From assembly GCA_029851415.1 (NCBI GenBank), contig CM056742.1:82078748-82142747 (forward strand): a stretch of DNA of 64,000 bases, read 5' to 3'. Below, piece after piece: positions 1 to 64,000 of the stretch. The first letter of the stretch is position 1. Each line of letters opens with the position of its first letter. The stretch is from Eretmocerus hayati. Its lineage: Eukaryota; Arthropoda; Insecta; Hymenoptera; Aphelinidae. Under the pieces are notes generated by a model. That model saw nothing but the letters and a program-made list of their open reading frames with translations. It had not been told where the DNA came from and made no database searches. A program made the position numbers and the translations under genes.

Positions 1-594
1 ATCTCTTATTGATCGTTGATCGTTGATCCCGCGAAATCCTCCGCATAGAAACCAAAAGTTTCTTCTAGGACATGTACTGAGGATGAGAATTAAAGCTTTC
101 TGCCTTAAGAAATTTCTCTTGTTATGCTGGATGTGTTGGAACAGATTAGGGTCGGTTAAATTTTTCCGCGAAATTTCGGACCCACAATCGACCCGTTGCA
201 GCAAAATTTCGCTTATTCTCCATAAGTCTGCCACGCATATGTCGGATAATCGACTTGCTAGCGCACTCGTAATCTTGAGTATAGCTGAGATATTCACTCT
301 CCCCCTTTTCCGCGCTTTTCCATCCAATATTACTCAAAATTTTATACTCATTCCCATGTATTCTTTTTTTGTTTACAGTATCCCAAGACATTTTCTCCTT
401 TAACCTTGGGTGAGAGTAACCGGGAGTACGACTATTTTGCCCAGCATCGTAACGCTTTTAAGTGTCCCCAGAATCTACGGGAATACGACCTAGTAAAGGG
501 CTTATTATTTTTGGTCCTGATGAGCCCGCACCACCCACGGATTTGGCGGACATCCATTCTAAGCTGAGGGTATGTGTCAGGATACTTTGTGAAT
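1..594. other. Upstream flank of the JmjC-like gene
   Basis: No convincing gene is visible here. Open frames in this stretch are short and present on both strands. It may hold the promoter or a 5' exon of the next gene; no TATA box or splice site stands out clearly. Confidence 0.4.
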
Positions 595-2325
595 ATGGAT
601 TCTTCGAGACATTATCAGGAAAGTCCTTCATTTTTCCAGCTGCCTTCTCTTCCCGAGGAGGATCTTCCCCGAAGTTTGTTAAATTCAGAGAAGATATTTG
701 AAGCGGGACTGACTGCGAACGTGCAGAAGCTTCGTACGCCCTCGTATGCTGCCAACGTTATCGATAGTGAAAATGTGTTAAATTCTAGTTTGGGGACTCT
801 CCCTTATCATTTTAGTCCAAAAGTAAATCTCGGTATCGCAGATATTCCAGACGGTGTTGATAAGCCCATGCACTATCTTGCAGGCAAGGGATCTTTTTCC
901 GATGCTCACATCGAGCCGGGGTATGGTGATAGTTGTATTGCCGTACGGTGGGTGGAGGGTGACATCGGAAAACTGGTCATGGTTATCCCCTTTACCGGGT
1001 TTCGTAAGGTCCAGCAGGTCGTTGCTAGGGATATACGCCTATTACGCGAACATGGAGTGCTCATCCCCGGCCACCAAGACGGGTGTCCATTTCCTTTAAA
1101 TCATAAAAATGTCGCATTTAAGCCATCCTATTTGTATGAACGGGGTATCACCTTTCAAATTATTCCTTTACGTGCCGGCGACGTGCTATATATTGGACCT
1201 CTTTGTATTCACGAGATTTTTAACGTTAATGTCAATCGATCCGAGTCTGTTAACATCGGCAGCGAACTCTGGAACATGCGCATCTCGTATACCTTTACCG
1301 AATGTCTTTGCGATGGGGGTGTTGTTGAACACGTGCCCCCCAATACTTCTATTTTTCTGATAATAGAGTGCCCTCATCCTGGTTGCGAGGTAAATCTTCC
1401 GAACAAGAGTGCTTATGATTTGCACATGCGCCTGCACGCGGGCACGGTTCGCGAGCCGATAGTTTGTAGCTTTTGCTCGTTGATTTTCGCCCGAGAATCT
1501 AATCTTGTTGCACATGTTCGAAACATCCACCTTTCAACCAGTAACCCTTTATCAGATCTAAAATCTTGTCCTAAGTGTTATCAGCTCAAGACCCGTCGTT
1601 ATTTGTCAGTGCACATCGAAAAATGCGGTGTGAAAGTCCCCTGCGCTGGTTGTAATAAGATGTTTAGTCCTTCTGGACGATCCAAACATCAGAAGAGCTG
1701 CCTACGGCGTTTGAGCGACCCTTCGCGTCCAGAACCGCGCTCGCGGCCCAGTAAAAAAATATCTTTGAAAGAACGTCGCCGGGTTTCACCTTCAACAAAG
1801 CGTAAATGCGGCAGTTCAGAGTCCTCAGTTTCCACAAATAACTTCCCGCGCTCAAAAAGATTACCCTCAACGAAGCCGAGGCGCAAAATCCTGGAACCTG
1901 TAGTCTTCATTGATGCTTCCGCGTGCTCGGGAACATCAACATCGCCACAACCTGTTGATCCCATTTCGTTGGATCCTCCTGTTGGTTTGGAAGAGATCGT
2001 AGAGGCCACTGCTCCACTCCCTCTCCAAGATGAGACTCCTAGACTGCTACCCGTTGAACTTGATTCCCTTACTCAAAATTGCCCTACTGAATTATTTTCT
2101 CCTCCTGCTGATGAGGTTCCTGTCCTTTCGAGCCCTGGTCCGGTGCCCTTGCCTGAACCTTTACTTCCCAGCCTACCTCCTTCGATAATGATACGTATCC
2201 CTTTTGAATGCGCTTCACCCTTCATCAGTCGTCAGTCTCATTCCACATCCGACTGCTTAATCCCTTCAGACTTTGTTGCAATTGAATATGGCTCTAGCAC
2301 CTCCCCTGTCTCCCATCTGGAGTAA
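595..2325 (+). CDS. JmjC-like oxygenase domain protein with four C2H2/C2HC zinc fingers
   Basis: A 576-residue frame from the ATG at 595; the frame is open upstream only to non-ATG codons, so 595 is the first methionine unless an upstream exon exists. Residues about 85-245 resemble a JmjC/cupin fold: a His-x-Glu pair (H105, E107) in a segment rich in Gly and aromatics, then an AGDVLYIGP-type turn and H206, which fits the HxE...H Fe(II) triad of 2-oxoglutarate oxygenases. Four fingers follow: C259/C264/H277/H281 and C291/C294/H307/H312 (C2H2), then C325/C328/H340/C344 and C350/C353/H365/C369 (C2HC). A basic stretch (about 375-430) and a Pro/Ser-rich tail complete it. Inferred role: DNA-directed chromatin or protein oxygenase. 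Sequence right after the stop (2331-2464) reads in another frame as more Pro/acidic tail, suggesting a 1-base shift near 2320-2330 or a missed intron. The JmjC call is moderate; the fingers are solid. Confidence 0.7.
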   Translation: MDSSRHYQESPSFFQLPSLPEEDLPRSLLNSEKIFEAGLTANVQKLRTPSYAANVIDSENVLNSSLGTLPYHFSPKVNLGIADIPDGVDKPMHYLAGKGSFSDAHIEPGYGDSCIAVRWVEGDIGKLVMVIPFTGFRKVQQVVARDIRLLREHGVLIPGHQDGCPFPLNHKNVAFKPSYLYERGITFQIIPLRAGDVLYIGPLCIHEIFNVNVNRSESVNIGSELWNMRISYTFTECLCDGGVVEHVPPNTSIFLIIECPHPGCEVNLPNKSAYDLHMRLHAGTVREPIVCSFCSLIFARESNLVAHVRNIHLSTSNPLSDLKSCPKCYQLKTRRYLSVHIEKCGVKVPCAGCNKMFSPSGRSKHQKSCLRRLSDPSRPEPRSRPSKKISLKERRRVSPSTKRKCGSSESSVSTNNFPRSKRLPSTKPRRKILEPVVFIDASACSGTSTSPQPVDPISLDPPVGLEEIVEATAPLPLQDETPRLLPVELDSLTQNCPTELFSPPADEVPVLSSPGPVPLPEPLLPSLPPSIMIRIPFECASPFISRQSHSTSDCLIPSDFVAIEYGSSTSPVSHLE

Positions 2326-2418
2326 AGCTAGAAGAGATTGCTTTTCTTTCCATATTTGAGATAGACCCTGATACCCCTACTGGATCCTTGCTCTCGCCTC
2401 CATCAGTGGGCTCTATAG

Positions 2419-2988
2419 ATGTCCAGCCAGACAGCCTTGTGGAGATGTGTAGAATACCCTGAACATGTTCCAGGTTCCGGCTACGATTGTGGTTGCTTGG
2501 TTCGTGGCCGCAAGGATTTTTGCTGGGTTTCTGGCTATAATCGTCATGTTAAGCGTTGCTTTCCTACTTTCGCCAGTGAAACTCCAGAAAATACGCGTCC
2601 TGACTTGAACACGGGTCGATTTTACAATTTCCCTCAAAATTCTTCCTCCAACTCATCATTAGTACTGTACGCTGATATGAATTTTGGTCAGGTTTCCTCT
2701 CCTGTTTCAGGGCAGTCCCTGACAACTGATCCCCTATTCATGTTTCCTACTCTTTCCCGTGGGAGTAGTTCCTTTGCGGGTTCGTTTCGCCCGCAGCCGC
2801 AATTCCAGATGCTTAGGCAGGTTGCTAAGCAAGTCAGTTTTTATAACGGGCCCCCGGGATTTCCTCCGATTTCGACGCAGCTAATTCATTCTAGGGATCA
2901 AATGATCAGTTTTCCGGTCGTTAACTCATCCGTGCCCAATTCCTCTAATTTTGTGTCGTCCTTTTTAGATGCTATTAGTAAATTATGA
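2419..2988 (+). CDS. Cys/His-motif hypothetical protein, possible continuation of the upstream zinc-finger gene
   Basis: A 189-residue frame starting at an ATG. It begins about 90 bases after the zinc-finger gene ends, on the same strand and in the same frame number, with several stops between. Residues 10-47 are rich in Cys (10, 24, 26, 35, 47) and contain H43-x3-C47, the same half-site spacing as the last two fingers upstream. The rest is Ser/Pro/Phe/Gln-rich low complexity without a recognisable domain. It could be a separate small gene, or a last exon joined by splicing or separated by decay. I do not recognise a family. Confidence 0.45.
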   Translation: MSSQTALWRCVEYPEHVPGSGYDCGCLVRGRKDFCWVSGYNRHVKRCFPTFASETPENTRPDLNTGRFYNFPQNSSSNSSLVLYADMNFGQVSSPVSGQSLTTDPLFMFPTLSRGSSSFAGSFRPQPQFQMLRQVAKQVSFYNGPPGFPPISTQLIHSRDQMISFPVVNSSVPNSSNFVSSFLDAISKL

Positions 2989-4763
2989 ACTTCTTCTTCG
3001 TCCCGGTTAAAATCGTGATTACTCTTGTGGCCATATACGACAATACTACGCTTAACGTCAAATTGTTAGCGATGATTCCAACGTACAATTATGTGCGGTT
3101 TCAATGTGACACGATGTAGTTGATGTTTTGTAATCCAAATCTTGTCTTAATAATCTGAATTCATTGGCGTATAATGTGGAACCTTTAACCGACTTGCTGC
3201 ATTAAATTAGTCATGTTGATTCTATATGGTAATTGTTTCATTTTGCTCCCCCTATTATTCATGTGAGTGCTCGTGACGTCGAATCCCATCTGAAACTAGA
3301 AATCTTGACTCATCTCAGGTGCCTTTTTACTCGTAAATAATACATGGTCCAATTTTACTGAGAAGTTGTCGCAATATTAATGCTCCAATGAGCTGCGCAA
3401 AATGTTTACTCATTCCATACTTTCGTGATTATCGTTGTTAGGAGTAGTTATCTCAGAGGCTCATCCTCTCAACCCAATAACGTGTTTGGTAAGTAGACGT
3501 CTCGAGAGATTATGTCATCAAAGGGAAAATCCTGGTGCCATGAGTACGTGGTAATACGCAATAAAATTTTGGAAGTATCTCCAGCCAAAGGTATGTGATA
3601 TTTCATCAATAAAAATGGATGATCCTGTTATACAACTGTATGGTAAGCTAATGGTCCGATAAAACGTTTGGGAACTCGTAGCACTTGACAAATGCATCAA
3701 GATTTAGGAAATCTGATCGAACTTTCGGGAACTTTTTGTGAAGTAGACGGGAATAGAGGAAGATTGTCAATGATTGACTCATTATCGTTAGTATTGCTTA
3801 TTATACTCGTTAAGCTGAGATGCACTATGACTCCATATATCAATAATGTGGGCACACTATCCCATGCAATCGGCTGTGCTGTGTATATTTTTCCGAATTG
3901 AATCTAACTCATTAACGTCAAGCAATTTTTTAGTGGATATGAACTTGAAGTTATCAGTTTTCATGATTTTTGGCTTGTGAAAGAAAAATGTCATTATTAT
4001 GGCTATTCATGTATATAGGTATTCTTTTCTTGATAGTGATTCGATGAGAAATGTTTCAATGAATTGCTAATGGAATCTGTATTCGAATGAGGACAAGAGG
4101 TAATTTCGAGATACAAAGGTGTTAGAATCTTAGTTAAATTAATTTCTTTTTATTGATCATATTGTATGTAAACATTGTAGGTAACATATACAGGTGCTCT
4201 ATAAAATTTATGGGTAAAGTTTAAACTATTTTTTTTCTTCACTTTAAATTCGCTTCTCTCATATTTTTCCACTCAACTACTTGTGTGTTACTTCTCTTTG
4301 TCAATCTTCGGTGTCCCACTCTGCTCTTTCGTTTGGTTGAAACGGCTCTATTGGAACCCACCTTGGATCTGGAATCTGGTTAGGGCATTTCCAAATTTCC
4401 ATGCCGTTGACCAAGAGAACTATATTTCCTGCGTCGTAGTATGCTTCAATGAAGAATTTTCCTCTTGTGTACAGTGAAGCTGCCGACATTTTACTTGAGT
4501 TTGTGCTGTGGTCAAAAGCGAACTGATCTATTGTTCTTCATCGGATGATCATCGCCGAGGTCTTTCGTCGCCCTCTGTGGCAGTCTTACCAGCTGTGGGG
4601 TTCGAGTTACTTCATTGTCTGGCTTCGTTATAGCTTCGTGGCTCGCTCTGATGGTGCGCGGTATCCATTCGTAGAAAATTTGATTACTCATCCCACATCC
4701 GCGTTCGAAGAATTCGAGTATGCGCGCGTGCCTTTTTCAAACTTTTTTTTCCACGAAACCACA
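2989..4763. other. Non-coding AT-rich interval
   Basis: Only short frames occur on both strands. I see no tRNA, no transposon end and no tandem repeat in it. Confidence 0.5.
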
Positions 4764-5414
4764 TCAATCCCAACGTTCTACATTAAAGTCTGGTAAGTCT
4801 TCTTCTCGTATTCTGGCACATCTTGGACTCACCTCTTCTTGGGATTCAAATAGTATATTTCCCCCGACTTCAAAAATAATTTCTTCGGGTTCAATGTGAA
4901 TTTGGAGACGCGTGTAACCTTGCTGGTGTTGAATCAGCAGACTTTCTTTGCGGGGCCAACCCCATATATAATTTAAACTTTCTGTGTCCAAATTTTCTTC
5001 GTCTAGTTCTCGTCTCTGTTGCTCGAGTCGCCTCACCATCTTCTTTATTCTCCATTCTGCAACAGTTATTCTTGTTGCTCTTCCTCTTGGGTTTCTTAGG
5101 TTATTCGGCCATCGAGTATCGTTTTTGTCACGCACATTATTGAACAAACTATCGAGGTTCCAAACATTGTTGATTTCGTCTGTGTGCGTTCCCTCCGTAA
5201 TTATATCGTTCCACTCACGCAGTATTTGGCGACTGCGGCGAACGTCGTAATGTTGGTCTCCGAAGAATTCTCTTAGATCCCAGACATTCTCGTCGTGCCC
5301 GGTATGTTCTCCCTGGGCTACCAGATCGCTGTTTTGCTGAATGGCCCGGTGGTTTTTCCTCCATTCGCCCCATTCTCCAAAATTTGCCCACAAGTTTCCG
5401 TTTATGGCACGCAT
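4764..5414 (-). CDS. Hypothetical Trp/Arg/Glu-rich protein
   Basis: A 216-residue frame with ATG at 5414. It is highly charged and tryptophan-rich, and has an imperfect internal repeat: two segments about 43 residues apart, each with an Asp-Glu-x-x-Asn/Val-Trp-x-Leu pattern (about residues 40-50 and 80-92). No known domain, signal peptide or membrane segment is recognised. The reverse strand and a second minus frame (5215-5514) are also partly open, so coding status is uncertain. It might be the downstream exon of a gene that includes 5659-5901. Confidence 0.35.
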   Translation of the reverse strand: MRAINGNLWANFGEWGEWRKNHRAIQQNSDLVAQGEHTGHDENVWDLREFFGDQHYDVRRSRQILREWNDIITEGTHTDEINNVWNLDSLFNNVRDKNDTRWPNNLRNPRGRATRITVAEWRIKKMVRRLEQQRRELDEENLDTESLNYIWGWPRKESLLIQHQQGYTRLQIHIEPEEIIFEVGGNILFESQEEVSPRCARIREEDLPDFNVERWD

Positions 5415-5658
5415 GGTTCACGATTTGAATAGTCAAAATTTTCCGCCGAGGGCCCGATACATCACTCGTCACCCTCTGCGATCGACTGTAGAGACTACAA
5501 CGTGATTGTTCCAAGTGCAGATCTCTTCTTCTGTATCGAGTGGTGGCATTGTTATTCTAAAGAGGGGTACTGTTTCATCTCACTGGCAACTGGGCGTGGT
5601 ATTTATTTGAGGGGATACTGTCTTCGACTTGTTTTCGATTCTTTTCGAGATGAGAAAT

Positions 5659-5901
5659 TCACTTGTTCAGTATTTCGTTGCGCTCACGAATTTTTTCTCG
5701 ATGTTGGGTTGAGAGTATTGGACTCAAAACACTGTCCAAATTCTCGATACGCCGTTGAAAACGACGACTATCGCGTGCAATTTCTTGCCATGGTCCTTTT
5801 CGGGCTGCTCTATATGCGTAACTCCAATGAACCATCAACTGAACTGTTGGCTGAGGATTAAATCGCACTTTCTGTTTTCTTACACGCGGCTCATTTTCCA
5901 T
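5659..5901 (-). CDS. Hypothetical basic protein or 5' exon
   Basis: Frame from ATG at 5901 giving about 80 residues, very basic (Arg/Lys-rich). The end of the frame contains a GTGAAT donor-like site close to the stop, so it could be the first exon of the minus-strand frame at 4764-5414. No homology is recognised. Confidence 0.25.
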   Translation of the reverse strand: MENEPRVRKQKVRFNPQPTVQLMVHWSYAYRAARKGPWQEIARDSRRFQRRIENLDSVLSPILSTQHREKIRERNEILNK

Positions 5902-6322
5902 TTTGCTTGAGTTCGCGAGCTTGTGTGGGTGAGTGACGGGTTTTATTCTTATCACCTCAAGATGCGTTTGCGTTACGATGCGTTCCTCATCTATCGTTCA
6001 GCGTTCGTAACTGGACTGATTTGAGATATCCGGCTTTGTTCCGTTCTCCCTCCTAACTCTTTGTGAGACTAACCTCTGTGATTCGCTCCTTCATTGACCA
6101 ATCACGGACGCTTTCTTCGCGGCTCCCGTTCGCATTCCTTAGGGCTAGCTGGCTGTCTTACACAGAGATAGCCACTGCATAGTTTATTGACAATTCTGCT
6201 ATCATTTTGTGTGTAGCTTGCTGTACTGCCTCAATCTCCGTTACTGTGAGTATTCTGTTTACTCCTTTTAACCTGGCATTTATTCTTTATACCAATGACT
6301 TTATTCCATCTCTGCAGATATC

Positions 6323-6724
6323 ATGAGTGCTCAACGTTCTCACGCCGATTCCGGTTCCCAAGATGAGTCGCGTCCCCGAGATGAGACGAGTGATCCTAAC
6401 GATTCTTCAACCATCCAACCCACTCGTGACGAATCGCGCGCTCGTGAGATCTCGATGGCTAATTTGGAAGATTTCTTCGACCCAAGAGTTCATACGCATA
6501 TCGCCAATCAGGCTGGTATTCGCATTGGCCAACAGACGACTTCGTTCGACATCCCTCTTTATGGCCTAGATTTACCGATTTTGGCTGTGCTCAATGAGTT
6601 GCGTGATCCCGCGTCTTCCCATGAGATTTATGCTTCCTATTCCCCTGCACGCGGTCGCCTTCCAATAATCTTTCATCTGTCTCCGATGGAAACGCTAGCT
6701 TTCAAGCTTCCTTCGCGCGAATAA
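6323..6724 (+). CDS. Hypothetical 133-residue protein with acidic/Ser-Arg N-terminus
   Basis: ATG at 6323 lies six bases after a good acceptor (TCTGCAG ending 6317). The same arrangement (acceptor, a few bases, ATG) is seen at 8114 and 10874, suggesting a non-coding 5' exon and a common gene architecture. Residues 1-45 are Asp/Glu/Ser/Arg-rich and disordered. The remainder is compact and hydrophobic without a recognised family. No RING domain follows, unlike its two neighbours downstream. Confidence 0.4.
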   Translation: MSAQRSHADSGSQDESRPRDETSDPNDSSTIQPTRDESRAREISMANLEDFFDPRVHTHIANQAGIRIGQQTTSFDIPLYGLDLPILAVLNELRDPASSHEIYASYSPARGRLPIIFHLSPMETLAFKLPSRE

Positions 6725-8113
6725 TGGTAGATCCTCTTTCCAAGCGCCGGACGGCCGTTTTGATAAGACATTTGTCGCAAGATTTTTTCAATGCCTCAAA
6801 AATTGCCGCCAACTCATTATTGGTCTGTATTTATAGATATTTTTAGAACTTTGCTTGTCTACTGGAGTTGTAGTAGTTGTTGTACGGAATGTTTAATCGC
6901 TTGCGAAGTAATGATATATAACTCATCAATTGAAGTGCTTGTGTATTGTATGAAATGAAGCACATCTCCTGAATAGCCAAGGATGTTCATAATGAATATC
7001 ATTCCGTCTACCTATCCAAAGTTTGCATGCATTACAATGTAACTAAAATAGTACAAGCATTTATCAAATGATATTTACCATTATGCATCTCGCAAGTCAA
7101 CAGCCTAGTTGCAATATGGTTTACAATTTTATCATTAGCTGAAGATGAGTTGCTTAATCAATTACTTTCATCGTCTTTCATAACAATCTCCCAATTCATC
7201 GGTACGTACGATACTTTTGTTATAATCTTTCCGAATCCTTTGGCATTATGCAATCCAACAATGATTCCCCGAAATTTTTTTTTTTTTTTTTTTTTTTGAT
7301 AACCCACATCATGCTTGATTCCCGCACCATCTCTGGGTATGTATACAAATTCCCTGCCCTTAGCCAATTCGGTTTCCTTTATGATTAAAACCCGAGTGAA
7401 ACGAGTTGGTCATGAAGGAGAAAACTCGGTGGTGTACGACCTCTGTGGTAAAACCATCCGGTGACGCTATGGAAGTTGTTTCTTACATACTATTTTATTA
7501 CCTTCGTAGGTATAACAAAGATACAGATTCGTGCGCTGCGTTCATTGGCAGCGCTTCGAGAGCAATAGTGCGGATTTCAATGAGAATAGAGAGGAATCTA
7601 AGAGTTATTGGTTATATTTGAAAGTTATGAAAAAAAAGAATCTCGAATTTTTGCAATGAGACGAGTTGCGGATGTTGTGGAGTTGGGATGAAGTATTTTA
7701 GTTATTCTCCTGACATAGCAAATTCAAAAAAAAAGGTACGACTCGCGATTAAAGAGCGCGACCAGCTCCTCTGCGAGGTGCTTCGATTTCTCTGCCTCTC
7801 CTTATAGTGGCTGCGTTGCAAAGGTTCTTCTTTCCCCTCTCTAAGTGCAATGATTCCCCTCAACTCATCGCGTCGTGGGGTGATAGTTACATATGTGCTT
7901 GTTTATGCTGAGGAAAGTCATTCGTAACTGAGTCTCTTTAGCTGACATAGGAGTGGAGTGATAGGTTACCTTTGGTGAGTATTTCACGCTTGCCAATCGA
8001 TGGTTCTGCGCTCTTTTGTTTGAGATCAGCTTATTTGGCGCTGATAAAATTTTCCCTGGTTTTTATTCTTGTTTGACGTGTAAATTCTCTTCTCGTGATG
8101 TTCAGTTCCAGCT
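6725..8113. other. Non-coding interval with poly-T tract
   Basis: No supported gene. A run of about 26 T lies at 7272-7298. The end of the interval contains the probable promoter, 5' UTR exon and first intron of the RING gene at 8114, judged from the acceptor at 8104-8105. Confidence 0.45.
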
Positions 8114-9907
8114 ATGAATCCCTCTATGCCAGCAACTGGCTCTACGGAGACGGTTGAGACAGGGTCAGCTCCGCCGATGTGGCTGGTTTTCTCTTCTCCC
8201 TTGCCGGTTGTCTTTGTTCCATTAGTCATTCCCATGGTGCCAGCAACAATGACTTCGGCAGGTGGTTCACAAGGACCTCCTGATACTGGATTGAACCCTG
8301 CCGATCAGACACTCCGTGGTTCGGAATCTGCTGATCTTTCGAGTGCTGCCGAAGATGCTGCTCCGTCATCTCTCCGCATGGTCCGACGCCAACGTCGTGT
8401 GAGTACCCTTTTTGCGAGCTTCTGCTGATTTCGAGACCCTTTTAACACGTTATTTCGTTCCTGGAGCTGGTTTTATTCACTTATTGTTGTTTTAGGCCTT
8501 GATCTCGTGCACTCCTTGATATCAGCGTTATTGTGTCAGTGTTACTGCGTTTTTCAAAACTATTGTGAAATGTCCGACTCAGTTTGCGCATGAAATCTCT
8601 GGGGTTTGTTTTTTTTCTATTCCGACTCGTGACAACTATTGCTTTGACACAGGCCCGGCGTCAAATCGAAACCGCTCTACCTTTGGCACTCCACTCTTAA
8701 TGATTCATTGACGAGATTTTGCGTTAATCCCATGTCCACTCCATCAACAACTCTTAATAGCGACTCTACATCGTGCTTCTACTGGTTTTTGGACTTCCCT
8801 CTCATTTCTCAAGCGAAATTCGCGCTGTTTCACATCTTCCGTATTACAATACCTTAATTCTTTTAAATCCAGCCTCGTCGACGCAACTCGCGTGTGACTG
8901 ATCCGATTGCGGAGTGCTCTGCTGAGCCTTCTAATTCCGCATGCACGGCGCCCATCGCCTTTGGTGACATCGATCCACAAGACCCATTACTTTCGAGCCC
9001 TTCTCTTAGAGATGTAGCTGCTGTACCTGATGATGCGTCGCAAGTTCCATCTTTGCCAATTTTGCCTCCTGACCAACAGATTGTGACTGAGCCCTCGACA
9101 TCTGCTGAGCCTCCTGTTAGTCAACGGCCACCGAAATCAAATTTGAAGGTCGTACTTGATTTTTCGACGACCACCTATCCGCGTGTAACTGCAGCCCAGT
9201 TGTCTCGATCGATCAATGATCTTCTTACACCTTACCTAAATGATGCCACGCCTCGTGCAAACACTAGTGCCCCTTCGCTTCCGTCTACCTAGTTAGGCCA
9301 AGATGTTCCCCCGGTTTTGAGTCCCCCAGCTGTAGTTTTTCCTTTTGCTGGCCGCGATATTGCGGGTGACGACGTGGCTGGAAATGATGCTGATACCAAT
9401 GTCGTGAACCTTAATGTGGCGTCTGCTCGTAATTCTCATGGCTCACCAGTCCAACTTAATTCTGATAATGCTGCAAGTAGCTCTAGCTATCGATCGGCTG
9501 ACGATAATTCGACATACTCTGGACAACCTTTATTTTTACCGCTGGATCGCGAACGATGGGACATTCCACTCGGTGGATCCTATATTGCAGTGCCACGAGA
9601 ATTTGCCATGAGCTGTATTGAAGCCGTCCGTAATTTATACGCGTGTCCCATATGTGACGATTTTTTGTATCCAGGATATCGTCGGTGTGCCAACGGTCAT
9701 CGTGTTTGCGGGACTTGCGTTCGACAGTGCGATAACTGCCCAATGTGTCGTGACTCAACTCCGCATTGGAGAGATTATGTTCTTGAACGAGAATCCAAGA
9801 GATTATACTACCCTTGTCGTAATTCCATGCGGGGTTGCCGCGTTTTTCCGCGCGCTTATGATTGGCACCATCACTGTGACAATTGCTCTTATCGCCGAGA
9901 AACATAA
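8114..9907 (+). CDS. SINA/SIAH-class RING finger protein, two exons, interrupted by an in-frame TAG
   Basis: Exon 1 is 8114-8398 (285 nt, donor GTGAGT, phase 0) and exon 2 is 8873-9907 (acceptor AG at 8871-8872). The joined frame is Pro/Ser-rich and disordered for most of its length and ends in a RING with spacing C-x2-C-x10-C-x3-H-x2-C-x2-C-x6-C-x2-C (about 9640-9755), exactly the SINA/SIAH pattern. The first part of a SIAH zinc finger follows (YPC...GC...H...C). The substrate-binding TRAF-like domain of true SIAH proteins is absent. Expected activity is E3 ubiquitin ligase. A TAG at 9290-9292 splits exon 2, but the frame stays open on both sides, so this is a recent nonsense mutation, a sequencing error, or a skipped segment. 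The tandem paralog starts at 10874. Confidence 0.6.
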
Positions 9908-10873
9908 TTGATTTGTAAGGATCTGATGCTTCATTCATGACAAAGTGATTGCTAGCGTGTTATGTATCTGTCACGTAGGTCATTTTCACTGCTACAATTT
10001 TTTGAGACGTGTAATCTACACTTTACCAATAAACGAGTTCTACGAACTTACTTTTCAGCGTTATTCATTTCGTTGTCAGAACGTATTTTTGCAAATTATA
10101 CTTAAGTCGTTCATCATGGGAAATTCGTAGACTTGAACCTTTTACAAATTTTGTTGTTTGAAGCTAGTTAGTCCCAGAAAATTGCTTAAGCGTGGCCAGC
10201 TACGTTCATTGGCCGCGCAAGAGAAAAAGAGAGAAAAAAATTTAGACTTGAGCGTGTGAGTTCTCACAGGCTGTACAAAATATGATCCGAATAATTCTCC
10301 GAGGACACATAAGCCTGAAACTGTATACCTCGGTGAAGTTTTTCCAATGCATTTGCAATTCGTAGAATGGTTAGCGCAAGTCAGAGTCTGACGCATACTC
10401 ATGCTTATACTTGAAGCTTCTGGCCTATGTTATTGATACATTGTTTATTTTGCCGCACGCGATATAATTCATTCTCGGAACGATGAGCCTATTGCAGAGC
10501 CTTCTCTTAGCTCCGCGACGTGTCTCAACTGGAATTACTGCCCGCTCTCATCGGATGCATCTCAAATTCTTCTTCGAATCTCATCTATTGTTCTTTTCTC
10601 AACCGAGTTTGCACTAGAATAATTTCGGTGAATCGAAGTACAATTCGTCAGCTGTACCTCCATACCAACTCCCACTCTGCTCATCATTTGAGGGGAATTG
10701 TCTTCCTATATTAGAAAGGGCTGAGACCTCTTGGTGCATTCATACTTTGCATCTGCTTGTGACCATAGCTCATTCTGACTTAAAGGTACGTTCCTGTTGG
10801 AATTATCTTCTTTTTTTGTTTTTGTTTTCCTACTGAGACAATTTCGTAACCCTTGAATCGTTATGCAGCTAAG
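9908..10873. other. Intergenic region between the RING paralogs
   Basis: No supported gene. The last part probably carries the 5' UTR intron of the next gene: an acceptor-like CAG ends at 10868, just before the ATG at 10874. Confidence 0.4.
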
Positions 10874-11640
10874 ATGGAACACCGCCGCCGTCGACAAGGA
10901 CGGGGCTCGTCTGCTCCTGCTCGTAACCAGGTGCCACGGCCTCTTTCTTCCGCTGATGGTGATGGCGTCCCTAGACGTCCTTACGCGCCCCGCCCAAGGG
11001 GTCGTGGAAACTTTCGACCTTCTCACGACGATCGTGTCCCTGAGGCGAGACACTCTGCTTTAGTAGAAGGCTATCAGCTGAGGGAGTCCCTCGACTGCCC
11101 TTGCTGGACTTTTCATCGACCTGCACGATCGATTAGTGCCACGGCGCATTCAAATCAAGTGAGTATAGATTTTCGCCAATAGGTAACCTTTTATCATAAG
11201 TATTTCTGGTCATATCGTTGCAGCGTTGGCGTCGCTTTCGCATCGTTACCACTATCTCCCCTTCTGGCTGCGCTCGAAATCATCGACGCGATACAATCTC
11301 GGCTAGGGCGCGATCTTGCGATACTATTGCTACGCCTTCCTCTTCTTTGCTTGCAACATGCTCGCATCAGGACGTCGCGTCTGACTATACCCAGAGCTCT
11401 ATTCATTCAACGGTGTGTAGTGATGATTCCTCGCCTTACATTCCGAATAATTCATCTTCTGTTTCCGATGTCGCACTTTGTGATTCCGTTATCTTGCCGT
11501 CTGCAAATGTTGGTGAGATCTTACCCACGTCAGTGTCCATCGAGCCCCCTGACTATTTTGCATACTCCGTGTCTCCATTTTTATCCATTCACTTCCTGAA
11601 TGCGGATTGCTCCTCTTCGCCTGTGTTCTTTGACGATTAG
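10874..11640 (+). CDS. N-terminal exons of the second RING paralog
   Basis: Exon 1 is 10874-11158: 285 nt ending in GTGAGT at phase 0, the same length and phase as exon 1 of the neighbouring RING gene. Its product is very Arg/Pro/Gly-rich. A short intron (11159-11223) ends in TTGCAG, and exon 2 begins at 11224 in phase 0, encoding Ser/Thr-rich low complexity. That frame stops at TAG 11638-11640. The RING-bearing frame starts at 11721 after a further acceptor, so one more intron is likely. A phase-0 donor candidate lies at 11412/11413, but I cannot decide it. Confidence 0.45.
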
Positions 11641-11720
11641 GGGTAGGTCGAGGAAGTTTTTCATTTCCTCTTGCGTATGGAGTGGTACAGAAGACTGATT
11701 GCCTACGTTTCGTTTCCCAG

Positions 11721-12941
11721 GTTTGCTGTCCTCAAGGAAATACGACTGAATCTTCGAACGTTGACAGGCATGTGCGACTAATTACGATCCCAGAGTTTCG
11801 AGAACCGGCTGAACGCTCTGAAGATGACATGCGACGCACTATTCTTGCCCTCTCCGATCCTCATCGGCTTCGTGAGGTTGTGGCAACTATACTGCTCTTG
11901 ACCAGGAATCAAGTTCGAGGTGGCCTTGGAGATCATCACCATGTGGTGCACGTGAATCCGGTTGCCGACGGTCCTAATCGGGAACTTTTGTGTCCTCCTT
12001 CATCTGGCCTCTCTGCCTTCTTGGGTTGTATTGACAGCTTATTGATAATCCCTGGTGTATCCATCGAGGATATCCTTGAATACATCGAAGGAGAACTCCC
12101 AGGACTTCGTGATCGCAGGCGTGCGAACTCCACGCAATTCTACGCGGATAGAGCCTATCTCGCGGAGCAGGCTGCTACCGTTTCTCGACGAGGTGGTGAT
12201 TGCTGTGAGCCCCTGAGCCCTGAAGTGATTATTTTTGAGCCTCCTTCTGCTGCGCAGGATCCTCAGAATGCTGGATCTGACGAGCCTCCCGCTTACATTG
12301 ACGTCGTATTTTCGCCTCCGTCGATTGAGCCTGTGATCCCTGGTGAGGATACCGACCCCGCAGTGCGCGAGGTGGATACTAGTCAATCATCTTCCTCTGA
12401 GCCTTCCGTCATTGATGTGACTATGCCTCGACAGCCGGCGCAACCCTCTGCTAATGCCGACGAGAGGACTACCCGGGATATTCGAGGTCTCCTGCCCGTG
12501 GTGAGGCGCATGGTTGCGCATCAGGAGCTTGCCGCTGACCATCATGTAAATTCTTCCCGTGAGATCACTGCACGTGATGCTATCAATGAGATTTTTTTAT
12601 GCCCAATTTGCTATGACCTCATATACCCATCATGTTTTGTGTGTATGAATGGCCATCAGCTTTGTGATCGGTGTCATCATCGGCAGCGTGATCGCTGCCC
12701 ATTTTGTAGATCGCGGGCAATTTCGAGTAATGCTTTGCTGGGACGAGTTGGTTCCAAAATCTTTTTTCCGTGCAGACATGATCATTTGGGTTGCACTCAA
12801 CGAATGCCTGCCCCTCAGTGGCATGAGCATGTCGAGACTTGTGGTTTCTGTCCTCCAGCTATGACTCGTCGTGAGCGTATGAGAATTGATGCACGCGGTG
12901 ATTCGCTCACTGAAATTTCGGCAGCTTTTGTTTTCAGTTAA
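11721..12941 (+). CDS. SINA/SIAH-class RING finger protein, C-terminal exon
   Basis: Frame begins after a strong acceptor (pyrimidine tract then CCCAG ending 11720) and runs 406 codons to the stop. The N-terminal half contains a folded-looking segment (about 11,790-12,150) with no known domain, then an acidic Pro/Ser linker. The RING at about 12,600-12,715 has C-x2-C-x10-C-x3-H-x2-C-x2-C-x7-C-x2-C, followed by the start of a SIAH-type zinc finger (FPC...GC...H...C) and a short tail. As in the paralog, the SIAH substrate-binding domain is missing. Predicted E3 ubiquitin ligase. Upstream exons are probably 10874-11158 and part of 11224-11640. Confidence 0.6.
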   Translation, partial: VCCPQGNTTESSNVDRHVRLITIPEFREPAERSEDDMRRTILALSDPHRLREVVATILLLTRNQVRGGLGDHHHVVHVNPVADGPNRELLCPPSSGLSAFLGCIDSLLIIPGVSIEDILEYIEGELPGLRDRRRANSTQFYADRAYLAEQAATVSRRGGDCCEPLSPEVIIFEPPSAAQDPQNAGSDEPPAYIDVVFSPPSIEPVIPGEDTDPAVREVDTSQSSSSEPSVIDVTMPRQPAQPSANADERTTRDIRGLLPVVRRMVAHQELAADHHVNSSREITARDAINEIFLCPICYDLIYPSCFVCMNGHQLCDRCHHRQRDRCPFCRSRAISSNALLGRVGSKIFFPCRHDHLGCTQRMPAPQWHEHVETCGFCPPAMTRRERMRIDARGDSLTEISAAFVFS

Positions 12942-13206
12942 ATTCAATCACTTCTGACCCACATATATATTCCAGCCGCTCCATTCAAGTATGTAGCCCC
13001 ATATTCTTGCGCTCGTCTGTATTTGTATTTGTTACATGGCTTGAGCTTCAGATATGTTTCTTGAAATGATGTTGCAGGCAATAAAATTCACAAATCTCAT
13101 CATAGTCTCCTATACGTGCAATAGAATATCACCTCTCGTCCGCATTATTTACGATTCCAGGTTTGAAAAATTCAAGGAAATTCCATTCATTAATAACTAC
13201 ATTCCC
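12942..13206. other. Junction between RING gene and truncated Gypsy element
   Basis: No open frame and no copy of the Gypsy LTR seen at 22,245-22,791. The 3' end of the retroelement must have been lost at or near 13,207. Confidence 0.5.
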
Positions 13207-13809
13207 TCATGCTTCATCCTCACTACCAGAATGATGATTTTTCAGTTTGTCTGTATGAACGACTCGAATTTGATCGCCTTTTTGAATTTTCGCGTTGTGG
13301 GAATCGTAGTCTATTTCGAGAATTTCATATGGACCTTCGTAATATTTTTCGAACTTGCTCGTACGAGGTTCTTTTAGTAAGTAAACCATTTCTCCCACTC
13401 GGAAAAATACAGAAAAAATCTTTCGAGCGTATTGATATTTAGAGCGTAATTTTGACCTCTCTAATGATAATGCAGCTAATGTGCGGATTTGAGTGTAAGC
13501 CTGTGTGATGTCTGCCAGATACTCATCGTAAGTCATAAGTTGATCGCGTGGTGGGAAACTGGACGGCGTTCTTGGCTTTTGCCCATACACAATTTCGTGT
13601 GGAGAGAATCCCGAGCTAGTGTGAACTGAAGAATTCATCGCATATTGGGCGAGTGGTGAGTAGGCATCCCAATCTTCGACGTTTTTAGAGTATATTGCCA
13701 AAAATTCATTTAGAGTGTGATGCATCCTTTCTATTCCGTCATTAGTAGATGGCCTGAACGAGCTCGAAAGTAGCTTATTAATCCTGAACATTCTGGCGAA
13801 TTCTTCCAT
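13207..13809 (-). CDS. int: Gypsy integrase remnant (end of catalytic core and C-terminal domain)
   Basis: Starts just before the third catalytic residue region: the S-S-S-F-R-P-S-T-N-D-G-I-E-R-M-H-H-T-L block contains the expected catalytic Glu. The following helix and the F-S-P-H-E-I-V-Y-G-type motif match Gypsy integrase, and a C-terminal SH3-like/chromodomain-adjacent part (Y-E-G-P-Y-E-I-L) is present. The HHCC zinc domain and the two catalytic Asp residues are missing, replaced by the end of the OTU/macro frame. About 200 residues are therefore deleted. Confidence 0.8.
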   Translation of the reverse strand: MEEFARMFRINKLLSSSFRPSTNDGIERMHHTLNEFLAIYSKNVEDWDAYSPLAQYAMNSSVHTSSGFSPHEIVYGQKPRTPSSFPPRDQLMTYDEYLADITQAYTQIRTLAALSLERSKLRSKYQYARKIFSVFFRVGEMVYLLKEPRTSKFEKYYEGPYEILEIDYDSHNAKIQKGDQIRVVHTDKLKNHHSGSEDEA

Positions 13810-15283
13810 AATTTTTCCCTTGCTCTATGAAATATCCCCATTCGTTTTTATTCAGCATTACCAAATCTCTTATCACTCCGAATGATTTTATCTCCTCATT
13901 TATGACTACTTCTTTCAGGATTTTCACTGTTGAAACTATGTCCGCCCTCAATGTTTTTGTATAGATTGTATTTTTTATTACCAACCCTAACATTTTCTTA
14001 TCTTTATGGTCCGTTATCACAATTTCCCCAATAGACCGCGCTTGGCTGAGCAACTCGTCCCGACTAACGTAACCTCTTGTTATCAAAGCGTTCAAGACCT
14101 CCGAATCCAGATTCGTGTCTGCAGGTATCGCATAAGCCAAATGATCTATGTGTGCAAATGGATGATCGTTTATCGTTCTCACGCCCGAGAAAATGTCTAT
14201 CTCATCCTCATTGATTATCCAAGAGGGTACTTCATGGGGACCTCGCGCTTCTGCCACCAAGTACTTTGCCATTGCACCCTTTTCATGCGGTGCGATTCTC
14301 TCTTCGAATGAGTTTTCTTCGACGGTTTCCTCGAAACCCATCTGCCGCTCTTGTAATGAGACTATTCCTTCGATCGGTCTTTCGGCATTTGATTTTGGAA
14401 TATTTTCGTGTAGCTCGTCCAGAGGGGTTTCAGCCATAACACCTTCTTCGCAATTCTCGTTGTTAATTCTTGGTTCCAAATTTCCTGCTTGAATCTCTTC
14501 CCGGCTCACGGGACGTCCCATCATGGGAATACTGATTTCTCGATACTCTTGTGGCGATGCTCCGTTTATTATGTTATTATATTCTCGCGGCCCTTTATCT
14601 ATGAGAGGTGTAAAATGTTGACCCCTCAGGTGGAGATGTATGAATTTCTTGGAGCTTCCCGCCTTGATATAAGCATATCTCATTCTGTCTCTACACTGCA
14701 AATGTACGCAGATATTTTCATGAAACTGGCGTGAAAATATGTAGAGCGTGTCCACGTCTCCATACTGATCTCGTGAGCTTAGGATTTTCACTGCGTTGAG
14801 TGGATCACTACAGCTCTGAACATATTGACTTTTCAGTAAGTATCGTCGCAGTTGGATGGGTTCCGCTTTTAAGTCTCGCAATATAATTAGCGCATAGAAC
14901 AAACAATTCCCGTCGCCGGGTACGTCAATGCATCGCTCCAACATATGATTTGGTTGCGCACAGTTTTGGTGTTCTTCATAATTTTGGAATCTAACCGACA
15001 ATTCCATGGACTCACTTTTGTCATTTGAAAATTGCCCCGTCATATTTTGCTGGCTCATTTCGGGTGCCGATTGTTCGTCTATTTCCATATTCTGGTACTC
15101 TAGGACTTCTGGCGAATCCGGCGGGTTAGGCGTCAGATCCATTCCATTCATTGGTGACATATGAGGTTGCTCATTTCTCATTTCGATGTCATCATTCAAC
15201 GGTTGGGCCCACGTACGATTGAGATCTGGTCGATAGTTCGTTTTTTCACCTCTTGTTTGTAACTCTTGATCTTCTTGAACAAT
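13778..15283 (-). CDS. OTU-type cysteine protease and macro-like module within Gypsy pol
   Basis: In frame with the upstream pol after one TAA. Counting from 15,199, an OTU signature G-D-G-N-C-L-F-Y-A-L places the catalytic pair at D96 and C99, and a His-Phe motif puts the catalytic His at H195; the length fits an OTU core. OTU enzymes cleave ubiquitin or ubiquitin-like chains. Residues about 345-460 resemble the macro-like (ADP-ribose-binding type) segment that some arthropod Gypsy elements carry before integrase: an I-x-A-D-like motif, then G-x-x-V, an L-V-x-K-N strand and a helix-strand pair. The frame ends where integrase begins in another frame, at an apparent deletion. OTU is confident; macro-like is moderate. 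Confidence 0.75.
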   Translation of the reverse strand: MVQEDQELQTRGEKTNYRPDLNRTWAQPLNDDIEMRNEQPHMSPMNGMDLTPNPPDSPEVLEYQNMEIDEQSAPEMSQQNMTGQFSNDKSESMELSVRFQNYEEHQNCAQPNHMLERCIDVPGDGNCLFYALIILRDLKAEPIQLRRYLLKSQYVQSCSDPLNAVKILSSRDQYGDVDTLYIFSRQFHENICVHLQCRDRMRYAYIKAGSSKKFIHLHLRGQHFTPLIDKGPREYNNIINGASPQEYREISIPMMGRPVSREEIQAGNLEPRINNENCEEGVMAETPLDELHENIPKSNAERPIEGIVSLQERQMGFEETVEENSFEERIAPHEKGAMAKYLVAEARGPHEVPSWIINEDEIDIFSGVRTINDHPFAHIDHLAYAIPADTNLDSEVLNALITRGYVSRDELLSQARSIGEIVITDHKDKKMLGLVIKNTIYTKTLRADIVSTVKILKEVVINEEIKSFGVIRDLVMLNKNEWGYFIEQGKNYGRIRQNVQD

Positions 15284-18200
15284 TTAATGTTGGGTTTCGT
15301 TGGTTCTGGGGAATTCTAGTCGAGTAAGGTTTACAACAGGTTGGAATCTCGCATCCTCGAAATTATGTATGCCCTTATTTTGTGAGAGAGTTCTCTCTTC
15401 CGTTGTTAATCGACTACCTTCGGCTAGGTTAGAGCCTCCATTGCTGTTTGATGTATCTGATACATGTCTTTTTTCCCAAACTAAAATTTGTAAGCCTGCT
15501 CGCCCCTGAGCTTCAAACTCTTCGATGTCCCACGAGAGCGGGGTCCGAATTCTTTTCTTTGCAATGGTAGCTGACTGATTGGAATTGAGTTTTCCAGTAA
15601 TTTTTCCATCTATCTTGAAAGTTGGTGTATTCTGTTGGTTCGTTTGATTGGGCAAATCCGCGTATTTCGTAGAATCTAAATTGACCATCGCTTTATCGAC
15701 ACTTTTCATGGATTCATTGAAGCTTGGCGGATTTCCGGGAACTTGAGCATCCGAAGAATCTTGGTGAATTCCTGAATTCGTTTCCTCGTATATGGTATCG
15801 CCATGTAACAATTTCTTTTTTAATGAAAGAGGTACATTTTTATCCGGCTCTGGTCTATTTATTATCTTGTCTCCTTTTGGTGTACTTGTCATGCGTATTC
15901 CTGCCCCCATTTCTCTTATGGCCTTGTCGGTCACCCCCGGTAATTGCTCAACATTGTTCATTGCCTGGCTCAGGATCGGCTCAGCTGCTGGGTGGTCGTC
16001 GATTTCTTTTAACATATTCCAACCTGGAAAATGTCTTCCCTTTTCACCAACTGCCTTCTTAGCTTCCCTCTGCTTCTTTGTTATCTGAGTGCCACTCCAT
16101 TCTTCGTCGGATATTTCTTCAAAAGAAACATCTGATTGATCGTCTGGAAAATCGACATCCCTCTTCCTTTTCTTCAAGTTGTCCCAATCAATGATATTAT
16201 TAAGTGGTTGCTCTTCTAATTCTTTTGCCTTCCGCTTTTCACCTCTTGTTACGACCAATACTTGGGCTTTATTACGCTTTGCCTCTTCTTCTGCTTCTTC
16301 TTCTTCTTCAGCTAGCCTGTACAGTTCTGCTAAAGGACGCTCGAGGTCTAGCTCTCCTTCTTTCGATACAGGATTCCTTGAAAGGCCATCGACCTGGTTT
16401 TTCTTTCCAGGCGAATAAACCACCGTAAAGGAGTAATTGCGCAACGCGGCTTTAAGCCTGCTGAACCTAAGATCAAGCTTCTTTGTCTTGTTCAAATAGA
16501 CCAATGGTTGATGATCGCAGACGACTGTAAAGTGCTTTCCATAGATGAAGTTTCTGAAGCTTTCCACGCAAAATACTATAGCTAGGAGCTCTCGATCAAA
16601 AGTAGAAAAACGTGTTTCTGATAATTTTAGGGCCCGACTAGCATACGCACAAACGAACTCTTCTTTGCCCTTTTTCTGGCCCAGCAGACCGCCGATGGCA
16701 AATCTTGATGCGTCACTATATATATATATTCATATATCAAGCTCTGGATCAAACGATCTAAGCACTGGGTATGAGCACAGTGCGTCCTTCAATTTCTCAA
16801 ATGCTTCTTGCTGTTCTATCTTCCAATAGAATTTTGTATCGCCTCTCAGCAATAGGTGGAGCGGGTGAGCGATTTCAGCGAAGTTTTTGATGAATCTGCG
16901 ATAGTATGATGCCAACCCTAGGAACTGTCTAACTTTCCTGGTAGTTGTAGGAACAGGGTATTTGCTGACAGCTTCGATCTTCTTGGGGTCTGGGCGAACT
17001 TCCCCATTTCCCACTAAATGTCCTAGAACGCTCGCGTGTTTTTGTAAGAATTGGCATTTGCTTGGTTCTATTGTTAAGTTAGCTTCGTCTAACCGTTTCA
17101 GGACTCTACTAAACTTTGTGAAGTGCTCTTCCAGCGAATTACTAGCTATTAACAGGTCGTCCAAATAGCATTCTACTACATCATGTAACAATCCCCCGAA
17201 GGTGAGATTTATTAACCTCTGAAATACCGGGGCTGCATTGGCTAGACCCATCGGAAGGGCGGCAAACTGGACCAAGGATTCGGTCGTTCTCACGGCTGTT
17301 AAAGGAGACGATTCGGGGTGCAATTTGACCTGAAAGTATCCGGATTTCAGATCTATAGCTGTAATATATTTTGCATCTGATATGCGATCGATCAGATCGG
17401 TTGGATTTGGTAGGGGGTAGTTATCCTTCACCGTGATTTCATTCAATTTTCTGAAATCTGCAACCAAGCGCCACTTTTTCTCTCCGTTTGGCCCTGGTTT
17501 CTTTGGTACTATCCACAACGGACTCGAATATGGTGAGTTTGAAGGTTCCAGTACTCCGTCTTCCAATAATTTATTGACTTGCTTCATCATCTCCTTCCTT
17601 ATCTCAGGAGGGTATCTGTATTGCTTTGCTTTCACTGGTATGTCGGTAGTAGTAACTATTTTGTGTGTAAGTAGATGGGTAGTCTTCAATTTTTCTCCTG
17701 GTAGTCCGAAGACATGTGGTCGTAGACTAATAAGTTTCTTAATATGTTGAATTTCTTCATCATTCAGCCCCTCTAAAGTTTTTGGATCAATTAGTTCGAA
17801 AATGCGAGTTACGCGATCTTTTACTTCTTTGGTACCGAAATTCATTATATTGACTCGTTCTTCAAGCTCTCTTTCTTTTTCTTCTTCTTCCAAATCAAAA
17901 ATATCCCTTTTTGGTTCCGTAGTCTCGCAAGGTTCTAATGTAACTTCTGGTGACTCAACTTCGACTTCTTCATCATTAGTATTAATACACATTGCATAAG
18001 CTTTCCCCCCATTATTTATTGTAACAAAATTTCCGAACAAAATACCCGGGCCCAAATCCTGTAGCCCGACGAATCCCACTTCTTCATCATTTCTAACTCG
18101 AGCATAAATCACTTGCATAGTCCTCGGAGGCAATTTAAACTTTTCTTCTTCTACAAATGGTATTTTCAATTCCCCAAATCTAAGACATTTTGATTTTGCA

Positions 18201-18496
18201 TCGATTATTCCCCCGTACTTTTCGAATTCTCTCCACCCCAGGAGACCATCCGTATTAACTGCAAAATCGTTTGGCACTACGTGCACATCACAATCTAACC
18301 CACTAAGATTCATTTTAATTCGACCTAGAGTATAGCATTCCCCAGCCGTAACTCCCGTGATCGCTATAATATGGTTTTTATCAATTGCCACCCCTTCGCT
18401 GATACATTTTGCCTTCAACAGTGTCACGTCTGCACCTGTATCGGCATAGAACCGCAGGGAACCATTTTTGAAGACTTCATTCTCGAGTTTGACCAC
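15284..18496 (-). CDS. pol: Gypsy pol: aspartic protease, reverse transcriptase, RNase H
   Basis: Protease active site D-T-G-A lies at residues 19-22 from 18,496; the pol frame is also open upstream into gag. The reverse transcriptase has the palm motif Y-L-D-D at 17,167-17,156, preceded by the L-D/Y-P-L-P and D-L-K-S-G-Y motifs. RNase H follows. An in-frame TGA (16,732-16,730) sits inside a short TA-rich microsatellite exactly at the RNase H start, with the frame identical on both sides. Hence the break is a point change or a TA expansion that kept the frame. After RNase H comes the D-H-Q-P-L-V-Y tether and a Glu/Lys-rich linker ending at TAA 15,286-15,284. Confidence 0.85.
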
Positions 18497-21400
18497 CGGG
18501 TGCCTCCGATGATTTGCATCCAGTAGCCTAATCGAGACTTGCCGCTGTGGTGTATCTCCATCGCATAATTGTTCGTGCTCGACCCCGCGGCCTGGTGTCG
18601 AGCATCCTCGAAGTTTGAAGAATTATTCGGGGTTCCCACCGGTTGGTTTTCCTGTCCCATGTTTGACATAGTCATTCCTTGATTGAAATTCCTTGAATCT
18701 ATATTAGAGTTCCTCTGATCATTTGTCTCTTGGAAATTTCTGTTTTGATAGTCGTTCCGGTTAGAATTCTGCCAGTTATTCGCGGGCCCCTGAAACCTAT
18801 CGTTTTGACCATTTCCGTTGAAATTCGGTCTTCCATCCGAATATCGACGATTGTAGTTTCTGGGGTAATAATTCCGATTGACTCTGTAATTGTTGTTATA
18901 GCCTCGGGAATTTCTACCATCATTTTGGTCGTCGTTCCGGTCAAAGTTCTGATTGCGGTTCATATTGTTATTATAGGAGTTTCTATTTCGACTCACATTT
19001 TCGTATGTGTCACGATATTTGCTGCGAAAATTCCGATTAGCATCCCTGTTGTTGTAAGTGTTGTAATTTCTATTGCGACCATTATAGTTATTTCCATCGC
19101 GATTTTGATAGTTTCCGACGGGATCTGAATAGTTCGAGTTATAATTTTGATTGAACCGATCATCCCGGCGATCGTTTCGGCGCGGACCACTATAGTTCAC
19201 GTCGTTGCGCCTTGCGTTGTTATATCTAGGCATCGTTGGCGCCATTTTATCGGTTGGGGTACTCGAAAGATCGCCGTATCTGTTGATACTTCTATCGCGT
19301 TGCTGCGACTGATTTTCGGGAACTTTTCCGGTGTCGATTGCGTCGTTTAGAAATTTACAAGTGTTCAAATCATGACCCTGTCTTCGGCAATATCGACACA
19401 TTTTACTTTCTTTCTTTTTTGGGCATTCCCGTTCAAAATGTCCTTTCGCGTGGCAGTATCTACATTCATCGGACGCTATGGCTCGATTTATCGTTACCGA
19501 TTCCGTTGGTGGAGATGTATTTTTGGTAATTTCCTTCATTTTCTGTTCGACCAGCGTATTCACGAGTGCTATTATTTTGTCCCCGTTTATGTCAGGATTA
19601 CTAATGTTGGAAAATACGGAGCGGGCGCTCGTTTTGTTCTCGAAATTAACTGCTTCTGAAATGGCTTCGCGTAAAGTCTTAGGGTTTGTCGATCTAACCT
19701 GATGTTCCAATGCTCCCGAAAGACCAAAAATAAATTGTTGCAGTGCCTCGTTATTCGCGTTGTTTTTGTAAGTTTCTCGCTCCCAGTCTTTAAGGTTTCG
19801 ATCCGAGTCGTACACATTGAGCAAACGGTTGTGGAGCGTTTGGACACGCAGCCCGTAGTCTCCTGCACCTTCATGCTCTCTCTGTTGTATTAATTTCAAT
19901 TCTGCCAAAACTCTATCTGCTCCGCCAACTCCACTATACTGGGTAGTCATATCCGACAACAATTTTTCGATCGAAGTATATTTGGTAATCGTGCAGTGTA
20001 ACCTTCGGCGGCTCTGCCTTGGAGTTTACGAGCCAAGGTTGCCAATATCCACGGCTCCGCGTCTGGGCCGTATTCCTCTACAATGTACCTCACAGATTGA
20101 CAGAAGAAAGCTGACATGTCGGGATTTCCATCGTATGGCATGATATTATTAAGAGCTTGATTCAGAGTGAGTTTGAATTTGGATGTACGACGTCTATCAA
20201 CTAGAACTTGATTTTCCGGGTCCTTTGCAGAAAAGCGTTTGACCTTTGTGTTTGTATTTGACTCACAGTCGCTTTCCCTTGACGATCCTTTACTACCGTT
20301 CCTTCGAGACTGGTTTATTGAACGAGTACTCCTGTTCGCCTTTTCGTTCTGGTTTGCATTGATTGTCCGATTTCTACCATCTTCCACGTAATTTTCGTCA
20401 CCGCTACGGCTACTGTAACGTCCGGGGCTGTCGTCGTCCGAAGCATCTGGGTCAGTAGAGGACAAGAAGTCATCCTCGTATTTTATTTTATTCAAATAAC
20501 GGTCATGTCTCGATCGCCTCAGACGACTCGGTTTTTCTGTTTCTTGCTCATCATCGCATGAGTCTCCAAAATTCTTTCGATAAGTACGACGCATATGTCC
20601 GCGAGATCGACGATCGGATCGATATCCGTTCGGCGAGTATTCGCGCGTATCGCGTGGCTTCTCGTTGTCAACTCGATAATTTGGCTGGTCACAATTCTTC
20701 ATCATGTTAGTACGAGAGTTCATTTTATTGTCGTTCAACTCAGTGTCAAGATTGTTAGGTATCTGACGATCAGAGTGACTAGCGAATCCAGCGTCCATAC
20801 TAATGAGTCGGGGGCTTTTCGGATTCTGTTCTCTCTTTTCATTGTTGAACCAATTTTCGCTCAGCTCGGTGTCAGGTCCTTTGTAGGTCCGACGAGCCGA
20901 GTGGCTAGCGAGTACTGCGTCCTTACTATTCAGTCGGCGGCAAAAACTCTGGTTCTGTGAAGAACGACCTACTCGAACGTTTCCACTCGTCACCCGAGGA
21001 TGCGAGTTTTCACTATTGACATTAACGAGAGGCCACGGGTCTGTTTCAGCCATTACGTATTCGTTTTCCGGAGTTGAGCGATCAATCCAGTCGTCAGTGA
21101 TTCGTTCGGTCATTCGAGCGCCTCGGTTTAAAAACCCGGCTGGATGAACCGGTTGCTCTAAGCGCGTAGATTCCGCATTCATGCGTTCTTCCCCGAAATT
21201 CGCATAGTTTTGGTTATGTATCTCTTCGTCGCCCCTTGGCAATTTGGGTCTCGCACCGGTCGCTATTTGCGAATTTTCGAGATAATCCTTTAGGCTTCCT
21301 AACAAAGTCACTTCGTTATCCGAAAAATATTCCGGGTCGGTTGCAAGAACTCGGCTTAGATCGCGAATCGCGATTTCCGCGTGCATCCCCCCTGGCTGCT

Positions 21401-21644
21401 CTAAACCGATATCCGCAGTCATGAGCGCTACATAGGTATCACGAGCCGTCACATCACCTCCTTGCATTCTACCAAGATATTCTGATTTCAGCTGACCGAT
21501 ATTTCCGAATTCGGTGTCGTTTTGGGTTTCGCTTCTTTCTACAGCTTCCTCTTGCTTCTCGGGAACTTGGTTAACCGCAATTTGTTCGGAATTATTCTCC
21601 GTAGTCTCGGAAGTTTGATTCGAGAATCTGCGCCCTCTTGCCAT
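18424..21644 (-). CDS. gag: Gypsy gag, frameshifted
   Basis: Starts at ATG 21,644. The N-terminal ~400 residues are charged and low complexity, with an imperfect internal repeat. A capsid-like segment begins near 20,180. The frame breaks near 19,980 (a one-base indel), and capsid continues in a second frame from about 19,975 to 18,424. Two CCHC zinc knuckles (C-x2-C-x4-H-x4-C) lie at about 19,470-19,370. An Asn/Arg/Tyr-rich RNA-binding tail follows. The gag end overlaps the start of pol in a different frame, which fits a programmed gag-pol frameshift, although decay cannot be excluded. Confidence 0.8.
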
Positions 21645-22230
21645 GATCCTGGTATACGGTGAAAATCTATTTAACTGCAAAGTTGACAGTTTTAATTTCA
21701 CGATGCCAAGTATACACAGTTGTGTGACGCGTGAAAAACTATCACACAATTCCAACGGGTCAATTTCAGCAGGTTGTGACCCGTGAATGAGATGAAAGTT
21801 ACTTGAGAAGGGTTTTTGATTCGGGGACCACCTCTTCTATTCGGTAATTAGTAATTATAGTTTTCTCGAGCTTGAATTTTTGGGTTTAGGGGTTAAAATT
21901 AAAATAGATGAAATAGTTCAAACCTGTAAATATTTTGGCTTCTAGATGGTTTGAAAAAGAATGAGTCTTTGCCTCGCGACTCTCCCCACGAGGGACAAAT
22001 ATTGGGGTAAATAAATTTTCTTACCCGATAGTAGCGAAGACTGCGATGGCGCAAATCCAGATGAACATCCTTCCTGTCTCTTTGTAGTTAGAAATTCGTC
22101 AATGTTGCTTGGATGCTTATGTTTTCAAAAACGCGCCGCGATTTGACCTGAAATCCCTATTCGGGGGAAAAATTTTTTGACTGATTCTATACTGCTTGAA
22201 AAATCTAAATCCTTGCAGACAGAATCCCAG

Positions 22231-22241
22231 CGCTGTCACCA
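22231..22241 (-). other. Candidate tRNA primer binding site
   Basis: TGGTGACAGCG on the minus strand, three bases inside the LTR end. TGG at the start complements a tRNA 3' CCA. The following bases look closest to leucine-type primer sites, but I cannot assign the tRNA. Confidence 0.5.
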
Positions 22242-22244
22242 GTT

Positions 22245-22791
22245 TGTTATGAACCAGGGTTCTTAAGGTTCATGTGCTATGGGTTCTATTCTGTCCTTAC
22301 CAGACCGTCGGGTCAGTAAGTTGGGGTGCAAGGTATTCTCAGAATGATAAGTCCAAGATGTTGAGTGCAGTATAGATTTTATTCAAAGGTAAGTTATGAA
22401 TCTGAGAGAGAGACTGTTACAACTGTTCGTTATTCTACTGATTCTACAATGGTACGAGAGTATCAAGGGCTGAGACTACTCGTCCTGGAATGCTGCTAAT
22501 CGCGGAGTCTACGCTACGAGTTTACGTGGTCAACTGAGACTCTAGAAGCGCTGCCCGCGGCTTTTGCACCGTATTTATACTAGTCCTCGTGCTGCGATGA
22601 AATGCGTGTCGGCGCCTGTGTGCTCGCGCATTCCTGCGTCATTGCGCTCGTTCTCGAACATTCCAGAAAGCTCTAGACTGGCGCCTCTGAGTCACAGCTA
22701 TTGAATCTTGCACGTGCCGTTAGTGGCGTTTTGTTGCATCGAATCTTGCAAGAGCTACTAGAAGGCATGGAGCTAGACCTGCTCCATGACA
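22245..22791 (-). repeat. Gypsy 5' LTR
   Basis: 547 bp with TG...CA ends on the element strand (starts at 22,791, ends at 22,245). The inner end is followed at two bases by a TGG-starting primer binding site, which fixes this boundary. The outer boundary is set by the CA terminus and the switch to satellite sequence at 22,792. No second LTR occurs in the window. Confidence 0.65.
22572..22579 (-). promoter_or_regulatory. TATA box of the LTR promoter
   Basis: TATAAATA on the minus strand inside the LTR, about 210 bases from its upstream end, in the expected U3 position for the Gypsy transcript. Confidence 0.5.
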
Positions 22792-24995
22792 TCCCAGAAT
22801 GTTATGAAGTAGTTTCTAAGTTGGCAGCATATCGGAATATCATCTAGAATCCAGCATTTCCAATAATTTTTTAATCGAAGTCGCGTCAAATTTTGCATGA
22901 ATCGCGTCTCAGATTTCTTGGCGCTCGATTCCGGAATCGGGATTCACTTCAAGATGTTGCTCACTCATTCCAGAATGTTATGAAATAGTTCCTAAAATGG
23001 CAGCATATCGGAATCTCATTTAGAATCCAGCATCTCCAACAATTTTTCAATCAAAGTCGCGTCAAATTTTGCATGGAGTGCATGCGCGATCCCCTGGCAA
23101 CGATATCCAGGATCGGAATTTAGCTCAAAATGTAGTTTACTCATCCCAGGATGTCATGTAATAGTTTTCAAGTTAGCAGCATATCGAATTCTCATCTGGA
23201 ATCGGGCATTTCCAATCGAATTTCAACCGAACTCGTGTAAATTTCCGCTTAGAATGAATCTTAGATTTCTTGGCACCGATCCCCAGAATCGAGATTCAGG
23301 TTAAAATGGAGCTCACTCATTCTAGAAGGTCATAGAATAGTTTGCAAGTTGGCAGCATATGGAATTCTTATCTAGAATGAGGCATCTTCAATCGAATTTC
23401 GACCGAACCCGTGTCAATTCTCGCCTAAACTTGATCTAGAAATTCCTGGCACCAATTCCTTGCATCGGGGTTGGGCTTAAACTTCTGTTAACCATATCCA
23501 GAATATAACTAAACCGTTTCCGACTCGGCAGCATATCAAAATCCTACCTAGAAACTGTCATATAGCGATGTTGGCAGTGCCCAAGGGACAGTTCGAGCTA
23601 ATCATAGATATCAAAGCTGTCAGCACCAATTCCTAGACGTGGGATTGAACTCAAAATCTTGTTGGTCAGTGACGTAATACACCACAAGTATTCTCAACAA
23701 GGCAGCAGAACCGCAAACTACCTCAAAACCGTGATTTTGGTGAAATTCTCACAGTTTGGCATTCGATTATGAACAAAAGTTGGTGTCCAGGATCCCAGCA
23801 CGTATTCCAAGACTCGGGATTGAGTTAGAAAATTCGTTCATCCAAATCGAAGTGATGGAATCTTCGCAAATTCGGCAGCAAGTCAAAATCTCGTCAAAAA
23901 TGAATCATCTTCAATCAGATTCGTACCGAAATAGGGTCAATTTTTTCATAAAATCGATCTAGAAATTTCTGGCACCAATTCCTTCATCGGGGTTGGGCTT
24001 GAACTTCTGTCAACCATATCCAGAATATGACTAAACCGTTTCCGACTTGGCAGCATATCAAAATCCTACCTAGAAACTGCCATATAGCGATGTTGGCAGT
24101 GCTCAAAGGACAGTTCGAGCTAATAGTAGATCTCAAAGTTGTCAGCACCAAACCCTAGACATGGGATTGAGCTTAAAATCTTGTTAGTCAATGACGTAAT
24201 ACACCACAAGTATTCTCAACATGGCAGCAGAACCGCAAACTACCTCAAAACCGTGATTTTGGTGGAATTCTCACAGTTTGGCATTCGATTATGAACAAAA
24301 GTTGGTGTCCAGGATCCCAGCACGTATTCCATGCCTCGGGGTTGAGTTAGAAAATTTGTTCATCCAAATCAAGATGTGATAGAATTTTCGCAAACTTGGC
24401 AGCAAGTCAAAATCTCGTCAAAAATGAATCATCTTGGATCAGATTTGAACTGAATTAGGGTCAATTTTTGCATAAAACCGATCCAGAAATTTCTGGCACC
24501 AATTCCTTGCATCGGGGTTCGGCTTAAACTTCTGTTTACCATATCCAGAATATAACTAAACCGTTTCCGACTTGGCAGCATATCAAAATCCTACCTAGAA
24601 ACTGTCATATAGCGATGTTGGCAGTGCCCAAGGGACAGTTCGAGCTAATCATAGATCTCAAAGCTGTCAGCACCAATTCCTAGACGTGGGATTGAGCTTA
24701 AAATCTTGTTAGTCAATGACGTAATACACCACAAGTATTCTCAACATGGCAGCAGAACCGCAAACTACCTCAAAACCGTGATTTTGGTGAACTTCCTACA
24801 TTTTGGCACTCCATTATGACAAAAATTCATCCTCAGAGATCCCAGCACTTGTTCCCGGACCCGGGGTTGGGCTGAATCTCTAGGTATGCGCGCAAAGAAT
24901 GTCCATCAAGTGTTCCCCAGGTGGCAGTAGGACTCATGCCCCGGACACCCCAAGTTCATTTTTCGGTAAAATCCGTGTTAATATTTTTTTTTCCA
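22792..24995. repeat. ~175-bp satellite array, about 13 monomers, with three-monomer higher-order repeat
   Basis: A GGCAGCA landmark recurs at 22823, 22999, 23175, 23351, 23527, 23701, 23874, 24049, 24223, 24398, 24573, 24748 and 24923, i.e. every 173-176 bp. From 23,527 on, three diverged monomer types alternate (landmark followed by TATC, GAACC or AGTC) as a ~522-525-bp unit repeated about 2.5 times. Monomers within one type are far more alike than neighbours, which is the hallmark of a higher-order repeat. The array starts directly at the Gypsy LTR. Confidence 0.9.
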
Positions 24996-27529
24996 TTCAA
25001 CTCCTCCCCCCTCCACCCTTTCGCATTTAAGTAAAAAACAGGTAGGCACATCTTGTAGCTTAGGAAATTACGAAGAAAATCCATTTTGTTTCATCTCGAT
25101 AGCTCATGAATTCGAGTGAAGCGGATTATCCGGCACTCTTGAGTCCCCACAAGTATAGTGCGGCGTCCCAAGACCCAGCTGCTAAGGGCCAGCATTATAT
25201 ACGCCCCAGGATTCGTCCGACTAGCATACTATCGTCTCAGCCTCGAGAATCTTGTAGGCTCACCGACGACTTCACCAGATCATTGAATAGTTATAAGAAC
25301 CGACATTATTGTAAGTTAGATTCAAAATCATATTTTGTACAATATTTAAATAGCAATTCTAAGGAGAACATAATTGTAGAATCTGAATCATTCGTATGCA
25401 GAATTCTTCCATATTTTGTCTTGAATAAATCTATCCACTTCTACATCTGATTTCTTATTTCTCTAATCAAAATTATAGAATCACTCAAAGCTATATAATT
25501 TCCGACATTGAAGTTTCATATTGAAAATCCGAGAATTTGGAGTATTTTAATATCAATCGAATAAATATATTCATCAATAACTCCTATCCCAAGATCAGTC
25601 TATCAACTTTTCCGATTCCTTTGATATCTCAGAGAACTCTCAGAAAATCATATATAGATATATATAAATGCATATATACTGATTCATATCCACGAACACG
25701 TATACGAACTACCTATACTGATGCAGTGAGGAAGATACCAGCTATCAATAAGGAAAAGATAGGTGTAAGTGGGCAGTCCGCCCATACGACTGTTTCCAAC
25801 GAACTCATATATATTTGTTATCCCGAGCCCTCCACTCGGGTCATAACAATTGGAACGGTCAATGCTATATCGAATTTTCCAACTTCAGCTCTGTCCTCAT
25901 TGGCCTGTATGGGTGATGATTTTCAATGTATTCAGTGAATAGTAGAAATGGCGAGTGACTCAAGTTGAGTCAACCTTACAGAGATGATGGAATCGTAATG
26001 TAATCAGTCATCCTCCATGCCCTTCATGTTCAGATTTTGCAAAGCAACTACTCGATATACTTATCCCAATCTCATGTCAAGAGTTGGAATCGATGATCTG
26101 CAATCTTTTTTCATTCGTTCCACGTCAGATCTTGCTCAACATTGACTCGACATACTCCCCCTGATCTCATGACTATCAAGATATTAAATTCATGTTTCGA
26201 TCCCAGATGTAATCATCAGAGAAAAGAATGGTCATACCCACCAAGTTCGACTTTGGGAGAAAGTGGAGTGAGAGGCGGGAAGATACGAGATAATCTCCAT
26301 ACAAATTTCTATGGAATAGCAGTAGTGCATCGAAAGTGGCTATTCCACCAGACATACGTAGAACGTGGATTCTTGTGCCAAAAATACTCCAATCACTAGT
26401 GACCGAAGAGAATTGGAATTCAGAAATCTGATTCCCAGCATAAATGTTTTGCTATCATAATTCTCAATGTCAGACTAGAATCCAATCAAACCAAGGCAAG
26501 GATACATGACTTGATTGCACAGATCAACAGATTAGAGGTTCAACTAGGCAAATTCAGCCATAGACATAGGGGTATGGACTGCAAGCCCCCTATATCGCGC
26601 GTTAACATCGAGGCCTCGGAATGAGAGAGAAAGACGATTAAGAATCGTGTATTGGATTGCCTTGTTCTCTAAGCACTCTCTTTCTCTCACTCTTACGTGG
26701 AGTCTTATCCCTCGATTTCAATGTGCAGTATGGGCGATTAGCAGTCAATACTTCTATTTCTATGATTTAAGCACTCGTCCCTGCATTTGCTCATGCCAAT
26801 CACATTCGGGACTACACCATCTGATAATCCCCCCCCCCTTTGAGATGAGCCAGACTCCCCAGTAGGTTCATGAATGGGGCGAGGTCCACCGGTGCATCGG
26901 AGACCGAGATCAGCTTCGAACTCGTCCGTTTCAAGTGGCTCAAGCGCGTCGAGAGTTGCGATTCCACCAGATATACATGTATTTTCTTGAAATAATTAAG
27001 CCGCGGGAAAAAACCCGTCCGTCCGGATCCCCCCCGAGCTGGGCTGCCAACGTCAAATCGTAAGCAGAGCTGCCAACTTGACGGAAAAAAATATGAGTTG
27101 GGATTATGAGAGCGACAATAGACCTTATGTGTCGCGAATATCTAAGTACTTTTTGTCTCAGTTTATCTCATCATCTTAGATGATTTAAGATCATTTTAAA
27201 GTTATCTTTTGATTATCTTTTCATCTGAATGTTATCTTTTGAATATCTTCCTATCTTTAAATTATCTCCTTGTTATCTTTAAGTTACTTCGTCTTTTTCT
27301 GATAATCTCTACTTTGCTTCTTCGGTTGTTTCTAATTTCTCGATTGATTTCATATACATTCTCATCCTTTAGGTATTATGTTAATGTAACTTATCTTTTA
27401 TGTATTATGTAACTTATTAGAGATAGTATTTCTCATCTTCATTCAGAGATGGTATTTGTTGAATTGTGAGTGAATTTATCCTGTATGACTATATGTGTTG
27501 TCTTCCAGAAGCAGTGGTTGATGCGTGAA
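24996..27529. other. Non-coding interval with an LTR-like terminus
   Basis: Contains one copy of the LTR-like end described at 25,755-25,848. Elsewhere only short unsupported frames are seen. A C-run lies near 26,830 and a TTATCTTT-rich stretch at 27,200-27,300. Confidence 0.45.
25755..25848 (+). repeat. LTR-like terminus, copy A
   Basis: Shares about 95 bp with 38,520-38,610 (same strand) and with 54,827-54,930 (reverse strand). All end in GGTC(A/G)TAACA preceded by a 6-7-bp stem-loop (here 25,822-25,827 with 25,835-25,840). The upstream part of this copy is too diverged to give a left boundary. Confidence 0.5.
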
Positions 27530-28260
27530 TAGTAGGAGCAGAGTGATGTCCTTCCTGTCAATACCTACTCTGATGTCGTCAGTAAATTTTAATGGAGCTG
27601 TCTGGGTGCTATGGTGTTGCCAGGAACCAGTCTGGTTCTCGTTTTTCAAAAACTCCGTGATTTGGTCGTGTGCGATTTTTTTCCAGAACCTTGGAGAGGG
27701 AACACAGCAGCGTTATAGGACGGAAGTCCGAGACCGTTGATGGAGCGGCAGTTTTCTTTAATGCTATCAGCTGTGCTTGCTTCAAAACCTCGGGGAAAAT
27801 GCCATGAGCGAGAGAGGAGTTAAAAATATGTACTATAAGATCACCAATAGCCGGAAGCGCTTTCGCGATCACGCTTTGGGGTACCCCATCCGCTCCACAG
27901 GCCTGTGAGGAGGAATTTTCGATAGCAAGTACTACATCGCTGAAATTTGTGGGCTTAAATTTGAACCCCTCCTCCGGTGCCGAGTCAATATCGTCCATTG
28001 CTTCATTAATATTTTCGTGGGGCAAAACGGAAACTCCCGCAAAGTGTGCGTTCAACGCATCCGGTGTGGAACCATGGAGTTCTTCCTCTTTGCTCTTAGG
28101 CAAGAGGCCGAGATTACGCATCTCCTTCCAAATATTCTTATGTTGATCGACAGCGTCAGGTAGATGATTTTGGAGGAAGGAGTTACGCTCTCGTTCAATG
28201 CGCAAATCGACCTCCTCGCCACCTGCAGGCAAGAATATGAGTCTACTCATGTGTGTATGT
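27530..28260 (-). pseudogene. Truncated LINE reverse transcriptase (Jockey/CR1-like)
   Basis: A minus-strand frame (27,609 to about 28,260) matches the linker and first RT motifs of non-LTR elements: L-N-A-H-F, S-S-Q-A-x-G-A-D-G-V-P, then G-I-F-P-E-V-L-K-x-A and S-D-F-R-P-I-T-L-L-C. After the S-K-V-L-E-K motif a frameshift occurs; the next motif (H-S-T-Q-T-A, T-D-D-I-R) is readable in another frame down to about 27,530. The F-A/S-D-D catalytic motif, endonuclease and 3' end are absent. It is a dead 5'- and 3'-truncated copy. Confidence 0.75.
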
Positions 28261-29940
28261 ATGAGTGTGGTGCGCGCAGCAGCGAAGCTGGTGAGAGAAG
28301 AGAGAGGAACTACTTGAGCTGGAAGAGCCAAGCCGGCAATATGTAACATACTGTATAGTTGTTGATTGAATATACACATTCATCTATTATGAAAGTATTT
28401 AGTCTCAGTCTTGTGCCCCTCATCAACCCTTCGACCCTCTCAACTATATCAACATGGTAGCAGAGCGTGGCTGCGAGATTATTAAAGAAAATTGTGTTTG
28501 CCCCGAACTCAGCCACGAAGGAAAGGTTAGAGTTACCGGTAGCACGTGCACGACCGCATGGTGAAAAATTGGAGCACCATTGAAAAAGTATTTGAAGAAA
28601 CTACATAGAAGGTATTGTTACTGGAGAGAATTATTGAAACGGAGTTCCTTCACGCTCGTTTCAGTGAAGGGTGAAATTATGCGACTGACACCGACCCGCG
28701 TAACGAGATTCGATGCAACCCGCTATACAGATGCAACGAAAAACCGACATACGATATAGGTATACTGCATGGGCTGAACCGCGTGTATTCTCAGCATAAC
28801 ATATATGCCACTGCCAAAATCTGTCTGCTGTCGGTTCTGCTCCCCATGCGCACACAGCACGACTAACAACAACATATGATTCTTATTGCTATTTAGTATT
28901 ATTGCTGCATATTGTGACGAGCACCCCTTCGCACTCGCAACCGGTTGGGCTTCGGTGCGCTTGCACAGACGTGTGCGGGCCAAAGGCGCCGATTACCGTC
29001 GTCAGAGCAACCCGTGAGCCGCCGCACCGCTGATCGCGTATGCTAAATAGCCGTGATCTGTGCCGGTCTCGCCAGTCCGCCTCGCGCATTGGACTCGCTC
29101 GTCTCTCCTGCCCAGGAGCTCTGGGTAGAAGATGACTTGCGTGAGCCCATGGTGGAAGAGAGATATGGTGTGCTCACGCGCAGCGTGAGCCCCTCAGCCA
29201 ATGAGAATCCAGACCCAGTCGTGAGCCATCTTGACGCTTCGACCAATCACAACGTAGAGGGAAATTCAAATGTGGGTTATAGTTATGAAATCGAGTCCAA
29301 TTTGTTCCATCATAATTAATCATGTTATTAATGAATGAGAAAGCAAGTAAAGCATTGCGAAAAGGTTGCATATCACTGAAATATGGAAAATGTCGCATTG
29401 AAGCGAAGGGAATCGTCTTCATGGGGTAAAATAATAGGGAACTCGCACGACACACATGGAAAATTTGAGACTCTTTCGGCACATTTCAAAGGGGTGAGTT
29501 CTAAACTTTATTTTTTAGATTTGATCAACACTGAAGTGCCTCTCCTCCATCCAATCGTCGTGGATGATCTTATTACACAAGGAAAATATAGTTTGATGCT
29601 TGATGTACGGGCTATTACATGAGCAATCAATATTTATATCCTTACTGAAATCTTTGATGGAGAGGGGCATTTCGGACAAGGGCCGATCCAGAAAAGATTT
29701 CGGGGGGGGGGGGGGCGATCCATTCAAGTCTTATGTTTTCTATGCAAAATTTCTGGCTTGGGGGGAGGCGATCGTCAAAATTCTTTTGTCTCTGAGAATA
29801 CTTTATTCTCACAACTTATTTTACATTTTTACATCACTTTATGAATATCTCCATACTTTTCCAATAGAATAGAATAGGATGAGATATCCTTTTATTTGTC
29901 CGTGGGGAAAAGATACTTATCGAGTCCACAAGCCACGCAC

Positions 29941-29951
29941 ATATATAATAT

Positions 29952-29995
<44 letters not shown>

Positions 29996-30005
29996 ATATA
30001 TATTA
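29941..30005. repeat. TA microsatellite
   Basis: Nearly uninterrupted TA dinucleotides. Confidence 0.9.
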
Positions 30006-30658
30006 TAAGTAATTGCATTTTGGTCTAGGATTTATCATCACAGTTGTGACTTGTCATTTAAAATGACCAAAACTACTCAATCTGTTCTGATTGCCAGCGA
30101 ATATTATTTTGAGCATCCATCCCGGGTTTATTTTAGGAATCCTTTGAAATTTCCATCAATTTCATTATACTCGTAGAAGCACATCTACGTTGCCTAAAAT
30201 TTGAATTATCTTGGGTGTAACGGGAAGTTTTGGAATATAATTCCAATCGGAATGAAAGATTTCAAATCGAAACTCATATCACGAGGTTTTAGAACTGTAG
30301 GGAATATTGCTACATGAAAATGAATGATAAAAATGAATGAAACTTTCCCAAGAACCGTTGACATGAATACGAGGTGATTGATAAAAAATTATGGATATTT
30401 TTCGAAAGTAATTTAAAGAAGTTGGTATAAACGGAGATTTTTAAAATATATTTTCAATCGGAACGAAAGATCTCTAATTGAAACGGATGTAATACGGTTC
30501 TAAAACTATTAGGAATATTGTTTCATGAATATTTATGACACTGCCCCAACAGTTACTGAAATAAATACAATACAAATGCTCAAAAATTATAGAAATGTTT
30601 TGAAATGAATATAAGGAGTGTGGCAGGGCATGGATTTATGTTGGCAAAAAAAAAATTT

Positions 30659-30746
30659 GACCGAAGCGGGATTTGATCCTGCGACCTCTTGCGCATGAAG
30701 CAAAAGATTATGCAGGAGTCTACGAGCATCTTCTACATCATTGGTC
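30659..30746 (-). other. tRNA-like relic or SINE head
   Basis: On the minus strand there is a B-box-like GGATCAAATCC, a five-pair anticodon stem with loop TTCATGC (CAU, methionine-like) and partly pairing ends (5 of 7). The total length of 88 nt and the poor D-arm argue against a functional tRNA. It is followed by an A/T-rich tract, as in tRNA-derived SINEs. Confidence 0.35.
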
Positions 30747-33599
30747 TTAGAAACTGTACATACATGTTCATCGGCACCCCGAGGGTGCTTGGGTTTTGAG
30801 ATTCGTAGTTGTAGTTGACCATTTCCCCGCCACGACGGATGATGTTGTTCCCCGCCCCACAAAAGTGTTTGGTAGAAGTATTAATATTGATCGCTCGCGC
30901 GATTGCCGGTACGCCTAGTACCAAGTTATTTGCCTTGTGTAATATTATCATTTTTACGATGATTATATGTTGCCGAGTCTCTTTGATGATGATCGAGTTC
31001 CAGCAAAAAAAAATATAGACTTGATCGCGGTCGGGAGTCACAATTTTGAGCTTCGGAGAATGTTAACTGACGAAGAATCCGTTCACCGATTTGAAATTCG
31101 CACGCCAAGATGGCTGCCACTGGGCCCTGCGCAGACCGGGACGAAAACGCGTCCACCAAGTGAACACACCATATCTCTCTTCCACCATGCGTGAGCCATA
31201 GCAGGCAACTCCTTCTCGACCCCGGGAGCACCGTGGCCGTTGAGGAGCTGGACGTCCGCTGCTGGAGCTCAGTAGAGGGACTAAAAGCGTGCGTCCGTTT
31301 CGCGTTCGCGTCACCCGGGCTCCGCCGTCCGGAAAGACCCCTCGTGATTACCTGGGAGCGCCAGGAGTCGCGATGGGTTCAAGGTACCGAATGTTCCACA
31401 CCCCTAGGAGCTCTAGAGGTGGGGAGACTAGGACCATCTTCACACACACCGGCTAGCCACAGCGTCCTTGTCGCCCGAGAGGAGCACTCTCGTGGTAGTA
31501 GAGTCACCGTAGTATATTACACCTCGATTTGTACCTTTTTGGCTAGACCGATTATTGTATACACACACATACACCGAACTAACGCTTATTGATTCATCCA
31601 TTCAGCTTGTATATATGTATTTCTCTTTTATCTTTTTAGATTCAAACTTCTGTATCAATGACTGAATAAATATTCACATATTTCTTCATTGTGAATCCAG
31701 TGTGTTCTGATCATTTAAGAACCTGAATCCTGTCATTTTCCACCCCGAATAGACGCTAGGTTACAATATATGCTGTAACGAGTCATGCCAACGGATATAT
31801 ACGCTGATAATGCCTTCATCGCTGATTTTCAATTACTTTACGGGTTGTATACGGAATTTAGATCGTGAGTGTTTGGTGGTGATAAAACGTGTGCAGTGAT
31901 GTGTGTAGTGGTCCTCGTTATGCTCTCATTGCGTGGGTGATGAGGGTTTTCTGAATTCGAACAAACGCTACATAATCAAAACCCATACTCCAAAACGAAA
32001 GTTTTCCAATCTCTGTATTGTCCTGCTTCATTTTAATTCGAAGTATTTGGCAAGATCATGTTTATCTGTTCTGAACCGTTATTTGGGGAATAATTTATTA
32101 TACATATTTGAAAGGATAGGCCAAAAACAGCATTAAAATCACAACCACCATTACTGCTTTGGTTGAATATGGGATCTTAATCAAAGATAAGGTTATTCGA
32201 GTACCACAATTTTCACTCCACACATGCCACTGATCCATCTTCAAACATATTCAAATCTCCATCTGAATCCACACGAAATGAAGCATGATTTCAACGGGGA
32301 ATGCTTACAATGCTGTAACTTATTGAGATAAGCACTGACTCACTTAGACGTTACAACAAAAGTCTAAATTCTCTGAGACATCATTGTCCAATAATATTAA
32401 TTTTAGTCAAGCCCAAATACATTTAACCACCGCTGCATGCAATACAATTCTCCTCATTTTTCTAGAGCATGAATCAAATTTATCTCAATTGAAGGAGGTT
32501 GTTCAGAAGCATCTCAGCTTCAACTTATGAAACTGAAATTGTTTTCATCAAATCCCATTATCTGCTGAGATCAAATGAGTTTGTATTCTGATGGTAAACT
32601 GTGATCTCGCTAACTAGTAGGATAATGTCTTTCAGTAATTAAAATATTGGATCGAATCATGAAGAGATACTCCCAGTCCTTGGTCATCTTTGACCGAAAG
32701 CTTAAATATGGGTTACGTGTATCATTACTCTCACTCTACAGATGTTGTTAGGCACTCCTCACATTGACATACACTGAATATATATTTGAAAGCGAACAGA
32801 AAATACCAGTTGTGATCTCCTATGGCCCTGAAATAAAGTGAAAAAAAACTAAGAGAGTGGATCACTTGATACAATGTTGTAAGTTGTTGAATAAGATCAT
32901 CAATTCAGTCAAAAACTTGAGACAAAAGTCAAAATTCTCCCGTGGTTTGTAGAGATATCATTGTCAATTTTGATCTTTGTACTCAATTAATGGGTTCAAA
33001 TAGATTCTCATCATTTTCCTAGAGCTTTAATTGAAAAGTAAAATGAAGAAAGTGTGGGGAACCCCCACAATCTAAAGTTGTTCAAAATACACATTCATCG
33101 TTGAAAGCCTCAATCAGCCCAAAGAAGAAGCATCTTCTTTGGGCAAAGAGCAGAGTTTGAAAAAAATAAGATGTTGCTTTCCACTTTATTGAATGAGCAC
33201 ACGGATCCATTGAATCATCACATGATCCAATCAATTCCAATGAAATTAACTCTTCCACCAGCTTTGATGCCTTTTATGAACGACTTAGTGTTGATTATTG
33301 AGAGTCACATTTGCTAACTTCTTTTAAATATATCTCCTATCTTCCCCCTCTAAGGAGTCCATCTCAAGCTGAAGTCATCATTCTATTTGTATTTGAATAA
33401 TGCATGGTATATTATATTTCAGCTTTGAAAAACTTGAATGTCAATTATAACTCATCCAGATTTCCAGATCATATCGATATTTATGTATCACACCGGAAAC
33501 AGCCTTGGAACTCCGTTCCTTACGCGTTCCTCAAACGCACACGAATTTTTTTCTAAAAGTGAGAGTGAGGTCGGAGTATCAGGAGAAACTTGTCGAATT

Positions 33600-33800
33600 A
33601 TGAAAGTAATTGAAAACAAAGAGGAGATGGACGATAATAAAATACCAATTTTTAATGGAAAAGATTATGTATGTTGGAAGAAGAGGATCATGCTCTTTTT
33701 GCAGATGAAAGAATGTAATGAGGTGGCAAAGAGAGCGAGATTGCCGACAGACAAAGAAGAAGACTGGGATAACATGCATTTGAGAGCAATGAACTACATA
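33600..33800 (+). CDS. Copia gag, N-terminal fragment
   Basis: ATG at 33,600. Sixty-seven codons match the start of insect Copia gag: the I-P-x-F-N-G-K-D-Y-x-x-W motif followed by an R-x-x-x-x-L helix and an acidic loop. The frame stops being gag at codon 33,798-33,800, where a 28.7-kb segment is inserted. Gag resumes in the same frame at 62,506. Confidence 0.8.
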
Positions 33801-34128
33801 CAACATGTTTCAGAATTCGCGTACATCCCGAAAAAATTAGGTAGCGGTGAGTTTGTTATTTTGATTGGTGGGATCGAGAGAGTTTGTTACGGTTTCCTGA
33901 GTTTGTAACTGTCGTGTGAGAAAACGTATTTTTTAGCGTTATGTCAGTAACGCTTGGTGTGTAATGCTTAACGGCTAACATTACACCAAAGCGTTACATT
34001 GTGTATTCTGCTTGGTTATGGCTCGGAGGGGTGTGTTTGTCGGCTACTCTTGTGTTGATTGTGAACCGTGATTTTTTTGCGCGAGCTGTTGGCGTCGGGA
34101 AATTGGAAATCAATTGCTTTGCTGTTTG
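33801..34128 (+). repeat. Left terminal inverted repeat of the 28.7-kb element
   Basis: Pairs with 62,178-62,503. Identity is very high in the outer ~250 bp and fades by 34,130. It contains an internal imperfect palindrome, TAACGCTTGGTG...CACCAAAGCGTTA (33,948-33,996), also present in the right TIR. Confidence 0.85.
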
Positions 34129-34339
34129 CCCTGGTAAAAATTTCGGAGGAATTTCTCACAGAATCTCACGAGTATCGATGGGAAACTGTGAGATATCTTG
34201 AAAAATGTGGATTAAGACCAAAAGAGGAGAGTTTTAATTTCATCCTTAGCAATGCTAACTCACCTCTATTCATAATAAGTTAGAGGATTGGGTTGTTCTT
34301 GAAGCATTCACAGATGGAAAAGGGTAGACGTGAGATTTC

Positions 34340-34558
34340 ATGAGATCTCGTGAGTCTTCGCGAGTTGAGAGTAAGTGAACAATGAGACAGCATGAGATAG
34401 CCTGAGAGCTCGGAGACCGAGCAGAAGTCGCCGATGAGATACTGTGAGATATGAAGAACACGCGTATGGTTAATGTGATTTTTCATAAATGTTGAAGAAG
34501 AATAATCAGCGATCAATGAATCAGGACAATCTGATAAATTAAGTCCCAACGAATCTTG
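34340..34558 (+). repeat. Direct repeat block X, left copy
   Basis: Similar (roughly 80 percent by eye) and in the same orientation to 54,495-54,715. Both contain the hairpin GCTCGGAGACCGAGC and end just before a minisatellite or LTR-like segment. Confidence 0.7.
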
Positions 34559-34579
34559 AGTAACTGCTCGGACAGCATC

Positions 34580-36010
34580 GAAACCTTTCTGAAAACTTTC
34601 AGAAAGCTTTCCGTGAAAGGTTCGAAACCTTTCTGAAAACCTTCCGCGAAAGTTCTCAGAAAGTTAACTATGCCACTTTTGGCTGGACTTTCCGAAAGGT
34701 TTTGGCGAAAGTTGCTGGACATATTTCAGGGAAGATTTCATAAAGGATTTCTGGAAAGATTGCTACAAACACTTCAGGAAACCATTGTGGGAGTTTTCCT
34801 GAAAGAGATTGAGCAATTGTCCTCGAAAAGTTTCTGGAGGGAAGCGAACGAACTGCCACTCAAAACTTTCGCTGGAAGTTTTCTGAAAGGTTTATGAAAG
34901 GTGTCCCTGGAATCGGCCCGCCAAAACTTTCGCTCTAAGGTTTTTGAAAGATTTCCGGTGTCGCTGGAATCGGCTCACCAAACCTTTCGCTGAAAGGTTC
35001 CTAAAAGATTTCCGAAAGGTGTCCCTGGAATCGGCTCACCAAAACTTTCGCTGAAAGGTTTCTGAAAGGTTTCCGAAAGGTGTCCCTGGAATCGGCCCGC
35101 CAAAACTTTTGCTGAAAGGTTTCTGAAAGGGTTCCGAAGGGTGTCCCTGGAATCGACTCGCCAAAACTTTCGCTGAAAGTTTTCTGAAAGGGTTCCGAAG
35201 GGTGTCCCTGGAATCGACTCGCCAAAACTTTTGCTGAAAGGTTTCTGAAAGGGTTCCGAAAGGTGTCGCTGAAATCGGCTCACCAAACCTTTCGCCAAAA
35301 GTTTTCTGAAAGGTTTCCGAAAGGTGTCCCTGGAATCGGCCCGCCAAAACTTTCACTGAAAGGTTTCTGAAAGGTTTCCGAAAGGTATCCCTGGAATTGG
35401 ATCGCCAAAACTTTTGCTTAAAGGTTTCTAAAAGGGTTCCGAAAGGTGTCGCTGAAATCGGTTCACCAAACCTTTCGCTGAAAGGTTTCTGAAAGGGTTC
35501 CGAAAGGTGTCGCTGAAATCGGCTCACCAAACCTTTCGCTGAAAGTTTTCTGAAAGGTTTCCGAAAGGTGTTCCTGAAATCGGCCCGCCAAAACTTTCGC
35601 TGAAAGGTTTCTGAAAGGGTTCCGAAAGGTGTCCCTGGAATCGGCTCGCCAAAACCGCCAAAACTTTCGCTGAAAGGTTTCTGAAAGGTTTCCGAAAGGT
35701 GTCCCTGAAATCGGCCCGCCAAAACTTTCGCTGAAAGTTTCTGAAAGGGTTCCGAAAGGTGTCCCTGGAATCGGCTCGCCAAAACCGCCAAAACTTTCGC
35801 TGAAAGGTTTCTGAAAGGTTTCCGAAAGGTGTCCCTGGAATCGGCTCGCCAAAACTTTTGCCGAAAGGTTTTTGGAAGGGTTCGGGAAGGTGTTACTCGA
35901 ATCGGCCCTCCGAAACTTTCGTTCAAAGGTTTCTGAAAGGTTTACGAAAGGCGCCGCTGGAATCGGTTCCCCTAAACTTTCGCCGAAGGGTTTCTGGAAG
36001 GTTTCGGCGA
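34580..36010. repeat. 61-bp minisatellite, about 20 units
   Basis: Units begin near GTGTCCCTGGAATCGG (34,901; 34,959; 35,019; 35,080; 35,141; 35,202 and on) with 58-61-bp spacing and a GAAAGGTTTC core. Two longer units near 35,640 and 35,760 carry a duplicated CGCCAAAAC. The long minus-strand frames here (for example 35,036-35,926) are a by-product of the repeat. Confidence 0.9.
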
Positions 36011-36060
36011 GTCGTCAGCGAAAGCCGCCCACCAAAACTTTGGCTCACAGAGTTTTGAAC

Positions 36061-37911
36061 GTTATCCAGAAGAAGCCGGCGACTCCTGCTGATCAAAATT
36101 TCCGCTGAAGGTAGTTGCTGCTTTCCAAGACTAACATTAAGACTCTCTGCGAACTTACCGCGGATTTCAAGGAACTCTCCCCACCTATTCACACGAGACT
36201 CCTCGAGTACAGAGTTCCTGAGAGGTATACAAGGGAGCCATCTCTCCATTTTGTCTCTCTCCGGTTGGTTCTGAAAGGTTACTCACAGGAAATGATGCAG
36301 TCGCCATCCCTGAGATCACGTCTGCTGTATGGCAAGGCTCCGACTTGTGGCGGTATGATTGAACTTCTTGACACACTGTATGAGAGTGTACTTTGCGCAT
36401 AGTTCCCCGACTTTTACTCACAGTTTATCAAAGAGAATAGTTCGATACTCGGGATTCAAACCCATTTTTGACGACTTGTATCGAAATGTACTATTTCGAG
36501 TCCCTCCTCTCCTTGAAAAAGCACTGCTCTTCGAGCCTCGACACCAAGGAAGGTAGATTCTCTAGAGAATGAAGGTATTCGATGCAATGTCTACTAGAAA
36601 TTTTCAAACACTCACACAAGATTAAGCTAAGATCTCTTTTTATTCATTATGTACATCAACAACATTTGGAATCGTCCTCCTCCACCTCACTCTCGTCTTC
36701 GCTTTTCTCTGGTTCGATTGGGATGAATGCCTTATTTCTTCGTGGCTGCCCATTCCCCCTACAAAAAATTATTCAACGTTCACCATGACGATACTGAAGG
36801 GACGATCTCTAAAAATTCATTCTATTCATTGAAGTGAGTTGGGTAAGGAATGGAGAACCAAAGTTCCATGTTTGGTAAGATTCGAGAAGAATCTCCACAG
36901 CGCGAGAGATGAAGCCGAGTCACGGCGCGAGTGAAAGAAGCTCCGCAAGAAAGTTATACTAAATCATGTTCCTATGTGGATTCTTTCTTGCCTCCGCTCA
37001 AAAACTGCCCATCGAAAATTCTCTGAAAAACCAATTTGCGGATCGAGACGTGACAGATATTTAGACTGGAATCGATGTGAGAGTACAAGGACAGCCGAGA
37101 CATTATCGAAGTAATATGAGACGGTGTGGAATATGTCTAATGTTCCGTATCACTTCTCACACCTATCCGTGTGAGCACCTTCGATTCTCAAATTGACAGT
37201 AGATGTACGGTACATATTCTAGATTCACTACCAGGATAAAAGCGGCGAGGAAGTCGATGGATAGCTAATGAAAAGGCATTACAAACGTTTAACTTTGAGA
37301 TTATCGAAACTCACTCTTTTCTCTTGGAGGTCCGGTTCTTCGCTTGGTCCAACCATGTTTGTAAAGACTTCTTGATTTTGTCTTGACAAGGATCAGTATG
37401 AGATTGCAGTAGGGCTGCTGTAAGAGAAACAAGATTCTTTGTCAAGTATGAACTAATTCCCGCACAAATTCATTAGATTCCGTTGATAAAATGTCACGAG
37501 ATTGTGCTTCTTGGTCAACTGATGACGACCGTCGAAAGATAAGTAATTCCATGGAGAATCTCTTACGTACCGTAGACGCGAATCACAGTGATGTATCCTT
37601 GAATGCAGATTTACCCGGCTTCCCTTCCTTCTCTTTCGTGCCGTAATAAGAGGAGTTCATGGCAAAGTCGTCTTCCAGACAAGCGTACATCATATTATAT
37701 ACTTAGTGGCTCACCGACAGGCCTCTTAGTGAAATGAAGAATGTTTTCTAGAATGAAACGCCAAATTTGTGTGGCATCCCGCCATCCCGAGGTGCCCCGA
37801 TTACCCAAAGAAGTTGTGAATTGCTGAGTTGCGATTGAGGATTGCTTGTCTTTTGAGTAACCCCTATTTAATTAAGCAATCAGAATTATGAAGACAGGTT
37901 GATTCAGCGCA
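36061..37911. other. Non-coding interval
   Basis: No supported gene, no tandem repeat and no strong inverted repeat seen. Confidence 0.45.
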
Positions 37912-38426
37912 TTGTTGTTGCCGTGCGCGTAACCCACAGTAACTCCGAGTTACGCGCACGGCCAAAAAAACAGGTCAAATTTCATAACCACAAAGCTATA
38001 AAAATTGAGTGTCAACAGCAGTTGATTGATCAGTCTTGAAACGTAACTCTTAAACTCACGCGCAGATTTTACCCAAGTGTTGAGCACGACAAAGTAAATT
38101 TCTAAGTGAGAAACTGAGTCGACTGAATCCCGCCGCGCATCTCCGGCGTCATCCCGAGAACGAGCTAATCAACCTGTCTATCAGCCTCCAGGATATCTTG
38201 ACCCGCAGAGCTAGGAATCCTCGAGTAGAATTTAGTATCAATATAATTGTAAGTCTAAGAAACTCTACCATTCAAGTTTAGTATATTGAATCTATCATTG
38301 TTACCTTTGTATTGTCCAATTCAAAATTAGCATATAAATCGAATTATTCTCAAATCAATATTTATTAATTAAATTGACCTTCTCCGTGATGATTAATATG
38401 CATATTTCCTCTTTCAAAATTTGAAC

Positions 38427-38475
<49 letters not shown>

Positions 38476-38610
38476 CAAAAGCGTATTCATATTCTTGTCT
38501 ACATTTTTGAATAAGGTGAGTGCAACAGGGCAGGCCGCCCTTCAATGTCCAAAAACCCACTCTAAAATAAATATATTTGTTACCCGGACCCATCAGGTCC
38601 GGTCATAACA
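37912..38610 (+). repeat. Probable solo LTR, copy B of the LTR-like family
   Basis: About 700 bp with TG...CA ends, a TATA box (CTATAAAA near 37,994) and a terminal stem-loop (38,584-38,590 with 38,596-38,602) just before the GGTCATAACA end shared with copies at 25,848 and 54,827. A perfect 13-bp-arm hairpin (CCGTGCGCGTAAC and its complement) lies at its start, about 37,920-37,963. A target duplication is not obvious, so the left end is uncertain. Confidence 0.45.
38427..38469. repeat. TA microsatellite inside the LTR-like segment
   Basis: About 20 TA units. Confidence 0.9.
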
Positions 38611-38938
38611 TTTGCATTAACGGAGATACATCGGGAAACCTAGACTCAGTGAAACGAGGCATGTGACGTCTGTCTTCAACCTTTTCAGCATGGATTCATT
38701 TTCGACTCAGAGAACTTTCACTCAAAAAAAGTATACGTCGATAGGATGGAGAATGAACGAAATGCCAAAACTATATTTCAATAGAGAACTTGAATCCTAA
38801 GCAGTTGGGTGATTCTCGAAACCATCAAGATTCTTCCCCCGAATTGAGATTAAAAACCGAGGAAATCCAATGGAACTGTAGATAAATTCACGTAAATATA
38901 GCCATGCTGAAAAAGTGGCCACATGCTCCGTGAGAAGT

Positions 38939-40152
38939 CTATGAATTACTAATTACCAATTTGTTGTAAAATTTAGAATGCTTAAGCATGTCCTCCAAAT
39001 CTTGAAACTTTCCCATAGTTGCTGGTTTGAGGTATTTTTTCACCTTATCATGAGTCAAGTTTACCACTGTGGCAGGTGTAGATCCGAAAGCCTCAACTTT
39101 CTTCTCAAGCTTCCCCACTCTTTTTGACATAGATCCAAGTTTTCTATTCAGTTCACGTAACTGTTCGGTGCAATTTTTGTCTATTTGCTTCAATAACTCT
39201 GTTAGAGTAGGGTAGATTGGATCATTGCATTAGTGGGATGACCTACGAAGGATTAGCGAATCACGAAGAAACACTTACTAAGAACGACGAATTGAAACTT
39301 GTCAGTGGTCATTGAGGTACATTCTTCCGAAACGTTGATATCTTCCAAATTCCCATCTTTTTCTCGAGGATTGTTGCCATCAAGGTTGTGTGCATCACTG
39401 ATATCATCTGTCAAAATGAATTCAACGATGATATTCACATGGAAATGCGGTATGGAGTATTTTTTGTAGGGAAGACAGAAAAAAGGGAAAAATTGCATTC
39501 TGAAGAATCCATCTTTGGAAAACCTACCTCCATTGTCTGAAATTGGAGAGGCACCAGGCGCGGTATCGGTAGCAATCGGTTCTTTTGCATCGTTATTGCA
39601 GGTTTTTGTCAATGACATGCTCAAAGATATTCTGGGAATTTTGACAGCTACTGTTTTCAGAGGTCTAATATCTCCCTCGGAATCGGAAGATTCTGATCCA
39701 CGAGCAGTTGGAGCTTTCTTAGGCCTCGGAGAACTATCAGAGGGAGAAGAAGCTGTGGTCTTTCTTTTGCGATCGTGTCGACTGCTCTTTAATCTCTCAA
39801 CATCGCTCCCATCTGTAATCTCATCTAAATTATTCTTTATCTCGTGGACTGCGGCTAGATACTCATCTACGGAATCGACCAGAACTTATGAGTCGAATCA
39901 AAGTGTATTATGTTTTGGGCGTAGCGAAAGTAAGCAATTACCTTTGTACTTGATGAACTTGGTTAAGGGAAATTCCTTCCAGCCTTCAGCTGGTTTCTTT
40001 TTTTCGATCTTGGCTTTATTGATTTCGGCCGGATCCTCCAAAGGAGGCCAGTACAATGATTTTCCATCTTCAGATAACCAAATGGTAGGAACCACTAATT
40101 TTTGGAATCTCCCATCAACTATTATTGCGTAGTCCTTTTTTTCTTTCTCCAT
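38939..40152 (-). CDS. Four-exon transposon companion protein (DUF4806-like)
   Basis: Exons on the minus strand: 40,152-39,942, 39,866-39,528, 39,407-39,279 and 39,198-38,939. All introns are GT-AG and all three are phase 1; the spliced frame is 312 residues. The N-terminus has a compact beta-rich segment with conserved V-x-x-x-W-L and Y-W-P-P motifs and a P-x-x-x-W-x-x-x-P stretch, as in the small DUF4806-type proteins often found beside animal CACTA-like transposases. The middle is Ser/Lys-rich. The last exon is a heptad-like helix (about 30 residues), then a L-x-x-L helix pair. The real C-terminus might continue through another donor near 38,950. It lies on the same strand as, and downstream of, the transposase. 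Its 5' half is duplicated at 49,449-49,850. Role unknown; a DNA-binding partner of the transposase is my inference. Confidence 0.65.
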
Positions 40153-43100
40153 TGTTAAGAAACAACAGAATAGAAAGATGATGTTTGGAGATTTGTTGGT
40201 GATGATGGATTCATTCACATGATTGTATATGTGTAATTCATCACACACATATTTGTAACTTCATGTCTATAGCAATAGAAATTGGAATCAATACTTGATT
40301 TGATCTAAAATACAGAATTCTACATGTTTTTCGGACAGTACTTCACTCCAATCTGAACTTCGAGCACGATTCGAATGGAAAATTTACATTCTCATATTTT
40401 GTGACAAGAGTGGCGTTTTTGAAATCGATTATTCATTTCACTGGAAACGGTAGAGATTTGAGGTTATGAGAAATGAAACGAATTTAATTGAACTGATGAT
40501 TAATCCCAACGATGAGTGTACCACTACTGCCATACAATAGCGACCTACAACATGTACTTACACTGAGAAAAAAGGAAGTTGGCTTCTAACTATTTCATGA
40601 ACACGACATATTTTTTTCCTCTCAGCGTACAACTAGTTGAGAGATGGAGTCGCCGAGTTCATGCTCTAAGAATTAACAGGAAGTGAACATTATCAATATT
40701 AGAATCATATGGATGAGAATTGGATTCGATCAGGTTAAGGAGATTCAAGGGGTTGAGAAATAACAGGTAGATTTTGATGAGGTTGCAGGGTACATCCATA
40801 ATGATGATATCCGAGCTATATCGAAATTTCAAGACCGGGGGTACCTGTGAGCTGAGCATTCGATTGATGTAATCCGTCAGATTTAACACGGTCGCTCATG
40901 GAATGCACGAATTTTATGAGCTCGTTCGATCATTCAGGGTATGTCCTGACGGCGAGTTTTCGATGAGAGTTCAACATGTGATTGATAAAATAGATATGAA
41001 TCACTCAAGCAAACAAGAAATTGAGTTGGGTACCTATGGGTCTTGGGGTCTTGTATGATTATCAAGTTAACGAAAAATCTTGTGTCATCAACAACACGCT
41101 ATAGCAACACAAGATGAACGTAGGACAAACAGGGAGACCGTGTACGAGTTTGCCGCCATTTATGGCCGAAAGAGACTATATATTCAAAGCTAGTTGACGT
41201 TTTGAAGGGATCATAGCGCTTGAACCTCCTCAACCAGCAGAGCGAGTATGACAGTGGTTTCATTGTACAGGCCCGAACCACCATAGGCTACGAATGGTAG
41301 GTTAGGGTGGGAGTACTCAAGTAGTTTTTCGGAGGATACTGTCGTAATAAAATCAAAAGTAGCGCACTCAGTTATACTTCTACACAGTATACGTTACGCT
41401 ACTAAAGAATGAGTAATAACGAGAATGATTGAGTATGATTGAGTAACTGAGAACAATTGAGTAACAACATTGTTAGTACACTTAAACAATGATAGTCGAC
41501 AAATCGACTCACCCACAGTAGTTCTCAGCATTCGATAACTTAGATTTGCTTACATTGCTGAACACCTTGTATAATTAGCCAACAAGTGATTGTTACGTTG
41601 AAATCTCAACATTTTGGCATCAAAGCAGGTAAGAACTATCGGGTCTATGTTCGAGGAGGTTTAGCTGGTAAAGGATAAACTAAGAGACTTTGATGGGATT
41701 CGGGTCATGCGTTTATCACGATAATGTTGAAGCTAGACTCAAATTCCGGGGCCCGAAGTCACCTGTGAGCTGAGCATTCTATTGATCTATTTCGTCAAAT
41801 TCAACACAGCGCCTCATATGAAGCGCCCTTTCTCTCTGAGCTCCCTCTATCATTTTCAGATGATTGTGTTTTCGATTGAAGTTCAACAAGTGATTGATGA
41901 AATACATATGAACACTCAAGCAAATAGAAGTACACAACCTGTGAGTGTTGAGTTGGAGTCTTGCATTTTTTTACCGTCTCAAAGAAACATTTGGCAAATA
42001 CTAGCAAATTGGAATGAGTATTATTCTGGAATGAGTACTGTGCAATTTGAAGAATTATTAACAAAGAGTTTTTTCATTTTGCGCGAGTAGTTTGACGCCG
42101 GGACGACTCGCACCGAATGACGTAACAGCGATATAGTCGTGGAATTCTCAACAATTTGCGAACGGTCGAGAGAATTTTTGAAAATTTTCTCCCAATTGCA
42201 CAGTACTTGTTTCGTTCTACTCAAATTTGCCAAACCTTTCTTTCGGTGCGGGAGAGGGAGGGGAGGGGCAAGAGAATGCAAAAGGCCAATTATTGTAGAG
42301 TTTAAGGAAGAATGTAGTGCCGGCTCGCGCGTGTCAAGAACATGACTATAGCAGCTGAACCTCCTTAACACAGTTATGAATCACAAGGTATGATTGATGG
42401 GCTGCGATACAAATCCCCCACCGTGAAGAATCTTGAAAATCTTGGCGATAATCTGATCGACCGGATATTCACACATTTCATTAGTTTCAACAACAATATT
42501 TATACCTAATATGCTGCTGCTAAATCCATGGACAGGAAATAGCTCATTCTTTTTCAAACCTTTTTCCCAAATAATGTACAGCACTCTGCCGCTCTTAACA
42601 ATGTTAACTATATTAACTATTGATCCATCCCTGAGCATCACACAATTGTTTCGCTCATCCTCTATGTCCAAACGCCAACAATTTTTTTCTAAAATCCTAT
42701 ATTGTTCATCAATCTTGATAGTTTGAGATATAATACCACTTTCATGAGGTCTACTTGGAACAATTTCATCATCAGTCAGGACAGTTTGACTCTTCAGTTC
42801 TGTTAACCTATCATATTCTGCAAGTCTCCTATCCAACTGTTCCAAAGTTTTCTCTTCCTTTCGGATCAACTTTTCTAAGAAGCATGGAAAGCTCTCATAC
42901 GGATAGGCCCCGAACATTTCGAGAGAGCCGTGTCTCAGAGCATCTCTGGCTATGTGCACTGCACCGTGAATACCATGAGTGACGTTCTCTTCTCCATAGA
43001 TTTTTTCATACGTGTAAACAAAATTCATCAAGAATTTCTCAGCGTACTGAACATTAGATACATCCGCAACGAGTTTTGGGCTAGATAAAATGTACACGGC

Positions 43101-43291
43101 AACATGCAGCCTGAGAAAATTTCGAAAAGCATCGCGATCGAGAACATCCTTGAATATAGGAGCACCTGCGTAAAGCACTATAATCCTCCATTGGGTCGCT
43201 TTGGACTTCTTCCAAAATTTGAAGGAATTGAATCTTTAGTTGAATTGTGAAGGCAAAGCATTCTTAAGATTTCCAAATATCTGACTCACGG
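39751..43291. repeat. Left arm of 3.54-kb inverted duplication
   Basis: Reverse complement of 46,308-49,850. Paired positions sum to about 89,600 throughout, so the arms contain almost no net indels. Several 60-76-residue frames are identical between arms, giving an estimated identity of 97 percent or more. The outer boundary cuts the companion gene in exon 2, and the inner boundary cuts the transposase frame near residue 557. Confidence 0.95.
41988..42240. mobile_element. Foldback MITE, copy 1
   Basis: Ends are inverted copies of TTTGGCAAAT(T/A)CGAGC-like sequence. The centre carries a CRE-like TGACGTAA and a TTGCGC...GACG motif. Same family at 44,829, 47,360 and 51,424. Confidence 0.6.
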
Positions 43292-44960
43292 TCTCTATTT
43301 GCTTAGCAGTCAATTTGCCTTTCTTACTTTTAGAACCTTCGATCCAGAGATGGAACAGTTGCTTGTGATTACTCAAATGATTCAAATGCATAGGATCCAT
43401 CACTATCTGTGTAATTGGTTTGATACGTGCTGAATTCAGAAGGAGAGTTGGCCCTCCTCGGTACGTACCAAGATAGGCATAATTTTTGAAGTCTTCATCA
43501 TTCCTCAAATTCTTGTAACAATAATTTTCCAAGTTTTCCGAACTAAAAGAGGGGTAGCAGAAATAGCCGTAGTGAGTACCTTCAATCCAACATTTACTGC
43601 AGGCGAAGTAACCAGGGGGGGGGGGGTATTTTGTATTCAAAATGAAAGATTTGGCTGGACCATCCAGAGAAAAATGAGCAATCTCTAGCTTGATATCAAG
43701 ACCATCACTTTTGAAACCGTTGTCCATTATCTGCGATGCTCCTTCAACGAACATCTTCAAGAATTCATCACGACTGGGTTTCGTACAACCATGATTGACT
43801 CCTATAGGGAAAACACTCCTATAATACAGAATTCCGCATAAAATTGCCCAGCAGAGATATTCTGAAGAGTTGCCATTCAAAGTGGCTCCATCAATGTTGA
43901 TGCCTAACTTGATCGTATCGAATTGCTGCCCGAAGATGAGCTTGGCTCTAACAATTTTATGCAAAGCGTTTAAAACTCCCATGTGGCAATAATGACCCCC
44001 TCCGATTTCGATCACGTTTGAAGATTGAGGTGTTTTGAGAAGAGTACTAGAATCTCTGGGGAATTTAGCATCCGTGTGTTTGTTCAGAACGCGCAACAAG
44101 GATCGCAAAGCTTTATGATTTATGAAATGAATGATAGCCCACTCCAAAATATCATTATGGAATTCAAGCACTTCTCCGTTGGCAGAAATTTCTCGCCGAT
44201 CAGGAAGAGGATGAGCGAAATCCCTATTGACTCCAGAATCAGGATTAGGATCGTTTGGATTAACATCAATATCAATATTGCTATCGCTATCATTCTCGCT
44301 ATTACTATCACTACCGCCATCTGTTTCACCACCGCCATCACTCTGATCGCCTTCATATTCAATCCCAGCCTCGCCGTTATCAGCGTGATCAACATGACCG
44401 TCGTTTGGAGATAATGGTAATGATGGTGGTGGTGACGATAACGTTAATGCTGATCGTGAGACGATTCCCGTGTCCTGAGCTAAGAACTTTCCGCCTGAAA
44501 GCTGGTCATGATTGGCACCGGGTTCCCGTAGCTCATCATGTGACGAAGCTATTCCCTTTCGTAGGTTTGACCATTCTTTGATGATTTCCTTAAAATCATG
44601 ATCAGATTGCAATGTAGACAAGCGGCGCACATGTCTTTTGCTCTGGGGTTCTAAGCCTTCTCGCAATCTGGGCATGCTGAACAATGGATCAGTGAGTGTA
44701 CCTGACACTCTGCTGTGGCGCTTTAGAACTCCAAAGTGACTGCCTAGAGGGAAGAACAGGAAACTATCAGTTACTGATGACAGAAATGTTTCAATTGGGG
44801 TCCTGCATTTGTCAACCCTCTCAAAAAGAGGTTTGGCAAATTCGAGCAAATCGAGATAAGTATTGTACAACTGGAGAAAAAAATTCCCAAAAATTTCTTC
44901 GACCGTGCGCTGATTGTTTGAAAGTCTACGACTGTATTTCTGTGACGTCACACGGTGCAA
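42381..44960 (-). CDS. CACTA/EnSpm-like transposase, interrupted by one nonsense codon
   Basis: Open from 44,960 to a TAA at 43,238-43,236, then in the same frame to 42,381. Residues about 268-330 hold the E-W-A...L-L...L-P-x-D-x-x-T-L-L-x-T block. Candidate catalytic acids are D357 (I-N-I-D-G), D433 (S-L-D-G-P-A-K) and D522 (M-D-P-M-H-L), with a C-x2-C pair at 454/457. After the stop come L-H-V-A-V-x-I-L-S-S-P-K and H-G-x-V-H-I-A-x-D, typical of the family. An acidic Asp/Ser stretch lies at 190-245. The first ~72 codons overlap a foldback MITE and are probably not coding; a good acceptor (CCCTCTAG) ends at 44,744, leaving phase 1 as in the companion gene. The mirrored copy has CAA where this one has TAA, so the stop is a simple C-to-T change. 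Confidence 0.75.
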
Positions 44961-45063
44961 GTCGTCCTGAAGTCAAACAATTTGCGCAAGGTGAAAAAAA
45001 TTTTTGATAATTTTTTTCCAATCGCACAATACTTTTCTTGATCCGCTCGGATTTGCCAAACCT
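44829..45063. mobile_element. Foldback MITE, copy 2
   Basis: Inverted ends GTTTGGCAAATTCGAGC / CCGCTCGGATTTGCCAAAC and a central TGACGTCA palindrome near 44,942. It overlaps the 5' end of the long transposase frame. A partial further copy (half element with TGACGTCA) follows at about 45,110-45,250. Confidence 0.65.
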
Positions 45064-46307
45064 CAAACTGTTTTCTCCTTTCCTCTCTGAACATTGTTCA
45101 GAATGGTATCAGCCGACAACTGTATCCCTGTGACGTCATACGGTGCAAGTCATTCTGACGTTGAACAATTTGTCCAAGATGAAAAAAATGTTTGCGAATT
45201 TTTCCAATTGCCCTAAACTTATTTCAATTCGCTCGAATTTGTCAAGCCTTCCCTTGAGAGGGTAGAAAAATGCGAGACCCCACTTTCTTGAAGAGTTATG
45301 TGAGGCTCAAAGGAGGATAATCTGGAACCATTTAGCGATCTAATTTTGGAGAGTAACCATGAAGATAGGAAGAATTCCTTTGTGAGTAAGTTCTATGAAT
45401 TCCTTCGTCCGAACGATACGATAAGCTGATGTGAAATTCCTAATAAGAGGCGAGAATTTGAGGTTATATATGTAGACTGGTATGAATCAAAATGGGTTTG
45501 GAAACCCCAGGAGTCATCTTTACGAGCATGAAGTCAAACGAAAAATCACAAACCACAAAAAAAGTTCCTCATGGGCAAAATTGTTCAATTTCAATGTTTC
45601 GTGACGATCAACTATATCACTGCCGCACTTAAATGAACCTCCCAAGAATATTTAGTAAATGATCAAGAATCCAGGTCGAATCGGAATGTTCTACTCAAAC
45701 TTGTTGACGAAGGAATATCCCAGCGATGTTGCAACAAGATTGCACAGAACTCCTCAGAGTCTTCGGAACCGTCAGTCAGTCTCTCACTGCGAAGTTTGAG
45801 AGAATTTTCTCAATCTCCCACAGAAAAGCTAACTAAAGGATTTGAGGAAGAGTCTCCAAAAGTTTCCGTTTCCTTTCTCGTGAAGTTTCGAAAAAGGTCT
45901 CTGGAAGTTCCTTTGCAAGCTTTCAGGAATTCTTTGCCCGCTTGGTGCTCGGAAGTTTGTTTGAATTTTGCACTGAAAGGGATCTGAAAGGTTTTAGAAA
46001 GTGTTGAAGAAAGTTCCAGTGCATGAAAGTTACACTGGCAGTTTGTTTTCCTTACTCCGCTCGTGAACATGGTCTCGCAATCAAAGTACAGGAAAACCCC
46101 GTACTCGCTGTATAATGACTTTTTTCCATGACGAAGTCATCTTTCACCTGGGCACACGGATCCACGCTCGAGAATCTTTGTAGACACGTGACTGCTTGCA
46201 ATACCTCAGCATCACTCGGGGTGCGCAGGCGCACGTACACTGGGCAGGAAGGTGAACTGCAGTGCATCGAGATCTACTGTCCCACTCGCACTCATAGGTT
46301 ATGGTAC
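45064..46307. other. Part of the spacer between the duplication arms
   Basis: No gene. Contains a MITE half-copy, a short GAAAG(G/T)TTC-rich piece (45,790-46,010) resembling the minisatellites, and a segment at 46,240-46,305 similar to 51,950-52,032. Confidence 0.5.
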
Positions 46308-47218
46308 CCGTGAGTCAGATATTTGGAAATCTTAAGAATGCTTTGCCTTCACAATTCAACCAAAGAATCAATTCCCTCAAATTTTGGAAGAAGTCCAAAG
46401 CGACCCAATGGAGGATTATAGTGCTTTACGCAGGTGCTCCTATATTCAGGGATGTTTTCGATCGCGATGCTTTTCAAGATTTTCTCAGGCTGCATGTTGC
46501 CGTGTACATTTTATCTAGCCCAAAACTCATTGCGGATGTATCTAATGTTCAGTACGCTGAAAAATTCTTGATTAATTTTGTTTACACGTATGAAAAAATC
46601 TATGGAGAAGAGAACGTCACTCATGGTATTCACGGTGCAGTGCACATAGCCAGAGATGCTCTGAGACACGGCTCTCTCGAAATGTTCGGGGCCTATCCGT
46701 ATGAGAGCTTTTCATGCTTCTTAGAAAAGTTGATCCGAAAGGAAGAGAAAACTTTGGAACAGTTGGATAGGAGACTTGCAGAATATGATAGGTTAACAGA
46801 ACTGAAGAGTCAAACTGTCCTGACTGATGATGAAATTGTTCCAAGTAGACCTCATGAAAGTGGTATTATATCTCAAAATATCAAGATTGATGAACAATAT
46901 AGGATTTTAGAAAAAAATTGTTGGAGTTTGGACATAGAGGATAAGCGAAACGATTGTGTGATGCTCAGGGATCGATCAATAGTTAATATAGTTAACATTG
47001 TTAAGAGCGGCAGAGTGCTGTATATTATCGGGAAAAAAGGTTTGAAAAAGAATGAGCTATTTTCTGTCCATGGATTTAGCAGCAGCATATTAGGTATAAA
47101 TATTGTTGTTGAAACTAATGAAATGTGTGAATATCCGGTCGATCAGATTATCGCCAAGATTTTCAAGATTCTTTACGGTGGGGGATTTGTATCGCACCCC
47201 ATCAATCATACCTTGTGA
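46308..47218 (+). CDS. CACTA/EnSpm-like transposase, C-terminal copy in inverted duplication
   Basis: Begins at the duplication breakpoint, so it has the last ~300 codons only. It differs from the left-arm copy by scattered substitutions and lacks the nonsense codon (CAA retained near 46,362). The N-terminal catalytic part is absent, so it cannot be an active transposase alone. The last codons and 3' flank mirror 42,381. Confidence 0.75.
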
Positions 47219-47359
47219 TTCATAACTGTGTTAAGGAGGTTCAGCTGCTATAGTCATGTTCTTGACACGCGCGAGCCGGCACTACATTCTTCCGTAAACT
47301 CTACAATAATTGGCCTTTTGCATTCTTTTGCCCCCCCCCTCCCTCTCCCGCACCGAAAG

Positions 47360-47612
47360 ATAGGTTTGGCGTATTTGAGTAAAACGAAACAAGTACTGTG
47401 CAATTGGGAGAAAATTTTCAAAAATTCTCTGGACCGTTCCCAAATTGTTGAGAATTCCACGACTATATCGCTGTTACGTCATTCGGTGCAAGTCGTCCCG
47501 GCGTCAAACTACTCGCGCAAAATGAAAAAACTCTTTGATAATAATTCTTCAAAATGCACAGTACTCATTCCAGAATAATACTCATTCCAATCTGCTCGTA
47601 TTTGCCAAATGT
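47360..47612. mobile_element. Foldback MITE, copy 3 (mirror of copy 1)
   Basis: Reverse complement of 41,988-42,240, carried along in the inverted duplication. Confidence 0.6.
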
Positions 47613-49448
47613 TTCTATGCGACGGTAAAAAAATGCAAGACCCCAACTCAGCACTCACAGGTTGTGTACTTTTATTTGCTTGAGTGTTCATATGTATTTC
47701 ATCAATCGATTGTTGAACTTCAATCGAAAACACAATCAACCTGAAAATGATAGAGGGAGCTCAGAGAGAAAGGGCGCTTCATATGAGGCGCTGTGTTGAA
47801 TTTGACGAAATAGATCAATAGAATGCTCAGCTCACAGGTGACTTCGGGCCCCGGAATTTGAGTCTAGCTTCAACATTATCGTGATAAACGCATGACCCGA
47901 ATCCCATCAAAGTCTCTTAGTTGATCCTTTACCAGCTAAACCTCCTCGAACATAGACCCGATAGTTCTTACCTGCTTTGATGCCAAAATGTTGAGATTTC
48001 AACGTAACAATCACTTGTTGGCTAATTATACAAGGTGTTCAGCAATGTAAGCAAATCTAAGTTATCGAATGCTGAGAACTACTGTGGGTGAGTCGATTTG
48101 TCGACTATCATTGTTTAAGTGTACTAACAATGTTGTTACTCAATTGTTCTCAGTTACTCAATCATACTCAATCATTCTCGTTATTACTCATTCTTTAGTA
48201 GCGTAACGTATACTGTGTAGAAGTATAACTGAGTGCGCTACTTTTGATTTTATTACGACAGTATCCTCCGAAAAACTACTTGAGTACTCCCACCCTAACC
48301 TACCATTCGTAGCCTATGGTGGTTCGGGCCTGTACGATGAAACCACTGTCATACTCGCTCTGCTGGTTGAGGAGGTTCAAGCGCTATGATCCCTTCAAAA
48401 CGTCAACTAGCTTTGAATATATAGTCTCTTTCGGCCATAAATGGCGGCAAACTCGTACACGGTCTCCCTGTTTGTCCTACGTTCATCTTGTGTTGCTATA
48501 GCGTGTTGTTGATGACATAAGATTTTTTCGTTAACTTGATAATCATACAAGACCCCAAGACCCATAGGTACCCAACTCAATTTCTTGTTTGCTTGAGTGA
48601 TTCATATCTATTTTATCAATCACATGTTGAACTCTCATCGAAAACTCGCCGTCAGGACATACCCTGAATGATCGAACGAGCTCATAAAATGCGTGCATTC
48701 CATGAGCGACCGTGTTAAATCTGACGGATTACATCAATCGAATGCTCAGCTCACAGGTACCCCCGGTCTTGAAATTTCGATATAGCTCGGATATCATCAT
48801 TATGGATGTACCCTGCAACCTCATCAAAATCTACCTGTTATTTCTCAACCCCTTGAATCTCCTTAACCTGATCGAATCCAATTCTCATCCATATGATTCT
48901 AATATTGATAATGTTCACTTCCTGTTAATTCTTAGAGCATGAACTCGGCGACTCCATCTCTCAACTAGTTGTACGCTGAGAGGAAAAAAATATGTCGTGT
49001 TCATGAAATAGTTAGAAGCTCACTTCCTTTTTTCTCAGTGTAAGTACATGTTGTAGGTCGCTATTGTATGGCAGTAGTGGTACACTCATCGTTGGGATTA
49101 ATCATCAGTTCAATCAAATTCGTTTCATTTCTCATAACCTCAAATCTCTACCGTTTCCAGTGAAATGAATAATCGATTTCAAAAACGCCACTCTTGTCAC
49201 AAAATATGAGAATGTAAATCTTCCATTCGAATCGTGCTCGAAGTTCAGATTGGAGTGAAGTACTGTCCGAAAAACATGTAGAATTCTGTATTTTAGATCA
49301 AATCAAGTATTGATTCCAATTTCTATTGCTATAGACATGAAGTTACAAATATGTGTGTGATGAATTACACATATATAATCATGTGAATGAATCCATCATC
49401 ACCAACAAATCTCCAAACATCATCTTTCTATTCTGTAGTTTCTTAAAA

Positions 49449-49850
49449 ATGGAGAAAGAAAAAAAGGACCACGCAATAATAGTTGATGAGAGATTCCAAA
49501 AATTAGTGGTTCCTACCATTTGGTTATCTGAAGATGGAAAATCATTGTACTGGCCTCCTTTGGAGGATCCGGCCAAAATCAATAAAGCCAAGATCGAAAA
49601 GAAGAAACCAGCTGAAGGCTGGAAGGAATTTCCCTTAACCAAGTTTATCAAGTACAAAGGTAATTGCTTACTTTCGCTACGCTCAAAACATAATACACTT
49701 TGATTCGACTCATAAGTTCTGGTCGATTCCGTAGATGAGTATCTAGCCGCAGTCCACGAGATAAAGAATAATTTAGATGAGATTACAGATGGGAGCGATG
49801 TTGAGAGATTAAAAAGCAGTCGACACGATCGCAAAAGAAAGACCACGGCT
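49449..49850 (+). pseudogene. Truncated copy of the companion gene
   Basis: Exon 1 (49,449-49,659) and the first 116 nt of exon 2 (49,735-49,850) with the same GT-AG intron. It is cut by the duplication boundary. A few amino-acid changes distinguish it from the complete copy at 38,939-40,152. Confidence 0.8.
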
Positions 49851-50664
49851 AATGTACACTCACTGGACATTGTATTTGTCCAAATCTGAGGAGAGGTTTC
49901 TCGTTTCTGGATTACGACTTGGAATTCTGAGACTAGGTTCCACCTCTAAGACGTTGAGGATGAGCCAATGATTATCAAGGCACCAAAAGCGATCTGATTT
50001 AGTTTGAAACAACAGCTCAGGGGCGAAAAACCTTTTACAGATTTGGACAGATACAATGTTCGGTGAGTGTACCTGCAATGACACAATTCAAAGTTTCGCT
50101 TAATTTTACACAAGAAAAATCTAGCCTGGCAGTGAATAGCTTGTCGTGAACTGGCTGCTAGAAATCTTCACAGGAGCTTCGAAATTCAAATTTGGTCTGA
50201 GGTCCTATGATGTTGAAGGGGCAACCAAGGGTATATAATCTAGGCTCATAATCTAAGATAACCGTGCTTAGGGATCGAGGAGTGGAGGCAAATGAGAAAA
50301 GCTTACCTTGAGGAATTCGTTCTCGAGAATGCTGCCCGATGACACGAAGCAGAGACCTTTCAAGTCGGCGTCGTCTCTCATCGCCTGTGACTCTTGGTTA
50401 TTGTCAGGATAAAGGTACTCCGTGACTATAGATCCGTCTACTAAGTACAAGTAACTTCCAATGCTGGAACACTTCTTAATCTACTAACTACAAGTAACTT
50501 CCAATGCTGGAACGCTTCTTAACATGGCGCGGGTCACCGAGTCCACGAAGACGGTCTCTGGCCCGGATGCTCCTACGTGCACACTCGTGCAAACGTGGTG
50601 GCAAACTTCTGGCGCGCGAATAAAGCAAGGAAGCTTGGAGACAGAAAATGAACTTGGAATCGAA

Positions 50665-51270
50665 GTTGTCAGCTATAGGAAATCCAAAAAGAGGAATCGA
50701 TAGAGAAAAAACTCCTCCAACAGAATCTTTGAGAAGAAAAACACCTTCACCTCTCAAGTTTTTAATACTAATGATAAACATGCTGGGATCAAGCACTCCA
50801 GTATTCCTTCTCTACTCCACGTGGAGACATGTTTGAGGTATGGAAATACTCGCCTTGGTAAAAGGAAATATAGGTCTCCTCGGAAAACTCTTGTTCTCTA
50901 TTAGTTTTTCCGCACTTGGAACTATTGTTCATTAGCATGAAAGTCCAGATCACTCCTTGTCTTACGCGACGCCCACGCGTGACTTACATAAGACAGATGC
51001 GGTTATCTGGATTTCCATATTGATGAACAATAGTACTAAGTGCGGAAAAACTAACAGAAAGCAAGAGTTTTCTGAGGAGACGGATATTTCTTTCGAGGCG
51101 AGTATTTCTATACCACAAAAAAGTTTCCACGTGCAGTAGAGGAGGAGTACTGGAAAGCTCAAACTCAGCATTTTTATCATTAGTATTGAAGAATTGAAGG
51201 GTGGAGGTGTTTTCTCTTATTGAGGTTTCTGTTTTTTCTCTGTCGATTCCTTTTTTTGGATTTCCTATTG
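50665..51270. repeat. ~270-bp diverged inverted repeat
   Basis: 50,665-50,935 and 51,008-51,270 are inverted copies (about 80 percent by eye). They share stretches around AGGAAATCCAAAAA and TAGTTTTTCCGCACTT, separated by about 70 bp. Frames here (for example 50,984-51,277) are by-products. Confidence 0.7.
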
Positions 51271-51423
51271 CTGACAAACCAAATCTTCTGCCTGATCAAC
51301 GTTCGACACTAAAGTAGCTATGGCAGCAGTGGCAGCGGCGCTGTAGACCGACGTATGCGGTCTTCGTTCATAGGACTTGGAAGTTCCATAGGGTCTTGGA
51401 TTTTCTTCGACCCTCTCAGGAAA

Positions 51424-51652
51424 AGGTTTGGCGAATGTGAGCGAACTCAAATAAGTATTGTGCAATGAGGGAGAAATTTCTAGAAAAATTTTTCATCTTG
51501 CGCAAATTGTTGAACGTCGGGATAACTTGCAGAGCGTGACGTTACAGCTATACAGTCATTTCGAACAACTTGCGCACAATCAAGGAACTTTTTGGGATTC
51601 TTTACCAACTGCAAAATATTTGTCTCGATTCGCTCGAATTTGCCAAGCCTTT
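51424..51652. mobile_element. Foldback MITE, copy 4
   Basis: Inverted ends GGTTTGGCGAATGTGAGCG and CGCTCGAATTTGCCAAGCC, centre GTGACGTTACAG near 51,536. Confidence 0.65.
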
Positions 51653-51813
51653 TTTTGGGGAGGGGGGAGGGATGCAAAAGGCCAATAAAAACTCTCACCA
51701 AAATGTTTCTGCAAGGTTTAAGGAAGTTTTTCGAAGAGTTTTCAGACATTTGGCATGTAAAGTTTTGTAAAAGGTTTTCGAAAGTTTCCTTAAAGGAATT
51801 TTTCATGGAAGGA

Positions 51814-51946
51814 TGTACACTTGGGAGCAGTCTGAACTGTCCACACTGCAGCCAACTTGAAAATCACTCTCCCATGCTATTAACATAGGAGATGAGCCAT
51901 TAAGTTGGCTGCAGTGTGGACAGTTCAGACTGCTCCCAAGTGTACA
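51814..51946. repeat. Perfect 45-bp-arm hairpin
   Basis: 51,814-51,858 and 51,902-51,946 are exact reverse complements with a 43-bp loop. The right arm overlaps a second inverted pair, 51,941-51,969 with 52,083-52,111 (two or three mismatches). Confidence 0.9.
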
Positions 51947-52129
51947 TTCCCCAGGAAGGTGGACTGCACAGCTGTGACGGTCAGAGTAGCCTTCGGAATT
52001 TTCTGTCTCACTCACACTCATAGATTATGGTACGAGCGCGAATGAGACATGAGATCTCGAATGGTAAGTGACCGTCATACTTGTGCAGTTCACCTTCCTG
52101 GGGAGTGTACGATGAGTTCTATGAGAACT

Positions 52130-53760
52130 ATCCCCGGAAGGCTTTTGAAAGGTTTCGGGAAGTAATCCGAAAAGTTCTCGGATTCTCGTCAGGGCGGAGT
52201 TTTGTGAAAGGTTTCAGGAAACCTTCTTGAGAATTTTCACTGGAAGGATCTGGACATTCCATTGGAACTTCCACCGAGAGGCTTCTGGGAGGTTCCAGAA
52301 AGGTTTTCAGGAAGTTTTCGGACACTTGTTGAAGGGAAGTTTTGTGAAAGGTTCCCGAAAGCTTTCTGAGAGCTTTCACCAAAACTATTGGTGCAAGGAT
52401 CTGAAAGTTTCATGAGAATTTCCACCGAAAGGCTTCTGAAAGATTACAGGAAAGTTTTCGGAAAGTTTTCGGACACTTGTCGAAGGAAAGTTTTGTGGAA
52501 GGTTCCCGAAAACTTTCTGAAAGTTTTTACCAAAATTTTCAGTGCAAGGACCTGAAAGTTCCATTGGAACTTCCACCGAAAGGCTTCTGAAAGGTTTCAG
52601 AAAAGTTTTCGGAAAGTTCCCGGCCACTTGTCGAAGGAAAATTTTGTGAAAGGTTCCCGAAAGCTTTCTGGAAGTTCTTACCAGAATTCTTAGTGCAAGG
52701 ACCTGAAAGTTCCATTGGGACTTTTCCCGAAAGGCTTCTGAAAGGTTTCAGAAACGTTTTCGGACACTTGTCGAGGAAAAGTTTTGTGAAAGGTTCCCGA
52801 AAGTTTTCATCAAACTGCTAGTGCAAGGACCTGGAAGTTCCATTGGAACTTTGACCGCAAGGCTTCTGAAAGGTATCAGAAAGGTTATCGAAAAGTGTTC
52901 GGACACTTGTCGAAGGAAAGTTTTGTGAGAGGTTCCCGTGAGCTTTCTGAGAGCTTTCACCGAAACTATTGGTGCAAGGACCTGGAAGTTTCATGAGAAC
53001 GCCCACCGAAGAGCTTCTGAGAGGTTTCAGAAAAGTTTTCGGAAAGTTTCCGGACACTTGTCGAAGGAAAGTTTCGTGGAAGGTTCCCGGAAGCTTTCTG
53101 AAAGTTTTCACCAGAATTCTCAGTGCAAGGACCTGATAGTTCCAATGGAACTTTCACCGCAAAGCTTCTGAAAGGTATTAGAAAGGTTATCGGAAAGTTT
53201 TCGGACACTTGTCGGAGGAAAGTTTTGTGAAAGGTTCCCGAAAGCTTTCTGAGAGCTTTCACCAAAACTATTGGTGCAAGGACCTGAAAGTTTCATGAGA
53301 ACTTCCACCGAAAGGCTTCTGAAAGGTTTCAGAAAAGTTTCCGGAAAGTTTTTGGCCACTTGTCGAAGGACAGTTTTGTGAAAGGTTCCCGAAAGCTTTC
53401 TGAAAGTTCTTACCAAAATTTTCCGTGCAAGGACCTGAAAGTTTCATTGGAACTTCCACCGAAAGGTTTCTGAAAGGTTTCAGAAAGGTTTTCAGAAAGT
53501 TTTCGGATCCTTGGCTAGGAAACATTTAGTGAAAGGTTTTGGGAAACATTCCTCAAAGCTACCATCGAAAGTTTCACTGCAAGGATGGGAAAATTCTGAT
53601 GGTCCTTGCGCTGAAAGGCTCCAGAAAGGTTTCAGAGAGGTTTCTTCGAATCCTGCCCCATGAAAGGACAAAGGAATCATTGTGAAAGCTTCCAGAAACC
53701 TGTTGGGAAGCTTTCCACGAAAGCTTTCCGTGAAAGTTTCTGTGAAACCTTTCAGTGCTG
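52130..53760. repeat. ~151-bp minisatellite, about 10 units
   Basis: The landmark G(A/C)CACTTGT recurs at 52321, 52472, 52623, 52763, 52902, 53053, 53203 and 53355 (spacing 139-152). Units are built from GAAAGGTTTC/GAAAGCTTTC blocks like those of the 61-bp array at 34,580-36,010. Confidence 0.9.
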
Positions 53761-53774
53761 TCTGGGTGAGTACT

Positions 53775-54826
53775 CTTTAGGAACTTGTGAGGAATTGTGA
53801 GATCCTCTGAAGACATCTCGTGAACTTTAACTCATGTTCCATCTAAACTCATGATACCAGTCAGTGCATCATAGGGATGATGAGTCGAGAATTACACGCA
53901 AAAGTATCCTTAGAGCAGCGTAATGAGGTGATCTCAGATTCTATGAGGTACCTGAATTCTACAGTAATTCTATCACGTCAATGAGTGGCCATGAGATATG
54001 ATGATAAGCAGCTATGCAATTCAAATATGAACCACCGCAAAGTAACATGAGATACTTGTCCGTTGTTAGTTTGTAGGAGTTACCGTGAGACCTCATTATT
54101 ATCTGTTGGACGCGAGGTACATACTGCGGCGATACTAGAAATATCATGAGATCAACTGACATGAGTAAGTTATTATGAAATATTGTGAGGGTTAGAATTT
54201 GTTGGAAATCCTTTGGAGATGAGATATTACGAGATACCAGGAATGGTGTTTGGATTTCATTTCCCATGAGTCACAATGAGATATAATATTGATTATCAAC
54301 TTCATCTTGATATAAAAAATTTCAGAGAGGTATCACATCCCATTTCACGAGTGCCGGTGAGAAATTATCAGATATCTTGAGAAAATGTCAATTCCGGCCA
54401 AAAATAAAGATCAATATCTCATATTTTGCGATACCTGATTTGCCGTTATTCGTGAAAAGATATGAGCTTGAATTTTCGGAGCATTTGAAGATAAGAAGTG
54501 GAGACGTGAGAATTCGTAAGAATTGAGGCAGAGTGACTGATGAGGAAGCGCGAAATTGCCTGAGGGCTCGGAGACCGAGCGAAAGTCGCCGATGAGATAC
54601 TGTGGGATATGAAGAGACACGCGTATGGTCAATGCGATATTTTCTTAATATTAAAGGAATATGATCAGCGATCAATGAATCTAGACCAATCGATAAATTT
54701 TGTCTTGACGAATCTCAACTAACTGACCACTCTCCAGGAACTCGTGGGAAATTGTGAGATCCTCTGAAGACATCTCGTGAACATCAACTTATGCATCATT
54801 ACAACTTATAATACCAGTCAGTGCAT
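53775..54826. repeat. ~90-bp direct repeat pair about 960 bp apart
   Basis: 53,775-53,870 and 54,735-54,826 share GAGATCCTCTGAAGACATCTCGTGAAC-like sequence and ATACCAGTCAGTGCAT. The second copy is cut at GTGCAT by the LTR-like copy C. Confidence 0.8.
54495..54715 (+). repeat. Direct repeat block X, right copy
   Basis: Counterpart of 34,340-34,558. Same orientation, including GCTCGGAGACCGAGC and CAGCGATCAATGAATC. Confidence 0.7.
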
Positions 54827-54950
54827 TGTTACGACCCGAGCTGAGGGCTCGGGCTAACAGATAAATTATTTGTTCGCTGGAAACAGCATCAAGGGCGGAC
54901 TGCCCAGTTGCACCTACCTATTCTTTATTATCCAGTTGGGTCGTCCTCTG
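54827..54950 (-). repeat. LTR-like terminus, copy C
   Basis: Begins TGTTACGACC (reverse of the common end) followed by the stem CCCGAG (54,835-54,840) / CTCGGG (54,848-54,853), and shares the GGGCGGACTGCCC motif with copy A. The far end of this copy lies somewhere before 55,400 but is unclear. Confidence 0.5.
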
Positions 54951-55429
54951 GTGCAGATATGTGGTCATATATATCAATATATATCGATATGTATTTGTAT
55001 ACTTCTTGTTGCTTTTCTTTGGATATTCTATATCAATGTTTTTTTTTCTAAGAATGTTGAATTTATTGATTTCAAAAGAGCTGAGTTACAGACTCTGAAT
55101 GAATGAATGAATCAATCAATCAATTTACAACTTTTGAATGAATGAATGAAACCAATTCGAATCTAAGAAGTTGAGCTGAGTTACAACTCTTGAATGAATG
55201 AACGAAATCAATTTGAATCTAAGAAGTTTTGAAATGAAAGATCTAATTATTGCTGGCTTTCCAGTAAAGATTGAGATAGAGTTTTTCAAACTGAGTTTAG
55301 ATCTATTTGGATCAAAACATAGAATCTTGAACAGAATGGAACTTAATATCTAAGTACAATTCGGATGAGACTTGATCTAAGCGCACTTACAAGTCCACTT
55401 GAGGATGCGCTCTCGCTTCGATACGAAGA

Positions 55430-58400
55430 ACATGAGCACCGTTTGCGTGTCCGAAGAGCTGGAGGGTCAGTGAGGAGCACATGGAGAAGTCGGTGATGAG
55501 CAAGTGATTGAAGTCTATTTTCTGAGATTGCTGCAGAACAATGATGCTCAGTGATGAGTGGAATTGTTGCTCTTTTCGATCATCCGAACTATCGAGGATC
55601 TTCGTGCATCGACATCAAGATTAAGGGGAAGAATATCATGTTCTCAATTGCGAGATACTGCATTTGATGTGGTCACAACCGTCCCTAAATTCAGAGTTTG
55701 AATCGAGGAAGTACGAGTTCTGCAATAACGCAGATCAAAGCAATTCATTATCATGTGAATTACTCATCATTCAAATCCACGGAGAGATCTGTGCATTGCC
55801 GCCAAGTGCCAGGGGTCCATAATGCATTTTCATTCAGACTATGCACCTACGACGATTACGAGTATTCTTGGAATCGTACTGTAGTCTAGTTTCTGACGTC
55901 GTTGGGAAATATTAGTACTCAGTGATGAGTCCGATGGTTGCTCTCTCACATGATTCGAACTGTTAGGGAGCTCTATGCATTGTTTCAATATTAAAGAGAT
56001 GACTTATGGGTCCCTGAATCACGCTATCCTCAATTCAACACGAGCACAACTGATGCAAAATTCAGAGTTCGAATCGAGGTTTCGCGGGTCCTGCAATCGA
56101 GAGAATCATAGCAATTCATTGTCATGTGAATCACTCATCATTTGAGCCCACGGAGAGGTCTGTGCATTGCCGCCAGGGCCCGGGGATCCATATTACATTT
56201 TTATTCACAGGACCATGCACCCATGACGACTACGAGTATTCTTGGATTCGTATTGTAGTCTTGTTTTTGGTATCGTTGCGAAACAACGATGCTCAAAGAT
56301 GAATCGAATCGTTGCTATTATCCACCTGTCAAACTGTTAGAGAGCTTTGTGCATTGATGTCGAGATCAAGCAAGAAAATATCATGTATTCAATTCAGAGA
56401 TTCTGCATTGGATACGGTCACAAGCGATTCAGGATTCAGAAATTGGATCAACTTTTCGCGAGTTCTGCAATAACACGGATCATAGCAATTTATTATCATG
56501 CAAATTACTCATCTTTTGAGCCCACTGAAAGATCTGTGCATGGACGCCAAGGCCCAGGGGTCCATAATACATTTTCATTCAGACTTATGCACCTATGACG
56601 ATTACGAGTATTCTTGGAATCGTACTGTAGTCTAGTTCCTGACATCGCTGGGAAACATTGATGCTCAGTGATGAGTGGAATAATGGCTCTCCTTCATTAT
56701 TCGGACTGTCGAAGAGCTCTGTGCATTGGCCTCGGGTCCGAGGAAAAAATTTTATGTTTTCAATCGCGCGATTTTGCATCCAATATGGTCACATACGATC
56801 CAGAATTCAGTGTTTAAATCAAGGTTCCGCGTATTCTGCAATGATGCGGATTATAACAATTCGTCATCATGTGGAAAACCCATCATTTAAGCCCACGGAG
56901 CGATCTGTGCATTGCAAGGCTCAGGGATCCATATTATATCTTTATTTGCAAGACTGTGCACCTATAACGATGACGAGTATCTTGGACTAGTATCGTAGTC
57001 TTGTTTCTGAGATCGCTGCAAAACAACGATGCTCAGTGATGAGTTGCATGATTGCTCTTCCCCATCATTCGAACTGTCAGAGAGAGAGGTACATTGGCAT
57101 TAGGAACAAGGGGAAAAATATCATGTTTTCAATTGCGAGATTCTGCATCCAACACGGTCACAACTGACCGAAGTTCAGAGAATGAATCGGGGTTCCGCGA
57201 GTTCTGCGATGATATGAATCATAGCAATCCATAACCATATCAATTACTCATCATTTGAGCCCACGGAGAGATCTGTGCATTGCCGCCAAGGCTCAGGGAT
57301 CCATAATACATTTCCAAGTACGAAGGTACCTTTTGCGTGCGCGAACAGCTAAAGGGTCTGCGTAGACCGCATTTGCTCACGCTAACTCGGGAAGCAAAAT
57401 ACTCAAACGGTGGGTACACGAAACACTATTAGGCGTGCGGGGAAAATTTCGCGTACGCGTAAACATTGCAAGGCAACTTGCCGAAAATCTCGCGTGAGCA
57501 AGGAGAGCACACTTTCGCGTACGCAAAGACTTTCCGTTTCTGCGTACGCGACTATGACGTGGAATTCGCTGTATCTTCAATCCAAAGTAAGGGGGTACCC
57601 TTCGCGTGCGAACAGCTAGCGGGTCTGCGTAGACCGTATTCGCTTACGCTAACACGAAAAGCAGAAGACCCAATTGTTGGGTACACGAAACACTATTACG
57701 CGTTCGCGGAAAATTTCGCGTACGCGGAAACATTGCAAGGCACTGTTCTGGAAATCTTGCGTGAGCGAGGAGAGCACACTTTCACGTACGCGAAGACTTT
57801 CCGTTCCCACGTACGCGACAACGGGGTTGGATGCGCTCTCACTCCAATACGAAGTACATGTGCACCGTTTGCGTGTACAAACAGCTGGAGGGTCAGTAAG
57901 AAGCCCATGGAAAAGTCAGTGATGAGCGAGTGATTGAAGCCTATTTTCTGAGATTGCTGCAGAACAACGATGCTCAGTGATGCCCAGGCAATCAGACTAT
58001 GCACCTATGACGATCACGAGTATTCTTGGAATCGTATTGTAGTCTAGTTTCTGACGTCGTTGGGGAATATTGATACTCAGTGATGAGTCTGATGATTGCT
58101 TTCTCACATCATTCAATCTGTCAAGGAGCTCTGTGCATTGTTTCGATATCAGAGAGATAGTTAACGGATCCCTGAATCACGCTATCCTGCATCCAACACG
58201 ATCACAACCGATGCAAAATTCAGAAATCGAATCGAGGTTTTGCGGGTTCTGCAATCGTGAGAATCATAGCAATTTGTTGTCATGTGAATCGCTCAACATT
58301 TGAGCCCACGGAGAGGTCTGAGCATTGCCGCCATGGCCCGGGGATCCAATTTACCGTTTTATTCACAAGACTATGCACCTAGGACGATCACGAGTATTCT

Positions 58401-60440
58401 TGAATTCGTGTTGTAGTCTTGTTCCTGATATCGCTGCAAAACAACGATGCTCAGTGATAAGTCAAAGAGTTGCTATTTCCCACCTGTCATACTGCTAGAG
58501 AGCTTCATGCATCGGCATCAAGATCAAGGAAGGAAATATCATGCATTCAATTCAGAGATTCTGCATTCGATACAGTCACAACCGGTTCGAAATTCAGAGT
58601 TTGAATCGGGGGTTCGCGAGTCCTGCAATGATAGGGATCATAGCAATCAATCATCATGTAAATTTCTCATCATTTGTGCCCTTGAGGCGATCTGTGCATT
58701 GCCGCCAAGGCCCAGGAGTCCATAATACATTCTCGTTCAGACTATGCACCTATGACGATCATGAGTATTCTTGGAATCGTATTGTAGTCTAGTTTCTAAC
58801 GTCGTTGGGGAATACTGATACTCGGTGATGGGTCTGATGATAGCTCTTTCGCGTCATTCGAACTATCAAGGAGCTCTGTGCATTGTTTCGATATCAAACA
58901 GATGAATGATGGGTCCCTGAATCACGCTTTCCTGCATCCAACACGATCACAACCGATGCAAAATTCAGAATTCGAATCGAGGTTTCGCGAGTTCTGCAAT
59001 CATGAGAATCATAGCAATTTATTGTCATGTGTATTACTCATCATTTGAGCATTTGAGCCCACGGAGAGATCTGTGCATTGCCGCCAGAGCCCGGGGATCT
59101 GTATTACATTTTTATTCACAAGATCATGCACCTGTGACGACCACGAGTATTCTTGAATTCATATTGTAGTCTTGTTCCTGATATCGCTGCAAAACAACGA
59201 TGCTCAGTGATAAGTCAAAGAGTTGCTATTCCCCACCTGTCATACTGCTAGAGAGCTTCATGCATCGGCATCAAGATCAAGGAAGGAAATATCATGCATT
59301 CAATTCAGAGATTCTGCATTCGATACAGTCACAACCGGTCCGAAATTCAGAGTTTGAATCGGGGGTTCGCGAGTCCTGCAATGATAGGGATCATAGCAAT
59401 CAATCATCATGTAAATTTCTCATCATTTGTGCCCTTGAGGCGATCTGTGCATTGCCGCCAAGGCCCAGGAGTCCATAATACATTCTCGTTCAGACTATGC
59501 ACCTATGACGATCATGAGTATTCTTGGAATCGTATTGTAGTCTAGTTTCTAACGTCGTTGGGGAATACTGATACTCGGTGATGGGTCTGATGATAGCTCT
59601 TTCGCGTCATTCGAACTATCAAGGAGCTCTGTGCATTGTTTCGATATCAAACAGATGAATGATGGGTCCCTGAATCACGCTTTCCTGCATCCAACACGAT
59701 CACAACCGATGCAAAATTCAGAATTCGAATCGAGGTTTCGCGAGTTCTGCAATCATGAGAATCATAGCAATTTATTGTCATGTGTATTACTCATCATTTG
59801 AGCATTTGAGCCCACGGAGAGATCTGTGCATTGCCGCCAGAGCCCGGGGATCTGTATTACATTTTTATTCACAAGTTCATGCACCTGTGACGACCACGAG
59901 TATTCTTGAATTCATATTGTAGTCTTGTTCCTGATATCGCTGCAAAACAACGATGCTCAGTGATGAGTCAGAGATTTGCTATTCCTCACCTGTGATACTG
60001 GTAGAGAGGTTGGTGCATTGTGATCGGGATCAAGGGGAAGAACATCATGTTTGCAATTGCGAGATTCTGCATTCGATACGGTCACAACCCATCCAAAATT
60101 CAGAGTTTGAATCAAGCTGCGCGAAATTTGCAATAATACGATCCCAAGCAATTCGTTATGATATCAACCACTCATCATTCAAGCCCACAGAGAGATCCGT
60201 GCATTGCCACCAAGGCCAGAGATTCCATGTTACTTTCCCATTCACAAGACTATGCACCTATGACGATCACGAGTTGTCTCAGAATCGTTGTTGAAATCTA
60301 GTTTTTGAGATCACTGCAAACTAATGATGCTCAGTGGTGAGTTGCATCTCTTCTCACCATTGATTTGAGCCCCCGAAGAGCTCTGAGCACTGCCTTCGAG
60401 ATCCAGGGAAAGAATCTCGTTTCCAATAATTATACTTCGC
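55430..60440. repeat. ~375-bp tandem array with 753-bp dimer duplication
   Basis: A landmark near GATGCTCAGTGATGAG recurs at about 55539, 55909, 56283, 56656, 57032, 58065, 58441, 58814, 59195, 59568, 59947 and 60321 (370-381 bp apart except across an insertion). Two monomer types alternate. The dimers starting at 58,441 and 59,195 are almost identical, showing recent amplification. Short plus-strand frames repeated here are by-products. Confidence 0.85.
57319..57900. repeat. ~270-bp CpG-rich repeat interrupting the 375-bp array
   Basis: Two full units (57,319 and 57,589) and the start of a third (57,859), rich in the palindrome CGCGTACGCG. The third flank also matches the left start of the array at 55,415-55,550. 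Confidence 0.75.
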
Positions 60441-62177
60441 TCACGCAAAAGTACGAGACATGCGGCAAATGAGTTGAGGGTGCAAAACTTTCGCATGACC
60501 AAAAATTCCCCAATTCGTGCACGCGAAAGTTCATAACTCCGGGAAGTGTTGGATTTTCGTGTGCCATCGCTAGTTGCACGCGAAGATCCGAAACTCGGAG
60601 CAGGTCACTCGAGGCCGGAAATTTTTCCGAGTGCGCGGTAATCCAAAATTCGGCCCGAACGAGTTCAGGTTGGGCAGATTTCGTGTGCGCGAAGATTTTT
60701 CACTTCAGCACGCAAAAGTTCGAAACTCGTGGCAGTCGAGCTTGGATTGATATCTTTCGCGTACGCGAAAATTACTCTTATAGCGCGCGCAAAATTTGAA
60801 ATTACCTCGACAGACAAGTTAGAGAACGGAAACTCTCGCATGCGCGGGGAAGAAAGTCGCCCGCGCACATGGAAATTTCCCCCCCTTCTACAGATACTTT
60901 GTCAGCTTCTCAATCATATGATTACGAATAGAAGGTCTCTTTCTTCCCATGTAGGAAATTCCGCGTACGCGAAAGAAGCTTCTCGCGGGCGCCACAGTGG
61001 ATATCGTTACGCGTGGAGTAACAATCCTCGATATTTCACAGGGAGACGAATCTTTAAAGTTCCCACAACGAGACTTTATGTTGGAGAAAGAGCCCCGAAG
61101 TTTATCAAGAGATAAAGTGAAAGAGTCATTTCACGCTGTCTACATAGAAACAATCATAGCGTGAACCATCATCTCCGTTCATGCGGATTACCCAAAAGAT
61201 GATCTGGACTGCGCAAAGGGAAAACGAACACCCGATAAATTGTCGAAATTAGCATACGCGAGCATGAACTAAAATTTTATGGTTGACGCTGAGATTGCTG
61301 TCGTGCATGAGCGAGTTAGACCATAGCGTTCGCGAGGCTCATGTTGAAAGGGAAAGAAGAAGAAACGGGATCAGGACAATTTCTTGCAAACGCGATGGTT
61401 CAGTAATTCAGCGCGCGCGAAAATCGATGTGACGTATCGTACGATTTATCGCGTACGCGAAACCCAACTCCATTGACTCACCTCAGCAGTACCAATCTCT
61501 GGCACTTAAATAGAGGATCACTGCCGGAACTCCAAATCAGGTCGATTGAATCGGCTAATCCCCAAGCCTAAGTAAAGAAATGAGGCATGACCTTTTACGA
61601 GCAAAAGGGTCACTTGGAGAACTTAAGATAGCTCGATCTGCATTGAGTCCGCTACCTCGTCTGCACTGAGCCTCAGCAAACGACAGCTCAAGCCACGCAT
61701 CACAGCAGAAAATAAACATTCCTAACGATGCAATTTGACAGGAATGCTCCTTGACCGACGAGAAAAAGTGAACACAACACAAACACGTGGCATCATTTCG
61801 CACAAATTGGTCGCGGGCCATGCAATTGATGCACCGAAAACATGGCCCGCAGCAGACACATCGCATCATCTGTACTGCGTTATCTGCGACGAGATATCTG
61901 CTACGATACGGCATGCCGACCTTCTGCTGCAGCGGCCAAGGCCAAGGCCACGGTTGTTTGTTTGTCGGCTCTCGCCACGCATGCCACATAACATTATTCC
62001 ACACACCTTATTATTTAACAACACTCTCCGCGACTCCCACAACACGAAAATTCGAACTCGAACGCACAAAGCACTGCGTCGTTGCCTCTGCAGAAGTGCT
62101 CATGATATTATGCAATGCCGCTGCCACCGCACCCGCCGAAGACACAGCTCTCACAAAAACGCGAACGTCCCAACACG
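60440..62177. other. CpG-rich right subterminal region
   Basis: No supported gene; frames at 61,555-62,310 are open on both strands and look compositional. It contains several TTCGCGTACGCGAA-type palindromes (60,757; 60,961; 61,449). Confidence 0.5.
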
Positions 62178-62503
62178 CACAGCACACCAATTAATTTTCA
62201 ATTTTCTGACGCCAACAGCTCGCGCTAAAAAATCAGGGTTCACAATCAACACAAAAGCAGCCGACAAACACACCCCTCCGTGCCATAACCAAGCAGAATA
62301 CACAATGTAACGCTTTGGTGCAATGCTAGCCGTTAAGCATTACACACCAAGCGTTCCTGACATAACGCTAAAAAATACGTTCTTCCACACGACAGTCACA
62401 AACTCAGGAAACCGTAACAAACTCTCTCGATCTCACCAATCGAAATAACAAACTCACCGCTACCTAATTTTTTCGGGGTGTACGCGAATTCTGAAACATG
62501 TTG
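62178..62503 (-). repeat. Right terminal inverted repeat of the 28.7-kb element
   Basis: Reverse complement of 33,801-34,128. Followed by the TA target duplicate (62,504-62,505). Confidence 0.85.
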
Positions 62504-62505
62504 TA

Positions 62506-62886
62506 TATGGAGAAATATCAAATGAGCAAATGGAATTTGTAAAAGACGAAGAATTGGCTTTTGACCTTATATAGGAATTCGACGAGCTTCCTTTAAAGGA
62601 GTCAACGACGATGCAAATTTGCGTAAGAAACAGGTTAGAAAATATGAAATTGAAAGATTTTGAAGAATCAAAGCGTTTTTTCACAGAATTTGAAAAACTG
62701 ATGAATAAATTGGAAGAAGCTGGTGCGAAAGTTGATGGAGAAGAAAAGATGAGCTACATGCTGAAAACACTCCCCAGTTCAATGAGTCACATAGGTGATC
62801 TGGTAGATGTTCTTAAGCCAAAAGATCGGACAACGGAATACGTCAAGAATAAAATGAAGACGTTTGAAATTCGAGATGAGAAGTGA
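62506..62886 (+). CDS. Copia gag, central fragment
   Basis: Continues the frame of 33,600-33,800 directly after the insert. One in-frame TAG at 62,572-62,574 and a terminal TGA at 62,884-62,886 break it. Helical gag segments (L-x-x-M-K-x-x-x-F and S-M-S-H) match the UBN2-type Copia gag fold. Confidence 0.8.
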
Positions 62887-63688
62887 TAACGATAAAGGAC
62901 AGAGACATAGTTCAAATGTATCCAGAGTAGAGAGGAAGAACCATGAAACCAGAACTTGCAACTACTGTGGTGAGCCAGGCCATATAAAATTCCGCTGCCC
63001 CAACAACAGATCGGACCGAAGTAACAACCGGGAAGGAATGCAGCAACAATATCAATAGGGGTATCAGATGAATCACCAGCAAGGTGGTGGCTATCAACAG
63101 CGAGGAGGCGGTTATCAACAACAGAACAATCGAGGTTATCATAATGGTCGTGAAAGAGCCCGAGGTATGTATCAAAATCGAGATAGTCGTGGATCAGGCC
63201 GCGGTTGGTATCACTAACAGAGTAATAATAATAGTGGCGAGAGACAAAATAATACCAAGGCAGAAACATTTGTTGTAGAGGTAACGAACAATTTCGATGA
63301 ATTCTATGAATCTGAGAATTTTTCCGATAGGAAGATTGAAATTCTTGCATGCTCTAGAGTGGATGGGAACAGAATAGATTGGTTACTCGACAGTGGGTGT
63401 ACTGATCACATCATAAATAATCTCTCATATTATTCAAACTATATTGATTTACGAGAGTCAGTTGAGGTTAAGATAGGGGATGGAACAGTTCTCAAAGCCA
63501 CTCAAATTGGGAATGTCGTTAGTTGTTTTAATATCGAAGGGAAGGACAAACAAATCAATATGAGAAACATATTTTTCGTCAAAGAAATGGATAGGAATCT
63601 CATCAGCTATGCCAAAGTAATAGATTGGGATAAAATAGTTCCCATAGGGAAAACATCGAAGATTTTCAATTGTGATACGAATGAATGA
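62864..63688 (+). CDS. Copia gag zinc knuckle and aspartic protease
   Basis: A second frame carries the CCHC knuckle C-N-Y-C-G-E-P-G-H-I-K-F-R-C near 62,960-63,000, a Gly/Arg/Gln-rich RNA-binding stretch, and the protease motif L-D-S-G-C-T-D-H-I near 63,390. In-frame stops at 63,056-63,058 and about 63,213-63,215 show decay. Relative to the preceding gag it is shifted by one frame. Confidence 0.8.
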
Positions 63689-63706
63689 ATTGCAATCGCG
63701 TAGAAA

Positions 63707-64000
63707 GAGAATGGTTTATATAAAATGAGTAGTACCTTAAAGAAGAGAGGTGCAAATTATGTAACCAGAAGAGAAACAGGTGAAATGACTCCCAGAGAAA
63801 GATATCATCGAATTTTGGGCCATGTCAATTTTAATCATTTAAACATTCTATCGGAAGAAAAACTTGTTGAAGGATTGCCAAATGGATTGGAGTCACAGTT
63901 GATGGAATGTGGAACGTGTATTCAAAATAAAATGCACAATCTACCTTTTGAGAATAATCGCCACAGAGCCGAAGAGTTATTAGAAATTGTTCATACAGAC
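63707..64000 (+). CDS. Copia GAG-pre-integrase and start of integrase
   Basis: Ninety-eight codons running off the window. The L-Y-K-M motif, a zinc-binding H-x4-...-H with C-G-T-C, and the first catalytic-core strand (I-V-H-T-D) at the very end are visible. The strand is the same as the gag and protease pieces; the intact 3' part should lie beyond 64,000. Confidence 0.8.

Follow-up and report, generated by a model that had tools for sequence, protein, structure and literature searches.

Three nested layers probably underlie an apparent 28.7-kb transposon in a Copia gag of Eretmocerus hayati

In a stretch of 64,000 nucleotides of Eretmocerus hayati (assembly GCA_029851415.1, contig CM056742.1, positions 82,078,748 to 82,142,747 of the forward strand; hereafter the window), the gag frame of a Copia element is interrupted by 28,703 bp ending in inverted repeats. 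Does this insertion correspond to one giant transposon, as was first proposed, or to several elements inserted into one another? The second answer is very probably the right one, with three layers: the Copia copy, a non-autonomous outer TIR transposon of about 9.5 kb, presumably moved in trans, and a nested 19.2-kb CMC-type transposon. Their features are listed in Table 1.

The outer boundaries (33801-62503) were set in the initial annotation from the broken gag frame, with an inverted repeat of about 325 bp flanked by TA at both ends, and they can be retained: the 325-bp ends are 94% identical, with TA on both sides, and read neither CACTA nor CACTG, as was also noted. In a self-comparison of the window, the inverted ends (33798-34125 and 62506-62179) share 93.9% identity over 329 columns, and the terminal 25-mer is found window-wide at just these two ends with up to three mismatches, with 0 matches expected. 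Once one TA is dropped, the gag codons 33798-33800 and 62506-62508 share one frame, and homologous gags are gap-free at this joint in all ten cases found. The alignment to uninterrupted Copia copies across the site, which had been asked for, also confirms the in-frame split. Among 68 candidates in the same genome, 40 were scored and all of them match the joined 400-bp flank across the joint, at 89-93% identity; target and query lengths are equal in 35 and differ by 1-4 bases in the other five. Since an in-frame stop lies 3' of the joint, this Copia copy has decayed apart from the insertion. The outer transposon would have inserted into gag here, duplicating the TA target.

Table 1. Features of the interrupted Copia gag, the outer element and the nested element, in window coordinates
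Feature	Position	Strand	Basis or remark
gag, 5' part, Copia (MKVIENKEEM...AMNYI)	33600..33800	+	homolog and own-genome copy alignment
TA, outer target duplication, left copy	33799..33800	.	read in sequence
Outer element, left TIR (CAACATGTTTCAGAATTCGCGTACA...)	33801..34125	+	inverted-repeat match
Outer left interior, TGAGAT-rich array unit, resuming at 53769	34127..34566	+	sequence match
TG, nested target duplication, left copy	34565..34566	.	empty-site alignment
Nested CMC/CACTA-like transposon, 19,200 bp, ends CTCGGACAGCATCGAAACC (left) and CCCAGACAGCACTGAAAGG (right, inverted)	34567..53766	-	relatives and empty site
61-bp tandem array in left end of nest, ~18.6 copies	34861..36005	.	counterparts in relatives X, Y, Z and V
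Probable second nested gene, three exon-like pieces (39901-40260, 39256-39885, 38942-39229)	38942..40260	-	conserved in relatives X and Y
Nested transposase, 863 codons, in-frame TAA at codon 579 (43236-43238)	42381..44972	-	ORF translation and homolog alignment
Inverted duplicate of 39751-43291 (98.1%), with truncated transposase	46308..49850	+	window self-comparison
151/302-bp tandem array in right end of nest	52232..53538	.	repeat detection
TG, nested target duplication, right copy	53767..53768	.	empty-site alignment
371-bp satellite array, outer element, 4.9 copies	55512..57313	.	repeat detection
267-bp repeats, outer element, with TTCGCGTAC sites	57325..57819	.	repeat detection
Outer element, right subterminal region	60350..62178	-	found at both ends of nine relatives, as long inverted arms
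Outer element, right TIR	62179..62503	-	inverted-repeat match
TA, outer target duplication, right copy	62504..62505	.	read in sequence
gag continuation, same Copia frame (YGEISNEQ...)	62506..62883	+	one in-frame stop just before 62575

The view of a single 28.7-kb element had to be abandoned, since a second transposon, with different ends, accounts for 19,200 of the 28,703 bp and leaves 9,503 bp for the outer element itself. When the flanks of this nest are joined, they align to another array unit of the outer element, and the 100 bases on either side of the joint are free of gaps. From 34571 onwards, the window is colinear with three relatives elsewhere (X, Y and V), which start exactly at CCCAGACAGC preceded by TA; on the right, V and Y end in CCCAGACAGCACTG with TA. 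The target duplication is TG for the nest of the window, versus TA at both ends of Y and V. The nested termini thus read CCCAG..CTGGG, for element lengths of 15.8-19.2 kb, with arrays inside the ends. The left terminus is present at 149 places genome-wide with up to three mismatches (0 and 1 for the controls). Of the best nine transposase matches, seven have a correctly oriented CCCAGACAGC terminus 6-13 kb away; it was not seen for the two others, with 100 of the 149 places listed. In relative V, the place of the inverted duplicate is taken by a different sequence of 1.86 kb. The CACTA-like transposase described initially does lie inside the outer ends, but it belongs to the nest, its relatives carrying it with CCCAGACAGC ends and not with the CAACATG ends of the outer element, and its presence between non-CACTA ends is therefore no longer puzzling.

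One autonomous 28.7-kb CMC transposon with CAACATG... ends, or one having captured the gene block as cargo, would also explain a transposase between the outer ends, and the available part of PMC12730594 describes a CMCT clade that permits CA..TG ends with a 2-bp target duplication. This is nevertheless very improbable: the inner ends at 34567 and 53766 are precise, with their own duplication and empty site, the gene block lies behind these inner ends in the relatives, and no other listed transposase falls within the outer pairs compared. An assembly artefact, with two unrelated junctions joined, might be suspected in such a repeat-rich region, with its tandem arrays and 3.5-kb inverted duplication, but can hardly be believed, as closing either junction pair gives back exactly a gene or an array unit, and the same ends are observed at independent loci on each of the four large contigs. 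What seemed to be one giant element is thereby removed, and nesting can mimic such an element. Coming back to three layers, the nest would be later than the outer element, because it sits in it. The 19.2-kb transposon would have entered an array unit with a 2-bp TG duplication, bringing a transposase and a second gene, before decaying through a nonsense codon ahead of the catalytic E and the 3.5-kb inverted duplication.

The nested transposase includes D361, D437, C458/C461, H669/H673 and E693, where the choice of the putative catalytic D and E residues is our reading of the sequence. The C and H pairs lie between D437 and E693 and are invariant in the six aligned proteins; the TAA codon falls between C461 and H669, before the H and E residues. 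A weak DUF4218 match was obtained in Pfam, and the homologs with a named source come from insects. The predicted structure (mean pLDDT 46.7) is too poor for comparison with the RNase H-like fold, a sequence search of solved structures gave two weak matches, none meaningful, and a viral contig collection contained neither exact 25-mer matches nor a transposase relative. No Pfam family was found at cut-off for the second gene; DUF4806, considered at first, was dropped for want of Pfam support.

The order D, D, C(2)C, H(3)H, E is that of the CMC/CMCT clade (EnSpm/CACTA, Mirage, Chapaev, ESTA, Lanisha), as given in the accessible text of PMC12730594. Two rules stated there agree with the nested element, namely C(2)C and H(3-4)H between the second D and the last E, and a target duplication of 2-5 bp (TG in the window, TA in V and Y). 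In contrast, CCCAG..CTGGG differs from the CA..TG termini of the clade; this does not exclude CMCT, since the same text says 'in most cases'. Fungal ESTA elements duplicate TA, as do the relatives of the nest, whereas canonical EnSpm/CACTA elements have CACTA/CACTG termini and a 3-bp duplication, unlike the nest. From the nested family, it would seem that transposases of the CMC type are able to act on CCCAG ends and to produce a TA duplication. Another element of the same genome, ending in CACTG, is also nested in an outer-family copy (L079, a 4.05-kb pair). By eye, it has CACTGCTCGAC ends, a 3-bp TAA duplication, unlike the 2-bp one of the nest, and an empty site which is the outer TIR itself; its 575-aa protein has no significant BLASTP match to the window transposase (best E 5.6).

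What, then, is the outer element? Maverick/Polinton elements are characterized by a protein-primed polymerase, an integrase and a capsid. None of these gave a Pfam match when 20 distinct frames were scanned, out of the 130 outside the arrays with at least 55 aa, in agreement with the gene content first reported, and the longest open frame between the outer ends has 578 codons. With the nest removed, no transposase was seen in the outer element proper. Units similar to its TGAGAT-rich array unit occur at 54315-54725 and elsewhere in the genome, and more related copies of the 371-bp satellite at 57992-60342. The window copy is non-palindromic, its left interior diverging past 325 bp. This left interior recurs elsewhere, at least 34 kb from the outer ends compared, so the left arm has probably been replaced, judging from these sequence matches. 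The left and right ends of the window copy were also considered as the true ends of an autonomous element, an idea set aside since this interior is found away from the outer ends compared.

The outer ends are found 215 times genome-wide (105 + 110) with up to three mismatches, versus 0 for the control. The proposed search for TIR copies and their flanking dinucleotides was run in part, on 40 fetched ends (including the two of the window; L043 and L045 share one flank): TA precedes 39 of them, as expected from the initial annotation, and AG precedes one. An A comes before the target in 31 of the 40. Eleven other copies were read whole, of which nine are palindromic "foldback" elements with satellite arrays. 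Eight of these TIR pairs measure 5,549-26,087 bp, with TA on both sides in every case and first arm blocks of 0.9-2.9 kb at 94-99.6% identity; in all eight, both termini resemble the right end of the window copy over 0.9-3.0 kb among the matches listed. The ninth, of a 10.9-kb class, has the same build. First arm blocks of the nine span about 0.85-2.9 kb, and tandem arrays make up 12-48% of each copy. Long TIRs with internal tandem repeats and a non-coding middle, which define foldback elements, are thus seen in nine of the 11 other copies; they are not seen in the window copy, with its TIR of ~325 bp and its arrays on the right side. In their main blocks, three copies of 18.2, 25.6 and 26.1 kb share 99.0-99.7% identity, so the family moved recently. 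About 6 kb in the middle of the 26.1-kb copy have no equivalent in its close relatives, and the 25.6-kb copy probably holds another nest; nesting may therefore add to the size of these 18-26 kb copies too. The outer family is best read as one of non-autonomous foldback elements that target TA and were recently active.

Tetris of Drosophila virilis and Galileo also have long inverted arms that contain tandem repeats, as described in the available part of PMC4079207, where Tetris likewise has no transposase found. There, the Tetris duplication is of 8-10 bp, with a tentative Mutator assignment, versus the 2-bp TA of the outer family, and Galileo belongs to the P superfamily. Outer-family copies of up to 26 kb were read. 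The tandem repeats of foldback arms have been proposed to multiply binding sites (same part of PMC4079207). The end motif TTCGCGTAC is countable and connects transposon ends with satellite arrays in the outer family: in the window, it occurs ten times in the outer parts and never in the nest or the flanks, and each of the nine palindromic copies has 12-38 sites (shuffle means below 0.4). It was not found in relatives X and Y or in the fetched parts of V. The extra copies in the satellite arrays could be additional binding sites for the transposase.

Which enzyme moves this family? The 12 whole copies showed no transposase of the family's own in the frames searched; three of them have other frames, of 203-242 aa. 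Neither the nested transposase nor the second gene matched a relative in the nine palindromic copies, L079 or L080 (a 5.57-kb pair without any frame of 200 aa). In tblastn searches of the fetched outer loci with both nested proteins and homologs, the only matches were those of gag homologs to the Copia gag flanks. The 575-aa protein of L079 was discarded as a candidate, since it sits in the CACTG element with its TAA duplication. No autonomous outer copy was found. Mobilisation in trans is what we infer: the family would be cut and pasted by a transposase encoded elsewhere. With 143 of the 215 ends submitted to pairing and 53 of 1154 transposase candidates scored, the remainder may include an autonomous copy.

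A CMC transposase of the same clade as the nested one, acting on different ends, is a possible mover, though a doubtful one. Relatives of the nested transposase are numerous in the genome (26-49% identity, with 53 of 1154 candidates scored), and the outer ends (CAAC..GTTG, with TA) agree with the CA..TG termini and 2-5 bp duplication given for CMCT in the accessible text of PMC12730594, features which alone are not diagnostic. However, when 47 of the 53 transposase places (six fragments of listed genes being left out) were compared with 43 outer pairs, drawn from the 143 ends, the two of the window were the only ones inside a pair, and the absence of TTCGCGTAC from X, Y and the fetched parts of V also argues against this mover.

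Tc1/mariner-type and ISL2EU/PHIS-like transposases target TA. Such an enzyme, or another TA-targeting one, is a somewhat unlikely candidate. The near-strict TA preceded by A would suit it, and TA targeting is reported for PHISTA in the accessible text of PMC12730594. A 682-aa DDE_Tnp_4 protein is moreover present within the 25.6-kb outer copy, but it is flanked by 1.17-kb arms of its own, whose terminus is a different one (AGGACCCCGCC...); it therefore probably lies in another nest and was not retained as the outer transposase; no other long transposase-like frame speaks for this mover in the whole copies. It is also conceivable, if rather unlikely, that the family represents a new lineage of giant TA-targeting foldback transposons, whose satellites multiply the end motif and whose candidate mover is not among known transposases. 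If so, satellite DNA would arise and spread in the Eretmocerus hayati genome through the action of a TA-targeting enzyme. Finally, a loose match to the outer end (5 of 19 mismatches allowed) is present in L078, near relative Y.

The terminal inverted repeats (TIRs), the flanking TA, the restored gag frame and the gag homologs agree that the transposon splitting the Copia gag extends from 33801 to 62503, as initially annotated. Its inverted repeats (33801–34125 and 62503–62179) are 93.9% identical over 329 columns; inward of them the left and right sides differ in sequence, and the terminal 25 bases have no further occurrence in the window at up to three mismatches. TA flanks the element on both sides, and once one TA is dropped the gag frame (...AMNYI / YGEISNEQ...) is unbroken. 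In protein alignments, each of the 10 gag homologs recovered crosses the joint without a gap. In DNA comparisons, the 400-base sequence made by joining the flanks matches across it in all 40 Copia copies scored in the same genome (68 candidates), 35 having the same length on both sides and five being off by 1–4 bases. The insertion site and its TA duplication thus stand.

The reading of this interval as a single element was wrong, since it encloses a CMC/CACTA-like transposon on the minus strand, which has its own ends, a TG duplication and an empty site. This nested element covers 34567–53766 (19,200 bp), leaving 9,503 bp for the outer one, an extent that follows from matching ends in relatives and from a restored array unit. 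Stop-free relatives of its transposase lie at 150.41 and 58.42 Mb of contig C2, 146.43 Mb of C1 and 86.27 Mb of C3 (53 scored of 1154 candidates). Three relatives of the nested element, X (loci L073 and L069), Y (L074 and L070) and V (L076 and L077, minus 5 kb between them), are colinear with the window. All contain the 61-bp array and the stretch following it; the second gene and the transposase are matched in X and Y, and window 45.3–46.3 and 49.8–53.7 kb in V. Each starts abruptly with TA followed by CCCAGACAGCATCGAAACCTTTC, after left flanks unlike each other. This start is found with two mismatches at 34567, with an inverted counterpart at 53766 that also closes V and Y on the right, again with TA in these two, giving lengths by end coordinates of 18,605 and 15,836 bp, respectively; a search for the right end of X did not find it. 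When the flanks of the nested element (...AACTG and TGAGTA...) are joined with one TG, they align to the neighbouring array unit (54584–54860), and no gap falls within 100 bases of the joint. Genome-wide, the left terminus was matched at 149 places (controls 0 and 1). It lies 6–13 kb from seven of the nine best transposase matches, in the right orientation; beside the other two it was not found among the matches listed (100 of 149).

The nested transposase shares 27–35% identity with five homologs, of which two have a named source (Camponotus floridanus and Bemisia tabaci), and D361, D437, C458, C461, H669, H673 and E693 are invariant in the six sequences aligned. These residues make up the C(2)C / H(3-4)H pattern that PMC12730594 describes in CMCT transposases. 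A DUF4218 match stays below cut-off (E 0.016 and 0.01; 0.00044 in an intact relative), no Pfam family reached cut-off in a profile search with the second gene, and the structure model of the transposase (mean pLDDT 46.7) was too poor for use. The window copy is broken: a TAA occupies transposase codon 579, ahead of the H and E residues, and the element contains a 3.5-kb inverted duplicate (98.1%) at a position taken up in V by 1.86 kb of different sequence. Separately, seven transposase relatives (49%) with equal or near-equal scores have a single TGA each, perhaps because a master copy spread one mutation, or else reflecting a small intron or read-through.

The outer TIR recurs in the 692-Mb assembly, a 192-Mb contig of which contains the window. 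At least 40 copies of this TIR are 93–100% identical (350 candidates, 40 scored). With TA included, the 26-base terminus occurs at 105 + 110 places with up to three mismatches, the reversed control giving 0. Among 40 fetched ends, which include the window's own two and two others with one flank in common, 39 follow TA and one AG; A directly precedes the TA in 31. The common 25-base flank, identical and in opposite orientation, belongs to L043 (C3 92.34 Mb, plus strand) and L045 (C3 65.59 Mb, minus strand), 27 Mb apart, perhaps in a duplicated or inverted segment. The 143 of 215 ends with places listed gave 43 adjacent pairs under 50 kb, of 0.76 to 43.5 kb, eight measuring 0.76–0.86 kb and seven 10.7–10.9 kb. 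Comparison of 47 transposase places with these pairs put only the window's own two inside a pair, and a loose search for the outer end (up to 5 of 19 mismatches) in seven stretches fetched from X, Y and V gave one match, in L078.

Besides the window copy, eight outer copies (5,549 to 26,087 bp), one of the 10.9-kb class, one of 4.05 kb and one of 5.57 kb were read whole. Both ends of the first nine match the window's right end over 0.85 to 3.0 kb, beyond the 325 bp of the repeat. These nine are palindromic: their first arm blocks measure 0.85 to 2.9 kb and are 94–99.6% identical, and tandem arrays (267/269-bp, 371-bp and others) make up 12–48% of each; the 4.05- and 5.57-kb copies have the TIR in common with the family and a less regular build. 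Three large copies are 99.0–99.7% identical in their main blocks, so movement of the family was recent. The window copy is asymmetric, and its left arm is read as replaced, given that the left interior (34127 on) recurs elsewhere, at least 34 kb from the outer ends compared. At L050 (127–299 and 6783–6945) the arm alignment extends into both flanks, so that this copy appears to have inserted at the centre of a palindrome. A palindromic stretch within the nested element (50641–51277, 78% to its own reverse complement) recurs at L080 4973–5644, near the right end of the 5.57-kb copy, and may represent another small foldback family.

The motif TTCGCGTAC, which lies within the terminal 25 bases, has 10 sites in the window's outer element (mean 0.03 in 100 first-order resampled shuffles) and 12 to 38 in each palindromic copy; none was found in the nested element or the window flanks. 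By analogy with Galileo, for which extra transposase-binding sites within tandem repeats of the arms are cited in the Tetris paper (PMC4079207), these motif sites are putative transposase-binding sites. Tetris has the nearest architecture, according to the same text, but its duplications are 8–10 bp instead of TA. PMC12730594 gives mostly CA..TG ends and 2–5 bp duplications for Kojima's CMCT clade, and a TA duplication for ESTA, from fungi. A TA-duplicating foldback family with satellite arms was not found in the titles and opening abstract lines listed, from literature mostly outside subscription, which is weak evidence. The nested pair is an ordinary event involving two unusual families.

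In the 12 copies read whole, window included, no transposase of the outer family itself was found among the frames searched; frames of 203–242 aa in three copies lie outside this set. The transposase in the 4.05-kb copy lies inside a CACTG-ended element; this has a TAA duplication and, by eye, the outer TIR as its empty site. That of the 25.6-kb copy is enclosed by other arms and probably belongs to another nested element. Neither is taken as the family's own, whose mover may be CMC-like or of another TA-targeting type.

Elsewhere in the window, a Ty3/gypsy-like retroelement and two frames with domain matches were observed.

Coordinates of features in the window and at other loci (C1–C4, large contigs; L079, fetched locus)
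Feature	Location	Strand	Remarks
Nested transposase	44972–42381	-	
Single-TGA transposase relatives	C2:171274060, C2:49362301, C2:166029352, C4:114857175, C1:13527158, C2:60767797, C3:107191357		
CACTG-ended element in 4.05-kb outer-family copy	L079 about 667–3906		575-aa protein; TAA duplication
Ty3/gypsy-like retroelement	13207–21836	-	RVT_1 2e-29; RT RNase H 1.2e-25; weak Ty3 capsid
Frame	568–2325	+	JmjC (3.8e-7) and C2H2 zinc finger matches
Frame	11634–12941	+	Sina-type RING and zinc-finger matches, under cut-offs
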